From Niabella soli DSM 19437 (lineage in GTDB: Bacteria; Bacteroidota; Bacteroidia; Chitinophagales; Chitinophagaceae): a stretch of 64,000 nucleotides of DNA. The DNA lies in the NCBI RefSeq assembly GCF_000243115.2, contig NZ_CP007035.1, positions 744,001 through 808,000 of the forward strand, given 5' to 3'. This document shows positions 1 through 64,000 of this stretch, piece by piece (positions within the stretch are counted from its first letter, which is position 1; each line of letters starts with the position of its first letter). Under the pieces are notes generated by a model. It ran no database searches and was not told where the DNA came from. It was given only the letters and a program-made list of their open reading frames with translations. Made by a program: the position numbers and the translations under genes.

Positions 1-764
1 TAATCGCGGCGGAAGCGCTCCCGGCAATATTTACATCCGCAGGAGCGCAGCCCCACATAATCGCACATGTCATCAATTTCATAGCCGTCAAAATCGACTT
101 CGCGGATGATCCGTTCAAGGTATTTGGCGTGCATATCCAAAAAACCGGGGTTGTTGTGGCAGAACGCTTCCATTTGATATTGGCGTGCGTAACCCCTGGT
201 GCCGTCAAAAATATCAAGTTCGCAGATGTCCTGGAAGAAGTGTCCCTCATACTGGGCATGCCTGGCGGCTACCGGGTCATGAAACAATAAAATATGATGC
301 CGCTGATTGCGGTGCAGCTTATTAAACTCTTCGGTGCCTCTCGGCCGCTCCACATGGTTGCAGGAATAGTGCTCAATGAATTTGATATTGTACTGGTGCA
401 ACTCATCCCGCACGGCTCTGAAATATTCGTGCAATTGTCCGAAATAATTTGAAAAATCAAAGCGGATATGAAATCCATAATTTACCGCTGTGTCAATCTT
501 TGCCTTTGCAAAACCTGCGGCCCGTCTTTTTACTTTATCCCGGATGGCTTTCTGGTTCCATTGCAAATCCTCCAGGGCATTCCACCAACTGGCCACCCTA
601 TTGGGAATAAACGGAATGTCCGGTCCCTGCATTGCCATGGATGAATTTGACCTCGAAGCATACAGTTCCGGCAGGTGTACCAACTTTTTCCCTGCGCTTA
701 ACCCAACGCCGCCCACGCCCGATAGTTTTAAAAAATGACGCCTGTTATATGTTTTGTGGTTCAT
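1..764 (-). CDS. Tat-exported glycoside-hydrolase-like protein, 3' end cut by window
   Basis: The reading frame starts at the ATG complementary to 762-764 and runs off the left edge, so only about 254 N-terminal residues are visible. The N-terminus has a twin-arginine signal (NRRHFLKLSG), predicting export of a folded protein to the periplasm. The body contains EYFRAVRDELHQYNIKFIEHYS and, near the cut, DFDGYEIDDM followed by a CGCKYC motif. An acidic strand-end motif followed by CxCxxC is what I know from TIM-barrel putative glycosidases of the GHL6/GH10-like type, some joined to beta-galactosidase trimerisation domains. The substrate cannot be read. The general fold is moderately sure, the family name less so. 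Confidence 0.6.
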   Translation of the reverse strand, partial: MNHKTYNRRHFLKLSGVGGVGLSAGKKLVHLPELYASRSNSSMAMQGPDIPFIPNRVASWWNALEDLQWNQKAIRDKVKRRAAGFAKAKIDTAVNYGFHIRFDFSNYFGQLHEYFRAVRDELHQYNIKFIEHYSCNHVERPRGTEEFNKLHRNQRHHILLFHDPVAARHAQYEGHFFQDICELDIFDGTRGYARQYQMEAFCHNNPGFLDMHAKYLERIIREVDFDGYEIDDMCDYVGLRSCGCKYCRERFRRD

Positions 765-907
765 GTTTGTTGCTGTTAGAATCAGAAAATAAAGTATAAA
801 ACCTGTCTGTATCAAATGCCGGGAAGTCGGAAATACGGGAGATATTATCTGTGACTTACCGCCTCACCGGTTCCCCGGCCGAATAGTATTCTTGAGACAA
901 TCACTGT

Positions 908-1759
908 TCATTGAAAGGGGCGATGATACCGGGTGAGCCCTTCAATGGCGGAGGGGAATATATTGCCGACGGCTACTTCATACCGGGCCGCCACCAGTGT
1001 AAAAATATCTTTTAGATAATAGGCTACTGAACCCACGGTATTAATGGAATAATGCCGGTAGCTCTTATAGTGGGTGATCATCTTTTTAAAAAAATCGTCG
1101 AAGTTGGTAATAGCCAGTTCCCTGCAATAATCCATATCAATATGGTCTGCTGCGAACCGCGCAAACCGGGCGCAGTATTGGTTGGGGGTCTTTGAGGTAT
1201 ACACTTCGTTGATCAGGCTTTCCGGCGTCAGTTGATAGCGCTGCTCAAAAATTTGCTTAAGCGCTTCGGGCATGTAGCCCCTTATATAATCGATCAGTAC
1301 CATCTTGCCGAGATAGGCCCCGCTGCCTTCGTCGCCTAATAAGAACCCGCCCGATTCGATGTTGGTGATAATATGGGTTCCGTCATACATTCCGCTGTTG
1401 CTGCCTGTGCCCAATATAGCAGCAAAGCCTGCATCTTTTTGTAGCAGGGCCCTGGCGGCGGCCAGCAGATCAGTTTCCAGGAAGATTTCGGCGCCGGGAA
1501 ATACCGGGGTGATTCCCTCCCTTAACACCGCATCTGTTTCCTTTGAATAACCGGCGCCCGTACTGTAAAAGAAAATTTTTTCTATATCATCACAATGCTC
1601 CGCCATAGCGGGCGGTAATGCCTTTTGCAGGGATTGTGCAATGTAGCCGGCGTCTACAAAAAAAGGATGGTAGCCTTCCGTTTCAAAATTAAAAACGGCA
1701 GCGTTATTGATGAAACTCCAGGTAGTTTTTGTGGCGCCGCCGTCTGCGATAAGGATCAT
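908..1759 (-). CDS. BadF/BadG/BcrA/D-family sugar kinase (N-acetylglucosamine kinase-like)
   Basis: A 283-residue cytoplasmic ATPase. The N-terminus MILIADGGATKTTW is the phosphate-1 loop of the BadF ATPase family, and FAAILGTGSNSGMYDG is the phosphate-2/adenosine region. Bacteroidota proteins of this length and start are commonly annotated as N-acetylglucosamine kinases, phosphorylating amino sugars for entry into glycolysis. An upstream in-frame ATG would add 18 residues (start at 1813), but family members begin directly at the MILIADGG strand, so I chose 1759. It is divergent from the dehydrogenase gene across a 515-bp region holding element copy 1. MurQ and GH20 elsewhere in the window fit an amino-sugar role. 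The exact sugar is unproven. Confidence 0.8.
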   Translation of the reverse strand: MILIADGGATKTTWSFINNAAVFNFETEGYHPFFVDAGYIAQSLQKALPPAMAEHCDDIEKIFFYSTGAGYSKETDAVLREGITPVFPGAEIFLETDLLAAARALLQKDAGFAAILGTGSNSGMYDGTHIITNIESGGFLLGDEGSGAYLGKMVLIDYIRGYMPEALKQIFEQRYQLTPESLINEVYTSKTPNQYCARFARFAADHIDMDYCRELAITNFDDFFKKMITHYKSYRHYSINTVGSVAYYLKDIFTLVAARYEVAVGNIFPSAIEGLTRYHRPFQ

Positions 1760-2274
1760 GGTTGTTATGGAATTTTTGAACGTAAAATTTAGGCGATTTA
1801 ATTCAATATACAATGACTGCAGTTGCTTAAAAAACGCAAAATTGATTTTTAAATGAAATTCCCGTTATTTGTTTTAGTGACTGCCGGGAAGTGTATATTT
1901 TCTATAAATAGTTTATTTTTAAAATGTTAAGCTATTTGCTGCAATAGGGTGCCGCAATCTTCTTGCTTTAATTAAATCGGTTTGTTTGCGTAAAATAAAA
2001 TAAAAATCCGCAAAAAAACCGCAAAAAAATTATTTTTTATATTTTTTGAAGTTATATTGCGTACTGGTTGGGTTGTGGTACGATTGAAATACTGCGGGAT
2101 AGATTGATTGCGGCAGCGCCATTGAAATAGTAGAGGTCCTGCTGAATTGTAAACGATGCCGGGTGACTGTTGCGAAAGATACTTCTGTCAATGCGTGAAT
2201 AGAAATAATTAAAAGAGGGCGTGCACCAAAACGCCGGGGCCATATTGAAAAAATTATACTCAATTTAATATTTT
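1760..2274. other. 515-bp divergent intergenic region
   Basis: This AT-rich stretch separates the sugar kinase (-) from the dehydrogenase lipoprotein (+). It holds the bipartite A-tract element at about 1985-2062, listed separately. The 210 bp between that element and the ATG at 2275 has no convincing ORF or hairpin, so a long 5' leader is possible. I see nothing interpretable in about 1830-1980. Confidence 0.6.
1985..2062 (+). promoter_or_regulatory. Bipartite A-tract element, copy 1
   Basis: Two tandem CCGCAAAAAAA half-sites start at 2008 and 2019, exactly 11 bp apart, and are followed 43 bp from the first by GTTATATTGCGT (2051-2062). The same arrangement recurs at 34880-34946 and 58118-58194, with a partial copy at 21741-21790. 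A TTTGCGT (1985-1991) lies just upstream, in inverted orientation to the half-sites. The direct-repeat spacing of one helical turn suggests an operator or activator site with the TATATTGC part perhaps overlapping a -7 box. The repetition is seen; the role is inferred. Confidence 0.6.
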
Positions 2275-4440
2275 ATGAAAAGAAAAGTTAGTGTGTTCTT
2301 AACAATTGCATCGGTTGGGCTGGTTGCATTTTTTTCCTGTACCAGTGGGGGCGGGAAGCAGAGCGGCAAACCCCGTTATTCCGAGCCACTTACAACGGAT
2401 GAAGCACTGAAAAAATTTGAACTGGATCCGAATTTTGAAATACAGGTATTTGCGGCGGAGCCTTATATTACTGATCCGGTTGATCTCACTTTTGATGAGA
2501 ATGGCGTGGCTTATGCCGTGAGCATGCCCGACTATCCCTATCCGCCAAAACCCGGACAGGAAAAAGGGAACATACGCGTATTGCTGGATCTGAATAAAGA
2601 CGGCCGCGTGGATTCTTCTGTGGTGTTTGCTGATAAACTGGACGAAGCCACCAGCATGTTGCCCTGGAATGGCGGGCTTATTGTAACAGCGGCGCCTAAT
2701 ATTTTCTTTTTAAAAGATACGAACGGGGATTACAGAGCGGATATAAAAGAGGTATTGTACACCGGGTTTTTTAAAGCAAATTCGGAAGCGCAGATCACCA
2801 GCCTTCGCTATTCGGTGGACAACTGGATTTATGCTAACAACCGCGGGCAGGCGGGCGAAGTAAGTTCACCCGAATCGCCTAATGTAACACCACTCAATAT
2901 GCAGGGCGCCGATTTCAGGTTCCGGTTGGCAGATAAAAAATTTCAACAGGAAACCGGGCCGGGACAGTTTGGGCAGGCAATTAATGATTGGGGGCACCGC
3001 TTCTTTACAGAAAATTCGATTCATATACAGGAGTCGGTTATTCCCTGGCGTTATACGCACCGCATCGACTATTTGAAGAACCCGAGGGCGATCATTAATA
3101 TTTCTGACCACGACCCCATTATGTATCAGAGAACCGAAACGCCTTACTGGCGCCAGGCGCGCACCGACGCGCGCAATGCGGCTTTCAGGAAACAGGGATC
3201 GAAGCAAATAGAATATGCCAGGGATCATTTTACCGGATCTTCCGGCGGAACGGTGTACGATGCGGATGCTTTTCCTAAAGAATTTTACGGGAATGTTTTT
3301 ACAGGCGATGTGGCGGGAAGTCTGGTGCACCGCGATGTATTGAACCTGGATCCGCATAGCCCTGTATACACGGCAAAACGTGCGGCAGGTGAGGAGAAAC
3401 GGGAGTTTCTGGCCACCACCGATTCGTGGTTTCGCCCGGTAGGCTTTACCGTGGGCCCTGATGGGTATTTATATGTTATTGATTATTACCGGCAGCATAT
3501 TGAAACCCCGATGTCGATCCCGGACAGTCTTAAAAAAGATATGGATTTTATGCGTGGCAGCAACATGGGAAGGATCTACCGTATTGTGCCCAAAGGGAAA
3601 AAAGCGATCACGGAATTTCCAAAATTAGCTGCCATGACTGCAGCGCAACTGTTACCTTATCTGGGTAATGGCAACCAATGGTATCGCCTGCAGGCACAAC
3701 GGTTAATCATTGCAAAACAGGATCAATCAGTGACCGGGGCATTAAAGAATGTCATTAAAACCAGTACCAACGCATTAGAGCGGCTGCATGCGATCTATAC
3801 ATTAGAAGGATTAAATGCTTTAGATGCCGCTGTTGTAAAACAGGCGCTGGCAGACCCGGTTTCGGGCGTGCGTGAACACGGTGTAATGCTGGCGGAGCGC
3901 TACCCCGAGCTGGCGCCGGAAATAGCAAAGATCGCCGTGAATGATTCTTCAGCAAGAACCGCGTTGCAGGCGACCCTGAGCATCGGTAATTCAAAAAATA
4001 ATGCGTTGGTGATGCAAACCTTAGCGCAGGTTGCTGAAAAATATGCCGGCAGCAATACCTGGTTTAAAACAGCCATATTGAGCAGCCGGGAGGGCAGTTC
4101 AACTGGTTTCTTTAAGTCCTTGCTGGATCGTAAAACATTCTTCAACGGATTTAACCCGGATAAAGGATCGTTTGTTGAGGATTATGCGAGCATTATTGCC
4201 GCGCGCAATAACGCGGGGGAAATAACAAACTTGTTGAAGCAGGTGGATAAAGCGCCTTTGGCGGATGAGCCGCGCTGGAAATATGCGGTGCTAAAAGGGT
4301 TGGGCAAAGTATACAGTACCGGCAAAATAAAAATGGGCGCCGGCACTGTGTCTGAAATCGAAAAACTGAAAACGGGTCCGGCTAAAGATGTTGCAGATAC
4401 CATTGCTAAATACTTTACTATCCCTAATGCAAAAAAATAA
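2275..4440 (+). CDS. Membrane-bound-dehydrogenase-type lipoprotein (Piru_Ver_Nterm/TIGR02604-like)
   Basis: A 721-residue predicted lipoprotein: the hydrophobic signal ends in a lipobox-like FFSC with Cys22. Residues about 45-420 match the propeller domain of putative membrane-bound dehydrogenases (FELDPNFEIQVFAAEP, DLTFDENGVAYAVSMPDYP, LDLNKDGRVD, FRPVGFTVGPDGYLYVIDYY). Residues about 430-650 look like HEAT-type helical repeats. Relatives in Planctomycetes and Verrucomicrobia often end in a c-type cytochrome CxxCH domain; none is present here and I see no Cys besides the lipid-anchor one. The next-but-one gene encodes a HiPIP, a possible electron acceptor. Substrate unknown. Transcription probably starts near element copy 1. 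It overlaps or abuts the next gene, suggesting an operon. Confidence 0.75.
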   Translation: MKRKVSVFLTIASVGLVAFFSCTSGGGKQSGKPRYSEPLTTDEALKKFELDPNFEIQVFAAEPYITDPVDLTFDENGVAYAVSMPDYPYPPKPGQEKGNIRVLLDLNKDGRVDSSVVFADKLDEATSMLPWNGGLIVTAAPNIFFLKDTNGDYRADIKEVLYTGFFKANSEAQITSLRYSVDNWIYANNRGQAGEVSSPESPNVTPLNMQGADFRFRLADKKFQQETGPGQFGQAINDWGHRFFTENSIHIQESVIPWRYTHRIDYLKNPRAIINISDHDPIMYQRTETPYWRQARTDARNAAFRKQGSKQIEYARDHFTGSSGGTVYDADAFPKEFYGNVFTGDVAGSLVHRDVLNLDPHSPVYTAKRAAGEEKREFLATTDSWFRPVGFTVGPDGYLYVIDYYRQHIETPMSIPDSLKKDMDFMRGSNMGRIYRIVPKGKKAITEFPKLAAMTAAQLLPYLGNGNQWYRLQAQRLIIAKQDQSVTGALKNVIKTSTNALERLHAIYTLEGLNALDAAVVKQALADPVSGVREHGVMLAERYPELAPEIAKIAVNDSSARTALQATLSIGNSKNNALVMQTLAQVAEKYAGSNTWFKTAILSSREGSSTGFFKSLLDRKTFFNGFNPDKGSFVEDYASIIAARNNAGEITNLLKQVDKAPLADEPRWKYAVLKGLGKVYSTGKIKMGAGTVSEIEKLKTGPAKDVADTIAKYFTIPNAKK

Positions 4441-4477
4441 GAACTACCGGAAGGGGCTCCCTGCTATTCGGACGAAA

Positions 4478-6352
4478 ATGAGCGTATTGCTCGGGTGCGT
4501 TTGTTTATCGCTCTGTTGCCTGCCGGTATCGGGCTTCGCGCAAAATTTGGGGAACGGCTTTTATGATTACGGCGTTGCCTGTCCGAAAAGTAATGACAGG
4601 GGGATCGTAGCCACTACCGGCGCGGGAGGCCGGAATGTAGTCCTGGCCTGGCTGTTTGATCACCGCGGGGGATATGCGTTGTTGTCTATTGATGCGGCTT
4701 CCGGCGCCACCCAACAGTTTAGTGTTCCTTTTGCTCCGGGCGATGCGCCGTATGCATCCATTCTATCTTCAAAAAATAAATTTTACGGATATTTCAACAG
4801 GAATTTTGCCGAGTTTGACCCTGTGAAGAATGCTTTTACTTTTTCACAAAAAGGGTTTGATCTGACGGCGATGTCTTTTACTGAGGACGATAACGGTCGC
4901 ATCTGGGCGGCAACCTATCCCAACTGTGGGCTGGTAGCGTACGAGCCCGGTACAAAGGAGCTGGTGAATTATGGTTTTCTGAACAAGGAGCCCTGGATGC
5001 AATACCCCCGTGCCCTTGCTGCCGATGCGAAGGGATGGATATACATTGCAGTGGGACCAACGGAAACCCAGATACTGGCGTTTAATCCGCAAACAAAAGA
5101 AACCAGGAAACTGTTGAACGGAGCACAACGCCAGAAAGGATGGCCTTCCTTATACAGGGCATTAGATGGAAAGGTGTATGCAACGGCATCAGAGGAATCT
5201 GGAAAAAGCATCCGGCTTTTTAATGGGGTTGCCGATTTTACAGAACAGGCTTTTAAAGTGGTTAATGAAAAGCCTTATATAGCCGGATCGCAAAACCTTT
5301 TTTATAAAAAGTTTCCGGATGGATCGGCTATTAAAAGTTTAGATTTAGGTGATCGTGAACTGGTAATTAAAAACACCACGGGTGAAAAGAAGCTTAAATT
5401 TACCTATACCAGTGAGGGGAGCTTGGTGATGGGGGTGGATGTAACGGCCAGGGGGCAACTGATTGGCGGCGCTACATTCCCGATGCGCTACTTTATATTT
5501 GATCCGGCTGCAAATAAATTTGAAGATTACGGAGCTTACGGTCAGTTTAACACTTCTGAAGCTTTTAAAAACTACGTTTATTTTGGCGCTTATCCGCAGG
5601 GAGGATTGGTACGATACAATGCAGATCAGGCTATAAGCAAAGGAGCGAACCCTGTGGTGCTGGCTACCGACAAGCAGCATGTGCACCGGCCGCACCGGGT
5701 CCTGGTATTGGAACAATTGAATAAAGTGTTATTAACGGGTACCCCTGAGTACGGATATACCGGGGGCGGGATGTTAATTTATAACAACAAAGAGAAAACG
5801 GTAAAAACACTAAGTGATAGTTCGTTGATCCCCGATCAGTCAACGATGAGCATGACGGAACTGGATCCTGCAACGGTGTTGGGTGGTACCACAACCGCGC
5901 CCGGTACCGGCGGGCTGAAAAAAGCGAAGGAAGCGACCCTTTATCTTTTTGATGCGAAAAATTTAAAGGTGACCTGGAGGGGCAATGTTTTAGCCGGTAC
6001 GCAAACGTATGACGACCTGTGCAAAATTGGTAAAGTGGTTTATGGAATTGCGGACAGTAAGTGGTTCTTTGTTTTTGACCCTTCCAGTCGGGCGATCATT
6101 TATAAAGAAGCAATACCCGATGCGTTTGGCCCGGTTGTAACCGTACAATCGCCACGGGTATTTGTCAGGAGGCCTTCCGGTAATGCCTTGTACGTGATTT
6201 GTAAAAAGGGGATTTTAAAAGTAAACGCGTCTTCATTTAAACTGGAAAAGGTAGCCCAGTCTCCGGTTGCTATTGAGGCCGGCGGCACCTATTACAATAA
6301 CAAAATATATTTCATAAGCGGCTCTCATTTATGCAGCTATCAATTAAATTAA
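4478..6352 (+). CDS. Secreted beta-propeller-like protein of unknown function (paralogue of 45586-47499)
   Basis: A 624-residue protein with an N-terminal signal peptide (hydrophobic core LLGCVCLSLCCLPVSG, cleavage near FAQ). The body is built of repeated strands with WAATYPN, GGATFPM, GTPEYGYTGGG and GGTTTAPGTGG motifs, suggesting an NHL/SMP-30-like propeller. A close full-length paralogue lies at 45586-47499, sharing these motifs in the same order and the C-terminal SGSHL.SY. Start choice: ATG 4478 begins the signal peptide as in the paralogue; ATG 4427, overlapping the previous gene by 14 nt, is the alternative. It sits between a dehydrogenase-type lipoprotein and a HiPIP. I do not recognise a named family or enzymatic residues. 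Confidence 0.7.
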   Translation: MSVLLGCVCLSLCCLPVSGFAQNLGNGFYDYGVACPKSNDRGIVATTGAGGRNVVLAWLFDHRGGYALLSIDAASGATQQFSVPFAPGDAPYASILSSKNKFYGYFNRNFAEFDPVKNAFTFSQKGFDLTAMSFTEDDNGRIWAATYPNCGLVAYEPGTKELVNYGFLNKEPWMQYPRALAADAKGWIYIAVGPTETQILAFNPQTKETRKLLNGAQRQKGWPSLYRALDGKVYATASEESGKSIRLFNGVADFTEQAFKVVNEKPYIAGSQNLFYKKFPDGSAIKSLDLGDRELVIKNTTGEKKLKFTYTSEGSLVMGVDVTARGQLIGGATFPMRYFIFDPAANKFEDYGAYGQFNTSEAFKNYVYFGAYPQGGLVRYNADQAISKGANPVVLATDKQHVHRPHRVLVLEQLNKVLLTGTPEYGYTGGGMLIYNNKEKTVKTLSDSSLIPDQSTMSMTELDPATVLGGTTTAPGTGGLKKAKEATLYLFDAKNLKVTWRGNVLAGTQTYDDLCKIGKVVYGIADSKWFFVFDPSSRAIIYKEAIPDAFGPVVTVQSPRVFVRRPSGNALYVICKKGILKVNASSFKLEKVAQSPVAIEAGGTYYNNKIYFISGSHLCSYQLN

Positions 6353-6364
6353 ATTAAAATTTTC

Positions 6365-6748
6365 ATGCAAGACAGACGTAAGTTTTTAAGACAGGTGTTT
6401 TTTTCCGCAGGCACTGCTATTGCAGGAGCTGCATTGTTACAGGCTTGTGGCAACGATAGCCATACAACGGATAAGCCTGCTGATACCACGGCCTCCGGCA
6501 AACCGGCGGCTGTGCCGGAGGCGCCGGCTAATGCTATTATCGACAGCGCCCAGATGACACAGGAAGATTTTGATAAAAGAAAAAACCTGGGGTATGTGGA
6601 AAAGACACCGATGGAAGATAAGCATTGTGAAAATTGCGCCCTTTACCTGCGACCCGAAGGGGATAAAAAATATGGCGGATGCCAGTTGCTGCGGGGCCCC
6701 ATAGCCCCAGGCGGATACTGCACCTACTGGGCCGAGAAGCAGGGCTGA
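6365..6748 (+). CDS. Tat-exported high-potential iron-sulfur protein (HiPIP)
   Basis: A 127-residue protein with a Tat signal (DRRKFLRQVFF), then a lipobox-like LLQAC (Cys28), a Thr/Pro/Ala-rich linker at about 30-58, and a small C-terminal domain with four cysteines at 88, 91, 106 and 119 (C-x2-C-x14-C-x12-C), the HiPIP pattern, ending CTYW. HiPIPs carry a [4Fe-4S] cluster and shuttle electrons in the periplasm; Tat export fits insertion of the cluster before transport. It is 12 bp after the propeller gene and probably co-transcribed with the dehydrogenase-type lipoprotein, whose electrons it may accept (inference). It converges on eboF with only 5 bp between stop codons. Confidence 0.88.
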   Translation: MQDRRKFLRQVFFSAGTAIAGAALLQACGNDSHTTDKPADTTASGKPAAVPEAPANAIIDSAQMTQEDFDKRKNLGYVEKTPMEDKHCENCALYLRPEGDKKYGGCQLLRGPIAPGGYCTYWAEKQG

Positions 6749-6753
6749 TCTTT

Positions 6754-8103
6754 TTAGGAATGGAGGTGCTGCCAGATAACATCATAAACGGCAGTTGGCG
6801 GTACCTCCGGCGCTGCTGAAAAATCTTTCGTAATTAATACAGGTTTGTATGCATCCGTAACAAAAGGACTTCCGTGAGAACCCTTTACCAGAGAGGCATC
6901 TAAAGGAATGACGTCCATTACATAACGCATGCCCAGTTTCTTTTTAAGCAACTTGTAAGCCGCCCTTGCTTTGGAGGTCATAAATAGTTCTGCCGGATCG
7001 TAACCCGGCTTCTTATGTATGTCCACACATCTTGCATAGTCAGGAGCCAGTTCATCATTGTTCCAGAAATAATAGGTAAACCAACTGTTATTGGCTGCTA
7101 CTGCCACCAGGTCGCCCGACCGTTCGTGATCGATATGGTAATTTATTTGTTCCGTTTTATCCAATACACGGGCAACGCCATCGGTGTTTTCCAAAAGACT
7201 TTTTATTTCGGCTATTAGTGTTTTATCTTCAACGTATACATGCGCTACCTGATGATCCGCTACGGCAAAGGCCTTTGAAGCCCCTGCATCTAACAATTCC
7301 AGCCCCCGTTCCTTTCTTATAGCTATATAATCGTTATTACGCAGGATCCTGTTTATGTGTATGGGATTAGATACCGGCGTAATACCATATTCTGATAGCA
7401 CAATGATCCTTACCTTTTGTTGCTGATAATAATTGATCAGTTGCATTGCCACTTTGTCTATTGCGGCACATTCGCTTTTTATAAGCGTTTCATCGGGACC
7501 AAATTTTTGCAGACAATAATCTAAGTGAGGCAAATAGATCAATGTTAACGTAGGATTGTGTAAACGGTCGGTTTCTATGGATGCGTCTGCAATCCATTGT
7601 GAGGATTTAATACTGGCGCCCGGCCCCCAGAACTGGAACAAGGGAAATTGTCCCAACTGCTGTTGCAGCGTATCTCTCAGCGATGCGGGATGGGTGTAAC
7701 AATCCGGTATTTTTCTTCCGTCCGCAAGATAATTGGGGCGCGGCGTGGCGCTGTAGTCAACTGATGAATACATGTTATACCACCAAAACATATTGCTTGC
7801 CGTAAAACCGGCATCCGCTTCCTTTGCCGCCTCCCAGATTTTTTTTGCCTGCACCAGTTTGTTCGATTGCTTCCAGAATTTTATTTCACTCTCTGCATGA
7901 TCATACCAGCCGTTCCCGACTATGCCCGTTTCGGATGGCCATTTCCCTGTAAGGTAGGTAGATTGGACGGGGGTGGTAACGGCGGGAAGCATCGGCGTTA
8001 TTACGCTAAGGTTATGCCCGGCGGCATGGCGGCTAAGCGATGGGAGCAAATGAAGAATGGATTTTGATAAGCCTACTACATTTAATACAACGGTCTTTTG
8101 CAT
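6754..8103 (-). CDS. eboF: EboF: alkaline-phosphatase/nucleotide-pyrophosphatase superfamily protein
   Basis: 449 residues, last gene of the ebo operon. The TTPVQSTYLTG motif holds the candidate Thr nucleophile of the phosphodiesterase/alkaline-phosphatase fold. GNGWYDHAESEIKFWKQSN, FWWYNMYSSVDYS, LPHLDYCLQKFGPDE and LSEYGITPVS match EboF proteins as I know them. The start at 8103 (MQKTVVLNVVGL) lies 2 bp after the eboE stop; an ATG 30 nt upstream lies inside eboE and is less likely. Classic metal ligands are altered in places (LSEYG instead of SDHG), apparently a family trait. The ebo genes are known from cyanobacterial scytonemin precursor export and from the Pseudomonas edb cluster; the reaction of EboF is not established. 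Confidence 0.88.
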   Translation of the reverse strand: MQKTVVLNVVGLSKSILHLLPSLSRHAAGHNLSVITPMLPAVTTPVQSTYLTGKWPSETGIVGNGWYDHAESEIKFWKQSNKLVQAKKIWEAAKEADAGFTASNMFWWYNMYSSVDYSATPRPNYLADGRKIPDCYTHPASLRDTLQQQLGQFPLFQFWGPGASIKSSQWIADASIETDRLHNPTLTLIYLPHLDYCLQKFGPDETLIKSECAAIDKVAMQLINYYQQQKVRIIVLSEYGITPVSNPIHINRILRNNDYIAIRKERGLELLDAGASKAFAVADHQVAHVYVEDKTLIAEIKSLLENTDGVARVLDKTEQINYHIDHERSGDLVAVAANNSWFTYYFWNNDELAPDYARCVDIHKKPGYDPAELFMTSKARAAYKLLKKKLGMRYVMDVIPLDASLVKGSHGSPFVTDAYKPVLITKDFSAAPEVPPTAVYDVIWQHLHS

Positions 8104-8105
8104 AA

Positions 8106-9317
8106 TTATTTGTTCAGGTGTTTGAGCGCCCATTTTAGTTCCCTGGTTATAGAGCCTCCAATATCTTTTTTTAATGCTTTGGGCAAAACCTCCCAGGTGT
8201 AGGTTTCCACTTCCAGGTGCTGTGTGAGCGGCGTATTTTTATGCATGTCCAGGATGTTTATGATATCGTCCTGCGTAGTGGACAGCGGGGGTATTTTTTT
8301 TGTAAAAATGGGCACATGATAATGGATGCGCCATTCTTTAACTGATGCGTCACCGCTGTGTTGAAGGGCTTCCGGAAGATCCCGATAGGATACCAATTCG
8401 TTGTGCTTGCTTCGGCTGATAACCTGGTGCAGGTAGGTAGGTTCAGCAAATTGCCTGATGGCCTTTGTTAGCGTATTCCGTCCCGTATTATTTTTTTGGA
8501 AAATAGCTTTAAGTGCTGCACTGATCTGTATTTTACCAATTTTTATGCCCCGCTTTTGCAATAATTTAATAGTGGTAGTTGGTTGCTCGTAATTAATGGC
8601 CGCGTGGCAAATGTCATAACATAATCGTACATATTTTTTTAAAAGGCTGCGGGCTTTTGAAAAAGACAGGTCCAGTTCCTGGCTTAGCTTGCGGGCGCCG
8701 GTTTCCAACAATTCACCGGTATACCAATTGATAAAGGAAAGGGTATCCGTTAAAAGCCCATCCGGTTCAGGCTCAATCGCAATAAAAATAGTTTTGCCAT
8801 ATTCCTGCTCCAGTTTTATTAAATGGGTAACGACAGCAATAATGCTGCCGGTGGCTTTTTTTACGGCGCGGTTAGTGGCTGCTTCATTTTTATGCCAATA
8901 CCGGTAGCTCAACGGCGAGGTGGAGATGCTACCTTCCATCTTGTCCGGAAGCAGCGCGGCCAGTATGCCGGCAAGTTGTTTGGTATAGTTTACCCGTTTA
9001 ACAGTAGTCCAGTCGGGAGCATGTACCGTGTCTTTTACGGTCGTCTTATGAAAACCGCCATAAGGAAACCCGTTCATGGTGAATACATAGGCATTTTGTT
9101 CCCCAAGCCAGTTTTTAAACCGGGCTAATTCTTTTTTTTGGGAAAGCGTTTGCGCTGCAGTGGCTGATAGCCGCAAACCGATGCCCATGGCTGTTTTGGG
9201 ACTGCATTTCTTTTTTATCTCCGGGAAATATTTTTGCAACTCACTGAAATGTGCGGCCCATGTTTCGCCCGAATGAATATTGCTGCAATAGGTAAGATGT
9301 CCATAATTTGTTCTCAT
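8106..9317 (-). CDS. eboE: EboE: xylose-isomerase-like TIM-barrel protein
   Basis: 403 residues. The N-terminus LTYCSNIHSGETWAAHF is diagnostic of EboE, and YVFTMNGFPYGGFH with a later EPEPDGLL and CYDICHAAINYE fits a sugar-isomerase/AP-endonuclease-2-type TIM barrel with Glu/Asp/His metal ligands. It starts 5 bp after the eboD stop and is followed after 2 bp by eboF, so it is clearly in the operon. It is predicted cytoplasmic because no signal peptide is visible. Its substrate in the ebo pathway is not known. Confidence 0.88.
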   Translation of the reverse strand: MRTNYGHLTYCSNIHSGETWAAHFSELQKYFPEIKKKCSPKTAMGIGLRLSATAAQTLSQKKELARFKNWLGEQNAYVFTMNGFPYGGFHKTTVKDTVHAPDWTTVKRVNYTKQLAGILAALLPDKMEGSISTSPLSYRYWHKNEAATNRAVKKATGSIIAVVTHLIKLEQEYGKTIFIAIEPEPDGLLTDTLSFINWYTGELLETGARKLSQELDLSFSKARSLLKKYVRLCYDICHAAINYEQPTTTIKLLQKRGIKIGKIQISAALKAIFQKNNTGRNTLTKAIRQFAEPTYLHQVISRSKHNELVSYRDLPEALQHSGDASVKEWRIHYHVPIFTKKIPPLSTTQDDIINILDMHKNTPLTQHLEVETYTWEVLPKALKKDIGGSITRELKWALKHLNK

Positions 9318-9322
9318 GATGC

Positions 9323-10477
9323 TTATACTAAAGAGATCGCGGGAGAGGCGGTAGCTAATTTTTTTGCTGCCTGGTACATGACGGGTTCGTCGATGGTGTA
9401 TACATTAAAAGCCGTGCCAATGTTTTTTAATAACGGTATGGTTAGTACACCGCCTAAATGTTCCCTGAACTCCGTTAGTCCCTGCAGGAGTTCTTCCGTT
9501 TGGCTCAACAGGAGGTCGTTCGTGGGAAGGTTTAATTGCCACAACAAGTTGAATATTCTGTTCAACGCCGCTGTATTTAAATAGCCTTTCAGATGCGCAT
9601 AAGTACAGTCCAGCGCAATTCCGATGGCGACGGCTTCTCCATGTAACAACCGGTAGCCAGACATACGCTCCAATTTGTGGGCGCTCCAATGTCCAAAGTC
9701 AAGGGGCCTGGAAGAGCCGCTTTCAAACGGATCGCCATTAGCAATATGCTGCAGGTGCAATTTTGCGCATTCTATAATAGTTTCCTGCATTGCGGTTTCG
9801 TCCCCTGCATGGAGCGCAGGGGCCAATTGTTCAATCCGCTCAAAGAAGGCGGCGTCTTTTATTAATGCTACTTTGATGGCTTCTGCCAGCCCTGCAATCC
9901 ACGTTTTGTACGGTAATGTTCTTAAAAAACGGCTGTCGTTGATTACTGCTACCGGGGTGGCAAATGTTCCTAAAAAATTTTTTTTACCAAATGCGTTAAT
10001 GCCATTTTTTACGCCAATGGCGGCATCGTTTTGCGCCAAAGTTGTGGTTGGAATGCGAATTAATTTTATTCCCCTGTGGGCTACTGCGGCTGCAAACCCT
10101 GTTACATCGCATACGGCACCGCCGCCGATGGCAACAACAAAAGAATGACGATCGATTTTAAATTGATGAATGGCATTAAGGATGGACTGGTAGGCCTGAT
10201 CATTTTCCTTGGCTTTTTCACCACCGGGGATTATAAGCACATTAATGAACCGGCTGCCAATAGCGTAATGGCTTATGTAACGGCTTATTTCCGATTGCAA
10301 TTCAGGATGAACGGCTGCCACGTTGCTGTCGATGATAAATAACAGGGAAGGGGTAAACCTATTATTAGAATGACTGTATATTATATCACTGAACGTAGTA
10401 TTCTGAGTAGTAAAAATATCCTCCGTAAAGTGAATCCTGTACTGGTATTTTATTGTAAACTGCTGCTCAATAATCAT
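9323..10477 (-). CDS. eboD: EboD: 3-dehydroquinate-synthase-like protein
   Basis: 384 residues of the sugar-phosphate cyclase/3-dehydroquinate synthase superfamily. Visible motifs are the NAD-binding IGGGAVCDVTGFAAA, IRIPTTTLAQNDAAIGVKNGIN, the metal-binding region GLAEAIKVALIKD, and DFGHWSAHKLE / LHGEAVAIG carrying the second and third metal ligands. This is one of the most recognisable ebo genes. It is not expected to be the housekeeping aroB, because its context is strictly ebo and the protein has a longer N-terminus. It begins 8 bp after the eboC stop. The product of the cyclase-like step in ebo pathways has not been settled, to my knowledge. Confidence 0.88.
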   Translation of the reverse strand: MIIEQQFTIKYQYRIHFTEDIFTTQNTTFSDIIYSHSNNRFTPSLLFIIDSNVAAVHPELQSEISRYISHYAIGSRFINVLIIPGGEKAKENDQAYQSILNAIHQFKIDRHSFVVAIGGGAVCDVTGFAAAVAHRGIKLIRIPTTTLAQNDAAIGVKNGINAFGKKNFLGTFATPVAVINDSRFLRTLPYKTWIAGLAEAIKVALIKDAAFFERIEQLAPALHAGDETAMQETIIECAKLHLQHIANGDPFESGSSRPLDFGHWSAHKLERMSGYRLLHGEAVAIGIALDCTYAHLKGYLNTAALNRIFNLLWQLNLPTNDLLLSQTEELLQGLTEFREHLGGVLTIPLLKNIGTAFNVYTIDEPVMYQAAKKLATASPAISLV

Positions 10478-10485
10478 GCTTAAAA

Positions 10486-11373
10486 TTAAGTAATAGCAAA
10501 GTATTTACCTAGCAAAATAGAAAATGGTAAAAAACAAAGGATCAATCCGCAAAGAAGGACCTGCTGATGAATCGCCGCCCAGGCGGCATCTAAAAAAATA
10601 ATGCTGAGCACTCCCGCTTTTACAGCTTTAACAATGTTTTTTGCATAAGGTGCTTGCCAGGCGTTGTATAGCGGTGTCATTACGGCGATACAAAAAGGTA
10701 ATACTATCCAAAGCCCGGCGTATACGCCCGTATGCCTGCAGACCATGTATAAAATAAAAAAGACGAGTAAATAGAGAATGAAAGCTGTTGCCAGGTTCTT
10801 TCTTTTACCGCCATGTACTTCATCCCTGCTGATGGTGGTTACCGCAAAAATGTAAATAACCGGTACAATAGCTAAATAAAAATTTTGCTTTAGTACTGCA
10901 GGCATCAGGGAAATGCCCAGCAATAAATTGCATCCCCTGCAAAGCCCCATATTTAATGGGCCTGCCAGGCTATGGTGCTTGCTTTTAGAATCGTATAACA
11001 AAGCCAGTACAACAATAGTACAGGCCACTACAAAGGATGTTATACTAACCAGGGCACTACTTATGAGTGCAATAATAAATAAAATGCAGCCATATCGTTT
11101 GGCAGCTTTTTCCGTTATAATGCCGCTTGGGATCATACGCTCAGGTCGTTCAACCCGGTCCAGCCCGGCATCAAAAACATCATTGAATACAATGCCCCCT
11201 GCGTATAACCCTGCGGTGGAAGTAAGCAATAGTATGCTTTTGTAATAGAAATTACTGTTTTCGTATGAACTGCTATAGAACAATACAATGCTGACGCCCG
11301 CCAGCACATCTGCCATTGCGGTTATTACATTGGCAGGCCGGCAAAGCGTTATGTAATAAAATATCCTGCGCAC
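10486..11373 (-). CDS. eboC: EboC: UbiA-family prenyltransferase-like membrane protein
   Basis: About 295 residues with roughly eight to nine membrane segments. RPANVITAMADVLAG, NDVFDAGLDRVERPERMIPSG and YDSKSKH are the UbiA Asp-rich motifs (first N-D-x-x-D, then D-x-x-x-D-x-x-x-R-P, and a second shorter motif). The start is uncertain: ATG at 11448 would overlap eboB by 71 nt, whereas a GTG at 11373 follows the eboB stop by 4 bp (AAGG) and gives the usual distance to RPANV; I chose the GTG. In ebo clusters this protein probably acts at the inner membrane on a prenyl or other hydrophobic donor (inference). Confidence 0.85.
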   Translation of the reverse strand: MRRIFYYITLCRPANVITAMADVLAGVSIVLFYSSSYENSNFYYKSILLLTSTAGLYAGGIVFNDVFDAGLDRVERPERMIPSGIITEKAAKRYGCILFIIALISSALVSITSFVVACTIVVLALLYDSKSKHHSLAGPLNMGLCRGCNLLLGISLMPAVLKQNFYLAIVPVIYIFAVTTISRDEVHGGKRKNLATAFILYLLVFFILYMVCRHTGVYAGLWIVLPFCIAVMTPLYNAWQAPYAKNIVKAVKAGVLSIIFLDAAWAAIHQQVLLCGLILCFLPFSILLGKYFAIT

Positions 11374-11377
11374 CCTT

Positions 11378-12358
11378 TTATTTAATGATAATGGAGCTCT
11401 TGTCGATACGAGGTTGTTGTCCGCCACGTAAAACAGAGTTGTTTTCAAATTTTTCTGACTGGTTGATCATAAAGCCGTTCTCAAAATCGGTTGTATCTAT
11501 TTGCCCGCTTTGACCAAAAGCTGTAATGGCGTTGGTATACGTAACGGCTTTAATTACGGCATCGCTGATGCCCTTTTGCTTCATCAGCAGGGCTGTTTTA
11601 GGAACAGCCAGGGGATCGCTGATGCCCCAGTCGGCGGCGGAATTGACCATGATCCGCTCGGCGCCATATTTTTTTACGATTTCCACCATTCGCTCATTTC
11701 CCATTTTTGTAAAGGGGTAAATGGTGAAAGCCGCCCAAAATCCCCGGTTTAACACCTCTTCCACGGTTTCTTCATTATTATGATCAATGATAACCATCGA
11801 CGGATCCATGCCCTCTTCAACCGCTATATCCATGCTGCGCTGCGTGCCTTTCTTCTTGTCGCGATGCGGCGTATGCACCTGTACGGGCAAGGCGGCGTCT
11901 TTTGCCATCTGTAGCTGCAGGCGATAGTATTTTTCTTCTAATGCAGTTTGGTCGTCAAAGCCTATTTCACCAATTCCTACCACGCCTTCTTTGTAAATAA
12001 ATTTTGGCAGCAGGGCCATTACTTCCTCTGCCAGCGCCTCATTGTTGGCTTCTCTTGAATTAAGCCCGATGGTACAATAATGTTTTATGCCAAACTGCCC
12101 GGAACGAAAGCGCTCCCAGCCCAGCAGCGAACTGTAATAATCAGTAAAAGTGCCCGCATTGGTACGGGGCTGGCCCAGCCAGAAAGAAGGCTCGATGAGT
12201 GCCACAATCCCCGCGTCAGCCATTGCCTGATAGTCGTCGGTAGTGCGCGAGGTCATGTGCACATGAGGATCAAAAAAAAGCATACCCTTTATAAGCTCGC
12301 TGTCTATAGCTTCCGGCAACACCGCCCGGTTTTCAATTGCTTTATTTCCACAGCACAT
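11378..12358 (-). CDS. eboB: EboB: TatD-family-like metal-dependent hydrolase
   Basis: 326 residues. FFDPHVHMTSRTTDDY carries the HxH metal pair, followed by GIGEIGFDD (Glu ligand), PVQVHTPHRDKK and MVIIDHNNEETV, matching the TatD-like/phosphotriesterase-like fold found as EboB. The start at 12358 (MCCGNKAIENR) lies 7 bp after eboA; the longer frame to 12451 would reach into eboA. Predicted soluble and cytoplasmic. Function in the pathway is unknown. Confidence 0.86.
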   Translation of the reverse strand: MCCGNKAIENRAVLPEAIDSELIKGMLFFDPHVHMTSRTTDDYQAMADAGIVALIEPSFWLGQPRTNAGTFTDYYSSLLGWERFRSGQFGIKHYCTIGLNSREANNEALAEEVMALLPKFIYKEGVVGIGEIGFDDQTALEEKYYRLQLQMAKDAALPVQVHTPHRDKKKGTQRSMDIAVEEGMDPSMVIIDHNNEETVEEVLNRGFWAAFTIYPFTKMGNERMVEIVKKYGAERIMVNSAADWGISDPLAVPKTALLMKQKGISDAVIKAVTYTNAITAFGQSGQIDTTDFENGFMINQSEKFENNSVLRGGQQPRIDKSSIIIK

Positions 12359-12365
12359 ACTTGTT

Positions 12366-13085
12366 CTATTTTTCTTGTAAAAATCGTTGTTGCAGTACTC
12401 CTGTTTTTTCAGGGTAAAATACCCTTGTAAGGGCCCAGATGGCGGCATCAATGCTCCTGCCCGCTGCTAATCGTTCTTCCGCGTAGTCTAGTAAAGAAGC
12501 CGCCAGCGCAGCGTTATTTCGTTCTTCAAGCCCGTAGATCCGGGCCAGGTCTTTATCAGTAAAAATCGCTTTTAAGATCAGTTGGTTCCACGCGGCATCC
12601 GGCAAATAAACGGAAGGGTAGTTGTTTTCATACATGATGGCTTCCAATACGGTGCCCATATTGCTCCGGATCCCCTCAGTACACCGACTTTTCCATGCTT
12701 CCTCATAAGCGAAGTATGGAAGCGCTTTGTACAAAATAGTGAGTTCCCCTAAATCGGCCTCATTAAATAAGCTTTCAATCGTGGCAATATATTCCTGTTC
12801 GTTTGCCGCATTTAATTGTAGTAACAGATAAAGCCTTGCTAAATCGAGCGGCGCCCAGCTATGCCAATTTGTATGTTGGAATTTTTCTGAAAGATGAATA
12901 TAGAACGCCGAAGAAGCCGCAGGCTTTTGTTTGGAGAACTTTCTGCTTGCGAAAGAAAAATCCCGATTTATATTTTGCGGGAGAACCGGCAGCGCCATAA
13001 GCCATGCAAAGCTTTCTGCATTACTTTCTTTTTTAAGAACAGTTGCTATTGCGGTGCGCAATATTTCGAAAGTAGAAGCAAACAT
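12366..13085 (-). CDS. eboA: EboA domain protein
   Basis: 239 residues, rich in Ala and Leu and predicted to be all-helical. It contains WHSWAPLDLARLYLLLQL, LYKALPYFAYEEAWKSRCTEGIRSN and MYENNYPSVYLPDAAWNQLILKAIF, which I recognise as the EboA-type sequence. It has no signal peptide and no obvious catalytic motif. Assignment is supported by its place as the first ebo gene, 11 bp downstream of the TMEM220-like gene and 7 bp before eboB. Confidence 0.85.
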   Translation of the reverse strand: MFASTFEILRTAIATVLKKESNAESFAWLMALPVLPQNINRDFSFASRKFSKQKPAASSAFYIHLSEKFQHTNWHSWAPLDLARLYLLLQLNAANEQEYIATIESLFNEADLGELTILYKALPYFAYEEAWKSRCTEGIRSNMGTVLEAIMYENNYPSVYLPDAAWNQLILKAIFTDKDLARIYGLEERNNAALAASLLDYAEERLAAGRSIDAAIWALTRVFYPEKTGVLQQRFLQEK

Positions 13086-13096
13086 CCAATTTGCTG

Positions 13097-13465
13097 TTAA
13101 CGGATTACAAAATAGTTGATCAGTAGTACTGCTACCACTATTAATAAGCCAAAAAATTCCCTCGCTTTTTCGATATAAGGCTTGTCCGCCTTCATAGATT
13201 CTACCAGGCTGGGCGCTTTATATTTTAACATCCAGTCCTTTACTCCATCTTTTGAAAAAAAGATACTGATGGAATAACAGAAGCACAGCAGGGCGAAGAT
13301 CAGGTATATTTTTGGGAAATAGATCTTGAATACCGCCAGTCCGCAAAGTAGGGCAGGGATGCCATAAATACTTACCCAAAGCCAGGCATCATTATCATCA
13401 AAATTTACCCAGGCAAACCCAATAAAGGCAATGCAAAACAAGATATTAAAGATCAGTAAAAACAT
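13097..13465 (-). CDS. TMEM220-family small membrane protein, first gene of the ebo operon
   Basis: 122 residues with four predicted membrane segments (about 3-20, 28-46, 50-68 and 103-120) and the WVNFDDNDAWLWVSIYG motif typical of transmembrane-220-family proteins. It lies only 11 bp before eboA in the same direction, so it very probably leads the ebo transcript. The role of bacterial TMEM220 proteins is unknown; the arrangement suggests a membrane component associated with ebo function, but co-transcription is the only evidence. Confidence 0.8.
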   Translation of the reverse strand: MFLLIFNILFCIAFIGFAWVNFDDNDAWLWVSIYGIPALLCGLAVFKIYFPKIYLIFALLCFCYSISIFFSKDGVKDWMLKYKAPSLVESMKADKPYIEKAREFFGLLIVVAVLLINYFVIR

Positions 13466-13485
13466 ATTGATTGAATAACTGCTTA

Positions 13486-13517
13486 CAAGATAAGATTTGA
13501 CAGGCCCGTTTCCAAAA
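13486..13517 (-). promoter_or_regulatory. Possible Bacteroidota promoter for the TMEM220-ebo operon
   Basis: Read on the minus strand, TTTTGG (complement of 13512-13517) is followed after about 20 bp by TATCTTG (complement of 13486-13492), close to the Bacteroidota pattern of a -33 TTTG and a -7 TAnnTTTG, placed 21 bp upstream of the first ATG. The match is imperfect and no other evidence is available. Confidence 0.35.
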
Positions 13518-13562
13518 TAACTGCTTTTTTATTTTTTGTTATGCGAACGGGTTGTTGAAAAT

Positions 13563-14759
13563 TTAGCCAGCACTTTCGTTAAGCAGGTGTATGGTTAAAT
13601 AAGCCATCAGGCCGGTATTTAGTTGCAGTGCCTTTTCATCGATGTCAAATCTTGATGTATGGAGCGATGGGGCACTGCTTTTTTGAGGGTCGGCGATGCC
13701 CAACAAATAAAAACAGGAAGGTATTAACTGGGAATAGCTTGCAAAATCTTCAGATGCCATCCAGGCATCTACTTCTAAAACCTTATCCCCGCTTAAATAT
13801 TCTTTTGCTAATGCCGCAGTGTTGCGGGCAACGCCGGGGTTATTGTATAGCACCGGGTATCCTTTGTTTATCGTTATGTCGCAACGCCCTCCCATAGCTG
13901 CTGCCGATTCTGTTGCGATCTTTTTTATGAGCAAATGCGCTTCTTGCCGCCATTTTTCATCCATTGTCCGGAACGTGCCTTCAAGCGTTACTTTGTCCGG
14001 GATAATATTGATGGCCCCACGGCCTTCAATTTTTCCAAAGGAAAGTACGGTAGGCGTTAAAGGGTTTGCCCTGCGGCTTACAATTTGCTGTAACTGCATC
14101 AATAGGGCCGCCGTTATCATTACGGGGTCAATATTGTCCTGCGGTTGCGCAGCGTGACCACCGCGGCCGTGTACCGTTACAAATAATTCGTCCATAGAGG
14201 CCATAAAATTACCACTTCGTATGCCTATGGTTCCTGCGGGCAGGTAGGGCGAAACATGCTGGCCTAAAATGATATCCGGCTTTGGGTTTTCTAATGCGCC
14301 ATCCCTGATTAAAAGACTGGCGCCGCCCGGCAATACTTCCTCCCCTGGTTGAAAAAGGAGTTTCACCGTGCCGCCGAAATCAGCTTCCAGTGTCTTTAAA
14401 ATCGTGGCGGTGCCCAGCAGGGAGGCCATGTGCACATCGTGCCCGCAGGCGTGCATTACCCCGGGATTTGTGGAAACGTACGTCGTATCATTTTCTTCCG
14501 TTATGGGCAGGGCGTCCATATCTGTACGGATCGCGATCACGCGGGTACCCTCTTTTTTGCCTTTAATAATAGCCACTATACCAGTACCACCGGCTTCGTG
14601 AAAGGGTATTTCAAGCGCTTTTAATTTTTCTTTGAGAAAAGCGGATGTGTTAAACTCTTTAAAAGACAACTCGGGGTGGGCATGCAAATATCTCCGGCAT
14701 TCGATGATGTCACGATGAATGGCAGCGGCACGTTCTTTTATTTTTTCCTTTATATTCAA
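13563..14759 (-). CDS. M20-family amidohydrolase (N-acyl-amino-acid / hippurate hydrolase type)
   Basis: 398 residues, the usual length for M20D enzymes. HACGHDVHMASLLG carries the metal-binding C-x-H-D-x-H, FQPGEEVLPGG the catalytic Glu pair, and GHAAQP belongs to the dimerisation domain, ending with SEDFASY and a C-terminal LHTSRFD His. There is no signal peptide, so it should act in the cytoplasm, releasing an acyl group from an N-acylated amino compound. It is the last gene of a minus-strand set (murQ, ceramidase-like, DegT, amidohydrolase, M20), 13 bp after the Tat amidohydrolase. Deacylation of an N-acyl product fits the amino-sugar theme but is inferred. Confidence 0.88.
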   Translation of the reverse strand: MNIKEKIKERAAAIHRDIIECRRYLHAHPELSFKEFNTSAFLKEKLKALEIPFHEAGGTGIVAIIKGKKEGTRVIAIRTDMDALPITEENDTTYVSTNPGVMHACGHDVHMASLLGTATILKTLEADFGGTVKLLFQPGEEVLPGGASLLIRDGALENPKPDIILGQHVSPYLPAGTIGIRSGNFMASMDELFVTVHGRGGHAAQPQDNIDPVMITAALLMQLQQIVSRRANPLTPTVLSFGKIEGRGAINIIPDKVTLEGTFRTMDEKWRQEAHLLIKKIATESAAAMGGRCDITINKGYPVLYNNPGVARNTAALAKEYLSGDKVLEVDAWMASEDFASYSQLIPSCFYLLGIADPQKSSAPSLHTSRFDIDEKALQLNTGLMAYLTIHLLNESAG

Positions 14760-14772
14760 AATTGACGCGCCT

Positions 14773-15753
14773 TTATAATTTTAGCCGGAACAAAGCGTTG
14801 GCGTTGTTGAAAAATATTTTTCGTTCTGCATTCTTGTCGGGCGCCAGTTTTTTTATCGCCTGGATGGCCTGCCAGCCGGTACAGGCGCTTCCTGTTCCAA
14901 CCGCATCGGCACAATCACTGCCATATAAAAGTTTATCCTGGTGCCGCCTTAAAAAGGAGGTTGTAAACGCTTCATCTCTTGTAAGCGCATTCAGCCCGGA
15001 TCCGGCAGACAGGTCGCCATATACATTGTCGTATTTGGTAAGCAGCATGTCTGTGAGGCCCCCCGGAGTGATCTTACCATTGGGATAAAGCACGTTTTGA
15101 TCCGAATAATTTTTGTCAATATTGGCCCACCAGGTTTGCGCATGGCCAATGAATTTTACTTTTTTGTATCGGGTAAGCATGTTGTGCAAACGATCCAGCC
15201 CCCAGGTGTACATTTTGTACTGGAAGTGCATCAATACCGGTACATCATACTCTTGCGCCAGCCGGTAAATTGCCTGCATTTCCGGAGCATCGCAGTCAAT
15301 ATTATATTTTATTTCGCCAATTACACAAGCGCCCAGTTTCAGGTATTTTTCAATTTCCTTGGTGGCGCCCGGGGCGTCCACTACTTCATTAGCACCAAAG
15401 AAATAAGTTCCCTTGTGTTGTTGCGCCAACTGGTAACAAGCCTCATTGGGCGTTGCTTTTGCCTGCAGGCCGTTTGAAACGCCATAGTGGGTGGTACCAC
15501 GGCTCATAGGGTGGCCCGAGGGGAGCAGGATGGTGTGGGTTACGCCCATTGTTTTTTGATGGGCCAGTAAGGCATCATCGCTGCGGTCTATATAATTTGT
15601 GTGCTGATGAATATCGATGATCCGTTCATCCGCAACGCTGCTGAAAATCGGTCTTAACACATCGGCTTTTACTGAAGTCATTGCTAAAAAGCCCGTTCCC
15701 AGCAGGGATGAGGTTTTAATAAAATCGCGGCGGTTCGATTTCGCTTTTGCCAT
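14773..15753 (-). CDS. Tat-exported amidohydrolase (amidohydrolase-2 superfamily)
   Basis: 326 residues with Tat signal NRRDFIKTSS. All expected metal ligands of an ACMSD/amidohydrolase-2 TIM barrel are present: IIDIHQH (HxH on strand 1), VLMHFQ (His, strand 5), FIGHAQTWW (His, strand 6) and LLYGSDCADA (Asp, strand 8). Predicted to act in the periplasm. It lies 2 bp after the DegT aminotransferase gene, so the two are probably translated together. This copy has no pseudo-enzyme partner, unlike the related pairs further right. Substrate not readable. Confidence 0.85.
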   Translation of the reverse strand: MAKAKSNRRDFIKTSSLLGTGFLAMTSVKADVLRPIFSSVADERIIDIHQHTNYIDRSDDALLAHQKTMGVTHTILLPSGHPMSRGTTHYGVSNGLQAKATPNEACYQLAQQHKGTYFFGANEVVDAPGATKEIEKYLKLGACVIGEIKYNIDCDAPEMQAIYRLAQEYDVPVLMHFQYKMYTWGLDRLHNMLTRYKKVKFIGHAQTWWANIDKNYSDQNVLYPNGKITPGGLTDMLLTKYDNVYGDLSAGSGLNALTRDEAFTTSFLRRHQDKLLYGSDCADAVGTGSACTGWQAIQAIKKLAPDKNAERKIFFNNANALFRLKL

Positions 15754-15755
15754 AG

Positions 15756-17108
15756 TTAAGATAGGTTGTTTCTGTTTGTATAGATTTTTTCCAATGCGTT
15801 TATAATATCATCCATGTCGGCCTTTGAGCCAAGTAAAATTGCTCCGCCGCTGATTACAATAACGGTGTCCGATACTTTGTCGCAATTGGGCAACTGCAGG
15901 CTGTCTTTAAAAAATTGTAATTGCTGTTTGGAATAATTCTTTTTATAGGTATCCAACTGCAAAATATGATCTGTCCACAAGTCATGCTGCATACCTTTGA
16001 TGTAGCCGCCTGCCGGTATTCCTTCGGCACCTAAGGCTTTTAGAAATAACGCGCGATCTGCATTGTTAAAGTGCTTTTTATCATAGGTAAACGAATACAG
16101 GTAATAGCCTGAACTGTTGCTGCCTTCATACTGCAACTGCGGTGTAAGGCCGGGAATGTTTTTGATTTTGCTGCTCAGGTATCTGGCATTTTCATTGCGC
16201 TTTTCGAAGCGTTCCACAGCATGCTCCAATTGCGAAAGTAAAATACTGCCCTCAAATTCATTCATGCGCATTTTTTGGCCGATGGTAATATTCTGCCCCT
16301 TCTTGTTGGTGCCGTGGTTTTGTATGGTATATACCCTGTCCATTAATACATCGTCATTTCCTATAACGGCGCCACCTTCTCCGGCCGCTATTTGCTTGCT
16401 GCCCTGAAAGCTAAAACAGCCTAATTTACCGATCGTTCCTAATTGCTGCCCCTTATATTTGGCAAAGTTGGCCTGGCAGGCATCTTCTATTACCGGAATG
16501 TTTTTTTTGTTTGCAACGGCCATTATTGCGTCCATATTACAGGCCGATCCCATGATGTGAACCGGCATGATCGCTTTGGTGTTGGGTGAAATTTTCTTTT
16601 CAATTGCCGCGGCATCTATCTGGTAGCTTTTGTAATCCAGGTCTGCCAATATCGGAAGGGCTCTGGCGGAAAGTATTGACGAAATGGTGCCAAAATCGGT
16701 ATAAGGAGAGGTAATGACTTCATCTCCCGGTTGTATGCCCAGGGCATCCACGCAAACGCCCAATGCCTGGGTTCCGGACCCGGTGCCTACACAATATTTT
16801 GCCCCGGTAAGCGCAGCATATTTTTTTTCAAAGCTTGCTACGGTTCCGTTAACGGGATTATTGATTCTGCTCCAGGCGCCGCTTTTTGTAGTAGCGGTTA
16901 TATTGGCCAGCATAGCGTCGTCAACAATCATAGCCGGCCATTGCGGCCAGGGTTGCGTTCGCACAGGCGCGCCGCCGCTTATTGCCAGTTTTGCAGCGCT
17001 CCAATTCCGCTGCTGGCCGGCTGCTGCAGTTAATGGCAGGGCAAGGGCTGCTGAGCCCGCGGATAATACTGAAATAAATTTTCTGCGTGTGTAGTTTTTT
17101 TTCTTCAT
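15756..17108 (-). CDS. Tat-exported DegT/DnrJ/EryC1/StrS aminotransferase, copy 1
   Basis: 450 residues: Tat signal YTRRKFISVLS, then a full DegT-type PLP enzyme of fold type I. Asp209 (VIEDACQ) and Lys238 (FSFQGSKQ, before GEGGAV) are the cofactor-binding Asp and Schiff-base Lys, so it should be active. The pattern ISGGAPVRTQPWPQWP resembles the start of the aminocyclitol (StsC/BtrR) and AHBA-synthase subgroup. DegT enzymes normally work in the cytoplasm on nucleotide sugars or cyclitols; a Tat signal implies periplasmic action with PLP loaded before export. Two paralogues occur at 31662 and 47584. Its neighbours are a ceramidase-family protein (21 bp upstream) and an amidohydrolase (2 bp downstream). 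Confidence 0.87.
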   Translation of the reverse strand: MKKKNYTRRKFISVLSAGSAALALPLTAAAGQQRNWSAAKLAISGGAPVRTQPWPQWPAMIVDDAMLANITATTKSGAWSRINNPVNGTVASFEKKYAALTGAKYCVGTGSGTQALGVCVDALGIQPGDEVITSPYTDFGTISSILSARALPILADLDYKSYQIDAAAIEKKISPNTKAIMPVHIMGSACNMDAIMAVANKKNIPVIEDACQANFAKYKGQQLGTIGKLGCFSFQGSKQIAAGEGGAVIGNDDVLMDRVYTIQNHGTNKKGQNITIGQKMRMNEFEGSILLSQLEHAVERFEKRNENARYLSSKIKNIPGLTPQLQYEGSNSSGYYLYSFTYDKKHFNNADRALFLKALGAEGIPAGGYIKGMQHDLWTDHILQLDTYKKNYSKQQLQFFKDSLQLPNCDKVSDTVIVISGGAILLGSKADMDDIINALEKIYTNRNNLS

Positions 17109-17129
17109 GGCAATGGAAAATTATTAATG

Positions 17130-18866
17130 TTATCTGTTATTTTCTCTGACTTTGTTGACAACGGTGCTCATGATACTGGTTGGGGGTAACGCGGGTTGCC
17201 CGTACCAAAAGAAAGAATCATACCCCTCATAAAACTTTTTCTCAATATGCCAGTCGTTGGGGAGGTAGCTGGGAACATCATTGCAATACCCCGCTACCAT
17301 TACTTTTTTCTGCGGCCATAATTGCCGGATTGCCGTGCCATATTCATTGACCACTTCCCTTGACAAACCTACTATTTTTAAATCACCAATATTGATGGTT
17401 TGTACATATATTTTCATATTGTCGGACAACGGGCTTTTTGATTGAAGCATTAAATCGGCCCAACGGATATTTCTGTCCTCTACTATCGAGGTATCTTGGA
17501 CGGTATTGTCCGTTTTAAATTTTTGGATGCTGTCCCGGCTCCAGGGGGTGGTATGTACGTTGACGGCATCCAGGTAGTAGGATAGGGCACCGGGCGCCAC
17601 ATTGCCTAAACCTTTTGCCAGCGTTTTTTGTATATCCGTTGCCAGATCAGTTCCCGCTTTTTTAAAATCAAGATCCACCGGGTTTATGTCGCCACCGCAG
17701 CCCTGTATAAATAATGCATTTTTGTAACCGGATTTTATCAGGAGCTCTCTGGTGACGCCGGGATAATTCGCGCTAAGGATATATATAGAAGGCTCTGTGC
17801 CTGTGAAAACCGCATGACACCCCGTAAGAAATAAGATATTTTTTTCCTTTGTGCGAATGCTTTGTGTTTCCAACAGGTCTACTGTATTATCGTAGGGGCG
17901 TATTATTTCCTTTGTATTCCTTCTGTTAAACCCGATAGCGGTGGTGCCCACCCCAAATTTAAGCGTAGCCGGTTGCATGGAGTCCATCGCGGCAGCTACA
18001 CAATTCAAAAGTGCATTTTTAAGCGTAGTGTTCAGGTAGGAGCTGTCAGGGTATTGATAAAAAGGCTCCCAGGTGCTCCAGCCTCTGGTAACCGGTGCAA
18101 AATGTGTATGGGAGGCATTTACCAGAATTGCCGCCGCCGGTATTTTGTATTTTGCTGAAATGATATTTTTTACGGTATTAATATAACTGAGCGCAAAGCC
18201 GGTAAGATCAGTGCCAATGAGTAAAATTTTTTTCTTTTCAAAACCAATGGCCATTGCCGTTACCGAAAGGGTATGATCTGTAGCATGTATGGCTTTATAA
18301 ACAATGCCGGCTCCTGTTACTCCGAAAAGCTGGTTGTTATGGCAGGCAATTGCCTCCAGGTGCATATTATACGTTGCATTATTGTTTCTCCCGATCAACT
18401 GCCAGGGATTATTGGTAATAGCCGGATTGAATCTCCAGATACTGTCGTTACTGTTTAAGGCATACAGGTTCTCGGCATCGGCCGTAATGCTTACCAGTTT
18501 CCCTTTTTGTTCGGTGGCAATTTTTATGGGTGCCGCTGCTGCAACGCGGGTATTTCTTTTAAAAAGATTTCCATCGGCATCCGTATAATAGTTGTATCCT
18601 TTGTAAGGGTGCACCGGGAGGGCATGCGGGCCTGTCTTTTTTGTTGCAAGCGCTGCAACAACAGTCTTTTCCGGTGCATGAACCGCTTCCCAGGTAAGGG
18701 AAAACCGCCCTTCCTTGGGGGCCGCAAATCCTGAAAGCGAAAGGGAATAAGGTGGCGCTTTGGGGTCAATGCTCCGGGTTGCTGCTCCAACCAGATAATG
18801 CTCCTGTGCAACAGTCATTTTTAATAAGGAGAACATCAATATCGTTACAACAGCTATTTTTTTCAT
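17130..18866 (-). CDS. Neutral/alkaline ceramidase-family protein with inserted propeller-like segment
   Basis: 578 residues with a Sec signal peptide (cleavage near VAQ). The ceramidase fold starts at LVGAATRSIDP (about 25-35), and zinc-site motifs are visible: SHTHFAP (His253, His255), GCHAVFTG (His351) and CGGDINP (about 390). Residues about 88-195 are an insert with WRFNPAITNNPWQLIG and LYALNSNDSIW, resembling tachylectin-type propeller blades, absent from the second family member at 49161. Members of PF04734 occur widely in Bacteroidota and Planctomycetes catabolic loci, and most have no proven ceramide substrate. Hydrolysis of an amide-linked conjugate in the periplasm is plausible. It is 10 bp downstream of murQ. 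Confidence 0.8.
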   Translation of the reverse strand: MKKIAVVTILMFSLLKMTVAQEHYLVGAATRSIDPKAPPYSLSLSGFAAPKEGRFSLTWEAVHAPEKTVVAALATKKTGPHALPVHPYKGYNYYTDADGNLFKRNTRVAAAAPIKIATEQKGKLVSITADAENLYALNSNDSIWRFNPAITNNPWQLIGRNNNATYNMHLEAIACHNNQLFGVTGAGIVYKAIHATDHTLSVTAMAIGFEKKKILLIGTDLTGFALSYINTVKNIISAKYKIPAAAILVNASHTHFAPVTRGWSTWEPFYQYPDSSYLNTTLKNALLNCVAAAMDSMQPATLKFGVGTTAIGFNRRNTKEIIRPYDNTVDLLETQSIRTKEKNILFLTGCHAVFTGTEPSIYILSANYPGVTRELLIKSGYKNALFIQGCGGDINPVDLDFKKAGTDLATDIQKTLAKGLGNVAPGALSYYLDAVNVHTTPWSRDSIQKFKTDNTVQDTSIVEDRNIRWADLMLQSKSPLSDNMKIYVQTINIGDLKIVGLSREVVNEYGTAIRQLWPQKKVMVAGYCNDVPSYLPNDWHIEKKFYEGYDSFFWYGQPALPPTSIMSTVVNKVRENNR

Positions 18867-18876
18867 TGAAGCTTTT

Positions 18877-19695
18877 TTAGTATTTACCGTTTGAAGAGGT
18901 TAAGGCATTTTGTACGCTGCCATGCTGAAACAATAACTCCTTTGCCGTATCATAGTCATTGATATTGCTCAGGCCCATAAGCATTTTTACCGCGCGGTCT
19001 GTAATCTTCTCATTGATGAGCTTCACGTTTACCATTTGGTTGTCAATAATGCGCCCCAACCGTATCATAGTGGTGGTACTGATCATATCAAAGATCATTT
19101 TGTGCGCAGTACCGCATTTCATGCGGGTGCTGCCGGTAATAAATTCGGGCCCGGTAATTACTTCAACAGGATATAACGCCTGTGCGGCGATAAGGCTGCC
19201 GGGGTTACTTACAATACAGCCTGTATCAATGCCTTCGTTTCTGCATTTGGAAAGTGCCGCCAGTACAAACGGCGTGGTTCCGCTTGCTGAAATACCTACG
19301 ACCAAATCTTTTTGGCTGATCCCTTTTTTGAGTAATTGCTCCCAGGCTTCATTTTTGTCATCCTCCATTTCTTCCCTGGCTTCCGCAAGCCGATCGACGC
19401 CTCCTGCTAAAATTACCTGAAATAATTCAGGATCAGCGCCATAAGTGGTAGGCAATTCGATCACATCCAAAACAGACAAGCGGCCGCTGCTGCCGGCGCC
19501 GACATAAAATAGCCGGCCGCCGTTTTTAATTTTTGTTACAATAATTTCAATAAGTGCATTTATCTGGGGTAAAACCAGCTCAATAGCCAGTGCTATTTTT
19601 TTGTCTTCGGTGTTTATATAGCGCGTTATTTCCTGAACACTCTTGGTTTCAAGATGCCGGTATGCAGAGGGTTGTTCGGTTATTCTTGTTTGCAT
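18877..19695 (-). CDS. murQ: N-acetylmuramic acid 6-phosphate etherase
   Basis: 272 residues of the SIS-domain etherase family, which splits MurNAc-6-P into GlcNAc-6-P and D-lactate in the cytoplasm. Diagnostic motifs are TRITEQPSAYRHLETKS at the start, FYVGAGSSGRLSVLD (SIS phosphosugar loop), GISASGTTPFV and ITGSTRMKCGTAHKM. ATG 19695 places RITEQ at the usual distance; a GTG at 19710 is possible. It opens a tight minus-strand run with the ceramidase-like gene (10 bp). The 93 bp upstream contain a degenerate copy of the A-tract element. It indicates peptidoglycan or amino-sugar salvage. Confidence 0.94.
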   Translation of the reverse strand: MQTRITEQPSAYRHLETKSVQEITRYINTEDKKIALAIELVLPQINALIEIIVTKIKNGGRLFYVGAGSSGRLSVLDVIELPTTYGADPELFQVILAGGVDRLAEAREEMEDDKNEAWEQLLKKGISQKDLVVGISASGTTPFVLAALSKCRNEGIDTGCIVSNPGSLIAAQALYPVEVITGPEFITGSTRMKCGTAHKMIFDMISTTTMIRLGRIIDNQMVNVKLINEKITDRAVKMLMGLSNINDYDTAKELLFQHGSVQNALTSSNGKY

Positions 19696-19741
19696 AGAAA
19701 TATTTTTCACTTACGAAAGTGCGGTTTTGATGCGTTATTTA

Positions 19742-19790
19742 TTTGCGAATATACGCAAAATTGTATTGTAAATTTTTTTTGCCTTTTTTT
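19742..19790 (-). promoter_or_regulatory. Degenerate A-tract element upstream of murQ
   Basis: Read on the minus strand, GGCAAAAAAAA (complement of about 19773-19783) is followed 30 bp later by TTTTGCGTATATTCGCAAA, a near-palindrome. It resembles the TTTTGC-TATATTGCG half of the shared bipartite element, with only one A-tract half-site. It lies about 50-90 bp before the murQ start. This is weaker than copies 1-4 and could be coincidence in AT-rich sequence. Confidence 0.35.
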
Positions 19791-19803
19791 ATTCAATAGA
19801 AAA

Positions 19804-21669
19804 TTATTTACGGAGTAACGGAGAGGGCGTTGCATTTACATAAGTAGTCCTGCTGATGGCGCTGCGCCGGCCGGAGGCGGTAATCACAATCGTCTTTAAT
19901 ATTCTTTTTTCTCCATCGGGAACTTTTATAACAATTGGTTTTTCATAGAGATAATCGGTTTCCCGTGGATTAACGTCGTCCAGCGTATAAAAAATACGCG
20001 CGCCTTTTACGGTGGGCTTTAAAGTTACCGTAAAGGTTTTTCCATGAAATGCCCGGTCGTCTTCCGCGCCAATAGCCATCGGAACAAAGAAATGCGTATC
20101 ATTTTTCTGATCGATTGCTCCCAGGTGCAGTGGCAGCCTGTTTTCAAGAAAGGACTGGTACTGTTTCTCCGCCAGCGGGGTCCAGCAATCTTCTGCAAAT
20201 GCCAGCATCCGGGGCAGAATCATATATTCGACCTTTGCAGGGGTTGCCATATATTCGGTCCACACACAGGCTTCAGCGCCTATTATATATTTTTTTTGAT
20301 CTTCTGTTAATTTATCTGAGGCGGGGTTGTATCCATATACTTTGCTCAAGGGGTTAAAGCCTTTGAATGCCAAGGGTTCCTGCTCGGGCTTCGCCTGGTA
20401 GTGGTCAAAATAAATATAGTCGTTAGGCGCCATGATCACCTGGTGCTTTTGTTGTGCCGCCGCAATACCTCCGGCTTCTCCGCGCCAGCTCATCACCACT
20501 GCGTTGGGCGCCAGTCCGCCCTCGAGGATCTCGTCCCAGCCAATAATGGTGCGGCCTCTGCTGTTTACAAATTTCTCAATACGTTGTATAAAATAGCTTT
20601 GCAGTTCATGCTCGTCTTTCAGGTGATGGTCTTTAATGCGTTGCTGGCAATATTTGCAGGTTTTCCATCGGGTTTTGGGCACTTCATCGCCCCCGATATG
20701 GATATATTTTGAGGGGAAAAGGTCCATTACCTCGCTTAAAACATTTTCAAGAAAAGTAAAGGTGGATTCTTTGCCGGCGCAAAATACATCTTCATAAATG
20801 CCCCAGCTTTCAATCGTTTTAAACGGGCCGGGATGATCGCCGCAGGCAAGTTCCGGGTAAGCCGCCAATGCCGATATACAATGCCCGGGCATTTCTATCT
20901 CGGGAATAATATTGATATAGCGGTCTGCTGCATATTGCACCAGTTCCTTCACCTGTTTTTGTGTATAAAAACCGCCGTGCGGAATGCTGTCATAGCCCAT
21001 GGGATTGTCCTGCGCGCTTCCCAGTATCGTTTGTGCGCGCCAGGCGCCTTTCTCCGTGAGCAGTGGATATTTTTTTATTTCGATGCGCCAGCCCTGGTCT
21101 TCTGTTAAGTGCCAGTGAAACGTATTTAATTTATAGGTAGCCATCAGGTCAATAAATTTTTTAAGAAACCCGATAGAAAACATATGCAGGGCTACATCCA
21201 GATGCATCCCTCTGTACCCGAATCGTGGCGCATCTTTTATCGTTCCTGCCGGGATCTGAATGGCTTTGCCGCCGGTGAACTTTGACAACTGTATGAGGCT
21301 TTGCAGGGCGTAAAAAGCCCCGGCACCATTGCCGGTTACCGTTATATTTTTCGGACTGATCTGCATTTCATACGCTTCTGATTTTTCACCTGCGTTGGTT
21401 ATGATAATAGCGTTGCTGCTGTTGCGGCCGGTTCCTTTTTTTATTATTAAGCGGATGCCTTTCGCCTGTTTTAGAAAATCATTGTAAAGGCCTGCAAGGC
21501 GTTTTGATTCTTCGGTGTCATAGATCAATACCGTTTTATCGGTTACCGAAAATTGTCCTTTGCCGGCGACTACTGATGCGGGGTAAGGAATGATGTCGGT
21601 AAAGTGGCTGGTTTGGGAATGGGCGGGGATTGCAAAAAAGAGCAGGAGAATACTGGAAAATAGTTTCAT
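19804..21669 (-). CDS. GH20 beta-N-acetylhexosaminidase
   Basis: 621 residues with a Sec signal peptide (cleavage near AHSQ). GH20b N-terminal domain at about 20-145 (ITVTGNGAGAFYALQSL), catalytic barrel from about 150 (FGYRGMHLDVALHMF), with the Asp328-Glu329 pair in HIGGDE and the TFHWHLTEDQGWRIEI and GWDEI motifs, followed by a C-terminal chitobiase-like domain (ARIFYTLDDVNP). These enzymes remove terminal beta-linked GlcNAc or GalNAc from glycans in the periplasm or outside. It probably feeds amino sugars to the adjacent murQ set. Its promoter lies in the divergent region shared with the Nramp-like gene. Confidence 0.93.
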   Translation of the reverse strand: MKLFSSILLLFFAIPAHSQTSHFTDIIPYPASVVAGKGQFSVTDKTVLIYDTEESKRLAGLYNDFLKQAKGIRLIIKKGTGRNSSNAIIITNAGEKSEAYEMQISPKNITVTGNGAGAFYALQSLIQLSKFTGGKAIQIPAGTIKDAPRFGYRGMHLDVALHMFSIGFLKKFIDLMATYKLNTFHWHLTEDQGWRIEIKKYPLLTEKGAWRAQTILGSAQDNPMGYDSIPHGGFYTQKQVKELVQYAADRYINIIPEIEMPGHCISALAAYPELACGDHPGPFKTIESWGIYEDVFCAGKESTFTFLENVLSEVMDLFPSKYIHIGGDEVPKTRWKTCKYCQQRIKDHHLKDEHELQSYFIQRIEKFVNSRGRTIIGWDEILEGGLAPNAVVMSWRGEAGGIAAAQQKHQVIMAPNDYIYFDHYQAKPEQEPLAFKGFNPLSKVYGYNPASDKLTEDQKKYIIGAEACVWTEYMATPAKVEYMILPRMLAFAEDCWTPLAEKQYQSFLENRLPLHLGAIDQKNDTHFFVPMAIGAEDDRAFHGKTFTVTLKPTVKGARIFYTLDDVNPRETDYLYEKPIVIKVPDGEKRILKTIVITASGRRSAISRTTYVNATPSPLLRK

Positions 21670-21740
21670 ATTTCGGCTTTTGCGTTGTTTGTTTTTACGT
21701 TTTGAGGCCTGGTTGCGTTTTGTTTGCGGTTTTAAAAAAT

Positions 21741-21790
21741 AAAATTACGCAAAAAATGCTCAAAATCTCAAATCATTTTTTATATTCGTT
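21741..21790 (+). promoter_or_regulatory. Bipartite A-tract element, copy 4 (partial)
   Basis: AAAATTACGCAAAAAATGCTC (from 21741) matches the first part of copies 1-3 in register, with CGC at 21748 and a CTC replacing the second CGC 11 bp later. TTATATTCGTTA follows at 21780, so the TATATT box lies about 32 bp from the first half-site, one helical turn closer than in the full copies. It sits in the divergent region between the hexosaminidase (-) and the Nramp-like gene (+), about 60 bp before the latter. The in-phase one-turn shift supports a real protein-binding arrangement, but this copy is degenerate. Confidence 0.45.
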
Positions 21791-21845
21791 ACCTAAAGAT
21801 TGAAAAACGATTAGAAAATACAAAGCCATTGAAATCGGATTCGGT

Positions 21846-23072
21846 ATGAGGAATACAGAAAAAAATAAAAATTCAAAACTTGCCAGAGTATTGCATGTAA
21901 TAGGGCCCGGGATCATTACTGCGGCGTTGGTGTTTGGGCCCAGTAAAATGACGATCACTACCAAACTGGGCGCTGCTTATGGGTATGATTTGTTATGGGC
22001 GGTGGTGGCTGCCATTTTTTTTATGGCAGTGTTCACCAACATGTCATCCAGGATAGCGCTGGCTGCAGACCGTTCTTTTTTATCCTTGTTAAAGGAGCGC
22101 TGGGGCAAGCCTGCGGCCATATTGGTGGGGATCGGCGTTTTTTTGGTTACGGCTTCATTCCAGGCGGGCAACTCTACCGGCGTGGGTATTTCATTAGCCG
22201 AAACAACGGGTATCAGCGCCAAAGTATGGATCGTGCTGGCAAATGGCATCGGTGTGCTGCTGTTATTTTTTAAGGGATTCTACAAGATCCTGGAAAAAAT
22301 AATGACCCTGCTGATCGTGATCATGCTGGGCTCTTTTATTATTACCTTCTTTCTCGCAAAACCGTCTGTGAACGGTATTGCCGGCGGCCTGGTTCCCACC
22401 TTGCCAAAGGGAGCCCTGGGGTTGGTGATTGCTTTATTTGCTTCGGCGTTTTCAATAGTGGGCGCTTTATACCAGTCGTATATGGTTCAGGAACGGCGCC
22501 GGTTGTCTCCGGACTTACAACAAAAACCTGCGGATAGTTTGCCCGGTATTCTGATACTGGGTGTTATGGCCAGTATTGTTTTAATATGCGCTGCGTCGGT
22601 CTTACATCCGGCAGGCGTAGTGGTAACCAAAGCCACGGATATGTCAAAAACATTGGAGCCTTTATTTGGCAAATATGCGGCCTATCTTTTTCTCATTGGT
22701 TTATTTGGGGCCTCTTTTTCTTCACTTATTGGCAACGCATCAGTAGGGGGCACCCTTTTAGGAGATGCACTGGGCTATAAGGGGCAACTGAGTTCCAATG
22801 CGGTACGTATGCTGATCGCTTTGGTAATGACCATCGGCGCTTTTGTGGCCTTACGGTTTGATAAAGCGCCATTAGAACTTATTGTGTTGGCGCAAAGCGT
22901 TACCATATTGGTGGTGCCGTTTATCGGCATTGCCATGTTTATTATTTCCAACGACCGCAAAATAATGGGGCGGTATGTGAATACGCCCCTTACAACCGTT
23001 ATAGCGGGCATCGGGCTGCTGCTGCTGCTGCTGCTGGCTGTTATTAATGTGAAAGAATTATTCTTCAAATAA
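21846..23072 (+). CDS. Nramp-fold transporter lacking the canonical metal-site motifs
   Basis: 408 residues, about eleven membrane helices. The start GPGIITAALVFGPSKMT aligns with Nramp helix 1, but the metal-coordinating DPGN is GPSK, and in helix 6 the MPH motif region reads AFSIVGALYQSYMVQERR. Both signature sites are therefore lost, while the overall Nramp (LeuT-fold) layout is kept. Calling it a Mn/Fe transporter would be unsafe; transport of an organic compound is possible, given that the next two genes are an SDR and a DapA-family enzyme. A (CTG)7 run at 23016-23036 encodes seven Leu in the last helix. First gene of a three-gene set. Confidence 0.8.
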   Translation: MRNTEKNKNSKLARVLHVIGPGIITAALVFGPSKMTITTKLGAAYGYDLLWAVVAAIFFMAVFTNMSSRIALAADRSFLSLLKERWGKPAAILVGIGVFLVTASFQAGNSTGVGISLAETTGISAKVWIVLANGIGVLLLFFKGFYKILEKIMTLLIVIMLGSFIITFFLAKPSVNGIAGGLVPTLPKGALGLVIALFASAFSIVGALYQSYMVQERRRLSPDLQQKPADSLPGILILGVMASIVLICAASVLHPAGVVVTKATDMSKTLEPLFGKYAAYLFLIGLFGASFSSLIGNASVGGTLLGDALGYKGQLSSNAVRMLIALVMTIGAFVALRFDKAPLELIVLAQSVTILVVPFIGIAMFIISNDRKIMGRYVNTPLTTVIAGIGLLLLLLLAVINVKELFFK

Positions 23073-23139
23073 GAAAAGCATTTAAAGGTGGGAACAGATG
23101 CGTCCGCAGTACGAGTTTTAAAAAGAAAAAAAATACGCA

Positions 23140-24156
23140 ATGAATGAATTACAATTAATAGAAGATGAATTATACCAGCCGTCGGCCGCTCTGCTGCAGG
23201 ATATGAAAGCATTAGACGGCGATATTATTTTTTTGGGCGCTGGCGGCAAAATGGGCCCGGGCATGATAAAGCTGGCTTGTGTAGCGCTAAAAAAGGGCGG
23301 CATATCAAAGAGGCTGATTGCGGTATCGCGCTTTAGCGATGCAAATGCCCGCAAAGAGCTGGAGGATTTAGGTGTGGAAGTAATAGCGGCAGATTTACTG
23401 GATGATGCGCAACTGCAGGCGCTCCCGGAGGTTAAAAATGTAATGTACCTGGCAGGAACAAAATTTGGCACCAAGGATAAAGAGCCTTTTACCTGGGCAA
23501 TGAACGCCTATTTGCCGGGGCGCGTGGCAGCAAAATATAAAAATTCAAGAATCGTTGCTTTTTCTACAGGTAATGTGTACCCCTTTTCAAAGTTGAGCGA
23601 CGGAGGATTTTCGGAAGATACAAAACCCAACCCCGTTGGCGAATACGGACAGTCCTGTTTAGGGCGCGAGCGTATCTTTCAATATTTTGCCGAGGTAAAT
23701 AAAACACCGGTGCTGATCTATCGGCTGAATTACGCTATAGACCTGCGCTACGGCGTTTTGCTGGAAGTAGGTAAGGCTGTTTACAACGGAACGCCGATCG
23801 ATATTTCAACCGGTGCGGTAAATGTCATCTGGCAGGGGGATGCCAATGAAATAGCCTTAAGAAGTTTTTTGCATTGCAGCACTCCGGCAAAGTTGTTAAA
23901 CGTTACGGGGCCGGAAACGATCAGCCTGACCTGGCTGGCTGCTCAATTTGGGGCGGTATTTGGTAAAGAACCGTTTTTTACCGGAGCCGTGCAGGACACT
24001 GCATTGCTTAGTAATGCCTCAGAAGCGCATCGCCTTTTTGGTTACCCGCGCGTGCCCCTGAAGCAAATGATTAGCCTGGTGGCGGACTGGATCAGCCTGG
24101 GCGGAAAACAAATTAATAAGCCTACTCATTTTCAGGAACGGCAGGGACAATTTTAA
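23140..24156 (+). CDS. NAD-dependent epimerase/dehydratase-like (extended SDR) with altered active site
   Basis: 338 residues. The Rossmann loop is IIFLGAGGKMGPG and the SDR strands include NVMYLAGTKFG and VAFSTGNVYPF. The catalytic YxxxK motif reads EYGQSCLGRE, so the Lys is Cys, and conventional short-chain dehydrogenase chemistry may be lost or changed. A 25-residue N-terminal helix precedes the fold. No signal peptide, so it is cytoplasmic. It is 67 bp after the transporter and 10 bp before the DapA-family gene, suggesting one pathway. Sugar or sugar-acid substrate is inferred from family and context. Confidence 0.78.
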   Translation: MNELQLIEDELYQPSAALLQDMKALDGDIIFLGAGGKMGPGMIKLACVALKKGGISKRLIAVSRFSDANARKELEDLGVEVIAADLLDDAQLQALPEVKNVMYLAGTKFGTKDKEPFTWAMNAYLPGRVAAKYKNSRIVAFSTGNVYPFSKLSDGGFSEDTKPNPVGEYGQSCLGRERIFQYFAEVNKTPVLIYRLNYAIDLRYGVLLEVGKAVYNGTPIDISTGAVNVIWQGDANEIALRSFLHCSTPAKLLNVTGPETISLTWLAAQFGAVFGKEPFFTGAVQDTALLSNASEAHRLFGYPRVPLKQMISLVADWISLGGKQINKPTHFQERQGQF

Positions 24157-24166
24157 CAATACCACT

Positions 24167-25222
24167 ATGAATTTGTCTGAAGTCATAAAAAATAGTTTGC
24201 AGGAAGGCATTGCCATACCGGCGCATCCCCTGGCGCTTACGGCGGCGCGGGAATTTGATGAAGCCACGCAACGCCGGTTAACCCGTTATTATTTATCCAG
24301 CGGCGCCGGAGGAGTAGCGGTTGCGGTGCACTCTACTCAATTTGAAATACGGGATCCTGCTATTAATTTATTAGAAAAAGTGCTTTATACTGCTGCCGAT
24401 GAAATTGACCGGAGTGGCAATACCGGTTTTGTAAAAGTGGCGGGTATCTGCGGGCCAACGGAACAGGCGATAGCGGAGGCCCGGCTGGCCGTGAAATACG
24501 GATACCATCTTGGTTTGCTTAGTATGGGCGGACTGCAGCAGGCGACGGAAACCGAGCTGATTGAACGTACAAAGGCGGTTGCGGCTATTATACCGGTGTT
24601 TGGCTTTTACCTGCAGCCGGCGGTGGGGGGCAGAATTTTGAGCTTTGATTTTTGGAAAAAATTTGCCGATATACCCAATGTGCACGCGATAAAAATCGCA
24701 GCCTTTAACCGCTATCAAACATTGGATGTTGTGAGAGCCGTTTGTTATTCCGGCCGAAGAGATGAGATAGCCTTGTATACGGGAAACGATGATAATATTA
24801 TTGCCGATCTGTTAACCCCTTATCAGTTTACGATTAATGGCGAGCAGGTGCAAAAAGATTTCAGGGGCGGTTTGCTGGGCCACTGGGCGGTATGGACGCA
24901 TAAAGCGGCTGCTTTGTTGCAGGAGATAAAAAAATATAAAGCAGGCCATGGTGCGGCTATTGCTGCGTGGTTATCAAAAAATATAGCCGTAACGGATATG
25001 AATGCTGCTGTTTTTGATCCTGCTCATCAGTTTCACGGTTGCATACCCGGTATACATGAGGTGCTGCGCCGGCAGGGTTTACTAAAAGGGACCTGGTGCT
25101 TAAATCCGGACGAGGTATTGTCTCCCGGGCAGCCGGATGAAATAACCCGGGTGGCACAGGCCTATCCGGAACTGATTGATGATGATTTTGTAAAAACATT
25201 TTTGCAGAATGATAAAGGATAG
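24167..25222 (+). CDS. Dihydrodipicolinate synthase (DapA)-family lyase/aldolase
   Basis: 351 residues, longer than typical DapA (about 290), with a C-terminal extension. Schiff-base Lys176 is in HAIKIAAFNRY, and the catalytic Tyr148 lies in FGFYLQPAVGG, with GVAVAVHSTQFEI near the substrate loop. The class I aldolase mechanism is therefore intact, but the GTTGE-type keto-acid binding motif is absent, so it is not housekeeping DapA; related enzymes cleave or form 2-keto sugar acids. Cytoplasmic. Last gene of the Nramp-like set; together these suggest uptake and splitting of a sugar-derived acid (inference). Confidence 0.82.
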   Translation: MNLSEVIKNSLQEGIAIPAHPLALTAAREFDEATQRRLTRYYLSSGAGGVAVAVHSTQFEIRDPAINLLEKVLYTAADEIDRSGNTGFVKVAGICGPTEQAIAEARLAVKYGYHLGLLSMGGLQQATETELIERTKAVAAIIPVFGFYLQPAVGGRILSFDFWKKFADIPNVHAIKIAAFNRYQTLDVVRAVCYSGRRDEIALYTGNDDNIIADLLTPYQFTINGEQVQKDFRGGLLGHWAVWTHKAAALLQEIKKYKAGHGAAIAAWLSKNIAVTDMNAAVFDPAHQFHGCIPGIHEVLRRQGLLKGTWCLNPDEVLSPGQPDEITRVAQAYPELIDDDFVKTFLQNDKG

Positions 25223-25224
25223 TT

Positions 25225-25297
25225 CACAGAAAGCACAGATTTACACAGAATAAAAAATATCGGGCAAAACTTCTGCGCAAATCTGAGACTGTGACAG
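25225..25297. repeat. Imperfect inverted repeat, dispersed-repeat type
   Basis: CACAGAAAGCACAGATTTAC (25225-25244, continuing to 25250) is mirrored by TTCTGCGCAAATCTGAGACT (from 25271), giving an imperfect stem of about 26 bp. Such CACAGA/AATCTG stems are common intergenic repeats in Bacteroidota. Located directly after the DapA-family stop codon, it could also end the transcript. Confidence 0.5.
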
Positions 25298-25325
25298 AAT
25301 CGAATATCTTATAAAAAGATAACAA

Positions 25326-25474
25326 TGAAGTTGTTTAGACTTTTGTATTTCCCGCAGATCAAACCAGATTTTCGCAAACAACAATCTGCGAATATCAGCG
25401 ATGTATTAGATCTGCCTAAAATCAGCGGGAAAGCCGTATGCAACATTGTTTCTATAAAAGTTTAAACAACTTCA
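25326..25474. repeat. MITE-like element with 22-bp terminal inverted repeats, ends 2 bp before a start codon
   Basis: The left end TGAAGTTGTTTAGACTTTTG (25326-25347 in full) and right end AAAAGTTTAAACAACTTCA (25453-25474 in full) match as inverted repeats at 20 of 22 positions. Inside are further stems with TTTCCCGC / GCGGGAAA and ATCTGCG / CGCAGAT. No coding capacity. The ATG of the enolase-superfamily gene begins 2 bp after the right end. A related left end occurs at 45365. Confidence 0.6.
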
Positions 25475-25476
25475 AA

Positions 25477-26859
25477 ATGAAAAGAAGGTCTTTTATTAAA
25501 AAAACAACAGCATTGTCTTTATTGCCGTTGGTAAAACCATTGGGGAATTTTTCAACTCAGTCCGAAAATATGAAAATCAAAATAGATCAAATTGCGTCTG
25601 ATTTTGAAAGACAGCCGCTGGTGCGGCCTTTTGGGTTTAAAGGAGGGTATTTAACCGAGTTATGGCAGGCCGTTTCTTTAATGAAAACCGCGGCAGGCAC
25701 GCCCAAAATCAGCCTGGCTACGCAAAGCGTTTTGTATGGAGACCCCGCTGTTTTTTCCGCACATAGTGAAAGCGCCGGTAATGCACTGATGTATGCTTTG
25801 TCTGAAAGGGCCTTACAGTTGACAAAAACAACGCCGTTCAATACCCCGGTTGACCTGCTCGAAAATATTTTGCCGGAAGTAAAGCGTTATGCGGTTGCCC
25901 TTACGGGTTCAGATGACGTGAACCTTAACTTTATTTACAATGCATTGGTAAGTGTAGATAATGCCGCGTGGCTCGTTTATGCATCAGAAAACAGGTTGGA
26001 AAATTTTGATGCAATGATACCCGCCCTTTATAAGAAGCCGCTTAGCACGCACAATACTAAAGTTGCTGTAATGTATCAGATCCCTTATGGGATGCCGATA
26101 GATGATATACTGAAAGCGGCTGCAGCCGGCTATTTTGTGTTTAAAATAAAAACAGGAATGCCGGGTAGCCAGGAACAAATGCTGCAGGCAGATATAGAGC
26201 GGCTCACCCGGGTGCATAATGCGCTTAAAGATTTAAGGACGCTCCACACAAAGGACGGGAAGCTCGTTTACACGCTTGATGCAAACCAGCGCTACCAAAA
26301 AAAGGAAACTGTATTAAAATATCTGGATCATGCCAGGAAAATTGGTGCATTTGACCAGATCAAATTATTTGAAGAGCCTTTCCCCGAATCCAACAATGAC
26401 GATGTCAGGGATTTAGGAATAGTTATCGGCGCCGATGAAAGTGTACATACCGAAGCCGATGCATTAAAAAGGATTGCACAGGGCTATAGAACATTGGTAT
26501 TGAAAGGCATTGCAAAAACCCTGAGTCTGAGCATGAAGATCGCAAAGGTAGCGCAGGATAATAATGTGGCTTGTATCTGCGCCGACCTGACGGTGAACCC
26601 GCTGTTGCTAGACTGGCATAAAAACCTGGTGGCACGTTTGCATCCTTTTCCGGGTGTGGGGATGCCGATGATTGAAACCAACGGGGATATGAACTATAAG
26701 AATTGGAGCACCATGAAAACCTGGCATCCGGTTCAAAATGCTTCCTGGCAACAGGTGCGGCAGGGTGTATTTGAATTGAATGATGATTTTTATAAAAGAA
26801 GTGGGGGGATATTTATGGATATACCCCATTATGAAAATATGTTTACACGGCATCATTAA
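25477..26859 (+). CDS. Tat-exported enolase-superfamily enzyme (mandelate racemase/MLE type)
   Basis: 460 residues with Tat signal KRRSFIKKT. The C-terminal barrel shows K-x-K (Lys223, Lys225 in FKIKTG), Asp268 (TLDANQRY), Glu300 (FEEP), Asp320-Glu321 (IGADESVH) and Lys343 (VLKG), i.e. the metal ligands and acid/base residues of the MLE or MR subgroups. These enzymes abstract a proton next to a carboxylate (dehydration, racemisation, cycloisomerisation or dipeptide epimerisation). Periplasmic location is unusual for the superfamily. ATG 25477 is chosen because it starts the Tat signal; the ATG at 25438 lies inside the repeat. First gene of a five-gene operon-like run, followed after 9 bp. Confidence 0.85.
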   Translation: MKRRSFIKKTTALSLLPLVKPLGNFSTQSENMKIKIDQIASDFERQPLVRPFGFKGGYLTELWQAVSLMKTAAGTPKISLATQSVLYGDPAVFSAHSESAGNALMYALSERALQLTKTTPFNTPVDLLENILPEVKRYAVALTGSDDVNLNFIYNALVSVDNAAWLVYASENRLENFDAMIPALYKKPLSTHNTKVAVMYQIPYGMPIDDILKAAAAGYFVFKIKTGMPGSQEQMLQADIERLTRVHNALKDLRTLHTKDGKLVYTLDANQRYQKKETVLKYLDHARKIGAFDQIKLFEEPFPESNNDDVRDLGIVIGADESVHTEADALKRIAQGYRTLVLKGIAKTLSLSMKIAKVAQDNNVACICADLTVNPLLLDWHKNLVARLHPFPGVGMPMIETNGDMNYKNWSTMKTWHPVQNASWQQVRQGVFELNDDFYKRSGGIFMDIPHYENMFTRHH

Positions 26860-26868
26860 ATTCCGGCA

Positions 26869-27804
26869 ATGAACAGAAGGAATTTTATATCAAGCACAGG
26901 ACTGGCAACCGCCGGATGGTTAAGCACGGTTAATAGCGGGAAACCAACTCGTGCGCTATCAAAACAGGGGCAGGTTGATGGCGCCGGCAGCGGTTACGAT
27001 CTTATGAGGGAAGTGGCCCGATACCGGAAGCTGGATGCGCATTGCCATGTAAACCTTTTTGACGGCCCGCCGGAGAGCAATATTGATTTTGCAGATAGAT
27101 TGCATATTGATAAAATGGTGGTTTCCCGGCCCATATTCGATGGGAAAGGCACTCCGGCCGATTTCATCCGGTATAATGATCTTGTGTTACAAGCGATGAA
27201 AAAGTACCCTACGCACTTTTTAGGACAGTTTACCGTGAACCCGCTGTATCAGAAAGAATCATTGGAGGAAATAGACCGGCGTGCGGGCCAGGGAATGGTA
27301 GGCCTTAAAGTATATACCCAGGTAAAAATCAGCGATCCGCTGTTTTACCCCATTGTAGAAAAGATGATCAAATATAAAATGATCACGCACATGCACTCGA
27401 ACTGTCAGTTGGGACTGGGAGGATACCGGATGAAATATGATACTGGTGTCCGGCCTCAAACCTCCATACCTGAAGATTTTGTGGCCATTGCCACACGGTA
27501 TCCGGAAGCCCTGTTTCAATATGCGCATATTGGCGGCGGCGGTGATTGGGAATATGCCTGCAAAATGCTGGCCGGTTGTAAAAACGTATACGTGGATACG
27601 TCGGGCAGCAACAATTCCGGACATATGGTAGATTTTGCCGTACAGCAACTGGGCATTCACCGGGTGTTTTACGGAACGGATAATTGTTACTATCAAAGTA
27701 TTGGGAAAATACTGGCATCCAATCTATCAGACGAACAAAGAAAGATGGTGTTTTTTGATAATTATAAAAATATGCTTTTAAAATCGGGTAATCATGTTAA
27801 TTGA
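26869..27804 (+). CDS. Tat-exported amidohydrolase, catalytic partner, copy 1
   Basis: 311 residues with Tat signal NRRNFISSTG. Metal ligands are complete: KLDAHCHV (HxH), MITHMHSN (His), FQYAHIGGGGDWEY (His) and VFYGTDNCYYQS (Asp). Its last 11 nt (ATGTTAATTGA) overlap the next gene, the same arrangement as 52870/53783, giving translational coupling. Related copies are at 52870 and 54960. It is predicted to hydrolyse an ester, lactone or amide, or to decarboxylate a substrate, in the periplasm; the substrate cannot be read. Confidence 0.85.
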   Translation: MNRRNFISSTGLATAGWLSTVNSGKPTRALSKQGQVDGAGSGYDLMREVARYRKLDAHCHVNLFDGPPESNIDFADRLHIDKMVVSRPIFDGKGTPADFIRYNDLVLQAMKKYPTHFLGQFTVNPLYQKESLEEIDRRAGQGMVGLKVYTQVKISDPLFYPIVEKMIKYKMITHMHSNCQLGLGGYRMKYDTGVRPQTSIPEDFVAIATRYPEALFQYAHIGGGGDWEYACKMLAGCKNVYVDTSGSNNSGHMVDFAVQQLGIHRVFYGTDNCYYQSIGKILASNLSDEQRKMVFFDNYKNMLLKSGNHVN

Positions 27805-28600
27805 TTGTAATGCGTATGTTGGCCACTGGCCATTTTTGCAGCTACAGTATAATCGCTGCGAAGGACTATTGTCTAAAATGAACAGCTACGGAGTAGACCT
27901 TTCCGTTATCAGTAACCTGAATGGTATCTTTTATGCCAACACGCAGCCAGGCAATGAAGAGCTGCATCAGGAGCTAAAATCCCGCAAATCATTTCAGGAC
28001 CGGTTCATCCCCTTTGCCGTTATTAATCCCATCTATGCGGGATGGAGGAGGGACTTTAAAACCTGCATGCAGCAGTGGGGCATGAAGGGGGTGCGCCTCT
28101 ATCCCAAATATCATGATTATACTATTACAGACGCCAATTGTGTAGAACTGGTAAAGATGGCCCGTGATGCGAATGTACCGGTGTGCTTTAACATGCGAAT
28201 GGTAGACAGCAGAGCACGTTCCTGGATGGATATTGACTATGTGACCGGCACAAAAAAACCGGAATGGAATATAAAAAATATTTTGCCTATAGTGGAATTG
28301 GTTCCTGATGCAAAATATATTGTTTTAAATTATGCGAATCCTGTAGCACTCTCCGATAAGGAAAAGCAGCTTATCCAAAATGCCCATCTTTTAATAGATA
28401 CATCGGGCAGGGGGTTGACGCATATGGGCGAGGCTATAAATAGTTTTGGCGTACAAAAATTTGCTTTTGGTACACATGCGCCGATACTGGATTATTTAAC
28501 CGGGCAACTGCGTATTGAATCGTTGCGGCCATCCGAGGCAACGGAGAACGATAAAGAAAAGATCCGTAGCGGAAATATTAAGAAAATGCTTGCGGTATAA
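27794..28600 (+). CDS. Amidohydrolase-fold pseudo-enzyme partner without signal peptide, copy 1
   Basis: 268 residues, homologous to amidohydrolase-2 barrels, but all expected metal ligands are changed: strand 1 reads LIDCNAYVGHWPF (HxH becomes N-x-Y), strand 5 CFNMRMVDSR (no His), strand 6 VLNYAN (Asn), strand 8 FGTHAP (Asp to His). The second copy at 53783 has the same kinds of change, so this looks like a fixed state rather than decay. No signal peptide is present although its coupled partner carries a Tat signal; co-export as a complex is possible (inference). A heme, different metal site or purely structural role are alternatives. Confidence 0.75.
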   Translation: MLIDCNAYVGHWPFLQLQYNRCEGLLSKMNSYGVDLSVISNLNGIFYANTQPGNEELHQELKSRKSFQDRFIPFAVINPIYAGWRRDFKTCMQQWGMKGVRLYPKYHDYTITDANCVELVKMARDANVPVCFNMRMVDSRARSWMDIDYVTGTKKPEWNIKNILPIVELVPDAKYIVLNYANPVALSDKEKQLIQNAHLLIDTSGRGLTHMGEAINSFGVQKFAFGTHAPILDYLTGQLRIESLRPSEATENDKEKIRSGNIKKMLAV

Positions 28601-28602
28601 TT

Positions 28603-31600
28603 ATGATGTTTCGCTTTCTTATACCAATAAAATGTGCAGGGCTTATACTGACGCTCATGGGCCTCAGTTATCAATCCGTTGCGCAACGTATTTACGGCGG
28701 TTTTTACACGGCAGATAAATTAAAAAACAGTATTGAGAATTGCAGGAAATATGACTGGGCCATACAGTTAAAAAATAGTACGCTGCAAAAAGCGGCGGTT
28801 TGGAAAAATAAAACAGATGATGCTTTATGGGCAATGGTTCCGGCCCAGGACGTGCCCAGAACAATAGACGTTACCTTAAACCGTGCAGCCCGTGAGCCCA
28901 AAGTGTCTGGTTGCCTAAACTGCGGGAATGATTTATCGGCCTTTGGCAATTACCCGTATATTGTAACGGTTGAAAAACATCCCTGGAAAATAGAATGCCC
29001 GGTTTGTCATGCCCTGTTTCCTACAAATGATTTTGAAAAGTATTATAAAAGCGGCATCAATAAGAAGGGGGTCTTTGATTCATCCATTGCCGACAAAAAA
29101 CTACTGTTCAATACGGCGCATCCCGACGTGCAGGATCCGCTGCATCAATTTGGTGTGGATGACGGATGGGGATACAATCTTACAAAGGATAAAGTATACC
29201 GCTTTGTGGGCTATTATAACTGGAAGCAGTGGAACTATATTATTGATGGACTGAGCCTATTGTCCGATGCATGGCTGTATTCAGGCGATACGGTTTATGC
29301 GCATAAAGCCGCGATTCTTTTAGACCGCATTGCAGATGTATATCCTGATATGGATTGGGCACCGTATGCTAAAAAAGGCTGGTATCATTCTGATGGCGGC
29401 GGGGGCAAAGGAAAGATCGGCGGCTCCATATGGGAAACGGGTTTGGTCACTACCATGGCGCTAAGCTACGACAAAATACTCAGCGGAACCCTGAACGACG
29501 CAGCGCTGTTTGCCTTTTTAAGCAAAAAAGCGAAGGCGTTTCAGCTTCCTTCAAAAAAGGGAAGCCGCGAACTATGGGTGCATAATATTGATCAAAATAT
29601 TTTGCTGACAATTTTTGACGCAGTGATGAAAGAAGATATTCGCGGCAACCAGGGGATGCATCAGTTGAGTGTGGCCGCCGCTGCTATAGCGTTGAATACG
29701 CAGCCCGAAACCAATAAATGGCTCAACTGGCTGTTTGAACCCCTGGGAGGCGCCATTCCCGGAATTATGCTCACCCGTTTTAACCACGACGGCACTTCCG
29801 ACGAAGGAGCGCCGGGTTACGCACTAATGTTGTCCGGACTAATAACGCAAACTGCTGCATTACTCCATGGCTACAACGGGTACACGGCGCATGATATACT
29901 CATGGAATTTCCCCAGTTAAGAGCAGGCTTTATGGTTGCCTGCAACATGCTGGTAGCCGGTAAATCAATTCCCAACCAGGGCGATTCCGGAGCTACGGGC
30001 CTGGTATCTTCATCGGGCTGTAACCCGGCATTTGTTGCTTTGGGATTTTGGCTTTATAAGGATGCAGAGCTGGGATTGCTGGCCTATACAGCCAATGGTA
30101 ACAAGGGCAAGGGGCTGCATGCTCCTGTTTACACCAGCAATCCTGAAGCCTTAAGCAGTGAAATAGAAGCAATCGGGAAAAAAAATCATCATGTGTCTGT
30201 TGCCAGCCGGCTGTTAAGCGGTCATGGATATGCTATATTAGAAACAGGCGGAAAGAAAAATCCTACAGGGTTGATTATGAACTATGGCCGTTCCATCAAT
30301 CACGCACATCCGGACCAGTTGAATATCGATCTTTTCAGTTTCGGAAAATGGCTGGCGCCGGATCATGGTTATCCGGAGTATGCCACCAAATGGCCTTCTA
30401 ACGAAGAATGGACCGGCACTACACTATCACATAATCTTGTACTGGTAAATCAAAAACCACAAAAGGAAAACTGGACCGGCCATACAAAACTATTTCAATC
30501 CGTGGATGGGTTTTCAGCAGTAACCGTAAGCGCGCCGGACGCTTATCCCGGCATAGAAAAGTATGAACGCACGTTGCTTTTAATCGGCGGCACTAAAACA
30601 GATACCAATAGTTATGTGGTTGATTTTTTTAACGTAAAAGGCGGCAACGACCATTTGCTTAGTTTTCATGGCCCGCCGGGCACAATGACGACTACGGGGC
30701 TTCAACTACGGCAGGAGCCGGGAACCTATGCGGGGCCTGATGTGCCGAAAGGTGCATGGGCAAAAGGATTCCCTGTCGGATACTCCCATTTGTATGCAGT
30801 ACAGAAAGATAGCAGCCCCGCCAAAATGTTCACCATTAACTGGCGGGTCAGTGATCAGTACCGGCCCGTAAAAGATCCACGACCGGTTCAGTTGAAACTA
30901 CACGTTTTAACACCGGTGAACGATGTGGCGGTTGCAAAGGGAGATCCGCCTCAAAATAAGGCCGGCAATCCCAAAAATCTGGATTATATACTCCTTCATA
31001 AAAACGGAAAAGATCTTAACTCGGTTTTTGTAAGTATACTGGAACCGTACGTCGCTGCTCCTTTTATTAAAAATGCCCGCCAGATTGCCGTTGATAGCAG
31101 TGAGGTAACTATTTTAGAAATAGAAAATGAAAACGGAACTATAGATTATATTATCAAAAATAATGTTGGTGGTCATGTCAGCACAAAAGAAATTCAGTTG
31201 GAGGGCACTATAGCCTGGCTGCACACCCGAAAAGGTAAATTGCTGCGGGCTGTTTTGATAGATATGCCTTATCTGAAGTATAAGGGTTTTTCCCTGAAAG
31301 GCTTGCCGTCCCTGACGGGGAAGGTATTGGATATGAATAAAAAAACGAGCGGCGAGGGTTGGATTCTGGTGGACCGGCCACTGCCTGAAAGCGTTACCGG
31401 GCAGTATATTTTGATTAATAATAAAACAAACAGGGACGCTGCCTATTTAATCAAGGAAGTAGCACCACAAGGGAAAAATACGAGACTGAATTTTGGACCG
31501 TTGAATTTTGTCAGCGGATTTAAAGGTCCGGAGGTAAATGTGCGAAAAACGCGGGTGCCGCAGACCTACGATTTAGGGTATGAGTATGAGTTCGGGATCG

Positions 31601-31644
31601 GTGATGCGTTCGAAATCAGCCAGGTTCGGGAAATAAAAAAGTAA
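28603..31644 (+). CDS. Heparinase II/III-family secreted polysaccharide lyase-like protein
   Basis: 1013 residues, with a Sec signal peptide (cleavage near SVAQ). An N-terminal CxxC...CxxC set (Cys104, 107, 132, 135) suggests a small zinc knuckle. An alpha/alpha toroid follows (about 180-530; WETGLVTTMALSYD, RELWVHNIDQN), then the heparinase II/III beta-sandwich with MNYGRSINHAHPDQLN and LSHNLVLVN, containing the His/Tyr-type catalytic region. Such enzymes cleave uronate-containing polysaccharides by beta-elimination. It begins 2 bp after the pseudo-amidohydrolase gene and is followed after 17 bp by a DegT gene. Exact PL family not assignable by eye. Confidence 0.82.
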   Translation: MMFRFLIPIKCAGLILTLMGLSYQSVAQRIYGGFYTADKLKNSIENCRKYDWAIQLKNSTLQKAAVWKNKTDDALWAMVPAQDVPRTIDVTLNRAAREPKVSGCLNCGNDLSAFGNYPYIVTVEKHPWKIECPVCHALFPTNDFEKYYKSGINKKGVFDSSIADKKLLFNTAHPDVQDPLHQFGVDDGWGYNLTKDKVYRFVGYYNWKQWNYIIDGLSLLSDAWLYSGDTVYAHKAAILLDRIADVYPDMDWAPYAKKGWYHSDGGGGKGKIGGSIWETGLVTTMALSYDKILSGTLNDAALFAFLSKKAKAFQLPSKKGSRELWVHNIDQNILLTIFDAVMKEDIRGNQGMHQLSVAAAAIALNTQPETNKWLNWLFEPLGGAIPGIMLTRFNHDGTSDEGAPGYALMLSGLITQTAALLHGYNGYTAHDILMEFPQLRAGFMVACNMLVAGKSIPNQGDSGATGLVSSSGCNPAFVALGFWLYKDAELGLLAYTANGNKGKGLHAPVYTSNPEALSSEIEAIGKKNHHVSVASRLLSGHGYAILETGGKKNPTGLIMNYGRSINHAHPDQLNIDLFSFGKWLAPDHGYPEYATKWPSNEEWTGTTLSHNLVLVNQKPQKENWTGHTKLFQSVDGFSAVTVSAPDAYPGIEKYERTLLLIGGTKTDTNSYVVDFFNVKGGNDHLLSFHGPPGTMTTTGLQLRQEPGTYAGPDVPKGAWAKGFPVGYSHLYAVQKDSSPAKMFTINWRVSDQYRPVKDPRPVQLKLHVLTPVNDVAVAKGDPPQNKAGNPKNLDYILLHKNGKDLNSVFVSILEPYVAAPFIKNARQIAVDSSEVTILEIENENGTIDYIIKNNVGGHVSTKEIQLEGTIAWLHTRKGKLLRAVLIDMPYLKYKGFSLKGLPSLTGKVLDMNKKTSGEGWILVDRPLPESVTGQYILINNKTNRDAAYLIKEVAPQGKNTRLNFGPLNFVSGFKGPEVNVRKTRVPQTYDLGYEYEFGIGDAFEISQVREIKK

Positions 31645-31661
31645 CAAAAAAATTAATAATC

Positions 31662-33008
31662 ATGAATCAAAAAAATGGCCGCCGGATTTTTATAAGGAAT
31701 GCTTCCGTTATTGGGCTGGGGGCAACTGTAAATTTTGGAAAAATAGCCCCCGTACTTTTAACAAACAATGAAAAGCCGGCCATTCTGGGGGGTGTGCCTT
31801 TGTTTCATACACCCTGGCCCAAATGGCCGATGTGGAATAAGGAAACGGATGAGCCGTTGGTGCTGGAAGTATTACGCAGCGGCGTGTGGTCGCGGGCCAA
31901 GACAGTGGATTTATTTGAAAAGAAATGGACCGCCGTTATTGGCACAAAGCGCGCTTTAACCACTGTAAATGGTACCAATGCGTTGATTACCTCGGTAATA
32001 CAGTCAGATATTGGTGGCGGTGATGAAGTGATATTAACGCCTTATACTTTTATAGCAACACTTACTGCGGTGCTGGCTTCCGGCGCAATGCCGGTATTTG
32101 CAGACGTTAACCCGGACACCTTCCAGATAGATCCTGAAGCTATTAAGAAAAAAATTACCAGCCGTACAAGAGCCATTTTGCCCGTGCATATTTGCGGCCT
32201 GCCTGCCGATATGGAAAACATAATGCCCATTGCGCAGCAGCATAATTTACTGGTTATTGAAGACGCCTGCCAGGCCTGGCTGGCAGAAATCAATAATAAA
32301 AAAGTGGGCACTTTTGGCCATGCGGGCTGTTTTAGTTTTCAAAATTCCAAGCATTTGCCTATGGGAGAGGGCGGCGCCATTGTAAGTGATGATGATACAT
32401 TTATGGACCGGTGTGTTTCATTTCATAACCTGGGGTTACCCTATGGTACTGCTGGCGCAAGACCGGGCAGCAAACTCCGGCTTACGGAATACCAGGCGGC
32501 CATCGGACTGGCACAATTAGCAAGGCTTTCCGGGCAAACGGATACCCGAAATGTCAACGCCAATTATTTACGCGGACAAATGAAAGATATAAAAGGCATT
32601 ACCCCGCATGTTTTAAACAAAGGCGTTACAAAAGCGGCTTATCATTTATTTCCTTTCAGGTATGACAAGCGTCATTTTGCCAACCTGTCGAGAGAGCTGT
32701 TTATAAAAGCACTACAGGCCGAAGGTATTCCCTGTTCGGGCGGCTATACACCCTTAAATGCCGTTCATAACCTGGGCAATACTTTTGAAACAAAAAATTA
32801 CAAAAAGATGTATGCGGCGGCAGAGCTGAGTTATGAAAAATTTAAGGAAAACAACCAGTGTCCTAAAAATGAAGCGCTGTGCCTGGAAGCAGTATGGTTG
32901 CCACAAAATGTATTATTAACAGACAAGGAGAGCATGGACGCTATTGTTGATGCCATCCGCAAAATACAAAAAAATGCGCCGGCAATAAGCAAAACGGCAG
33001 TAAAGTAA
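31662..33008 (+). CDS. Tat-exported DegT/DnrJ/EryC1/StrS aminotransferase, copy 2
   Basis: 448 residues with Tat signal GRRIFIRNAS. Asp201 (VIEDACQAW) and Lys230 (FSFQNSKH, before MGEGGA) are intact PLP residues. The N-terminal AILGGVPLFHTPWPKWP matches the same subgroup pattern as copies 1 and 3. Relative to copy 1 the active-site loop is conserved, while the C-terminal region differs (SGGYTPLNAVHNLG). Last gene of the enolase/amidohydrolase/lyase run. It is followed by the REP-flanked transposase. Substrate unknown; see findings for the periplasmic aminotransferase hypothesis. Confidence 0.87.
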   Translation: MNQKNGRRIFIRNASVIGLGATVNFGKIAPVLLTNNEKPAILGGVPLFHTPWPKWPMWNKETDEPLVLEVLRSGVWSRAKTVDLFEKKWTAVIGTKRALTTVNGTNALITSVIQSDIGGGDEVILTPYTFIATLTAVLASGAMPVFADVNPDTFQIDPEAIKKKITSRTRAILPVHICGLPADMENIMPIAQQHNLLVIEDACQAWLAEINNKKVGTFGHAGCFSFQNSKHLPMGEGGAIVSDDDTFMDRCVSFHNLGLPYGTAGARPGSKLRLTEYQAAIGLAQLARLSGQTDTRNVNANYLRGQMKDIKGITPHVLNKGVTKAAYHLFPFRYDKRHFANLSRELFIKALQAEGIPCSGGYTPLNAVHNLGNTFETKNYKKMYAAAELSYEKFKENNQCPKNEALCLEAVWLPQNVLLTDKESMDAIVDAIRKIQKNAPAISKTAVK

Positions 33009-33176
33009 AGCCGGTTTATAAGATAAAAGATAAAACCACCCGAGTTGTTTAGTTAAGAGGTTTAATCAGCCCCACAGGGCCAGCCGGCAGACAGCTAAAT
33101 AGCCCGGTACGATTATTACGCCCCGGCCGGCCTATCGTGTGGACACAACTGATCTTTCCGTAGTTGGTGCTAAAGT

Positions 33177-33261
33177 GCCCGGAGGGCATAATGTACATAG
33201 CCCGCAGCGTTAGCTGTGGGAAAAGAAATGCGTAGAAGACGCGGCCCCGAAGGGGTCGAAT
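33177..33261 (+). repeat. REP-type repeat, left arm flanking the RAYT gene
   Basis: 85 bp containing three successive hairpins: GCCCGGAGGGC (33177-), CCCGCAGC..GCTGTGGG (about 33200-33220) and GGCCCCGAAGGGGTC (33243-). It is the inverted counterpart of 33797-33880. The outer hairpins are nearly identical in both arms; the middle stem has a different sequence but still pairs. Confidence 0.75.
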
Positions 33262-33267
33262 AATAGC

Positions 33268-33711
33268 TCACAATAAATATTTTTCATCAAATGCAACACC
33301 ATTCTCAATTAGCAACCGCTTATATTCATCGTAAAACGGCTCAATTTTATGATGCTCTTTTTGATTTTTGACATAGCTGGTAATGGTACTCCTTTCTTTT
33401 ATTGAATAGGTGAAGGCACCGTAACTTTCCTGCCATCCACGAAATTCTGGAAACCGACTATTGTTTTTCATCCATATACTGCTGGATGCTTTTATATCCC
33501 TGATATAATCAGCAAGTGATATTGAGGGATGAAGGTCTGAAAAAATATGTATATGATCTTCTGTGCCGTTGATGCGATAGAGCTTACATTTTTTATTCTT
33601 TATAATACCCCAGATGTATTTGTAAAGTTCCTCACAATGCGCTTCTGTAATGGTTTTACAGCGATTTTTAGTAGCAAATATAATCTGGTAAAAAATCTGG
33701 CGGTAACTCAT
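33268..33711 (-). CDS. REP-associated tyrosine transposase (IS200-like, Y1_Tnp)
   Basis: 147 residues, starting MSYRQIFYQIIFATK, the usual start of this family in Bacteroidota; a longer frame to 33750 is less likely. It has the HUH motif EDHIHIF (His53, His55) and candidate nucleophile Tyr113 in TSYVKNQKEHH. Y1 transposases nick and rejoin single strands at hairpins. The gene is flanked by inverted 85-bp REP arms, so it fits a RAYT/REPtron rather than a mobile IS with defined ends. It looks intact. Confidence 0.88.
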   Translation of the reverse strand: MSYRQIFYQIIFATKNRCKTITEAHCEELYKYIWGIIKNKKCKLYRINGTEDHIHIFSDLHPSISLADYIRDIKASSSIWMKNNSRFPEFRGWQESYGAFTYSIKERSTITSYVKNQKEHHKIEPFYDEYKRLLIENGVAFDEKYLL

Positions 33712-33796
33712 GACATTTATTCCATAGGTTATAGAATACCGTTCTGTCAACTGTAAGGTACGTTTAATTTTAGAAACTTCAACCCGCGTTCATTAC

Positions 33797-33880
33797 ATTC
33801 GACCCCTGCGGGGCCGCCTGTTCTACACATCTCTCACCCCGGGCTAAAGCCCGGAGTTATTCACATTACGCCCTCCGGGC
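33797..33880 (-). repeat. REP-type repeat, right arm flanking the RAYT gene
   Basis: 84 bp, inverted copy of the left arm at roughly 75-80% identity by eye. Hairpins: GACCCCTGCGGGGCC (about 33801-33815), CCCCGGGCTAAAGCCCGGAG (about 33837-33856) and GCCCTCCGGGC (33870-33880). The middle hairpin is a stronger stem than in the left arm, with compensatory changes. Confidence 0.75.
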
Positions 33881-33926
33881 TATGCCTGCTTTATTTCAGT
33901 AAGTATTCTCTATTAAGTGCCCGGAA

Positions 33927-34676
33927 TTAAAGTAAAGTGAGGTTGGTGTCCTGGTACTTTAGTAAACGATCGTCGCTGGCCTCTAATTCAGTAATAAGAT
34001 AATTGACCTGGTTTACATCACAGATCTTAATGGTTTGGATGGAGTTTAGTTTTTCAGAAATAGTGAGCACTGCCACTTTTTTAGCAGAGCGTATCAGGGC
34101 CTTTTTCGCCTGAACCACTTCCCAGTCAAGATCGGTTAACCCTTCTTCCACCGAAAAAGCGTTGGCACCCAGCAGGCAAAGGTCGGCTCTTATTTCCGAT
34201 AGCTGATTGATCATGCCCGAACCTACGTGAAGGTTGGCATTTTTTAGCAATCTTCCGCCGATAGTAATCACTTCAATATTGTCAAATTCAGAGAGCGTAA
34301 TGGCAATTTGAGGACTGATGGTAAAAAAGGTGGCTTTCATGTTTTTGGGGATCATTTTAGCCAGTTCAAGTATGGTAGTTCCTCCTTCCGTAAGTACGGT
34401 TGAATTATTTTTGATCAGCCGCAGCGCTTTTTCTGCAATGATCTTTTTTAATTCAAGAGCATATACTTCGTTTTGCCCGCTAAAAGGAGAAATAAAGGAA
34501 GTGCCAACGGCGCCCCCATGCACTTTTACTACTTTGCCTATTTCCGCCAGCTCAATAATATCCCGCCTGATGGTATCGTCGGAAACTTTTAGCTGCACAC
34601 TCAAATCCGCGCACAATACTTTATTGTGGAGGTTGATTTCTTTTAATATAAATTTTTGTCTTTCGTCTTTGCGCAT
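33927..34676 (-). CDS. DeoR/GlpR-family transcriptional regulator
   Basis: 249 residues. N-terminal helix-turn-helix at about 3-57 (RKDERQKFILKEI, VSDDTIRRDIIELAEIGKVVKVHGGAV, the classic DeoR recognition helix and linker) and a C-terminal sugar-phosphate-sensing domain with TEGGTTILELAKM and LGANAFSVEEGLTDLDW. Such regulators usually repress sugar-catabolic operons until a phosphorylated sugar binds. An ATG 9 nt upstream (34685) is possible. It is divergent from the ECF sigma gene, with element copy 2 between them, making it the best candidate reader of that element (inference). Confidence 0.9.
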   Translation of the reverse strand: MRKDERQKFILKEINLHNKVLCADLSVQLKVSDDTIRRDIIELAEIGKVVKVHGGAVGTSFISPFSGQNEVYALELKKIIAEKALRLIKNNSTVLTEGGTTILELAKMIPKNMKATFFTISPQIAITLSEFDNIEVITIGGRLLKNANLHVGSGMINQLSEIRADLCLLGANAFSVEEGLTDLDWEVVQAKKALIRSAKKVAVLTISEKLNSIQTIKICDVNQVNYLITELEASDDRLLKYQDTNLTLL

Positions 34677-35100
34677 GACAATCATTTAGTTAAAGTTGAT
34701 CCCTTTTAACAATCCGTTGCTGTAAATTGTTCAGTTTGCCTGATTTAGCGGTAAATATATCCATATATAATAATTCGGGGTTATTTATTTTAAAAGGACA
34801 GGGCCTCTGAAAAAGCTGCCCGGAAAAAGAGATAAAAAACCCGGTTTATTGGTCCTATGTTTGGCTGGCATCTTATAAAAGTAAAAATACCGCAAAAAAA
34901 CCGCTAAAAAAAATTCAATATTACGGTTTTTGCAGTTATATTGCGTTAAATATCGATTGCAAATCTGCTAAAAGTATGCAAAATGTTGATCGATTATTGA
35001 TTCGCTGCTTTTCATTTTATTAATAAAGATCCGTTACCAGGTACCTTCTGCGGGCAATATTATTTAATTCTTCTATTGTAAACTTTTTATTTTTATCTGA
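34677..35100. other. Divergent intergenic region between deoR-family gene and ECF sigma gene
   Basis: About 420 bp, AT-rich. Contains element copy 2 at 34880-34946. Downstream of it, CTGCTAAAAGTATGCAAAATG (34965-) resembles CTGAAAACTGCAAAATG in the same place after copy 3, so similarity extends beyond the core. No ORF supported in the rest. Confidence 0.6.
34880..34946 (+). promoter_or_regulatory. Bipartite A-tract element, copy 2
   Basis: CCGCAAAAAAA at 34890 and CCGCTAAAAAA at 34901 (11 bp apart), then TTTTTGCAGTTATATTGCGT ending at 34946; the GTTATATTGCGT box starts 45 bp after the first half-site. It lies about 155 bp before the ECF sigma start and about 200 bp before the divergent DeoR-family start. 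Confidence 0.6.
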
Positions 35101-35691
35101 ATGCTACCAGACGACGAATTGCTTATACAGTTGAAAAATGGCGAAACAAAAGCGTTTACGGCCATCTACAACAAATACCATCAGCAGCTTTATGCTTATA
35201 TCCTGTATTTCATAAAGGATCGTCAGTTTGCCGAAGATGTATTGCAGGAAGTATTTGTAAAAATATGGAAGCACCGGGACCGTATCAATCCCCGGTTATC
35301 TTTCAACAGCTACATTTACCGTATTGCAAGGAACGCAGTGTTAAACCGTATGCGGAGCATGGCCTTTGAAAGAGTAATTGAATATGCCGGCGATGAGCAA
35401 TTCTCGTATAACAATAATGAAGACGCTGTTTTATGGAAACAATACAGCGCGCTGTTCAGGGAAGCGGTGGAGCATCTTTCCGAACAACGGAAAAAAGTCT
35501 TTCAGCTTTGCAGGGAAGAAAAAAGAACCTATGCAAATGTTTCGCAGGAGTTGGGCATTGCCACCAGCACCGTGCAGGATCATATGGTAAAGGCCATCCG
35601 GTTTATCAGGGACTATGTTACTAAACGAACCGGCCTTCAGTTAGACCTCTTTATTTTGATATTGTTGAAGCATCTTACTTTTTTTTCGTAA
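35101..35691 (+). CDS. ECF RNA polymerase sigma factor (Bacteroidota SusC-linked type)
   Basis: 196 residues. Region 2 at about 20-90 (AFTAIYNKYHQQLYAYIL, DRQFAEDVLQEVFVKIWKHRD, FNSYIYRIARN) and region 4 at about 120-180 (EHLSEQRKKVFQLCREE, ELGIATSTVQDHMVKAIRFIRDY). The C-terminus ends in a hydrophobic tail (LDLFILILLKHLTFF). It is followed by a FecR anti-sigma and a SusC with an STN domain, the standard trans-envelope signalling trio that switches on the downstream uptake operon when substrate binds. Confidence 0.94.
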   Translation: MLPDDELLIQLKNGETKAFTAIYNKYHQQLYAYILYFIKDRQFAEDVLQEVFVKIWKHRDRINPRLSFNSYIYRIARNAVLNRMRSMAFERVIEYAGDEQFSYNNNEDAVLWKQYSALFREAVEHLSEQRKKVFQLCREEKRTYANVSQELGIATSTVQDHMVKAIRFIRDYVTKRTGLQLDLFILILLKHLTFFS

Positions 35692-35741
35692 AGAACCCAC
35701 CGGCCGTTTGTTTTTGGGGTATTATAGATTGACGATGCTAT

Positions 35742-36935
35742 ATGATATCAAAATCAACCGCATATTATAACGGATTAATAGAAGGGTATCTGAACGGACA
35801 ATGCACGCCTGAGCAGGAGAAAGAGCTTTGGATGTACCTGAGCAGCTCCCGCTCCAATAAAACGATCCTGGATCAGTTGCAAAAAAAATTCGACCTGGAC
35901 GCAGTTGCCCCGCAATTGCTGGACGGCGGAAACAGCAAGCGGATTTTCAATAAGATCACTGAAGCGATGGGCCGGCCCGGAAGGATCCCCAAACAGGGGT
36001 ATATAAAATGGCTGGGCATAGCAGCGATGCTGGTAGTGTTGGCCGGAACAATTATCCTGTTTGTAAGCCGCGCACCGGGTGGGGGCAGCGCTCCCCAAAA
36101 GCTGGTGAAAGGCGATGTGCCTCCCGGAGGCAACCGGGGCGTTATGGTGCTTGCCGGTGGCGCCCGGATCGATTTTGAAAAGATAACGATCGGAGATAGT
36201 GTTAAAGAGAGCGGTTTGGTTATAGCAAAGACCGGTGAAGGAGAAGTGCGCATGCGTACTGCCGGAAATGCAGTAGACACCGGCGAACAGCCGCAAATGA
36301 ATACGATACAAACACCAGTTGGCGGCCAGTATAAAGTAACCTTGTCTGATGGTACCACCGTATGGATGAATGCGGGGTCCGTATTAAAATTCCCTGTCAC
36401 TTTTACGGATACAGAACGTTCAGTTCAGGCCGAAGGCGAATTATATTTTGAAGTGGCAAAAGATGCGGCACATCCCTTTAAAGTGAAGACAGGAGAACAG
36501 GTAGCAGAGGTACTGGGCACTCATTTTTCCGTAAAATCCAACGCCAATAACGCCATTGTAAAAACAACGTTGCTGGAAGGCCGCATCCGTATCTCGGGGG
36601 GAACGGCTCAGCCCCGCATCCTGGAACCAGGGGAGGCCTCGGAATTTAAAGCCAAAACGAGCGAGCTGAAAGTAACCGTAAATAAAAATCCGGAGGAGGT
36701 TACGGCCTGGAAGAACGGATACTTTTTATTTGACAGTACCAACTTTAGCACCGTGCAGGAGCAGCTTGAAAAATGGTATGATGTTACGTTTCTATACGCC
36801 GAAGTGCCGCAAATGCAATTCTTTGGCAAAGTGCCACGAAACGTACCATTGTCGCACGTGCTGAAGCTGATGGAAATGGTTGGCGCAATAAAATTTAAAA
36901 TACGGGGGAGAGAAGTATATGTAACAAACGGATAA
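35742..36935 (+). CDS. FecR-family anti-sigma factor
   Basis: 397 residues. An N-terminal cytoplasmic region, one membrane helix at about 87-108 (WLGIAAMLVVLAGTIILFV), then the FecR domain (TIQTPVGGQYKVTLSDGTTVWMNAGS, AEGELYFEV, FKVKTGEQVAEVLGTHFSVKSN) and a C-terminal DUF4974-type STN-like domain (FLFDSTNFSTVQEQLEKWYDV, FFGKVPRNVPLSHVLKLM). It should hold the ECF sigma until the SusC N-terminal domain signals. It begins 50 bp after the sigma gene. Confidence 0.94.
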   Translation: MISKSTAYYNGLIEGYLNGQCTPEQEKELWMYLSSSRSNKTILDQLQKKFDLDAVAPQLLDGGNSKRIFNKITEAMGRPGRIPKQGYIKWLGIAAMLVVLAGTIILFVSRAPGGGSAPQKLVKGDVPPGGNRGVMVLAGGARIDFEKITIGDSVKESGLVIAKTGEGEVRMRTAGNAVDTGEQPQMNTIQTPVGGQYKVTLSDGTTVWMNAGSVLKFPVTFTDTERSVQAEGELYFEVAKDAAHPFKVKTGEQVAEVLGTHFSVKSNANNAIVKTTLLEGRIRISGGTAQPRILEPGEASEFKAKTSELKVTVNKNPEEVTAWKNGYFLFDSTNFSTVQEQLEKWYDVTFLYAEVPQMQFFGKVPRNVPLSHVLKLMEMVGAIKFKIRGREVYVTNG

Positions 36936-37021
36936 AAAAACCGGAAGTGCTCGAACACTCCCGGCGAAACAAGGTTAACAAAAACTGATAGAACCATTCA
37001 TTAACCCAATAGAACAAAGTT

Positions 37022-40000
37022 ATGCACTTTGACGTAAATGGCATGCAATCATGTGCCCGCAAATTATGGAAGGGACGGTCTGCCTGCAAAATTGATCCCG
37101 ACTTATTGTTAAGTATGAAATTGACTTTAGTATTTATTGTCGTCGCCTGCCTGCATGCCGGGGCGGCGGTACATTCGCAGCAAATAACGCTGAAGGTCAG
37201 CCATGCGCCGTTTAAAAGCGTAATTGAACGGATCGGTACCCAAAGCGGGTATGCTGTTTTTGCCAATGCCGGGGAGATCTCGATGGCGAAAACGGTAACG
37301 CTGGATCTGAAGCAGGCTACGTTAAAACAGGCGCTGGACGCTTGTTTCAGCGATCAGCCGCTTTCCTGGGAGATCGTAGATCAATCCATCGTGATCCGGA
37401 AAAAGAAAGCCCTGGCCCCTGCGCCCAGGGATCCCTTACGGCCCTGGCGCGATAGTGTGGTGACCGGCCGGATCGTAGATGAAATTGGCGTGGGCATCAT
37501 TGGAGCCAGCGTTACGATCAAAGGAACCAATACAGGCACGAACACTGATATGGCGGGTAAGTTTCAATTAAGCCTTCCGGCTACGGGAGACGTGGTGCTG
37601 CTGGTAACGTCTGTGGGCTATGAGCCCAAAGAAGTGCCTGTTTTGTTTCCAAAAACCCGGGGGCTGGAAATTGGGATGAAGGCTTCTGTAAAAAGTGAAA
37701 ATGATGTGGTGGTGGTGGCTTATGGAAAGCAGAAAAAAGAAAGTGTGGTAAGTGCTATCACTACTATTACCCCGTCCAGTTTAAAAGTGCCGTCGAGCAA
37801 CCTTACAACCGCTTTTGCGGGGAGGCTGGCCGGTGTTATCGCCTACCAGCGGTCGGGGGAGCCGGGGCTGGACAATGCGTCCTTTTTTATCCGCGGGATC
37901 ACCACTTTCAGCACGGCCGGTAAAATAGATCCGTTGATCCTGATTGACGGCATTGAAATGAGCACGAACGACCTGGCGCGGATCAATGTGGATGATATTG
38001 CTTCCTTTTCTATTATGAAAGATGCCAATGCTGCGGCCTTATATGGTTCCAGGGGCGCGAACGGTGTTATTCTGGTAACCACCAAGGAAGGCAGAATAGA
38101 TAAATTAATGATCAATGTGCGGGCGGAACAATCCAGTTCCTATAACTCCCAGTTGGTGCAATTGGCAGACCCCGTTACTTATATGAAATTACAAAACGAA
38201 GCCGTTAGAACCCGTGATCCGATGCTGCCCCTTCCGTACTCCCAGTCAAAAATACTGGGAACGGAACAGGGCGGCGACCCGCTTCAGTTCCCTTCTGTGG
38301 ATTGGTACCACTATTTGTTGAACAACAAAGCCACCAACCGGCGGGTGAACCTGAACATAACCGGTGGCGGCCAGTCGGTGCAATATTATCTGGCCGCAAA
38401 CTATCAGAACGACCAGGGTATATTAAAGGAAAGCAAAGAGAACCTGTTCAATAATAATATTAATATCAACCGTTTCCAGTTGCGTTCCAACGTTACCATA
38501 AAGTTTACGCCTTCTACCACAGGTATCGTAAGAGCCTACGGGTCGTTTGACGATGGTAGCGGACCGTACCAGGGAGGTGCATCTGTATTTAAGTCTGCCC
38601 GTAACGCCAACCCGGCAATGTTTTTACCCTACTACCCGGCAGATTCAGCAAACCTGTATACCAATCACATACTGTTTGGGTCAGGGCCGGAATTAGGCGC
38701 CTATGATAACCCGCTGGCGGACGTTATAAGCGCCTACAAACAATCAAAGCAATCCATGATGATGATGCAGTTGGAAATGGAGCATAAATTTAATGGAGAG
38801 CTGAAGGGTCTTTCTGCCAGGGGTATTTATAATGTGATGCGGAAATCCTATTATGATCAGTACAGGGCCTATTCGCCATTTTATTATACACCGGCCACAA
38901 CTTCCGACGGATCTTACCAGTTGGTTGCATTAAACCCGAATAGCGGAACCGAATACCTCAGCTATGTGCCGGGGGGGAGAGTGGTAGATGCGATCCAATA
39001 CGGGGAGGCGCGTTTGGGCTACAACCGGACTTTTAATAAAGTACATGATATCAATGTTACATTGGTGGGAACGATCCGTTCCGCTACGGGTACCCTTAAT
39101 ACCACTGATTCGGCTTACAAAATGGGTATGGAGCTCCAGGCATCGCTGCCCCTGCGTAACCTGTCTACTGCGGGAAGGGTGGCCTATGGATATGATTCCC
39201 GCTATTTCTTTGAATTCAATTTTGGATATAACGGCAGCGAGCGCTTTGCACCAAAAGATCGCTGGGGGTTTTTTCCGTCGGTAGGCGCGGGGTGGATGGT
39301 GAGCAATGAAGACTTTATGCAGAATGTAAAAGATGTGATCAGCACGCTCAAACTTTCTGCTACATATGGTAAGGTAGGTAATGATCAGATCGGCTCCAAT
39401 TATGACCGCTTTTTTTACCTGTCCCAGGTAAACATGAATGGGGCCGGCTATTGGTTTGGATATAACCGGAACTACGAAAACGGCATAACGATTCTTCGCT
39501 ATGCCAATGACCTGGTGGCCTGGGAGGTTGCCAAAAAAACCAACCTGCGATTAGAATTAGGTTTGTTTCATGATTTTTCCCTTATTACCGATTTCTTCCA
39601 GGAAAACCGAACGCATATTTTGCAAACCCGTGCTGATATTCCTACAAGCGTTGGTTTAAGGGCCATTCCCCAGGCAAATTTGGGTGCGGCGCAGGGCAAG
39701 GGATTTGAAACGGAACTGAAGTATCAGAAAAACTTTAAAAAAGACCTTTGGCTGTTGGTAAACGGAACTTTTACTTATGCTACTGCCAGGTTCACCAATT
39801 ATGATGAGCCGGATTATAGCGATGTGCCCTGGAAATCACATGTTGGCACAAAGATCAGCCAGCCATTTGGATATATAGCCGAGCGCCTGTTTATTGACGA
39901 TGCAGATGTAAAAAACTCGCCGCTGCAGAATTTTGGGGTTTATGGAGCGGGTGATATTAAGTATAAGGATATTAACAACGATGGTAAAATTGACGCGAAT

Positions 40001-40513
40001 GATATGGTGCCGATCGGGTATCCTACCACGCCTGAAATTATCTATGGCGCAGGGTTTAGCGTAGGGTACAAGTCCTTTGACCTGTCGTTGTTTTTTCAGG
40101 GGTCCGGCCGCTCTTCGTTTTTTATCAGCCCGGGTGACATCACGCCTTTTATCAACAATGGACAAAGAGGGTTACTGCAATATATTGCAGACGATCACTG
40201 GGCTGAAGATAACCGGAACATCAATGCTTTTTGGCCACGTTTATCTACTTATGCTGTCAGTAATAATAACCAAACCAGTACCTGGTGGCTGCGCGATGGT
40301 TCTTTCGTGCGGTTGAAATCGGCAGAAGCCGGGTATACCTTGCCCCTGCGTTTAACGAAAAAATATCATATCAATACCCTGCGTTTTTATGTGAACGGTA
40401 CTAACCTGTTGCTGTGGTCTAAATTTAAAATGTGGGACCCGGAAATGGCGGGCAATGGCCTGGGCTACCCCGTGCAGCGTGTTGTCAACATTGGTTTGAA
40501 TGTTAGTTTTTAA
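37022..40513 (+). CDS. SusC/RagA-family TonB-dependent transporter with STN signalling domain
   Basis: 1163 residues. A long n-region then signal peptide (LTLVFIVVACLHAGAAVHSQ), STN domain at about 60-127 (FKSVIERIGTQSGYAVFA), carboxypeptidase-like domain at about 147-230 (VTGRIVDEIGVGIIGASVTIKG), plug (VVVVAYGKQKKESV; DANAAALYGSRGANGVILVTTK) and a beta-barrel ending in NVSF. The long N-terminus is usual for STN-type SusC proteins, supporting this start. It imports a ligand across the outer membrane using TonB energy and signals via FecR. The SusD partner follows 22 bp later. Confidence 0.95.
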   Translation: MHFDVNGMQSCARKLWKGRSACKIDPDLLLSMKLTLVFIVVACLHAGAAVHSQQITLKVSHAPFKSVIERIGTQSGYAVFANAGEISMAKTVTLDLKQATLKQALDACFSDQPLSWEIVDQSIVIRKKKALAPAPRDPLRPWRDSVVTGRIVDEIGVGIIGASVTIKGTNTGTNTDMAGKFQLSLPATGDVVLLVTSVGYEPKEVPVLFPKTRGLEIGMKASVKSENDVVVVAYGKQKKESVVSAITTITPSSLKVPSSNLTTAFAGRLAGVIAYQRSGEPGLDNASFFIRGITTFSTAGKIDPLILIDGIEMSTNDLARINVDDIASFSIMKDANAAALYGSRGANGVILVTTKEGRIDKLMINVRAEQSSSYNSQLVQLADPVTYMKLQNEAVRTRDPMLPLPYSQSKILGTEQGGDPLQFPSVDWYHYLLNNKATNRRVNLNITGGGQSVQYYLAANYQNDQGILKESKENLFNNNININRFQLRSNVTIKFTPSTTGIVRAYGSFDDGSGPYQGGASVFKSARNANPAMFLPYYPADSANLYTNHILFGSGPELGAYDNPLADVISAYKQSKQSMMMMQLEMEHKFNGELKGLSARGIYNVMRKSYYDQYRAYSPFYYTPATTSDGSYQLVALNPNSGTEYLSYVPGGRVVDAIQYGEARLGYNRTFNKVHDINVTLVGTIRSATGTLNTTDSAYKMGMELQASLPLRNLSTAGRVAYGYDSRYFFEFNFGYNGSERFAPKDRWGFFPSVGAGWMVSNEDFMQNVKDVISTLKLSATYGKVGNDQIGSNYDRFFYLSQVNMNGAGYWFGYNRNYENGITILRYANDLVAWEVAKKTNLRLELGLFHDFSLITDFFQENRTHILQTRADIPTSVGLRAIPQANLGAAQGKGFETELKYQKNFKKDLWLLVNGTFTYATARFTNYDEPDYSDVPWKSHVGTKISQPFGYIAERLFIDDADVKNSPLQNFGVYGAGDIKYKDINNDGKIDANDMVPIGYPTTPEIIYGAGFSVGYKSFDLSLFFQGSGRSSFFISPGDITPFINNGQRGLLQYIADDHWAEDNRNINAFWPRLSTYAVSNNNQTSTWWLRDGSFVRLKSAEAGYTLPLRLTKKYHINTLRFYVNGTNLLLWSKFKMWDPEMAGNGLGYPVQRVVNIGLNVSF

Positions 40514-40535
40514 ATGATTGCTAAATATAAATTCC

Positions 40536-42521
40536 ATGAAATTTTTTAATCATAAATTTTTGATGATCCTGGCGCTGTTGGTTGTATTGACCGGTATCGG
40601 GGGCTGCAAAAAGTTTTTAGATGTGGTTCCAAACGACGCCCCCTCATTAGAAAGCGCCTTTTCCAACCGTTCCGTGATGGAGAAGTTCCTGCGGACCTGT
40701 TATTCTCACTTACCGGATCCTACGGATCCCTTTTATTACCCGGCTTATTTTACCAGTTGGGATGAATTTGACGTGCGACGGGATTCCCGCAGCAATAATT
40801 CTATTGCAGGTCTGATCGCCCAGGGCCTTCAAAACAGCAATGCACCTTACCAGGATTACTGGTCGGGAACAGGCGGCGGCCATCCTATGTATGTGGCGCT
40901 GCGCGACTGTAATATTTTCCTGGAAAATGCACATATCCCCCGTGATATAGATGAAACGGAACGGACAAGATGGATCTCCGAAGTAAAATTCCTTAAGGCT
41001 TACTATCATTTCTTTTTATTGCAATTATATGGGCCTATTATACTGGTAAAAGAGAATCACCCCGTTTCGGCAAAAGGAGAAGATTTCTGGGACTACCGCG
41101 AGCCCGTGGATTCCTGTGTGAATTATATTGTACAATTAATTGATGAGGCCCTGCCCGGGCTGCCGCCCACTTTGCCGGACCCTACCACAGAGCAGGGACG
41201 TATCTCGCAGGTGATTGCGCTGGCAGTAAAGGCAAAAGTGCTGGCAACAGCGGCCAGTCCCCTGTTTAATGGGAATACCGATTATGCCGGCTGGAAGGAC
41301 AACCGGGGCGTACAGTTAATATCCAGTGTTTATGATCCGGCTAAGTGGCAGCGGGCGGCAACAGCCATCAAAGAAGCGATTGATGCAGCGGAAGGCAACG
41401 GGTATCATTTATACCAGTTTAATAAGTATAGCGGCGGCGCCGGTACTTATGCCATGAGTGATTCCCTGGTACAGCTAATGACCATTCGCAAAGCGATCAC
41501 CGAAAGCGTGGATAAGAACCCGGGCGTCATCTGGTCTACACAACAACAATTTGCCGATGGAAAAGGAGGCTCCACGGGCGCCAGCTTTAATTTTGGAGTA
41601 TTGGGAAATATGCTCAAGACACTCTTCCCGGCAATGTATTCCCAGGATCAAACATCATATGTGGGCTACCTGACGGCATCCTGGCAAATGGCGGAGTTGT
41701 TTTATTCTAACAACGGGGTACCCATTAATGAAGACCGTTTTTTTGATTATGCCAACCGCTACAAGCCGCGCCGGGCCACGATTAACGATAATGTTGGTGC
41801 TTATATCCCCACGGGCGAAGTTACCGCTTCGATGCATTTTTTCCGGGAGCCGCGTTTTTATGCGGACCTGGGTTTTGACCGGGGGTATTTTGAGCTGGCC
41901 ACTACTACTATTGATGGCGGCGCCACATTTGGCGTGTATTTAAAGAGCCGTCCGGGGGAAATGTCCGGCGCCCCTTCCTGTTACGCGCCCAAAAAAATTA
42001 TTGCATTTGAAACCTCTTGTAGTAAAGGATTGGCTAATACAACCTATACCGCAAGCAATTACCAGTTTCCTTTGCTGCGTTTGTCTGACCTGTACCTGTT
42101 GTACAGTGAAGCGTTAAACGAAGTAAAAGGGCAGCCGGATGGTGAAGTGTACCAGTGGATCGACAAAGTGCGGGCCGCAGCAGGTTTAAATGGTGTGGTG
42201 CAATCCTGGCAGATCGCTTCCAACAATCCTAATGCTCCGGCTACTAAAGATGGCATGCGCAGGATTATACAACGGGAACGACTCATTGAACTCGCTTTTG
42301 AAGGGCAGCGCTTCTGGGATGTGCGGCGCTGGAAACGCGCGAATGAATTCTGGACCTTGCAGCCCACCACCTGGAGCCTTACTGCTACTCAGCCCGATCA
42401 GTTTTATGTGCCGGTAACAGGAACGCAATCACGTGTGGTCACCTTCAGGGATTACCTGTACCCCATCCGCCAGTCAGATGTGAGGGTGAATCCGAACCTG
42501 GTGCAAACCTATGGCTGGTAG
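40536..42521 (+). CDS. SusD/RagB-family surface glycan-binding lipoprotein
   Basis: 661 residues, longer than typical SusD. Lipobox GIGGC then KKFLDVVPND, the usual SusD start; NNIFLENAH-type helix (RDCNIFLENAHI), EVKFLKAYYHFFLLQLYGPIIL and LRLSDLYLLYSEALNE are the conserved TPR-like regions, and ELAFEGQRFWDVRRW the C-terminal signature. ATG 40536 is chosen, the upstream in-frame TTG being unlikely. Caps the SusC barrel and selects ligand. Confidence 0.94.
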   Translation: MKFFNHKFLMILALLVVLTGIGGCKKFLDVVPNDAPSLESAFSNRSVMEKFLRTCYSHLPDPTDPFYYPAYFTSWDEFDVRRDSRSNNSIAGLIAQGLQNSNAPYQDYWSGTGGGHPMYVALRDCNIFLENAHIPRDIDETERTRWISEVKFLKAYYHFFLLQLYGPIILVKENHPVSAKGEDFWDYREPVDSCVNYIVQLIDEALPGLPPTLPDPTTEQGRISQVIALAVKAKVLATAASPLFNGNTDYAGWKDNRGVQLISSVYDPAKWQRAATAIKEAIDAAEGNGYHLYQFNKYSGGAGTYAMSDSLVQLMTIRKAITESVDKNPGVIWSTQQQFADGKGGSTGASFNFGVLGNMLKTLFPAMYSQDQTSYVGYLTASWQMAELFYSNNGVPINEDRFFDYANRYKPRRATINDNVGAYIPTGEVTASMHFFREPRFYADLGFDRGYFELATTTIDGGATFGVYLKSRPGEMSGAPSCYAPKKIIAFETSCSKGLANTTYTASNYQFPLLRLSDLYLLYSEALNEVKGQPDGEVYQWIDKVRAAAGLNGVVQSWQIASNNPNAPATKDGMRRIIQRERLIELAFEGQRFWDVRRWKRANEFWTLQPTTWSLTATQPDQFYVPVTGTQSRVVTFRDYLYPIRQSDVRVNPNLVQTYGW

Positions 42522-42562
42522 TAAAAAATCAAGTTGGCAAAACAAAAAATAAAAGTAAACGG

Positions 42563-43864
42563 ATGAATAAGTATAGTTTATTAGCTGCAATAATAATCAC
42601 CGGATTTTTATTTTCCTGCCGGAAAAAGGACCAGGAACCGTCACAGGGCGGTGTATGGAACTCCGGACCGGTGGAAGTGGGCACCGTAACACCCATTAAC
42701 GGTGGCGCTACCATTGCATACAAAGTGCCTGATGATAATGATCTGCTGTATGTAATGGCCGAATATAAACGCAATGGAAAAATGTTTACGGACAAATCTT
42801 CCGTATATAATAATTCCCTCACCATTGAGGGGTTTGATACCATCGGTACGGTTGCTGCCAGGATCTATAAAGTGAACAAAGCCGGGCAAAGATCTGCGGG
42901 TGCTGATGTAACGTTTACGCCCTTGCAGTCACTGGTGAGCATTGCGCAAAATTCGCTGAAATTAGAACCGGGATTCGGCGGGGTAGTGGCTTCCTGGAAC
43001 AATCCCAAAAGTACCCCGCTCGGCGTCCGGTTTATGTATTTGGATTCCACCAATAAATTAACCACCAACCAGATGTACTTTACTACGGTGCCTCAGGAGC
43101 TTCATGCTTTCAGAGGGTTTGCGCCCAATCCTACCAAATTTGCAGTAAGCTTTGAAGATAAATGGGGCAATTCGTCGGACACCACTTATTATAACACCAC
43201 ACCTTTCTTTGAAACGCTGGTACCCAAGCCCTATGCCGATTACAGGGCTAATATTCCTTATGATAACACATCGAACCTGTCCGGACGCTCTATGCCTGCG
43301 CTTTGGGATAATATTGTCAATACATCGGGGAGCGGATGGTTAACCAACCCCGGGGCTCCTGGTTTGTCTATTACGATTGATCTGAAGCAGGTAGTAAAAC
43401 TGAGCCGCATCATTATCTGGGGTTACCATATAAACAGTCCCTATGGCCAGGCCAATTTTACACAATTTGAATTATGGGGCGTCAATAAAATTGATCCGGC
43501 GCTTTTTGCTAATAAACCCTATTGGCTGGATTCTATGTCGGTGGTGAACGGAGCGCTTTCTCCTGCGCCGGCAAATATTAACCCTACTACCGTGCTTCCG
43601 GACGTAACTTTTAAAAACGACTGGCAATACCTGGGTTGGTATGCCATCACCCGTTACGATAAAATGGTGCCGGTAGATCAGCAGGCGATACTGAACCTCT
43701 CGCAAAACGGGATGGAGTATACCATGCCGTTAGATGCCAAGCCGGTACGTTATCTAAGGCTTTTTGTACGCGAAATTACCGGTACCATGCCGCCACCGGC
43801 GAATAACTATTTCTCCTGTGGCGAAATTTCGGTGTACGGGGATAATACCGTTCCCCAGCAATAG
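42563..43864 (+). CDS. SusE/F-position lipoprotein with DUF4959/DUF5126/DUF5000-type domains
   Basis: 433 residues; lipobox ITGFLFSC near residue 19. Two fibronectin-like domains fit DUF4959 (about 35-125: GTVTPINGGATIAYKVPDDNDLLYVMAEY) and DUF5126 (about 126-220), then an F5/8-type C-terminal domain of the DUF5000 kind (PALWDNIVNT..GWLT, FTQFELWG, YLRLFVREITG). Likely a surface glycan-binding accessory to the preceding SusCD pair. Confidence 0.85.
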   Translation: MNKYSLLAAIIITGFLFSCRKKDQEPSQGGVWNSGPVEVGTVTPINGGATIAYKVPDDNDLLYVMAEYKRNGKMFTDKSSVYNNSLTIEGFDTIGTVAARIYKVNKAGQRSAGADVTFTPLQSLVSIAQNSLKLEPGFGGVVASWNNPKSTPLGVRFMYLDSTNKLTTNQMYFTTVPQELHAFRGFAPNPTKFAVSFEDKWGNSSDTTYYNTTPFFETLVPKPYADYRANIPYDNTSNLSGRSMPALWDNIVNTSGSGWLTNPGAPGLSITIDLKQVVKLSRIIIWGYHINSPYGQANFTQFELWGVNKIDPALFANKPYWLDSMSVVNGALSPAPANINPTTVLPDVTFKNDWQYLGWYAITRYDKMVPVDQQAILNLSQNGMEYTMPLDAKPVRYLRLFVREITGTMPPPANNYFSCGEISVYGDNTVPQQ

Positions 43865-43930
43865 CTCATGGCTGTTTTTTGAAGAAGAACAGATGTTTGA
43901 ATCAATTGTTAATATGAATTTTTTAATAAA

Positions 43931-45328
43931 ATGAACAGGATAACGAATTTGTTTTTTGCCGCTGCCTTTCTTGCTTTGATATTATCCTCTTGTGATAAAA
44001 TGAATGATATACAGAAAAAGTATGCGGACAAGGCCGAGCAGGTGTACCTGGGACGGGTGGACTCTGTACAATGTTTTCCCGGCGTTGGACGTGCCAAGAT
44101 GGTATGGTACATGAACGCCGATCCCAAAATTGAGCGTACGATTATTTACTGGAACAGTCGCCAGGATTCTTTGGTGGTGCCTTTTAACCGCACCGCACTG
44201 GGCGGCCAGCGGGATTCGGTTTATCTGGACAGTTTGCCTGAAGGCTCCACGCTGCTTGAATTTAAGAATGTAAACAGCAAAGGCGAAACCTCGCTCATTA
44301 CCATTGCAGGAGCAACGGTATGGGGCGAACATTTTGCGGGAAGCCTGACGGCCCGCATCATAAATGCCTTTGACTACGATTATACTCAATCCCGTTACAA
44401 CCTGTCCTTGCTCAAAACATTTCCGGGGGATAGCGTGGTCTATTCGCAGATCAGCTATACTACAAATTCTAACACCGTTCAAACCCTAACGATTAACAGG
44501 GGCGATAGCGCTGTCGCATTGACGGATTTTCCGCCCGGTGGCAGTTTTCAGTTGCGCACCATATTTTTCCCACCTCAGGGTATTGATACGGTCCGGAGCG
44601 ATTATCAGACATTTAAAGCCCCGACTGTTGTTGCGAACAGGGGTGTGAAGATTGCGCTGGCCGGTAATATTAACAGCAAGTATTTTAATTATAATGGCGA
44701 TCTGTGCGAGTGGACAACCACGGGTAATCTGAATGTATACACCGTAAATGACGACGGAAGTCTGACCCTGAAAATGAACTACCCCGCGCTTGTTTCCCGT
44801 ACCACCTTCCGTGAGTTCTTCTTCTACGACGGAGACCGGTTCATCGGTATTCAAACCAACAATAACGTTTATATGTACCGGATCGTAAATGGGGTTTTAA
44901 CAATCGTGAAGACACCGTCGGGGGCCGACAATATGGGATCGGGTTTTACCTTCCTGAAATACGCTCCTGCAAGAGGCTTCTTTTATTCCATTGCTGAAAC
45001 AACAGGCGAAATGAAGTACTGGCCAGCCCTGCCCACTGCAACCTGGGGGGCATCCAATGGAAGCGTTATGGGTACCGGCTTTACTTATGTACCTTACGGG
45101 CTCTTTAATTATCAAACGCTGTTGGGAGTAGACGCTACCGGGTATTTATGGACGGTTCCGGTATACGCCACCGGAGCGATTGGCTCCAAAAGCCGCATGG
45201 GGCTGGGATGGACCCGCTTCAAAAAAATAATTTGTGTAGGCACCACACTGTATGGTATGGAAAGCAATGGGGATCTTTATGTGTTTAACAATTTTGATGC
45301 AACTGGGTCGTACTGGATTGTAAATTAG
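43931..45328 (+). CDS. Lipoprotein: DUF4998-like domain fused to tachylectin-like propeller
   Basis: 465 residues; lipobox ILSSC near residue 21. N-terminal half resembles DUF4998 (SIYFGR-like YLGRVDSVQCFPGVGRAKMVWYM..DPKIERTIIYWN), common in SusE/F-position proteins. The C-terminal half, about 235-465, has repeats with GDLCEWTTTGNLNVYTV, GSGFTFLKYAPARGFFYSI, TGYLWTVPVY and GLGWTRFKKIICVGTTLYGMESNGDLYVF, matching tachylectin-2-type propellers, which bind N-acetylated amino sugars in the eukaryotic prototype. A surface ligand-binding role is likely; the N-acetyl-amino-sugar preference is inferred. Confidence 0.8.
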   Translation: MNRITNLFFAAAFLALILSSCDKMNDIQKKYADKAEQVYLGRVDSVQCFPGVGRAKMVWYMNADPKIERTIIYWNSRQDSLVVPFNRTALGGQRDSVYLDSLPEGSTLLEFKNVNSKGETSLITIAGATVWGEHFAGSLTARIINAFDYDYTQSRYNLSLLKTFPGDSVVYSQISYTTNSNTVQTLTINRGDSAVALTDFPPGGSFQLRTIFFPPQGIDTVRSDYQTFKAPTVVANRGVKIALAGNINSKYFNYNGDLCEWTTTGNLNVYTVNDDGSLTLKMNYPALVSRTTFREFFFYDGDRFIGIQTNNNVYMYRIVNGVLTIVKTPSGADNMGSGFTFLKYAPARGFFYSIAETTGEMKYWPALPTATWGASNGSVMGTGFTYVPYGLFNYQTLLGVDATGYLWTVPVYATGAIGSKSRMGLGWTRFKKIICVGTTLYGMESNGDLYVFNNFDATGSYWIVN

Positions 45329-45364
45329 AGATTGGATACTTAATGTACAGAACCACCTTTTTAA

Positions 45365-45562
45365 TGAACTTGTTTAGACTTTTTAAGTTTAACCACATAG
45401 GTACATAGAATTATGATAGCAGAAAAAGGAAACATAAAAACACATAAGCTATGCTCCCCGCCGCGGCGGGGAATCTATGCAACCTTAAACACTATGATTG
45501 CTACGGTATCTATCCCACCGTGCGGGACAAGTTGTGGTTTAGAATTAGTATAAACAACCTCA
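45365..45562. repeat. MITE-like element with inverted ends related to 25326-25474
   Basis: Left end TGAACTTGTTTAGACTTTTT (45365-) differs from the 25326 left end at 3 of 22 positions, and the right end AGTATAAACAACCTCA (45547-45562) is its imperfect inverse. The interior is different and holds a GC-rich hairpin CCCCGCCGCGGCGGGG (45456-45471). It lies after the DUF4998 lipoprotein and ends 23 bp before the propeller gene start. No coding capacity. Confidence 0.5.
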
Positions 45563-45585
45563 ATTATAAATACACTAAAATCGAA

Positions 45586-47499
45586 ATGGGAATAACAAAA
45601 TTTTTTTTGATTGCTACAACCTTTCTGATACCTGTTTTTTTATCGGCGCAGCCACAACAGAAAGAAACGGTAAATGCTGCGTTTACCGACCATGGTCCGG
45701 CTTCTCCCTATAGTACAACCCGGGGCACAGTGGCTGCTCTTGATGGTGAAGGCCGGAAGGTAGTGTTATCCTGGCTCTTTGATGTAAGAGGCGGGTATGC
45801 ATTATTAATGATAGATGCGGCAACAGGGAAGAGCGAAGTATTTCCTATGCCGTTTAATCCGGGAGGTGATTGCCCTTATGCCTCGCTCTTTTCTTCCCGG
45901 GGGAAATTATATACGCTTTTTAATAGCAATTTCGTAGAGTTCGATCTCGGAAAGCGGGCGTTTACCTTCCACCATAAAACCGCTCCGCAAATGGCTATGG
46001 GAATGACGGAGGACGATAAGGGCAAAATATGGGCGGTGACCTACCCTAACAGCGGTGTTGTATGTTTTGATCCTGCAACGGCTGCTTTTACCGATTATGG
46101 ATTTATTAATAAAGAGAACTGGGCACAGTATCAGCGATACATGGCTACGGACGACCGGGGCTGGGTCTATGTTGGCCTGGGCAATACCAATAGCCAGCTT
46201 ATTGCATTTAACCCGGAATCCCGGCAGGTAAACAAACTCTTACAGCCCGATGAAAGAAAAAGAGGAATGGCCTACCTGTACCGCAATAAGAATGGTAAAG
46301 TATACGGGCAGGCGCTTGCAGACAAAAAGGGTGCCTGGTATGAATTGTATAACGGGGCTATAAAAGCCATCGGTACCGGGCATCAGCCAGAGGAAAAGCC
46401 GGTCATTACCGGTTCGCAGGCATTGCGGTATCTGTCGTTCCCCGACGGAAGCAAGGTCACCCGGCTGGATCTTATTAATAAAGTAATGACCACAGAGGAT
46501 GCTCGGGGCAAAAAAAATACGGTAAATTTCGATTATCCTTCTGAAGGTTCATGGGTAATGGGTGTAGGAACATCGCCCGACCAGCGGTCTGTTATTGGCG
46601 GAGGATCTTTTCCCATGCGGCAGTTCAATTATTCCGTTTCTGACGATAAATGGAGCACGATTGGCGCATTGGGACAATACAACGCATTAACCACCAGCGG
46701 TCAGTATGTGTTTTTTGGATCGTATCCCAGCGGAGATCTCGTTATATGGGATACCAAAAAGCCCTTTAAAGCAAACGGTGCGGATGCAAAAGACAATAAC
46801 CCGCGGGTATTGTTTAAGTGCACTCCTGTTATACACCGTCCGCATCGCGTGTTGGTGCATCCTGATGGTAAAACGGTTATTTTAGGGGGTACGCCTGAAT
46901 ATGGTTATACGGGCGGAGGTTTATTGTTTTACGATATTTCAACCAACGAACATGTGCTGCTCACGGATAATGATATTGAAAAAGACCAGTCAACAATGAG
47001 CCTCACTAATATCGCCAGCGGGAAAGTTCTGGGAGGCACTACGGTGGCGCCAGGAACCGGCGGGGAACGAAAAGCAAACCTCGCATTGCTGTATATTATC
47101 GATCCGGTTTCTAAAAAAGTGGAATGGAAAGCCCCCGTGATCCCTGGTGCACAGTCTTATACAGATCTGACAACCCGGAAGGATGGAAAGGTATATGGGG
47201 TTGCCGACCGGAAAACGTTCTTCCTGTTTGACCCCGCAACGAAAAAGATCATTTTTCAAAAAGATGTCCAAAAAGACTACGGATATTCGGTTTCAGATCA
47301 ATCGCCCCGGGTTTTTATAAATGGTAAACAGGATGATCTTTATATGCTTTTTGAACATGCGATCGCCCAGGTTGATCAAAAATCCGGAGACATCCGGATA
47401 TTATCAAGAACACCACAGGCCATAAGAGCCGGCGGGTGTTTTCTTAAGGGCCGGATTTATTATGTTAGCGGCTCTCATTTATTTAGTTACGAATTGTAA
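45586..47499 (+). CDS. Secreted beta-propeller-like protein of unknown function (paralogue of 4478-6352)
   Basis: 637 residues, signal peptide ending near LSAQ. Shares with the paralogue the ordered motifs RKVVLSWLFDVRGGYALL, WAVTYPNSGVVCF, GGGSFPMRQF, YFVFFGSYP-like blade, HRPHRVLVHPDGK, GGTPEYGYTGGG, DQSTMSL, GGTTVAPGTGG and SGSHLFSYEL. The start at 45586 begins the signal peptide; the longer frame to 45451 lies in repeat DNA. Function not recognised; both copies sit next to Tat-exported redox or aminotransferase genes. Possibly a periplasmic or surface sugar-lactone-type enzyme or binding protein. Confidence 0.7.
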   Translation: MGITKFFLIATTFLIPVFLSAQPQQKETVNAAFTDHGPASPYSTTRGTVAALDGEGRKVVLSWLFDVRGGYALLMIDAATGKSEVFPMPFNPGGDCPYASLFSSRGKLYTLFNSNFVEFDLGKRAFTFHHKTAPQMAMGMTEDDKGKIWAVTYPNSGVVCFDPATAAFTDYGFINKENWAQYQRYMATDDRGWVYVGLGNTNSQLIAFNPESRQVNKLLQPDERKRGMAYLYRNKNGKVYGQALADKKGAWYELYNGAIKAIGTGHQPEEKPVITGSQALRYLSFPDGSKVTRLDLINKVMTTEDARGKKNTVNFDYPSEGSWVMGVGTSPDQRSVIGGGSFPMRQFNYSVSDDKWSTIGALGQYNALTTSGQYVFFGSYPSGDLVIWDTKKPFKANGADAKDNNPRVLFKCTPVIHRPHRVLVHPDGKTVILGGTPEYGYTGGGLLFYDISTNEHVLLTDNDIEKDQSTMSLTNIASGKVLGGTTVAPGTGGERKANLALLYIIDPVSKKVEWKAPVIPGAQSYTDLTTRKDGKVYGVADRKTFFLFDPATKKIIFQKDVQKDYGYSVSDQSPRVFINGKQDDLYMLFEHAIAQVDQKSGDIRILSRTPQAIRAGGCFLKGRIYYVSGSHLFSYEL

Positions 47500-47583
47500 C
47501 TTGAAAGCCCGGATTTCATATTGGTGTTCAGCATCGTGTGGCGGCCGGCAATTTTTTCTATCGAATCTAAAAAAATATCTATC

Positions 47584-48933
47584 ATGAGTAGCCCTTTCAA
47601 TCGCAGAAAATTTATCAGCAGTGCAGCAATTATCGGCACGGGGTTAGCCGTTGGCGTCCCGCACATCGTATCCGCCGGTACCCCTACTGCCCGACCCGCT
47701 ATTCTGGGTGGGCCCAAGGCGCATTCAGGCACCTTTCCTTCCTGGCCGGTGGAAGAGGCTATTGAGGAAAATGGATTAACGGAAGTGTTAAGAAGTAAAA
47801 AATGGGGCCGGCTGGATGGCGTCCGGATGGCGAAATTTGAAACAGCATACAGCAAATTGCTGGGGGTTAAACACAGCCTGGGTGTTTCCAGCGGAACCAG
47901 CGCCCTTACCACTATTTTGGGCGCATTGGATATAGGACCGGGCGATGAAGTGGTAATACCTGTATACACTTTTGTGGCAACATATAATGTAGTCGTATTA
48001 AATTACGCATTGCCGATACTGGTAGATACGGATATCGAATCATTCCAGATAGATGCAGCCAAAGCAAAGGCCGCCCTTACTGCGCAAACCAAAGTTATCA
48101 TGCCGGTACATATTGGTGGGTCTCCGGTAGACCTGGATGCCTTTGTGGCAATGGGCAAACAACATAATATACCGGTAGTTGAAGATGCCTGCCAGGCGCA
48201 TCTGGCAGAATGGAAGGGGGTTAAGGTTGGCAATTACGGTTTGGCAGGAGCCTTTAGTTTTCAGTCTTCCAAGAACCTGAATTGTGCAGAAGGGGGCGCC
48301 GTTACAACCAATAGCGATGACTTTATTACCAACTGTTACACGTTCCATAACCAGGGGCAGGGAGGGCGATCTACTTCCTTTTCCACGGGGGTAGGTACCC
48401 GCGGTACCAACCTCCGGCTGACAGAGTTTCAGGGGAGTTTGTTATTGTCTCAAATGACGCGGGTTGTGGAGCAAAGCAACCGCCGCTGGGAAAACGCGCA
48501 ATACCTCTCCCGCTTGCTGCAAGAAATACCGGGAATTACTCCGGCAAAATTATATCCCGGCACTACAAAAAGCGCGTATCATTTATATATGTTCCGGTAT
48601 GATAAAAGCAGGTTTGCCGGTTTGAGCCGCGAAAAATTCTTACGGGCGCTAAGCGCTGAAGGCGTACCTAATTCTGCAGGGTATGGGCAAATGAACAAAA
48701 GTGCCTACGTAACAGCTTTGGCAACCAATAAACACTATCTGAAGATATATGGCGAAAAAACAATGAAGGAGTGGCTGGAAAGAAATCAATGTCCCCAGAA
48801 TGATGTTTTGACTTCAACCCAGTCGGTGTGGTTCTTCCAGAACATGCTGCTGGGGACGAAGAACGATATGGAGCAGATCGCTGAAGCCATAGGTAAGATA
48901 CAGAAATACGCGGCGGAGATCGCCCGGAAATAG
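47584..48933 (+). CDS. Tat-exported DegT/DnrJ/EryC1/StrS aminotransferase, copy 3
   Basis: 449 residues; start at 47584 gives Tat signal NRRKFISSAA. PLP residues Asp201 (VVEDACQAH) and Lys230 (FSFQSSKN) are intact, though the usual GEGG after the Lys is AEGG. N-terminal AILGGPKAHSGTFPSWP keeps the subgroup pattern. Clearly paralogous to 15756-17108 and 31662-33008 over the full length. Followed by a hairpin terminator-like structure and then the second ceramidase-family gene, repeating the DegT/ceramidase pairing of the first locus. Confidence 0.87.
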   Translation: MSSPFNRRKFISSAAIIGTGLAVGVPHIVSAGTPTARPAILGGPKAHSGTFPSWPVEEAIEENGLTEVLRSKKWGRLDGVRMAKFETAYSKLLGVKHSLGVSSGTSALTTILGALDIGPGDEVVIPVYTFVATYNVVVLNYALPILVDTDIESFQIDAAKAKAALTAQTKVIMPVHIGGSPVDLDAFVAMGKQHNIPVVEDACQAHLAEWKGVKVGNYGLAGAFSFQSSKNLNCAEGGAVTTNSDDFITNCYTFHNQGQGGRSTSFSTGVGTRGTNLRLTEFQGSLLLSQMTRVVEQSNRRWENAQYLSRLLQEIPGITPAKLYPGTTKSAYHLYMFRYDKSRFAGLSREKFLRALSAEGVPNSAGYGQMNKSAYVTALATNKHYLKIYGEKTMKEWLERNQCPQNDVLTSTQSVWFFQNMLLGTKNDMEQIAEAIGKIQKYAAEIARK

Positions 48934-48966
48934 AAGCTAGCTAATATTGAAGTTGCATTAATAGTA

Positions 48967-49020
48967 TGCTCTGTTGGTCTGGAACAATATGCCAGAGAGC
49001 AGATTGTTTTATTCTTTTTT
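48967..49020 (+). terminator. Possible Rho-independent terminator after DegT copy 3
   Basis: TGCTCTGTTGGTCTGG (48967-48982) pairs imperfectly with CCAGAGAGCA (48992-49001), with CTGG/CCAG closing a 9-nt loop; a T-rich stretch (GATTGTTTTATTCTTTTTT) follows to 49020. The stem has a bulge, so strength is uncertain. Confidence 0.45.
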
Positions 49021-49160
49021 GATAATGATTTATTATAAGAAAATAGTATACACAAATAAATATGCCTGGCGATGATCAGCAGGCAAAACCGTTTGGAATT
49101 GAAATTACTGGTTAAAAAAGTCTTTATAAAATAATGCATAATTTATTCAATAATAACCTC

Positions 49161-51008
49161 ATGAAGTTTACGCGCATCATTTCCATGGCATCTAAATATA
49201 CTCCTGTGCGCTGCATCGCATTGGTATGGGCTGCCTTGTTGCTGCCAGGAGTTGCTGCCTTTTCTCAACAAAAACCCCGAGGCCAGGCAACCATTGCAGC
49301 GGGTGTTGCCAGTGCTGATATTACACCTCAGTTTCCCATTCGTATGGCAGGGTATGCAGCACGGCTCAGTACGGATGCAGACAGCGTGCTGCAGCCGATA
49401 GCGGCCAGGGCGCTGGTGTTGGGCAGTGATGAGCAGCACCCAACCCTGATGATCACCGTAGACCTGGTAGGCATTCCCTGGCGCATTACGAAAAACGTTA
49501 CCGATTTTTTAGTAAAGGAAAAAGGAATGGACCCTGCCCAAATTGCCATTTATGCTTCTCATACGCACGGCGGACCAGAGCCGGGCAACCTGATCAATAT
49601 CCTGCAATACCGAAACGGGCACTTTAGCGATTCATTGCTGGCCTTACCACAACTTATAGAAATTACCCGCTACACCGAACTACTCACCCAAAAACTGAAA
49701 GACTTGGCAGTAGCCGCCTTGAACAATCGTAAACCCTGCCTCGTATCATGGGGGCAGGGACAGGCACAATTTGCAAGCAACCGGCGTACAAAAGACGGTC
49801 CTGTTGACCTGGCGCTTCCTATGCTGAAAATAGCGGATCTGAACGGCGCGCTGAAAGCCGTTTTTCTGAGTTACGCCTGTCACGGTACAACCCTGGGAGG
49901 CGATGTACATAAAATTCATGGCGACTGGATTGCCGAGGCGCGCCGGGTAATAGAGGCAAGACATACCGGAACGACCGCCCTTATTGCGCTGGGTTGTGCC
50001 GGAGATGCTAACCCTGCGCCACGCGGAAGCATGGAAAATGTTCAACAGCATGGTAAAGAAATTGCCGATAATATAGACAAACTTTTAACCGCTCAATTGC
50101 AGCCCCTTAATACGGCGCCATCCGGGACAATGAAATGGATCCGATTACCCTTTTCAAAAGTGCCTACCGCCGCCGAACTGATTGAATGGACAAAAGACAA
50201 AACGGTAAAAGGCTACTATGCGCGCCTTGCCCTTGAACGATTGGAAAGAGGAGACTCCATTCCCAGCGCAGTTAACTATCCCATACAGGTATGGAATTTT
50301 GATAACAAAATGGCAATGGTAAACCTTGCCGGCGAAGTGGTGGTTGATTATTCGCTGCGGCTTAAAAACACTTATGGCGCAGAACGGCTTTGGGTAAATG
50401 CTTATGCCAACGATGGTCCTTCCTATATAGCATCGCGCCGCGTTATCGGCGAAGGCGGCTATGAAGCCGAAAGCAGTATGTACTGGTACAATAAACCCTC
50501 TCCCTTTGTACCCGAAGTGGAAGACAGGATCGTAAATGCTGTAGACGAATTAATGCCCGCAGCATTTAAAGATAAAAGACCTGCAGCCAACCATCAGGAG
50601 TTGGTTCAGCCGGAAGCCGATGGATCGTATCGTTTATCTTCATGGCTGGCCGGCACCGCGGGCAGTCGCATTAAATATATGCCGGAATGGAAAGCCTTTG
50701 GCTGGTTTGATGCAAAAGATAAAGCCATCTGGCAGGTGAATATAGTAAAAGCGGGCAAGTACAATGTTTGGCTTGATTGGGCTGTTTCCGATGCCAAAGC
50801 GGGAAAATCATTTGAAGTAACGGCCGGTAATAAAAAAATAAAAGGCAAGGTAGATAAAACAGGGTCATGGTTTACCTTTCGCACAAAAAAGGCAGGGGTG
50901 ATGCAGTTGCCACAAGGTACAATAACTATAGAATTGAAATCGGGCAATGCAAAAGAGCAGGACTCTATGTTTGATCTAAGGGAAATGCGATTAGTGCCGG
51001 CAAAGTAA
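49161..51008 (+). CDS. Neutral/alkaline ceramidase-family protein with C-terminal CBM-like domain
   Basis: 615 residues with a signal peptide (cleavage near AFSQ). Ceramidase domain at about 30-450: GVASADITPQFPIRMAGYAAR, ASHTHGGPEPGN (HxH zinc ligands), SYACHGTTLGGD (His), LGCAGDANPAPRG. Residues about 485-610 form an added domain (AIWQVNIVKAGKYNVWLDWAVSD, TGSWFTFRTKKAGVMQLPQG) resembling carbohydrate-binding jelly rolls attached to sulfatases and DUF1080 proteins. Unlike the copy at 17130 it has no propeller insert. Likely an exported amidase or esterase acting on a glycoconjugate. ATG 49185 is an alternative start. Confidence 0.8.
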   Translation: MKFTRIISMASKYTPVRCIALVWAALLLPGVAAFSQQKPRGQATIAAGVASADITPQFPIRMAGYAARLSTDADSVLQPIAARALVLGSDEQHPTLMITVDLVGIPWRITKNVTDFLVKEKGMDPAQIAIYASHTHGGPEPGNLINILQYRNGHFSDSLLALPQLIEITRYTELLTQKLKDLAVAALNNRKPCLVSWGQGQAQFASNRRTKDGPVDLALPMLKIADLNGALKAVFLSYACHGTTLGGDVHKIHGDWIAEARRVIEARHTGTTALIALGCAGDANPAPRGSMENVQQHGKEIADNIDKLLTAQLQPLNTAPSGTMKWIRLPFSKVPTAAELIEWTKDKTVKGYYARLALERLERGDSIPSAVNYPIQVWNFDNKMAMVNLAGEVVVDYSLRLKNTYGAERLWVNAYANDGPSYIASRRVIGEGGYEAESSMYWYNKPSPFVPEVEDRIVNAVDELMPAAFKDKRPAANHQELVQPEADGSYRLSSWLAGTAGSRIKYMPEWKAFGWFDAKDKAIWQVNIVKAGKYNVWLDWAVSDAKAGKSFEVTAGNKKIKGKVDKTGSWFTFRTKKAGVMQLPQGTITIELKSGNAKEQDSMFDLREMRLVPAK

Positions 51009-51058
51009 ACAATCTATATAATATGAATCTTCCGCTGTTGTATTTAGGTGTATGAAAA

Positions 51059-51295
51059 ATTTATCTTTAATAAAGAAACGTTGAATTCAGAGAGAGTGGC
51101 TATGGCTCCAGGGGAGCCCGGTGTTTGTAGCGTTGCCGTGATGAAGCCCATCGGCTCTCCCGCCTCAGCGGGACCGCGTAAATACGAGACTCCTAGGGAG
51201 TCCAATCGCCCCTCTCATATTTTCTATAAACATGCCGCTCCGGCCGGAGCGGAAAATATAAGTTTGTCGTACACCTTTCTGTTTAAAGATAAAAT
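51059..51295. repeat. Palindrome-rich inverted-repeat element ending at a start codon
   Basis: Imperfect inverted ends: ATTTATCTTTAATAAAGAAA (51059-51078) and TTTCTGTTTAAAGATAAAAT (51276-51295). Inside are several short palindromes: GGCTCCAGGGGAGCC, CCCGCCTCAGCGGGA, GACTCCTAGGGAGTC and CCGCTCCGGCCGGAGCGG. The ATG of the next gene starts at 51296. An 83-codon reading frame here is not a real gene. Confidence 0.55.
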
Positions 51296-52804
51296 ATGAA
51301 TAAGCTAATAATTTTTCCTATAGCATTCCTGCTTTCATTTGCATTTGCTCAACCGGTTTTAGCGCAGCAAAAAACTATCTTTTCAAAAAATGGGGAAATT
51401 CATGATCAGGTCATAGCTGCATGGGAAAGCCAGTTTCGTAGCTATTATACTACTGAAATTCAAAAAAGACTATTTGGTGAAGGGGACGTTTATGTTTTGT
51501 ACGATGTACAGATTGGAGGATTGCAGGCTTTTACAGAGATGACGCGAAGATGTAAAGATACCCGGCAGATTGCAGAAATCGCAAACCTTTTAAATCCCGT
51601 CTTCGCTGCATTAAAGCCGATACCCGGAAGCAATAATAGCAACGGCTGGATCTGTTCGGGCGGACCCATATGTACCGCTTATGGTTTTATCGGCAAAGAG
51701 GTGCCGCTTTGCAGTGTGCAGTTCCTGGGCCTGTTGGGAGCGCTTGCTACCAGTATATCCGAAAATATCCCGGCCCGTCAGCAGACGGCGGAACTGAAAG
51801 CTTTTGTAAAAGCCGCTTTCAATACCATGGCTGTTCAACTGGATCGCTGGCTGACTTCTGGCTATTTTTCCTATGTTAATAAAAGACTTCCGGTAACGGT
51901 TGAAGCTATAAAAGCTAAAAATTCAAATTACTTTTTTACTGACGTGGATCTCTGGCACCTGACGGTGCTTTCTGACTTGTCTGAATTATACGAATTTGGC
52001 GTGCAGGCTGCTACCGCAGAAGGGGCAAAGGCTTTTGAATCGTTGCAAAATAAAAAAGATAACATTCACAAAATATTCGACCTGTTTTTAGCCCGCACCT
52101 TTCTTATCAAATCCCGTAATGGTGTAAGGGCAGCAATAGATAAAGGGTTTTGGAAGTGTCATTTTGATAACCGGTATGCCGGCTATACGGACACGCTCCC
52201 CCCCGTCAGTTGGGTGCCAGACAACAAAGGCGGATGGAAAATGAAAACGGCCGTTCCCTGGGATAGTTCCTATATTGCCCGGGATGCAGGATGGGACATT
52301 AGTCATTCAAGAAGACTGGTGCCTGCCCTGGAAACATTCGTTAGAAACCAGGAAAATATAAAAAAAGTCTGGGGCTACAGTAACCCGGCCTTTGACCCTG
52401 TAGCGATCCGTAAGGCTTACGCCAATCAGATTGTCGAAAAGCTTTGGAATGGTAATCTCCGTTTTCCGTTGTTTTCAAATTTGTGGAGTGGGGATAATGG
52501 CTGGTACCGCGTGGCGTATGCCAATCAAACGGGAAGGCAATTTGCCGGCTATCCTCCTTATGGACTAACTTCGTCTATACCCGATGGAGGGTACGTCGTT
52601 TGGGGAGCGTTCGATCCAACCCTGAATACCATTTTTAGAAATATTTTTGAATTGTCGGAAACAGACGAAGCAGAGTCGAAATTGTTTAGGGCGCGGTATT
52701 ATCCGGGCCTTTCCTATAACAAAGCAAAAAGATTATCCATTAATCGCTTTGCTTTCTTATCGGATATGGTAGGGCTTCCCTTGTTAAGCACAGGTAAGCG
52801 GTAA
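51296..52804 (+). CDS. Secreted protein of unknown function
   Basis: 502 residues with a Sec signal peptide (LLSFAFAQPVLAQ). I do not recognise a family. The sequence is mostly helical by eye, with aromatic motifs WICSGGPICTAYGF, FFTDVDLWHLTVLSDLSELYEFG, FWKCHFDNRYAGYTDTLPPVSWVPD and WDISHSRRLVPALETF; the last, with paired Asp/His and an all-helical layout, could fit an alpha/alpha barrel glycosidase or lyase, but this is weak. It sits between a ceramidase-family protein and the amidohydrolase pair, so it probably belongs to the same exported pathway. Confidence 0.6.
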   Translation: MNKLIIFPIAFLLSFAFAQPVLAQQKTIFSKNGEIHDQVIAAWESQFRSYYTTEIQKRLFGEGDVYVLYDVQIGGLQAFTEMTRRCKDTRQIAEIANLLNPVFAALKPIPGSNNSNGWICSGGPICTAYGFIGKEVPLCSVQFLGLLGALATSISENIPARQQTAELKAFVKAAFNTMAVQLDRWLTSGYFSYVNKRLPVTVEAIKAKNSNYFFTDVDLWHLTVLSDLSELYEFGVQAATAEGAKAFESLQNKKDNIHKIFDLFLARTFLIKSRNGVRAAIDKGFWKCHFDNRYAGYTDTLPPVSWVPDNKGGWKMKTAVPWDSSYIARDAGWDISHSRRLVPALETFVRNQENIKKVWGYSNPAFDPVAIRKAYANQIVEKLWNGNLRFPLFSNLWSGDNGWYRVAYANQTGRQFAGYPPYGLTSSIPDGGYVVWGAFDPTLNTIFRNIFELSETDEAESKLFRARYYPGLSYNKAKRLSINRFAFLSDMVGLPLLSTGKR

Positions 52805-52869
52805 AATTTGAATTAATCAACAATTATAAAACGCGAAATAGATTTATAAATTATTGCTATACATTGAAA

Positions 52870-53793
52870 ATGAATCGTAGAAAATTTGTGACCAATACGG
52901 CTAGCTCCGGCGCAGGTTTAATGCTGGGCAGTCTCCTGGCGGGTGCTTCCTATAAACAGAAGCCTTCTTTTGATGGCGGCGGGCCCCGGCGCAATTTCAT
53001 GCAGGAGGTGTTGAAATACCGTAAGATTGATACACATGCCCATGCCGATGAAAACCAGTATAAAACGGAGGTTAACCTCGATTTTGCAGACCGGCTCGGT
53101 ATCAGCAAGCTGATGATCTCAAATTTTATACGACCTTTCAGTGAAGGAACGCCCGATGATTTCCGGTCTAAAAACAACTTTATAATAAAGTGCATGAAAG
53201 CGCACCCGGACCGGTTTATCGGTACCGTGGCCCTCAACCCGGCATTTAAGAAAGAATCGCTTGAAGAGATCGACCGTTGCAGGGATGCCGGCATGACGGG
53301 GTTGGGAGAATTGTACAACCAGGTAAAAATTGATGATCCGCTTTATTACCCGATCATTGAAAAATGCATTGACCTCAACTGGAACATTATGATGCATTCC
53401 CCGGTGGGCTATTCGCGTGTAAAATTATACCCCGCTGAACCAAAGAATATTTCACTACCGGAGGATTTTGCAAGCATTGCAAAAAGGTATCCGGAAGCCC
53501 TGTTCCAGTTTGCTCATATCGGCGGCGGCATCGACTGGGAGTATGCCTGTAAAGTGCTGAAAGAATCGCCCAATGTCTTTATTGAAGTATCGGGGAGCAA
53601 CAATGCAGCCGGTATGATCGATTTTGCACTGAAATGTGTGGGAGAAGACCGGCTGGTATTCGGGTGCGATTATAGTTTTTACCAGGGAGTGGGTCATCTT
53701 TTTTCTGCCAACCTTACAGACGCACAACGAAAAAAGATCTTTTTTGAAAATATTGCGAAACGGTTAAAAAAAGCAGGTGTCTATGTTAATTGA
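52870..53793 (+). CDS. Tat-exported amidohydrolase, catalytic partner, copy 2
   Basis: 307 residues; ATG 52870 starts Tat signal NRRKFVTNTA (an upstream TTG is ignored). Ligands: KIDTHAHADE (HxH), IMMHSPVGYS (His), FQFAHIGGGIDWEYA (His), LVFGCDYSFYQG (Asp). Overlaps the partner gene by the same 11 nt as copy 1. The strand-5 region lacks the CQLGVGGYRMKY segment present in the copies at 26869 and 54960, so substrate specificity probably differs. Confidence 0.85.
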   Translation: MNRRKFVTNTASSGAGLMLGSLLAGASYKQKPSFDGGGPRRNFMQEVLKYRKIDTHAHADENQYKTEVNLDFADRLGISKLMISNFIRPFSEGTPDDFRSKNNFIIKCMKAHPDRFIGTVALNPAFKKESLEEIDRCRDAGMTGLGELYNQVKIDDPLYYPIIEKCIDLNWNIMMHSPVGYSRVKLYPAEPKNISLPEDFASIAKRYPEALFQFAHIGGGIDWEYACKVLKESPNVFIEVSGSNNAAGMIDFALKCVGEDRLVFGCDYSFYQGVGHLFSANLTDAQRKKIFFENIAKRLKKAGVYVN

Positions 53794-54568
53794 CAGCAAT
53801 GCCTATATCGGCCACTGGCCCTTTCTGAAATTGGACTACAATACACCGGAGACCCTCCAGGGAAGAATGAAGGAATTTGGGACAGACGTTTCGGTGATCA
53901 GCAATCTTAACGGCATTTTTTATAAGAACACGCAGCATGCCAATGACGAATTATTTGATGCCCTCCGCAGCAAAAGCACGTACCGCGACCGGCTGATCCC
54001 CTTCGCAGTTATCAATCCGGTATATGGTGGCTGGCGCGATGATTTTAAGATATGCACCACCACAATGGGAATGAAGGGAGTACGGCTCTATCCTCAATAT
54101 CATGGTTATGATATAGCGGCTGCACCTTGTATAGAACTGGTAAAAATGTGCCGCGATAAAGGCCTGCCCGTTGCCTTCTGCCTGAGAATGGTCGACAGCC
54201 GCACCAGCTCCTGGATGGATCTCGACAAGGAATGGACTTTAAAAGATATAGTGCCCATTGTAAAAGCCGTTCCGGATGCAAGGTACCTTATCGTAAATGT
54301 AGCCAACAGCACGGCGCTTAATGAGGAAGAACTAAACCTTTTCCGAAAGGCCGATCTGCTGATCGATACATCGGGTAGGAATATAACGAACTGGAGCGGG
54401 TTGTTTAAACAGTTCGGAACAAACAAATTTTGTTTTGGTACGCATTCGCCCATCCTGGATTATTTTTCCGGATTATTGCGGATTGAATCCCTGAGGGAAA
54501 AGGAAGCCGATGAAAAAACAAAAGAAGGGTTGCGGTCAGGCAATATAAAAAAATGGTTGGGATTATAA
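53783..54568 (+). CDS. Amidohydrolase-fold pseudo-enzyme partner, copy 2
   Basis: 261 residues, no signal peptide. Metal positions are substituted as in copy 1: LIDSNAYIGHWPF, AFCLRMVDSR, LIVNVAN, FGTHSPILDY. The strongly shared NAYxGHWPF, MKGVRLYPxYH, DSRxxSWMD and GTHxPILDY motifs indicate purifying selection on a non-canonical site. Start at ATG 53783 within the last 11 nt of the upstream gene; a GTG two codons earlier is possible. Confidence 0.75.
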   Translation: MLIDSNAYIGHWPFLKLDYNTPETLQGRMKEFGTDVSVISNLNGIFYKNTQHANDELFDALRSKSTYRDRLIPFAVINPVYGGWRDDFKICTTTMGMKGVRLYPQYHGYDIAAAPCIELVKMCRDKGLPVAFCLRMVDSRTSSWMDLDKEWTLKDIVPIVKAVPDARYLIVNVANSTALNEEELNLFRKADLLIDTSGRNITNWSGLFKQFGTNKFCFGTHSPILDYFSGLLRIESLREKEADEKTKEGLRSGNIKKWLGL

Positions 54569-54959
54569 AAAGCTGTTTAAAAATGGAATTATGGCATTAA
54601 GAATAGAATAGTAGTGTTAAGCAAAGTCCATAATATCTGTTGCCACGAATCCTCCGGAGGCGGACACAGTTCCATCGTTCTGTTTTGCAGGATGATTTAA
54701 GGATACAATGAAACTGGTCCCGGCAGCTCTGCGGTCAAAAAGGTTTCCCGCGTTCCGATAAATCGGAAGCAGACTTTCGCAGAAGGAGGAAGTATGATCT
54801 GCGCCGCGCCATCGGCGCGGGTCTGGGTAATCTGCGGGCCAAAAAATTAGTTTGAACGGCTTTGTTGTACAGAAGACACGAAAGCACAAAGAATGATGGC
54901 TTAGTGTCTTTGCGCCTTTGTGGCCTAAGAAGTAATTATACTAATAATAACGCACGAAT
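54569..54959. repeat. 391-bp intergenic region made of dispersed-repeat fragments
   Basis: No gene visible. Contains an imperfect inverted repeat CACGAAAGCACAAAGA (54877-54892) / TCTTTGCGCCTTTGTG (54907-54922), a CGCGCCATCGGCGCG palindrome at about 54807-54821, CCGATAAATCGG (about 54757-54768), and TTTCCCGC / CTGCGGG blocks similar to those inside the 25326 element. These look like Bacteroidota intergenic repeats. The promoter for the following gene, if any, is not obvious. Confidence 0.5.
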
Positions 54960-55904
54960 ATGAATCGAAGAAAATTTGTTACCCGGGGAACGGCTGGCAT
55001 GGCCGCAATGCTGGTGAGCAGCGCCTCAATTGGAAAATCAGCCCCGGGCATCCGGGAAGCAGCGGCGCCCGTCACATCCGGGCCGCAGCGATACGATCTG
55101 ATGAAGGAGGTGATGAAATACCGGAAAATAGATACGCACGCCCATATTTACTGGACAGACGATAGTCCGGAAACACAGCTCGACTACGGGAGGAGATTGG
55201 GGATTGAGAAGCAGGTTATTTCCAGGTACCTGGATGTGATGCCCGGCACGCCCGACCAGTTCAGGAAGTTCAATGATCTTACCATAAAAGCCATTAAAAA
55301 ATATCCGGATCACCTCCTGGGCGGCTTCGTTCTGAATCCTGTTTACAAACAGGAATCCCTGGATGAGATCAAAAGGTGCACCGACGCCGGGATGATCGGC
55401 ACGGGAGAACTTTACTACCAGGTAAAGATCAATGACCCAAAATATTTTCCGATCATTGAAAAACTGATCGACCTGAAGATGATCATCCATTCCCATGGAG
55501 AATGCCAGCTTGGTGTAGGCGGATATCGGATGAAATACAATGGCTATAAACAGCCCAATACCTCCATCCCCGAGGATTTTGTGGATATCGCCCGGCGTTA
55601 CCCGGAAGGCATATTTCAATACGCTCATATTGGTATGGGCGGCGATTGGGAATATGAATGTAAATTGTTTAGGGATTACCCGAATATTTATGTAGACACT
55701 TCCGGGAGTAACAATGCTGAAAACATGATCGACTTTGCGGTGTCACACCTTGGCGAAGACCGCTTGTTTTTTGCGTCGGACAACTCCTATTACCAAAGTG
55801 TGGGCAAGATACTGGCAGCCAACCTGACCGAACGTCAGAAACAGAAAATCTTTTTTGATAATTACAATAATCTTTTAAAAAAGGGAGGTAGAGGTGTTGA
55901 TTGA
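54960..55904 (+). CDS. Tat-exported amidohydrolase, catalytic partner, copy 3 (partner lost)
   Basis: 314 residues with Tat signal NRRKFVTRGT. Ligands: KIDTHAHIYW (HxH), IIHSHGECQ (His), FQYAHIGMGGDWEYE (His), LFFASDNSYYQS (Asp). It is closer to copy 1 (shared CQLGVGGYRMKY segment) than to its neighbour copy 2. The 3' end still carries the overlapping start of a pseudo-enzyme partner, but that gene is deleted (see pseudogene at 55894). Confidence 0.86.
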   Translation: MNRRKFVTRGTAGMAAMLVSSASIGKSAPGIREAAAPVTSGPQRYDLMKEVMKYRKIDTHAHIYWTDDSPETQLDYGRRLGIEKQVISRYLDVMPGTPDQFRKFNDLTIKAIKKYPDHLLGGFVLNPVYKQESLDEIKRCTDAGMIGTGELYYQVKINDPKYFPIIEKLIDLKMIIHSHGECQLGVGGYRMKYNGYKQPNTSIPEDFVDIARRYPEGIFQYAHIGMGGDWEYECKLFRDYPNIYVDTSGSNNAENMIDFAVSHLGEDRLFFASDNSYYQSVGKILAANLTERQKQKIFFDNYNNLLKKGGRGVD

Positions 55905-55917
55905 CAGTAACGCCTAT
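55894..55917 (+). pseudogene. Vestigial 5' end of a third pseudo-amidohydrolase partner
   Basis: At the exact position where the partner genes start in the other two pairs (10 nt before the end of the upstream stop codon), GTG TTG ATT GAC AGT AAC GCC TAT encodes V/M-L-I-D-S-N-A-Y, identical to residues 2-8 of the partner at 53783. The next codons (KIKAD) no longer match YIGHWPF and the frame reads on out of frame into the alpha/beta hydrolase gene that starts at 55931. Confidence 0.7.
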
Positions 55918-55930
55918 AAAATAAAAGCAG

Positions 55931-57022
55931 ATGCGAACTCTTATACACTTCAGGTTTATTGCGGTAATCGCTATTGTACTCTTCGCCGGCGCCTGCGGGC
56001 TTAGCAGGAACAGCCATGCAGGCAAAGTCTTCCTGGTGTACAAAGGCAGGAAAATAACAACGGTTGAACAGTGGAACAAAAAGCGAAAAACTATTTTAGC
56101 CCATATGCAGGAAGCAATGGGTCCCTTGCCTGACCTGAAAAGAAACCCGCCGTTTAATGTTCATGTTTTAGACAGCACAACCGGTACGGGGTATAAGCGA
56201 TATACAATCCGGTTTACCGTTGCAAAAGGAGAGGACCTGCCGGCTTTGTTGTACCTGCCACTTGAACCAACAGCCCGTAAAAAGATCCCGGCTGTAATTG
56301 CCTTGCATGGAACCGATAATCTGGGAAAATTATCCGTAGCGGGATACAGTGCGCTGGCCAACAGGGATTATGCAAAAAAACTGGCGGAGCGGGGTTATGT
56401 AGTACTGGCGCCGGATTACCCGAGTTTCGGTGATCTGAAGAATTATGATTTTGATAACGACCGGTACCAATCGGGTACTATGAAGGGCATCTTTGATCAT
56501 ATGCGCTGCGTGGACTATCTACAGTCGCTGCCCATGGTAGATGCTTCAAAAATTGCGGTGATCGGACATTCGCTCGGAGGGCACAATGCCCTATTCCTGG
56601 GCGCGTTTGATCAAAGAGTAAAAGTGGTAATCGCCAGTTGCGGCTGGAGGCTGTTCCCCTATTATGACCTGGGGCCGGCAATGGAAAAACAATACGGCGG
56701 AAAGCTGGGCCCCTGGGCGCAAAAAAGATACATGCCCTTACTTAAAGAGAAATACCAGTTACAGCCCGGGCGTATTCCTTTCGATTTTGATGACATTATT
56801 GCTACAATAGCACCGCGTGTATTCTTCACCAACTCCCCGCTGCGGGATGCAAATTTCAGTGTAGCAGGGGTAAGGGCCGGATTGAAAAACATAAGTGCGG
56901 TGTATGGCCTCTATAACGCCTCGGGAGCTTTGTATACCTGTTTCCCTGATGCCGCGCACGACTTTCCGGAGGCTGCTACAAAAGCAGCTTTTCATGTGCT
57001 GGACAGCGTCTTTAAAAAATAA
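55931..57022 (+). CDS. Alpha/beta-hydrolase lipoprotein (dienelactone hydrolase / acetyl xylan esterase-like)
   Basis: 363 residues; lipobox LFAGAC at about Cys22. Nucleophile elbow GHSLGGH (Ser about 216), preceding APDYPSFGD and the ALHGT oxyanion strand, and a late DAAHDFPE His region complete the triad layout. Likely removes acyl groups from a glycan or opens a lactone at the cell envelope. Begins 26 bp after the copy-3 amidohydrolase stop. Converges with the Gfo/Idh gene with 3 bp between stops. Confidence 0.83.
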   Translation: MRTLIHFRFIAVIAIVLFAGACGLSRNSHAGKVFLVYKGRKITTVEQWNKKRKTILAHMQEAMGPLPDLKRNPPFNVHVLDSTTGTGYKRYTIRFTVAKGEDLPALLYLPLEPTARKKIPAVIALHGTDNLGKLSVAGYSALANRDYAKKLAERGYVVLAPDYPSFGDLKNYDFDNDRYQSGTMKGIFDHMRCVDYLQSLPMVDASKIAVIGHSLGGHNALFLGAFDQRVKVVIASCGWRLFPYYDLGPAMEKQYGGKLGPWAQKRYMPLLKEKYQLQPGRIPFDFDDIIATIAPRVFFTNSPLRDANFSVAGVRAGLKNISAVYGLYNASGALYTCFPDAAHDFPEAATKAAFHVLDSVFKK

Positions 57023-57025
57023 AGA

Positions 57026-58030
57026 TTATAAAACTATTTTTTGCAGGGTAACCCTTTGCCCTTTATTCATTTTGCTTTTGGCTGCAGCATCCATAAAGGC
57101 GTAGATTTCTAAAGTTTCAGCAGCAGCAACCGGTGCAATGCCGGTTTCAAAAAATTTAATGATCTCTTTTAGCAAAGGGTCGTACCCGTCATACTTATCA
57201 ATATATACGGTAGCTTTCTCTGCGTGCACAATGCCTCCGTAATCATGTTTGCCATTGCGTGTGCCGCGAAAGACGCCAATCCGGCCATCATCCCAGGTGC
57301 CTACCACTACATCTGTATCGGCAGTAGAGGTTTGCTGCACGCTTACGCATCCTGTGCCCATTATCGTATAAAGCAACTCCACTCCATGTATGCCATACCA
57401 GAACAGATCCGTATGGGAAGCGTCAATTGTTGCCGGGCTAAAGGCGCAGGCGCCTAAAACGGCCCCATAGCTATGAGCCCGCACCTGTTGTGCTTTTTCA
57501 ATATAACGTAAGGAAGACGCGGAAAACATCGGGGTATTGTATTTTTTTGCAAGCTGGTAGATGCTGATAACATCCTTCATTTGAGCGGCAACCGGTTTGT
57601 CGATAAAAACTTTTTTCCCGCTTTTGAAAACTTTTGTAGCCTGCTCCAGGTGCAGGTTGCCGTCGTTGGTTTCCAGTAACACCACATCACAATTGTTGAG
57701 CAACTCATCAATAGAGCCGGCGATTGTTACGCCGTTTTCTTTTGCCATTTGGGTAAATTGATCGATGCGGCTGTAGCTGCTTTTGATCTTTTTACTGCCA
57801 TAGGGATAAGCAATGGAAACGTAATAGGAGTTGTAGGTTGCTGTGTCTTTCGCCTTGTTTAATGATTTTATAAACTCAACGCTATGCGAGGTGTCCAGGC
57901 CAATAATGCCTACCCTGCGCAATGCCGCCTGGGAGGGTACGATGCGGGTGAACCCCGGTCCCAATGCTGCATACAACCCAGCAACACCTGCTGTTTTAAT
58001 AAAGTTTCTCCGGCCTGTTTTAGTGCTCAT
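57026..58030 (-). CDS. Tat-exported Gfo/Idh/MocA-family oxidoreductase
   Basis: 334 residues with Tat signal GRRNFIKTAG. The Rossmann start is RVGIIGLDTSHSVEF, where GLDTSH replaces the usual GxGxxG end, as in one subgroup of the family; VFIDKPVA is the E/D-K-P catalytic motif, and TDLFWYGIHGVELLYTIMG supplies the conserved His region. NAD(P)-dependent redox on a sugar or cyclitol; periplasmic action would require a tightly bound cofactor carried through Tat, as known for Zymomonas glucose-fructose oxidoreductase. Divergent from the second SusC operon, with element copy 3 between. Confidence 0.86.
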   Translation of the reverse strand: MSTKTGRRNFIKTAGVAGLYAALGPGFTRIVPSQAALRRVGIIGLDTSHSVEFIKSLNKAKDTATYNSYYVSIAYPYGSKKIKSSYSRIDQFTQMAKENGVTIAGSIDELLNNCDVVLLETNDGNLHLEQATKVFKSGKKVFIDKPVAAQMKDVISIYQLAKKYNTPMFSASSLRYIEKAQQVRAHSYGAVLGACAFSPATIDASHTDLFWYGIHGVELLYTIMGTGCVSVQQTSTADTDVVVGTWDDGRIGVFRGTRNGKHDYGGIVHAEKATVYIDKYDGYDPLLKEIIKFFETGIAPVAAAETLEIYAFMDAAAKSKMNKGQRVTLQKIVL

Positions 58031-58508
58031 GCAAAATAATTTGGATTGAATTAATAGTTAAAAATAATCGTTTCATGGCGCGAATCGAAATTTTAGTTTA
58101 CAATATACTCGGTTTTTTTGCGTAAAAAAAATAAAAATACCGCAAAAAAGACGCAAAATAGTTTGTTATTTTCAGTTTTGCTGTTATATTGCGTGTAATA
58201 TTAGGAAAAGATCCTGAAAACTGCAAAATGATGATTGCTGATTTAATATAAAGTTTCCGGGGTTTTGATGGCGCAGTAAAAAACGATCCCGCTTCACTTA
58301 TACTGATGGTTGTTTTTTAGCTGCCCCGGATCCGGGAATGAAATAGTGATTTTGAATAAGTGCCGCCTATAAAATAAAGTTGCTTGCCTGAGTTTGCCCG
58401 GAGCCGTTAACTATTCAAAGGATAACGGTCGATGAGCGATTGTTTGGGTTACGGGCCACCTCCTGTTTCGTAAAATTTTTAGTTTTTAATATTAAAAAAT
58501 GCCTGTTT
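58031..58508. other. 478-bp divergent intergenic region upstream of second SusC
   Basis: Holds element copy 3 at 58118-58194. After it, CTGAAAACTGCAAAATGATGAT (58213-) resembles the segment following copy 2. About 315 bp separate the element from the SusC start; a reading frame upstream of 58509 lacks a signal peptide and is not believed to be coding. Confidence 0.55.
58118..58194 (+). promoter_or_regulatory. Bipartite A-tract element, copy 3
   Basis: TTTGCGTAAAA (58118-58128), then CCGCAAAAAAG at 58140 and ACGCAAAAT at 58151 (11 bp apart), and GTTATATTGCGT at 58183-58194, 43 bp after the first half-site. A GTTTG at 58161-58165 stands 19 bp before TATATTGC, a spacing compatible with a Bacteroidota -33/-7 promoter. 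Confidence 0.6.
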
Positions 58509-61500
58509 ATGTGTACTCGATTTGTAAAATTACTTTTCTGTACCGCTGTAGGGATGCTGGGGCTTTTTTCCGCGCAGGGGCAGGGGATCAGCGGGGTGGT
58601 TCGCGCTAATACGGATAACCGGCCGTTACAGGGAGTTACGGTTCAAATTGCCGGCAAACCGGGGATGGTAACCGCCACCAATGTAGACGGCAGCTATCAG
58701 TTGGGCGTAGGCGGTGCAACCGATTCCGTGCGGTTCTCTCACGTCGGTTTTGAACCCCTTACTCTTGCCATTGCCGGCCGTTCAAAAATTAATGTGTCGC
58801 TGACGCCCGCGAATGCTTCGCTGGACCAGGTGGTGATCATCGGTTACGGATCGGTGCGCAAGCTGGACCTGACCGGCTCCGTGGGAACCGTTAATGTAGA
58901 AGATATGAAGAAAGCGCCCGTGGCCTCTTTTGCACAAGCCCTTGCCGGAAGGGTGGCCGGCGTACAGGTAAACAGTACGGACGGACAACCGGGAGGCGGC
59001 ATGAATATTATGATACGGGGAGCCGGCTCCCTTACGCAAAGCACAACGCCCCTGTATGTGGTGGATGGGTTCCCTATCGAAAACCTGGACCCCAACACCC
59101 TTAATATGGATGATATAGCATCCGTATCCATCCTGAAAGATGCTTCGTCTACGGCTATTTATGGTTCAAGGGGAGCAAACGGGGTGGTACTGATCCAAAC
59201 CAAAAGAGGCAAACAGGGAAAGCCGGAGGTTTCTCTCGGGGCAACCATGGGTTACCAGTTAAAGCCACCATTGATTCCGGTAATGAGCCCCTACGATTTT
59301 GTAAAATATCAAATGGAGCTGAACCCGAATACCTTTAATACACCGGCTTATACGGCATTGGGCAAAACGCTGGACAGTTACAAAAATGTACCCGGCATCA
59401 ACTGGCAGGACGAGATCATGCAGACAGGAGTATACCAGAATTACAACCTGGGTATCCGCGGCGGATCGGAGCAGACAAAATATTCGCTGTCCGGATCTGT
59501 ATTTAACCAGAAAGGAGTAATTATTAATACCGGGATGAAACGTTATACCGGAAGGCTTTCACTGGATCAGACCCTCTCGGATAAATTTAAAGTTGGAACC
59601 AATGTAGCCATTACACAAACTGATATTTACGGACAGCAGATCCGGTCTATTTATGGAGGCGGTAATGCCACTTCTCCTGCGCTGATCCGGGCATGGATGT
59701 ACCGCCCGGTATCTGCCCTTGAAGGGGAAGACCTGTTAAACGAAGACGCCGATCAGCAGGCGGTTAACGCAAGTGATTTTCGTATTAACCCGGTTACGGA
59801 TCTGCAAAACCAATTCCAGCATACCATTAACAACCAGGTGGAATCGGATGCGTATGTTAGCTTTGCCATTACACCGAAGCTGACGCTTAAATCCACCGGC
59901 GGCTTAATGCAGACACGCGTGCGCAACGAACAGTTTTACAATTCTAAAACATCGCAGGGAAGTCCGCTGAACCCGTCAAACAAAAATGGGGTATGGGGGA
60001 GTTTGAGCAATACTACTACCAATAGTTATTTCAATGAAAATACGCTGAATTATAAAACCACTATCGGAACGGATCATTCCATCAATGGTTTATTGTTGTT
60101 TGGGGTAAACCGGTACAAAACATCTTATTCGTTTTTTACCGGTACGCAGCTTCCCAATGAACAAAAAGGAATTGATGGGCTGGATGAATCTCCCGGCGGA
60201 ACATTTAACTCGCCAAGCATTTATAGCACGCTGAATACAATGGTTTCCTACGCGGCCAGGATCGATTATAATTTCAGATCGAAATACCTGCTTACCGTGA
60301 ACTTCAGGGCCGACGGTTCTTCCAAATTCTTAAACCCCTGGGGCTATTTTCCCGGAGGCGCCATTGCCTGGAACATGGGGCAGGAAGATTTTTTTCGTAA
60401 GGCGCTCCCGTTCATTACCAATTCCAAACTGCGGGCCAGCTATGGGCAGAACGGAAATAACAGGGTAGGCGATTTTGACGAGTTTGCAAAACTTACCTTA
60501 AATAACACCGGGCAGGGATATTCGTTTAATAAACAGGCGCCTATACCGGCAGCTTATTTATCCACTTTGGGAAATCCGCAATTGCAGTGGGAAAAATCGG
60601 AGCAGATAGATGTGGGGTATGAAATCGGGATATTGGACAACCGGATCGGACTAGAAGTAGATTGGTATCGCCGCACCGCTTCCAACCTGCTGCTGAACAC
60701 TGATCTGCCACAGAGCTCGGGCTTTGGTTCGGCACAGGTTAATATTGGAAGGCTGCGCAACACGGGCTGGGAGTTCACCCTTAATACAACTAATATAAAA
60801 ACAAAGGACCTGAACTGGACCAGCAGCTTCAACATCAGCTTTAATAAAAATAAAATTATATCGCTTGCGAATGGGCAAACGGCATTGAGCAGGGTTCCCA
60901 CTTATTTATCCCAGTTTGGGCAACCGCTTTACCTGGCGGAAGTGGGCAAGCCGGTGGGGATGATGATCGGCTACATCTGGGATGGGAATTACCAGTACAC
61001 CGATTTTGATAATCCGGCTCCGGGAGTATATATTCTTAAAAAGAGCGTTGCTGCCAGTGGCACGGCGCGGAATACCATTCAGCCCGGCGATATTAAGCTC
61101 CGGGATTTGAATGGAGATGGCACTGTTAATGCCGCCGACATGACCGTTATCGGACGGGGACAGCCCGTGCATATTGGTGGATTTTCAAATAATATAAGCT
61201 ACAAAAATTTTTCGCTGAATGTTTTTTTCCAATGGTCTTACGGCAATAATCTTTACAATGCCAACCGGCTGTTGCTGGAAGGGAATAGTAATGGTTTCGC
61301 CAATATCAATCAGTACGCCACTTACGCCAACCGCTGGTCTCCCACCAATCCCACTAACGAAAATTATCGCACCAGGGGCCAGGGGTTCATCGGTTATTTT
61401 TCATCAAAGAATGTAGAGGACGGGTCTTATTTGAGGTTGAAAACATTGTCGCTAGCCTATTCGCTTCCGTCCAGGCTGATCCGGAAGGCATACCTGAGAA

Positions 61501-61664
61501 ATCTTTCTGTAGATCTTTCTGCCCAAAACCTGTTTACCTGGACTAAATATTCGGGTCTGGATCCCGAAGTGTCCACCGCAGATAACGTGTTGATGCCGGG
61601 GTATGATTTTTCAGCATATCCTAATGTGCGCACTATTGTATTTGGTTTGAAAGCAACTTTTTAA
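58509..61664 (+). CDS. SusC/RagA-family TonB-dependent transporter (no STN domain)
   Basis: 1051 residues; ATG 58509 starts the signal peptide (VKLLFCTAVGMLGLFSAQGQ). Carboxypeptidase-like domain at about 25-105 (GISGVVRANTDNRPLQGVTVQI), plug with VVIIGYGSVRKLDLTGSV, DVSG-type core GRVAGVQVNS and DASSTAIYGSRGANGVVLIQTKRG, and a barrel ending KATF. Unlike the transporter at 37022 it lacks the STN domain, so it cannot signal through FecR in the usual way. SusD follows 19 bp later. Confidence 0.95.
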   Translation: MCTRFVKLLFCTAVGMLGLFSAQGQGISGVVRANTDNRPLQGVTVQIAGKPGMVTATNVDGSYQLGVGGATDSVRFSHVGFEPLTLAIAGRSKINVSLTPANASLDQVVIIGYGSVRKLDLTGSVGTVNVEDMKKAPVASFAQALAGRVAGVQVNSTDGQPGGGMNIMIRGAGSLTQSTTPLYVVDGFPIENLDPNTLNMDDIASVSILKDASSTAIYGSRGANGVVLIQTKRGKQGKPEVSLGATMGYQLKPPLIPVMSPYDFVKYQMELNPNTFNTPAYTALGKTLDSYKNVPGINWQDEIMQTGVYQNYNLGIRGGSEQTKYSLSGSVFNQKGVIINTGMKRYTGRLSLDQTLSDKFKVGTNVAITQTDIYGQQIRSIYGGGNATSPALIRAWMYRPVSALEGEDLLNEDADQQAVNASDFRINPVTDLQNQFQHTINNQVESDAYVSFAITPKLTLKSTGGLMQTRVRNEQFYNSKTSQGSPLNPSNKNGVWGSLSNTTTNSYFNENTLNYKTTIGTDHSINGLLLFGVNRYKTSYSFFTGTQLPNEQKGIDGLDESPGGTFNSPSIYSTLNTMVSYAARIDYNFRSKYLLTVNFRADGSSKFLNPWGYFPGGAIAWNMGQEDFFRKALPFITNSKLRASYGQNGNNRVGDFDEFAKLTLNNTGQGYSFNKQAPIPAAYLSTLGNPQLQWEKSEQIDVGYEIGILDNRIGLEVDWYRRTASNLLLNTDLPQSSGFGSAQVNIGRLRNTGWEFTLNTTNIKTKDLNWTSSFNISFNKNKIISLANGQTALSRVPTYLSQFGQPLYLAEVGKPVGMMIGYIWDGNYQYTDFDNPAPGVYILKKSVAASGTARNTIQPGDIKLRDLNGDGTVNAADMTVIGRGQPVHIGGFSNNISYKNFSLNVFFQWSYGNNLYNANRLLLEGNSNGFANINQYATYANRWSPTNPTNENYRTRGQGFIGYFSSKNVEDGSYLRLKTLSLAYSLPSRLIRKAYLRNLSVDLSAQNLFTWTKYSGLDPEVSTADNVLMPGYDFSAYPNVRTIVFGLKATF

Positions 61665-61683
61665 TCACCTTATTTTTAAGACG

Positions 61684-63534
61684 ATGAAACGAAAATATTA
61701 TTTGCCGGTATTATTTCTTTCTATTGTTGGAATGGGCTCCTGTAAAAAATTTCTGCAACCCCATCCCACAGATTTCCTCACCACTGCCACTTATTACCAA
61801 ACGGAGCAGCAATTGAATTCCGCGTTGTCCGGCGTCTACAATACGGTAGGCAGCGGAGGCCTTTGGGGCAGTATTGCCAATTATCTGCTGGATTGGGATG
61901 CAGATATATCTTATATGAACCGGCTTACCCTGAACGGCCCCTTTAATTTTAATTACTCAGCGTCTGATCCATTTATGACATCGCTCTGGACCACATTATG
62001 GGATGGTATCAACCGGGCCAATGTATTACTGGAGAATGTAGATAAGAATACCGGGATCCTGCAGGCTACAAGAGACCGGGTAAGAGGAGAAACCTTGTTT
62101 TTAAGAGGATACTATTATTTTCTACTGGTACAATATTGGGGAGGAGTGCCGCTTAAGTTAAAGTCTACGCAATCTCCATCTGATGTGTCGATAGCCCGGG
62201 CATCTGTAAAAGACGTGTACACACAGATCCTGTCAGACATGACAACGGCGGAGCCGCTGGTGCGCAACATTCAGGATCTCGGTTATTCCGGCGCCGTAAA
62301 TAAGTCTGCTGTGCGCGGGATGCTGGCAAAGGTTTGTCTTACAATGGCCGGCGAACCACTGAAAGATGCCACTAAATACCAGGATGCAAAAGCGTGGGCT
62401 AAAAAAGTAATGGATGATACGGGGGCCGGGCATAGCCTCAACCCCAGCTATTCCAATATCTTTATTGCACTTGCACAAGACAAGTATAATATTAAAGAAA
62501 ATTTATGGGAAGCAGAGTTTTATGGCAATAATTCGGACCCTTCCACATTGGCCTTTGGGGAGTGGACCAATATCGGGTATATCAATGGGCCGCCTTCTGC
62601 AGCGGGTTCTGCCACCGGAACCGGGACTGCCTATATGAATATCACTGCGAAATTCTATAATTCTTTTGACGACGGGGATCTCAGGAAATGGTGGAGCGTC
62701 GCACTCTTTACCTATGTAAATTCTCCCGTAAACGGACAAAAAACATTAAACGCGCTGCCGGCAACAGAAAGGGATAAATGGTATCTGTATCCTGCAAAAT
62801 GGCGGCGTGAATACGAAGCTATTCCCAGGTTAACCGCCACGACCTCTTCCACGAACATGCCTATTATAAGGTACTCCGACGTGCTGCTGCTATTTGCGGA
62901 GGCGGATAATGAAATTAACGGCGCTCCCACGGCGGATGCCATCGCGGCTGTAAACCTGGTAAGAAGGCGTGCCTGGTCCACCGGTGTTAAATCGATCGCG
63001 GTTACTAACGGGGGAAGTGGTTACACAAGCGCGCCAACGGTAACCATTTCATCAGGCAATGGAAGCACCGCCACAGCAACGGCGGTAGTGCAGGGAGGCG
63101 CGGTGGTAGCGATCAACCTGAACCGGGATTCTACAGGAGTTCAATTCTTCCAGGCGGGCAGTTACAGCAGTGTTCCGTCGGTAACGATTTCCGGTGGAGG
63201 CGGCTCAGGGGCAACAGCCGCCGCAACCCTTTATAAAGCTACCGATGGAGATGTTCCCGCATCAGCGTTGGCTTCTAAAGCGGCTTTTCTCTCTTTTATT
63301 CAGGATGAGCGCATGCGGGAGTTTAATATGGAAGGCAGCCGGAAAGCCGATCTGCTCCGGTGGGGGATTTTCCTTAAAGTGAATCAGGATATGGGAAATG
63401 AGGCGCAGCAGGATGTACCGGGCGCTGGTTTTGTACTTTCTTTTTCACGTGCTTCAGCCAGAGATGTGTTGATGCCGATACCGGATAAAGAGATGATCAA
63501 TAATTTAAAAATGACTCAAAATCCTGGCTGGTAA
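61684..63534 (+). CDS. SusD/RagB-family lipoprotein with Gly-rich repeat insert
   Basis: 616 residues; lipobox VGMGSC then KKFLQPHPTDF. SusD signatures: TYYQTEQQLNSALSGVYN, INRANVLLENVDK, GETLFLRGYYYFLLVQYWGGVPL, IRYSDVLLLFAEADNEINGAP, and C-terminal MREFNMEGSRKADLLRWG. Residues about 432-519 are an inserted pair of repeats (SIAVTNGGSGYTSAPTVTIS and VPSVTISGGGGSGATAAATLY) of a kind known from surface adhesins and phage tail proteins, placed just before the last conserved helix. Probably extends the surface of the binding lid. Confidence 0.92.
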   Translation: MKRKYYLPVLFLSIVGMGSCKKFLQPHPTDFLTTATYYQTEQQLNSALSGVYNTVGSGGLWGSIANYLLDWDADISYMNRLTLNGPFNFNYSASDPFMTSLWTTLWDGINRANVLLENVDKNTGILQATRDRVRGETLFLRGYYYFLLVQYWGGVPLKLKSTQSPSDVSIARASVKDVYTQILSDMTTAEPLVRNIQDLGYSGAVNKSAVRGMLAKVCLTMAGEPLKDATKYQDAKAWAKKVMDDTGAGHSLNPSYSNIFIALAQDKYNIKENLWEAEFYGNNSDPSTLAFGEWTNIGYINGPPSAAGSATGTGTAYMNITAKFYNSFDDGDLRKWWSVALFTYVNSPVNGQKTLNALPATERDKWYLYPAKWRREYEAIPRLTATTSSTNMPIIRYSDVLLLFAEADNEINGAPTADAIAAVNLVRRRAWSTGVKSIAVTNGGSGYTSAPTVTISSGNGSTATATAVVQGGAVVAINLNRDSTGVQFFQAGSYSSVPSVTISGGGGSGATAAATLYKATDGDVPASALASKAAFLSFIQDERMREFNMEGSRKADLLRWGIFLKVNQDMGNEAQQDVPGAGFVLSFSRASARDVLMPIPDKEMINNLKMTQNPGW

Positions 63535-63561
63535 CTCATTCCTGATCCAAAAAAAGTAGTT

Positions 63562-64000
63562 ATGAAAATTAAAAATCTGATATGGTTGGCGGGAATATTT
63601 TTTATGTCCTGCCAGAAAAAACTGGCCGTGGTAACCGCCCCCGATTTTGATGTAACCACAACCACGGTAACGGTTAAAGCTGGTGTGCCGGCTGTGTTTA
63701 AATTTTCGGGAATAGCAACGACGGTTTCGTTTTACCCGGGAGAAATTTATAAAGACTATAATTATAAAGACGGCAGAAGTGTTGCTGTAGCAGGCAAAGG
63801 CTTGGCGCTGAGTTTTTCCAATGGAGTAGCTGCCGGTACACCCGCAGGTACACAAGCCAATCAATTCTCCATTTTACTTTCCACAGATTTTAATGGCAAT
63901 TATAAGGACCTTGCCAGTGTAAAGGCGGCCACCTGGGTAAACATAACCGATAGCTTTACACTGGCCACTTCGGCAACTATGGTGGCGACGCGGTCTGTTA
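63562..64000 (+). CDS. DUF5017-like SusE/F-position lipoprotein, 3' end cut by window
   Basis: 146 residues visible. Start MKIKNLIWLAGIFFMSCQKK gives a lipobox FFMSC (Cys17). The body (FDVTTTTVTVKAGVPAVFKFSG, VSFYPGEIYKDYNYKDGR) matches the DUF5017 type, where an Ig-like start with FxFxG...ITFYSGE precedes a discoidin-like domain. Follows the SusD gene by 27 bp. The rest lies beyond the window. Confidence 0.75.
   Translation, partial: MKIKNLIWLAGIFFMSCQKKLAVVTAPDFDVTTTTVTVKAGVPAVFKFSGIATTVSFYPGEIYKDYNYKDGRSVAVAGKGLALSFSNGVAAGTPAGTQANQFSILLSTDFNGNYKDLASVKAATWVNITDSFTLATSATMVATRSV

Follow-up and report, generated by a model that had tools for sequence, protein, structure and literature searches.

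An amidohydrolase and its metal-less homologue in Niabella soli as probable subunits of one Tat-exported two-barrel enzyme

In Niabella soli DSM 19437, the gene for an amidohydrolase with a complete metal site and a twin-arginine motif (A) overlaps the gene for a signal-less homologue that has lost this site (B). We propose that A and B combine into a single enzyme of two barrels, which would be co-exported by Tat on one signal and would act in the periplasm as a metal-dependent hydrolase or lyase; judging from comparison of the genes, the probability of this reading is roughly 0.77. It is very likely that the two proteins act, and leave the cytoplasm, as one complex. We infer the physical A-B complex, its co-export and the role of B; Tat hitchhiking of a heteromer, as suggested by a sequence-only reading of two gene pairs, appears well supported by constant adjacency, congruent trees, a reversed signal in a sister group, and fusions in both bacteria and haloarchaea.

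The window, i.e., the whole analyzed stretch of 64,000 nucleotides (positions 744,001 to 808,000 of contig NZ_CP007035.1), carries both pairs on the forward strand. A1 (26869-27804, 311 aa, N-terminal twin-arginine motif MNRRNF) is followed by B1 (27794-28600, 268 aa, with the motifs NAYVGHWPF, DSRARSWMD and GTHAPILDY), and their overlap of 11 nt (27794-27804) uses the bases of H-V-N-stop in A1 as the M-L-I-D codons of B1. The second pair consists of A2 (52870-53793, 307 aa, motif MNRRKF) and B2 (53783-54568, 261 aa), with an 11-nt overlap at 53783-53793. The coordinates, strands, frames and overlaps given earlier for these pairs are correct. The sequence-only reading also took the identical overlap at both loci as a sign of an obligate heteromer; the two overlaps do not count as independent evidence, because the pairs are paralogues (46% identity between A1 and A2, 60% between B1 and B2). 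Absent from that account is a third Tat-type, metal-complete amidohydrolase, A3 (54960-55904, 314 aa, forward strand), whose B partner is gone: the remnant of B3 (55894-55917) comprises a GTG start and seven codons (MLIDSNAY), shares 11 nt with the 3' end of A3 and is followed by unrelated sequence.

All three A proteins match the Pfam family PF04909 (Amidohydro_2) above its curated cut-off of 26.4 bits (A1, 70.8; A2, 89.4; A3, 64.4), as does B2 (29.1); B1 scores 20.5, under the cut-off, and its homology to A was recognized by profile-profile comparison (E=3.7e-8). The metal ligands of A1 are all present (H58, H60, H176, H220 and D271), and alignment confirms that A2 is metal-complete as well. 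The set of HxH, beta5 His, beta6 His and beta8 Asp is complete in 31 of 31 aligned A, including the orphan A3, and in 0 of 31 B. The claim that B1 and B2 had replaced these ligands in the same way holds for HxH (NAY), the beta6 His (Asn) and the Asp column (GTH), but not for the beta5 His, where B1 has N, B2 has C and the 31 B as a whole vary; the His of GTH, although shared by B1 and B2, is not fixed either (His in 25, Gln in 4, Glu in 1 and Gly in 1 of the 31). In Foldseek searches, A and B matched solved Amidohydro_2 structures with a probability of 1.00 among the 50 matches listed for each and TM-scores of 0.42-0.67; confidence in the AF2 models was moderate (mean pLDDT 78 and 76.5). A search of PDB sequences with B gave no match at E 0.1. 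By profile and predicted fold, B is a member of the Amidohydro_2 fold family that stands outside its metal enzymes.

Selection on B is purifying, with dN/dS of 0.067-0.098 at dS above 1, and 63 of 268 positions are invariant across 21 B. This conservation is concentrated in the three motif loops, at residues 7-15, 137-149 and 227-238, where 17 of 34 positions are invariant, compared to 46 of 234 elsewhere; the Arg of a D-x-R motif is kept in 31/31 B, in 8/8 pseudo-subunits of the sister group (B') and in 8/8 C-terminal halves of haloarchaeal fusions. Such a pattern, together with the purifying selection, would also be expected if B had a catalytic activity of its own, at a new site without metal (NAYxGHWPF, DSRxxSWxD, GTHxPxLDY), and acted on the product of A, so that the two proteins catalyze consecutive steps. 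We consider this rather unlikely: key columns vary, since beta5 is variable and the beta8 column holds His, Gln, Glu or Gly in B and K, R or Q in the haloarchaeal halves, and the conserved loops, which are of low confidence in the monomer model, suit an interface equally well.

A larger set of loci was compared. Searches were profile-based except one, a pattern search built from MLID[CS]NAY and [VI]GHWPFL[QK], which is biased to B that start like those of the window. They yielded 37 occurrences of the A-B arrangement (type I); two B fragments at contig edges without a first gene were dropped (L046 2-478, L048 3310-3801), and the remaining 35 gave 31 distinct pairs when the C-terminal 220 residues of the first proteins were clustered at 98.5%. 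The 31 do not include L023, in which B runs off the contig. Weak B-profile matches in frames of 570-611 aa (L027, L028, L052, L059-L065 and L068) were set aside; the three inspected (L027, L028 and L052) apparently belong to a different, longer family. It should be noted that these pairs are related, so that the counts cannot be treated as independent observations. Of the 31 overlaps, 29 measure 11 nt, a length that persists in distant genomes; one is 7 nt (L035) and one 17 nt (L037/L084), which rules out an invariable length of exactly 11 nt. In a survey of 394 genomes of the family, the 12 with A are the same 12 with type I B (no more than 6 candidates per genome were scored in one of the searches and no more than 5 in another). 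The trees of A and B correlate (r=0.79 for 30 pairs), whereas 2000 permutations reach at most 0.35.

The division of the export signal between the partners, with a Tat-type motif on A and none on B, is as proposed from the two pairs. All 30 complete first genes have an RR or RK motif (RR/RKxF; 28 RR, 2 RK), and none of the 31 B has one; the pattern by which the motif was judged is loose and also hits 67 of the 251 other ORFs in these loci. An overlooked signal on B is very unlikely, because the open frame upstream of B is short (12 codons or fewer in 28 of 31, maximum 26). The N-terminal RR motif of A is accompanied by a hydrophobic stretch and TatC is encoded in the organism's own genome, i.e., A has the features of a Tat substrate and its export is predicted. 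In addition, only one partner has a signal, as in a Tat hitchhiker, both in type I (30/30 complete versus 0/31) and in the sister group (type II; 7/7 versus 0/8).

In this sister group the arrangement is reversed: the motif is on the dead partner, B' (7/7 complete genes), and is lacking in the His-bearing partner, A' (0/8). The two co-occur: among 128 genomes, the same 5 hold the B' genes (7) and the A' genes (7). It should be noted that A' has His in place of the canonical beta8 Asp in 8/8 cases, and the label "active" is thus less certain for A'. The two halves also occur as a single chain. A fused pseudo-active protein of the Tat type is present in 3 of the 128 genomes searched; its C-terminal half matches A (E 3.8e-13), whereas its N-terminal half matches the B family modestly (E 9.9e-5, probability only 58%), a match to A there being confined to the signal region. 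Haloarchaeal A-B fusions were found at 8 places in 5 of 72,556 plasmid records, annotated merely as "amidohydrolase family protein"; in each of the 8 genes read, the N-terminal half is ligand-complete, the C-terminal half has NAY or NAF, and a signal is absent. A ninth haloarchaeal fusion has the halves in the opposite order. The lack of a signal peptide in the haloarchaeal fusions indicates that export is not the essential point of A/B pairing.

These arrangements bear on a further explanation, in which A is exported alone and B stays in the cytoplasm with a function of its own, as a regulator, a scaffold or a chaperone of A. The absence of the motif from all 31 B is in line with it, and dedicated cytoplasmic chaperones of Tat substrates are described (PMC4273604). 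However, no fixed compartment of the pseudo-subunit fits the sister group, with its signalled B' and signal-less A', and the fusions join both halves covalently; we regard a cytoplasmic B as distinctly unlikely.

The co-exported heteromer had been called obligate. In our searches B was not seen without A, which agrees with that term and with the constant adjacency expected of such a pair; conversely, A persists after its own B has been deleted, and pairing that is obligate in both directions is ruled out by two cases. The first is A3 of the window. B3 is intact in three other Niabella genomes (L009, L010 and L011), while only its first eight codons are left after A3, and A3 remains under selection (dN/dS 0.044 versus each of two paired Niabella orthologues). 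The second is another genome with A and a deleted B (L111), possibly by the same event as that of the window. Thus, some A would function without their own B, or would borrow another B in trans. In two unpaired A-like genes (L112 7008-7835 and L113 1119-2078), HxH is lost. That B is a functionless, decaying duplicate of A kept by linkage, as the loss of every catalytic ligand and these deletions might suggest, is extremely improbable and largely refuted by the purifying selection, the invariant positions noted above and the retention of B from Niabella to Fodinibius (pattern search) and in haloarchaea.

Among known systems, a pseudo-dihydroorotase partners aspartate transcarbamoylase in some bacteria and is likewise a metal-less barrel of the amidohydrolase superfamily retained as a structural subunit; it differs in having an unrelated transferase as its partner and in belonging to a cytoplasmic complex. 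A and B have the apparent features of an active/pseudoenzyme pair, i.e., a homologous partner without catalytic residues, constant gene association and purifying selection. The dimer of ACMSD consists of identical subunits, whereas here one subunit lacks its site, which makes the pair asymmetric. ACMSD and the Amidohydro_2 decarboxylases of gamma-resorcylate, 5-carboxyvanillate and 2,3-dihydroxybenzoate are among the solved structures nearest to A in sequence, and to A and B in fold. The active site of ACMSD needs Arg239 from the adjacent subunit (PMC11650718); where this Arg would be expected downstream of the beta6 His, A and B show no obvious counterpart by eye. Hitchhiker export via Tat is described (PMC4273604) for HybOC (hydrogenase 2 of E. 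coli) and PaoABC (aldehyde oxidoreductase), in which a single partner has a Tat signal, the others have none, and assembly precedes export. The partners in those complexes are different redox subunits, whereas A and B are homologues, one of them a pseudoenzyme, and two sister groups put the signal on opposite partners. A literature search found no paper on active/pseudo amidohydrolase pairs with a Tat signal, in a coverage that leaves out most subscription papers.

In the mechanism that we propose for the co-exported pair, A would carry the metal site, and B, an amidohydrolase barrel without one, would be kept as a structural partner that also shapes the active site. The two would be translated as a coupled pair, and would fold and assemble in the cytoplasm, where A would acquire its metal; the folded heteromer would then cross the inner membrane via the Tat translocase, for which A alone would supply the signal. 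In the sister group this signal would be supplied by the pseudo-subunit, and the halves of a fused protein would share one signal or have none. The periplasmic complex may be a hydrolase or lyase of a sugar-acid or amino-sugar catabolic locus. An enolase-superfamily-like protein with an RR motif and weak NCBIfam matches is encoded directly upstream of A1 (25438-26859), and L008 has such a gene directly before A (cluster 18), as do L085 and L086 on inspection by eye. Further forward-strand neighbours encode a DegT/DnrJ/EryC1-type PLP protein with an N-terminal RR motif (31662-33008; cluster 2, in 15 of 20 compared loci) and a Ceramidase_alk-like protein (49134-51008; cluster 3, in 10 of 20); outside the window, SusC/D and some DegT-, Nramp- and enolase-like neighbours were named by eye. 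NCBIfam gave no match for the tested A, B, B', A' and fusions, and thus no substrate by homology; we guess that the reaction is of the lactonase or decarboxylase type.

More broadly, though at somewhat less than even odds, the split A-B, split B'-A', fused active-pseudo and fused pseudo-active forms may constitute one class of two-barrel enzymes in Bacteroidota and haloarchaea. The reaction would need residues of both barrels, the Arg of the dead-barrel D-x-R motif being a candidate, and the signal would be mobile because the complex is permanent. Several loci have two such units side by side, and paired units may form a larger assembly.

With the A/B pairs, nature provides an experiment on how one subunit may hitchhike through Tat on a homologous one: the partner that bears the signal is the active one in one version and the dead one in the reciprocal version, and the fused forms serve as covalent controls. 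Annotation hides the two-barrel unit: the haloarchaeal fusions are named as ordinary family members, and prediction would probably place B, which has no signal, in the cytoplasm. The pairs also suggest a reason for keeping a dead enzyme: instead of acting as a regulator, it may permanently make up half of an enzyme.

The sequence-only reading had described two pairs in which the gene for a metal-complete Amidohydro_2 protein with a Tat-type motif (A) overlaps by 11 nt the gene for a signal-less homologue without metal ligands (B). In the genome bearing the window (one contig, 4.70 Mb), this was borne out at both places: A1 (26869-27804) with B1 (27794-28600), and A2 (52870-53793) with B2 (53783-54568). 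In the B frame the overlap bases, ATG-TTA-ATT-GA, read M-L-I-D; in the A frame they give the closing V-N-stop. Since A1 and A2 are 46% identical, and B1 and B2 60%, the two pairs are old duplicates, with the overlap inherited by descent.

Profile-profile comparison (E 3.7e-8, 237 columns) shows B to be a homologue of A, and the predicted AF2 model of B matched Amidohydro_2 structures, the decarboxylase ACMSD among them. After near-identical copies from all searches were collapsed, 31 distinct pairs of this type (type I, A-B) were obtained; the overlap is 11 nt in 29, 7 nt in one and 17 nt in one. HxH, His, His and Asp are all kept in 31/31 aligned A (30 paired and the orphan A3, the third A of the window, 54960-55904). 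The claim that the B proteins share their ligand substitutions is retained in part: the full set is kept in 0/31 B, the HxH columns being N (30) or H (1) and then Y (31), and the beta6 column N (29) or D (2); however, the beta5 residues are variable, and beta8 has His in only 25/31 (Gln in 4, Glu in 1, Gly in 1). The Arg in the B motif DSRxxSWxD (the D-x-R motif) is aligned with R187 of A1, and it is present in 31/31 A and 31/31 B.

A pattern scan of genome contigs for B produced 17 loci, from Niabella, Membranihabitans, Daejeonella, Fodinibius, Dyadobacter, and other Chitinophagaceae or Sphingobacteriales records. At all 16 loci with a whole B (19 pairs), A lies immediately 5' with the 11-nt overlap; at L023, where B is cut by the contig edge, the coordinates give the same arrangement. 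The type I pair is rare: in the phylum sample it was matched in 2/395 genomes, including that of N. soli, and a sister type (type II, described below) in one more. In the family sample of 394 genomes, a B-profile match was found in 13 and an A match (counted at 1e-20) in 12, all 12 being among the 13; the remaining genome has a type II pair. The type I genes listed for these 12 genomes number 23 A and 19 B. The expectation of constant adjacency held in one direction, as no type I B without A was found among the 19, whereas 4/23 A lack B. The A and B trees are congruent: r is 0.79 over 30 pairs, and the highest value from 2000 permutations was 0.35. The two genes thus move together.

We scored a Tat motif as R[RK]x-hydrophobic within the first 45 residues. 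It is present in 30/30 complete first genes (A) and 0/31 B, and the open frame 5' of B is no longer than 12 codons in 28/31, with a maximum of 26. It should be noted that this loose pattern also matches 67/251 other complete ORFs of these loci; the motif alone is therefore weak evidence, and it is the difference between the two partners that counts. One A (L074 5777-6709) has the N-terminus SRRSFLRNTALSTAGLMLGGSVAGCSS. The end of this Tat-type signal resembles a lipobox, which suggests a membrane-anchored exported form.

B as a query also retrieved the divergent type II pairs, in which a pseudo-partner, B', precedes a His-bearing A'. Here the RR motif is on B' (7/7 complete genes; the eighth is truncated by a contig end) and on 0/8 A', with an open frame of at most 26 codons 5' of A'. 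One pair has a 4-nt overlap; in the rest, 31-508 nt separate the two genes. In a sample of 128 genomes from one order, B' (7 genes) and A' (7 genes) occur in the same 5 genomes. HxH and both later His are kept in 8/8 A', and the beta8 Asp is replaced by His in 8/8, so that A' is less certain to be catalytic than A. The D-x-R column has Arg in 8/8 B' and Pro in 8/8 A'.

Fused forms occur in both orders. A bacterial fusion of 586-588 aa with an RR motif (3/128 genomes: G171, G791, G803) has a pseudo N half (FDAFT, FSSH), which matches the B family at E 9.9e-5 (probability 58%) and A in the signal region only. The C half of this fusion matches A at E 3.8e-13 and by eye has all metal ligands (LDMHMH, LYALxHR, IAHAGG, YGSD). 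In G171 and G791, a B'-A' pair lies directly 3', and DegT-like (with RR motif), SusD-like and SusC-like genes, identified by eye, lie 5'. A tblastn search of 72,556 plasmid records with B1 matched 5 records, every one haloarchaeal, at 8 places. The 8 genes read there (558-567 aa) encode an A homologue (99-140 bits with the A profile; full ligand set in 8/8) fused to a C-terminal B homologue (103-167 bits against the B profile; tblastn E no higher than 1e-18) with NAY in 7 and NAF in 1. The D-x-R Arg is present in 8/8 of these C halves and inconsistently in the N halves. The 8 have no signal peptide; they begin with the first barrel strand (MID-x-H-x-H). Their annotated neighbours include DegT-type aminotransferase, NAD-epimerase, Nramp, Gfo/Idh, ceramidase-domain and MR/MLE genes, kinds that also occur around the window pairs. 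A ninth haloarchaeal gene (L133 4750-6375, 541 aa) is pseudo then active by motif, the reverse of the neighbouring fusion; it has an SHxPxxSAGA motif resembling the bacterial fusion and lower profile scores than the other eight. The two fusions adjoin on one haloarchaeal plasmid (L133 2988-6375, minus strand), with DegT-type, class III aminotransferase and MR/MLE genes nearby, and recall bacterial L050, where a pseudo-active fusion is followed by a B'-A' pair.

The simplest reading of these sequence comparisons is that A and B would form a permanent active/pseudo heteromer, in which the two barrels would bind each other before export and a single signal would export both. If the barrels bind before export, each of three features would be expected: covalent fusion in either order, constant adjacency, and one signal that can move between partners. 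Export of signal-less subunits by hitchhiking is established for HybOC and PaoABC (PMC4273604). In ACMSD, the active site requires Arg239 from the adjacent subunit (PMC11650718); thus, a site shared across an interface has precedent within the fold group. No obvious counterpart of the Arg239 position was seen, and we offer, as an idea only, the invariant D-x-R Arg of the pseudo-barrels as a better candidate for a trans-acting residue. The three lowest-confidence loops of the B model (7-15, 137-149, 227-238) contain 17 invariant positions in 34, versus 46/234 elsewhere, as would be expected of an interface or of a new site; B may hold a metal-free second active site. That B is kept in a fixed compartment of its own, separate from A, is hard to reconcile with type II, in which B' itself bears the signal.

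A3 ends GTG-TTG-ATT-GA and continues C-AGT-AAC-GCC-TAT, giving MLIDSNAY in the B frame and then unrelated sequence; this 8-codon remnant of a deleted B3 (55894-55917) overlaps the end of A3. In Niabella loci L009-L011, an intact B3 follows A3, and DNA similarity with the window stops 23 nt into B3. The orphan A of L111 (7100-8059, minus strand) is followed by a similar remnant. Compared with two paired orthologues, A3 gives a dN/dS of 0.044 in each case; comparisons of paired A genes and of B genes give 0.057-0.098, and all of these values are rough because dS exceeds 1. By these estimates A3 remains under purifying selection. A3 either works alone or relies in trans on B1 or B2; each of the three family-sample genomes with unpaired A (G000, G417, G761) also carries a B. 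The other two unpaired A, L112 7008-7835 (minus strand) and L113 1119-2078 (plus strand), have themselves lost HxH (DAYGNAY and DAYANAY), with the later His and Asp still present by eye, and the L112 copy is without a signal too. They are possibly pseudo-subunits newly arising in the A lineage.

Nramp-type transporter, NAD-epimerase-like, weakly DHDPS-like and enolase-superfamily-like (with RR motif) genes lie 5' of A1-B1, and heparinase II/III-like and DegT-like genes 3'; by eye, L086 has the same order 5' of its pair. We take this neighbourhood to resemble a sugar-acid route (lactonase, dehydratase, aldolase), and by the logic of such a pathway A-B might be a lactonase; no specific family match backing that role was found. 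Elsewhere in the window, a run of genes at 6754-13085 (minus strand), including a DHQ-synthase-like one (9323-10477), resembles the ebo cluster, and its homologues lie just 3' of the A2B2-A3B3 array in L009-L011. A further Amidohydro_2 protein (14773-15753, minus strand; 48.8 bits) clusters with L009 2535-3515, which bears an RR motif; no B match adjoining the window gene was found. Two DegT/DnrJ/EryC1-type PLP proteins (31662-33008 and 47521-48933) have N-terminal RR motifs; it would be unusual for a protein of the PLP aminotransferase fold to lie outside the cytoplasm.

Tat hitchhiking, pseudoenzyme subunits and Amidohydro_2 are each already known; what is, as far as literature searches reach, undescribed is homologous active and dead partners that have one Tat signal able to sit on either, together with fused counterparts in archaea.
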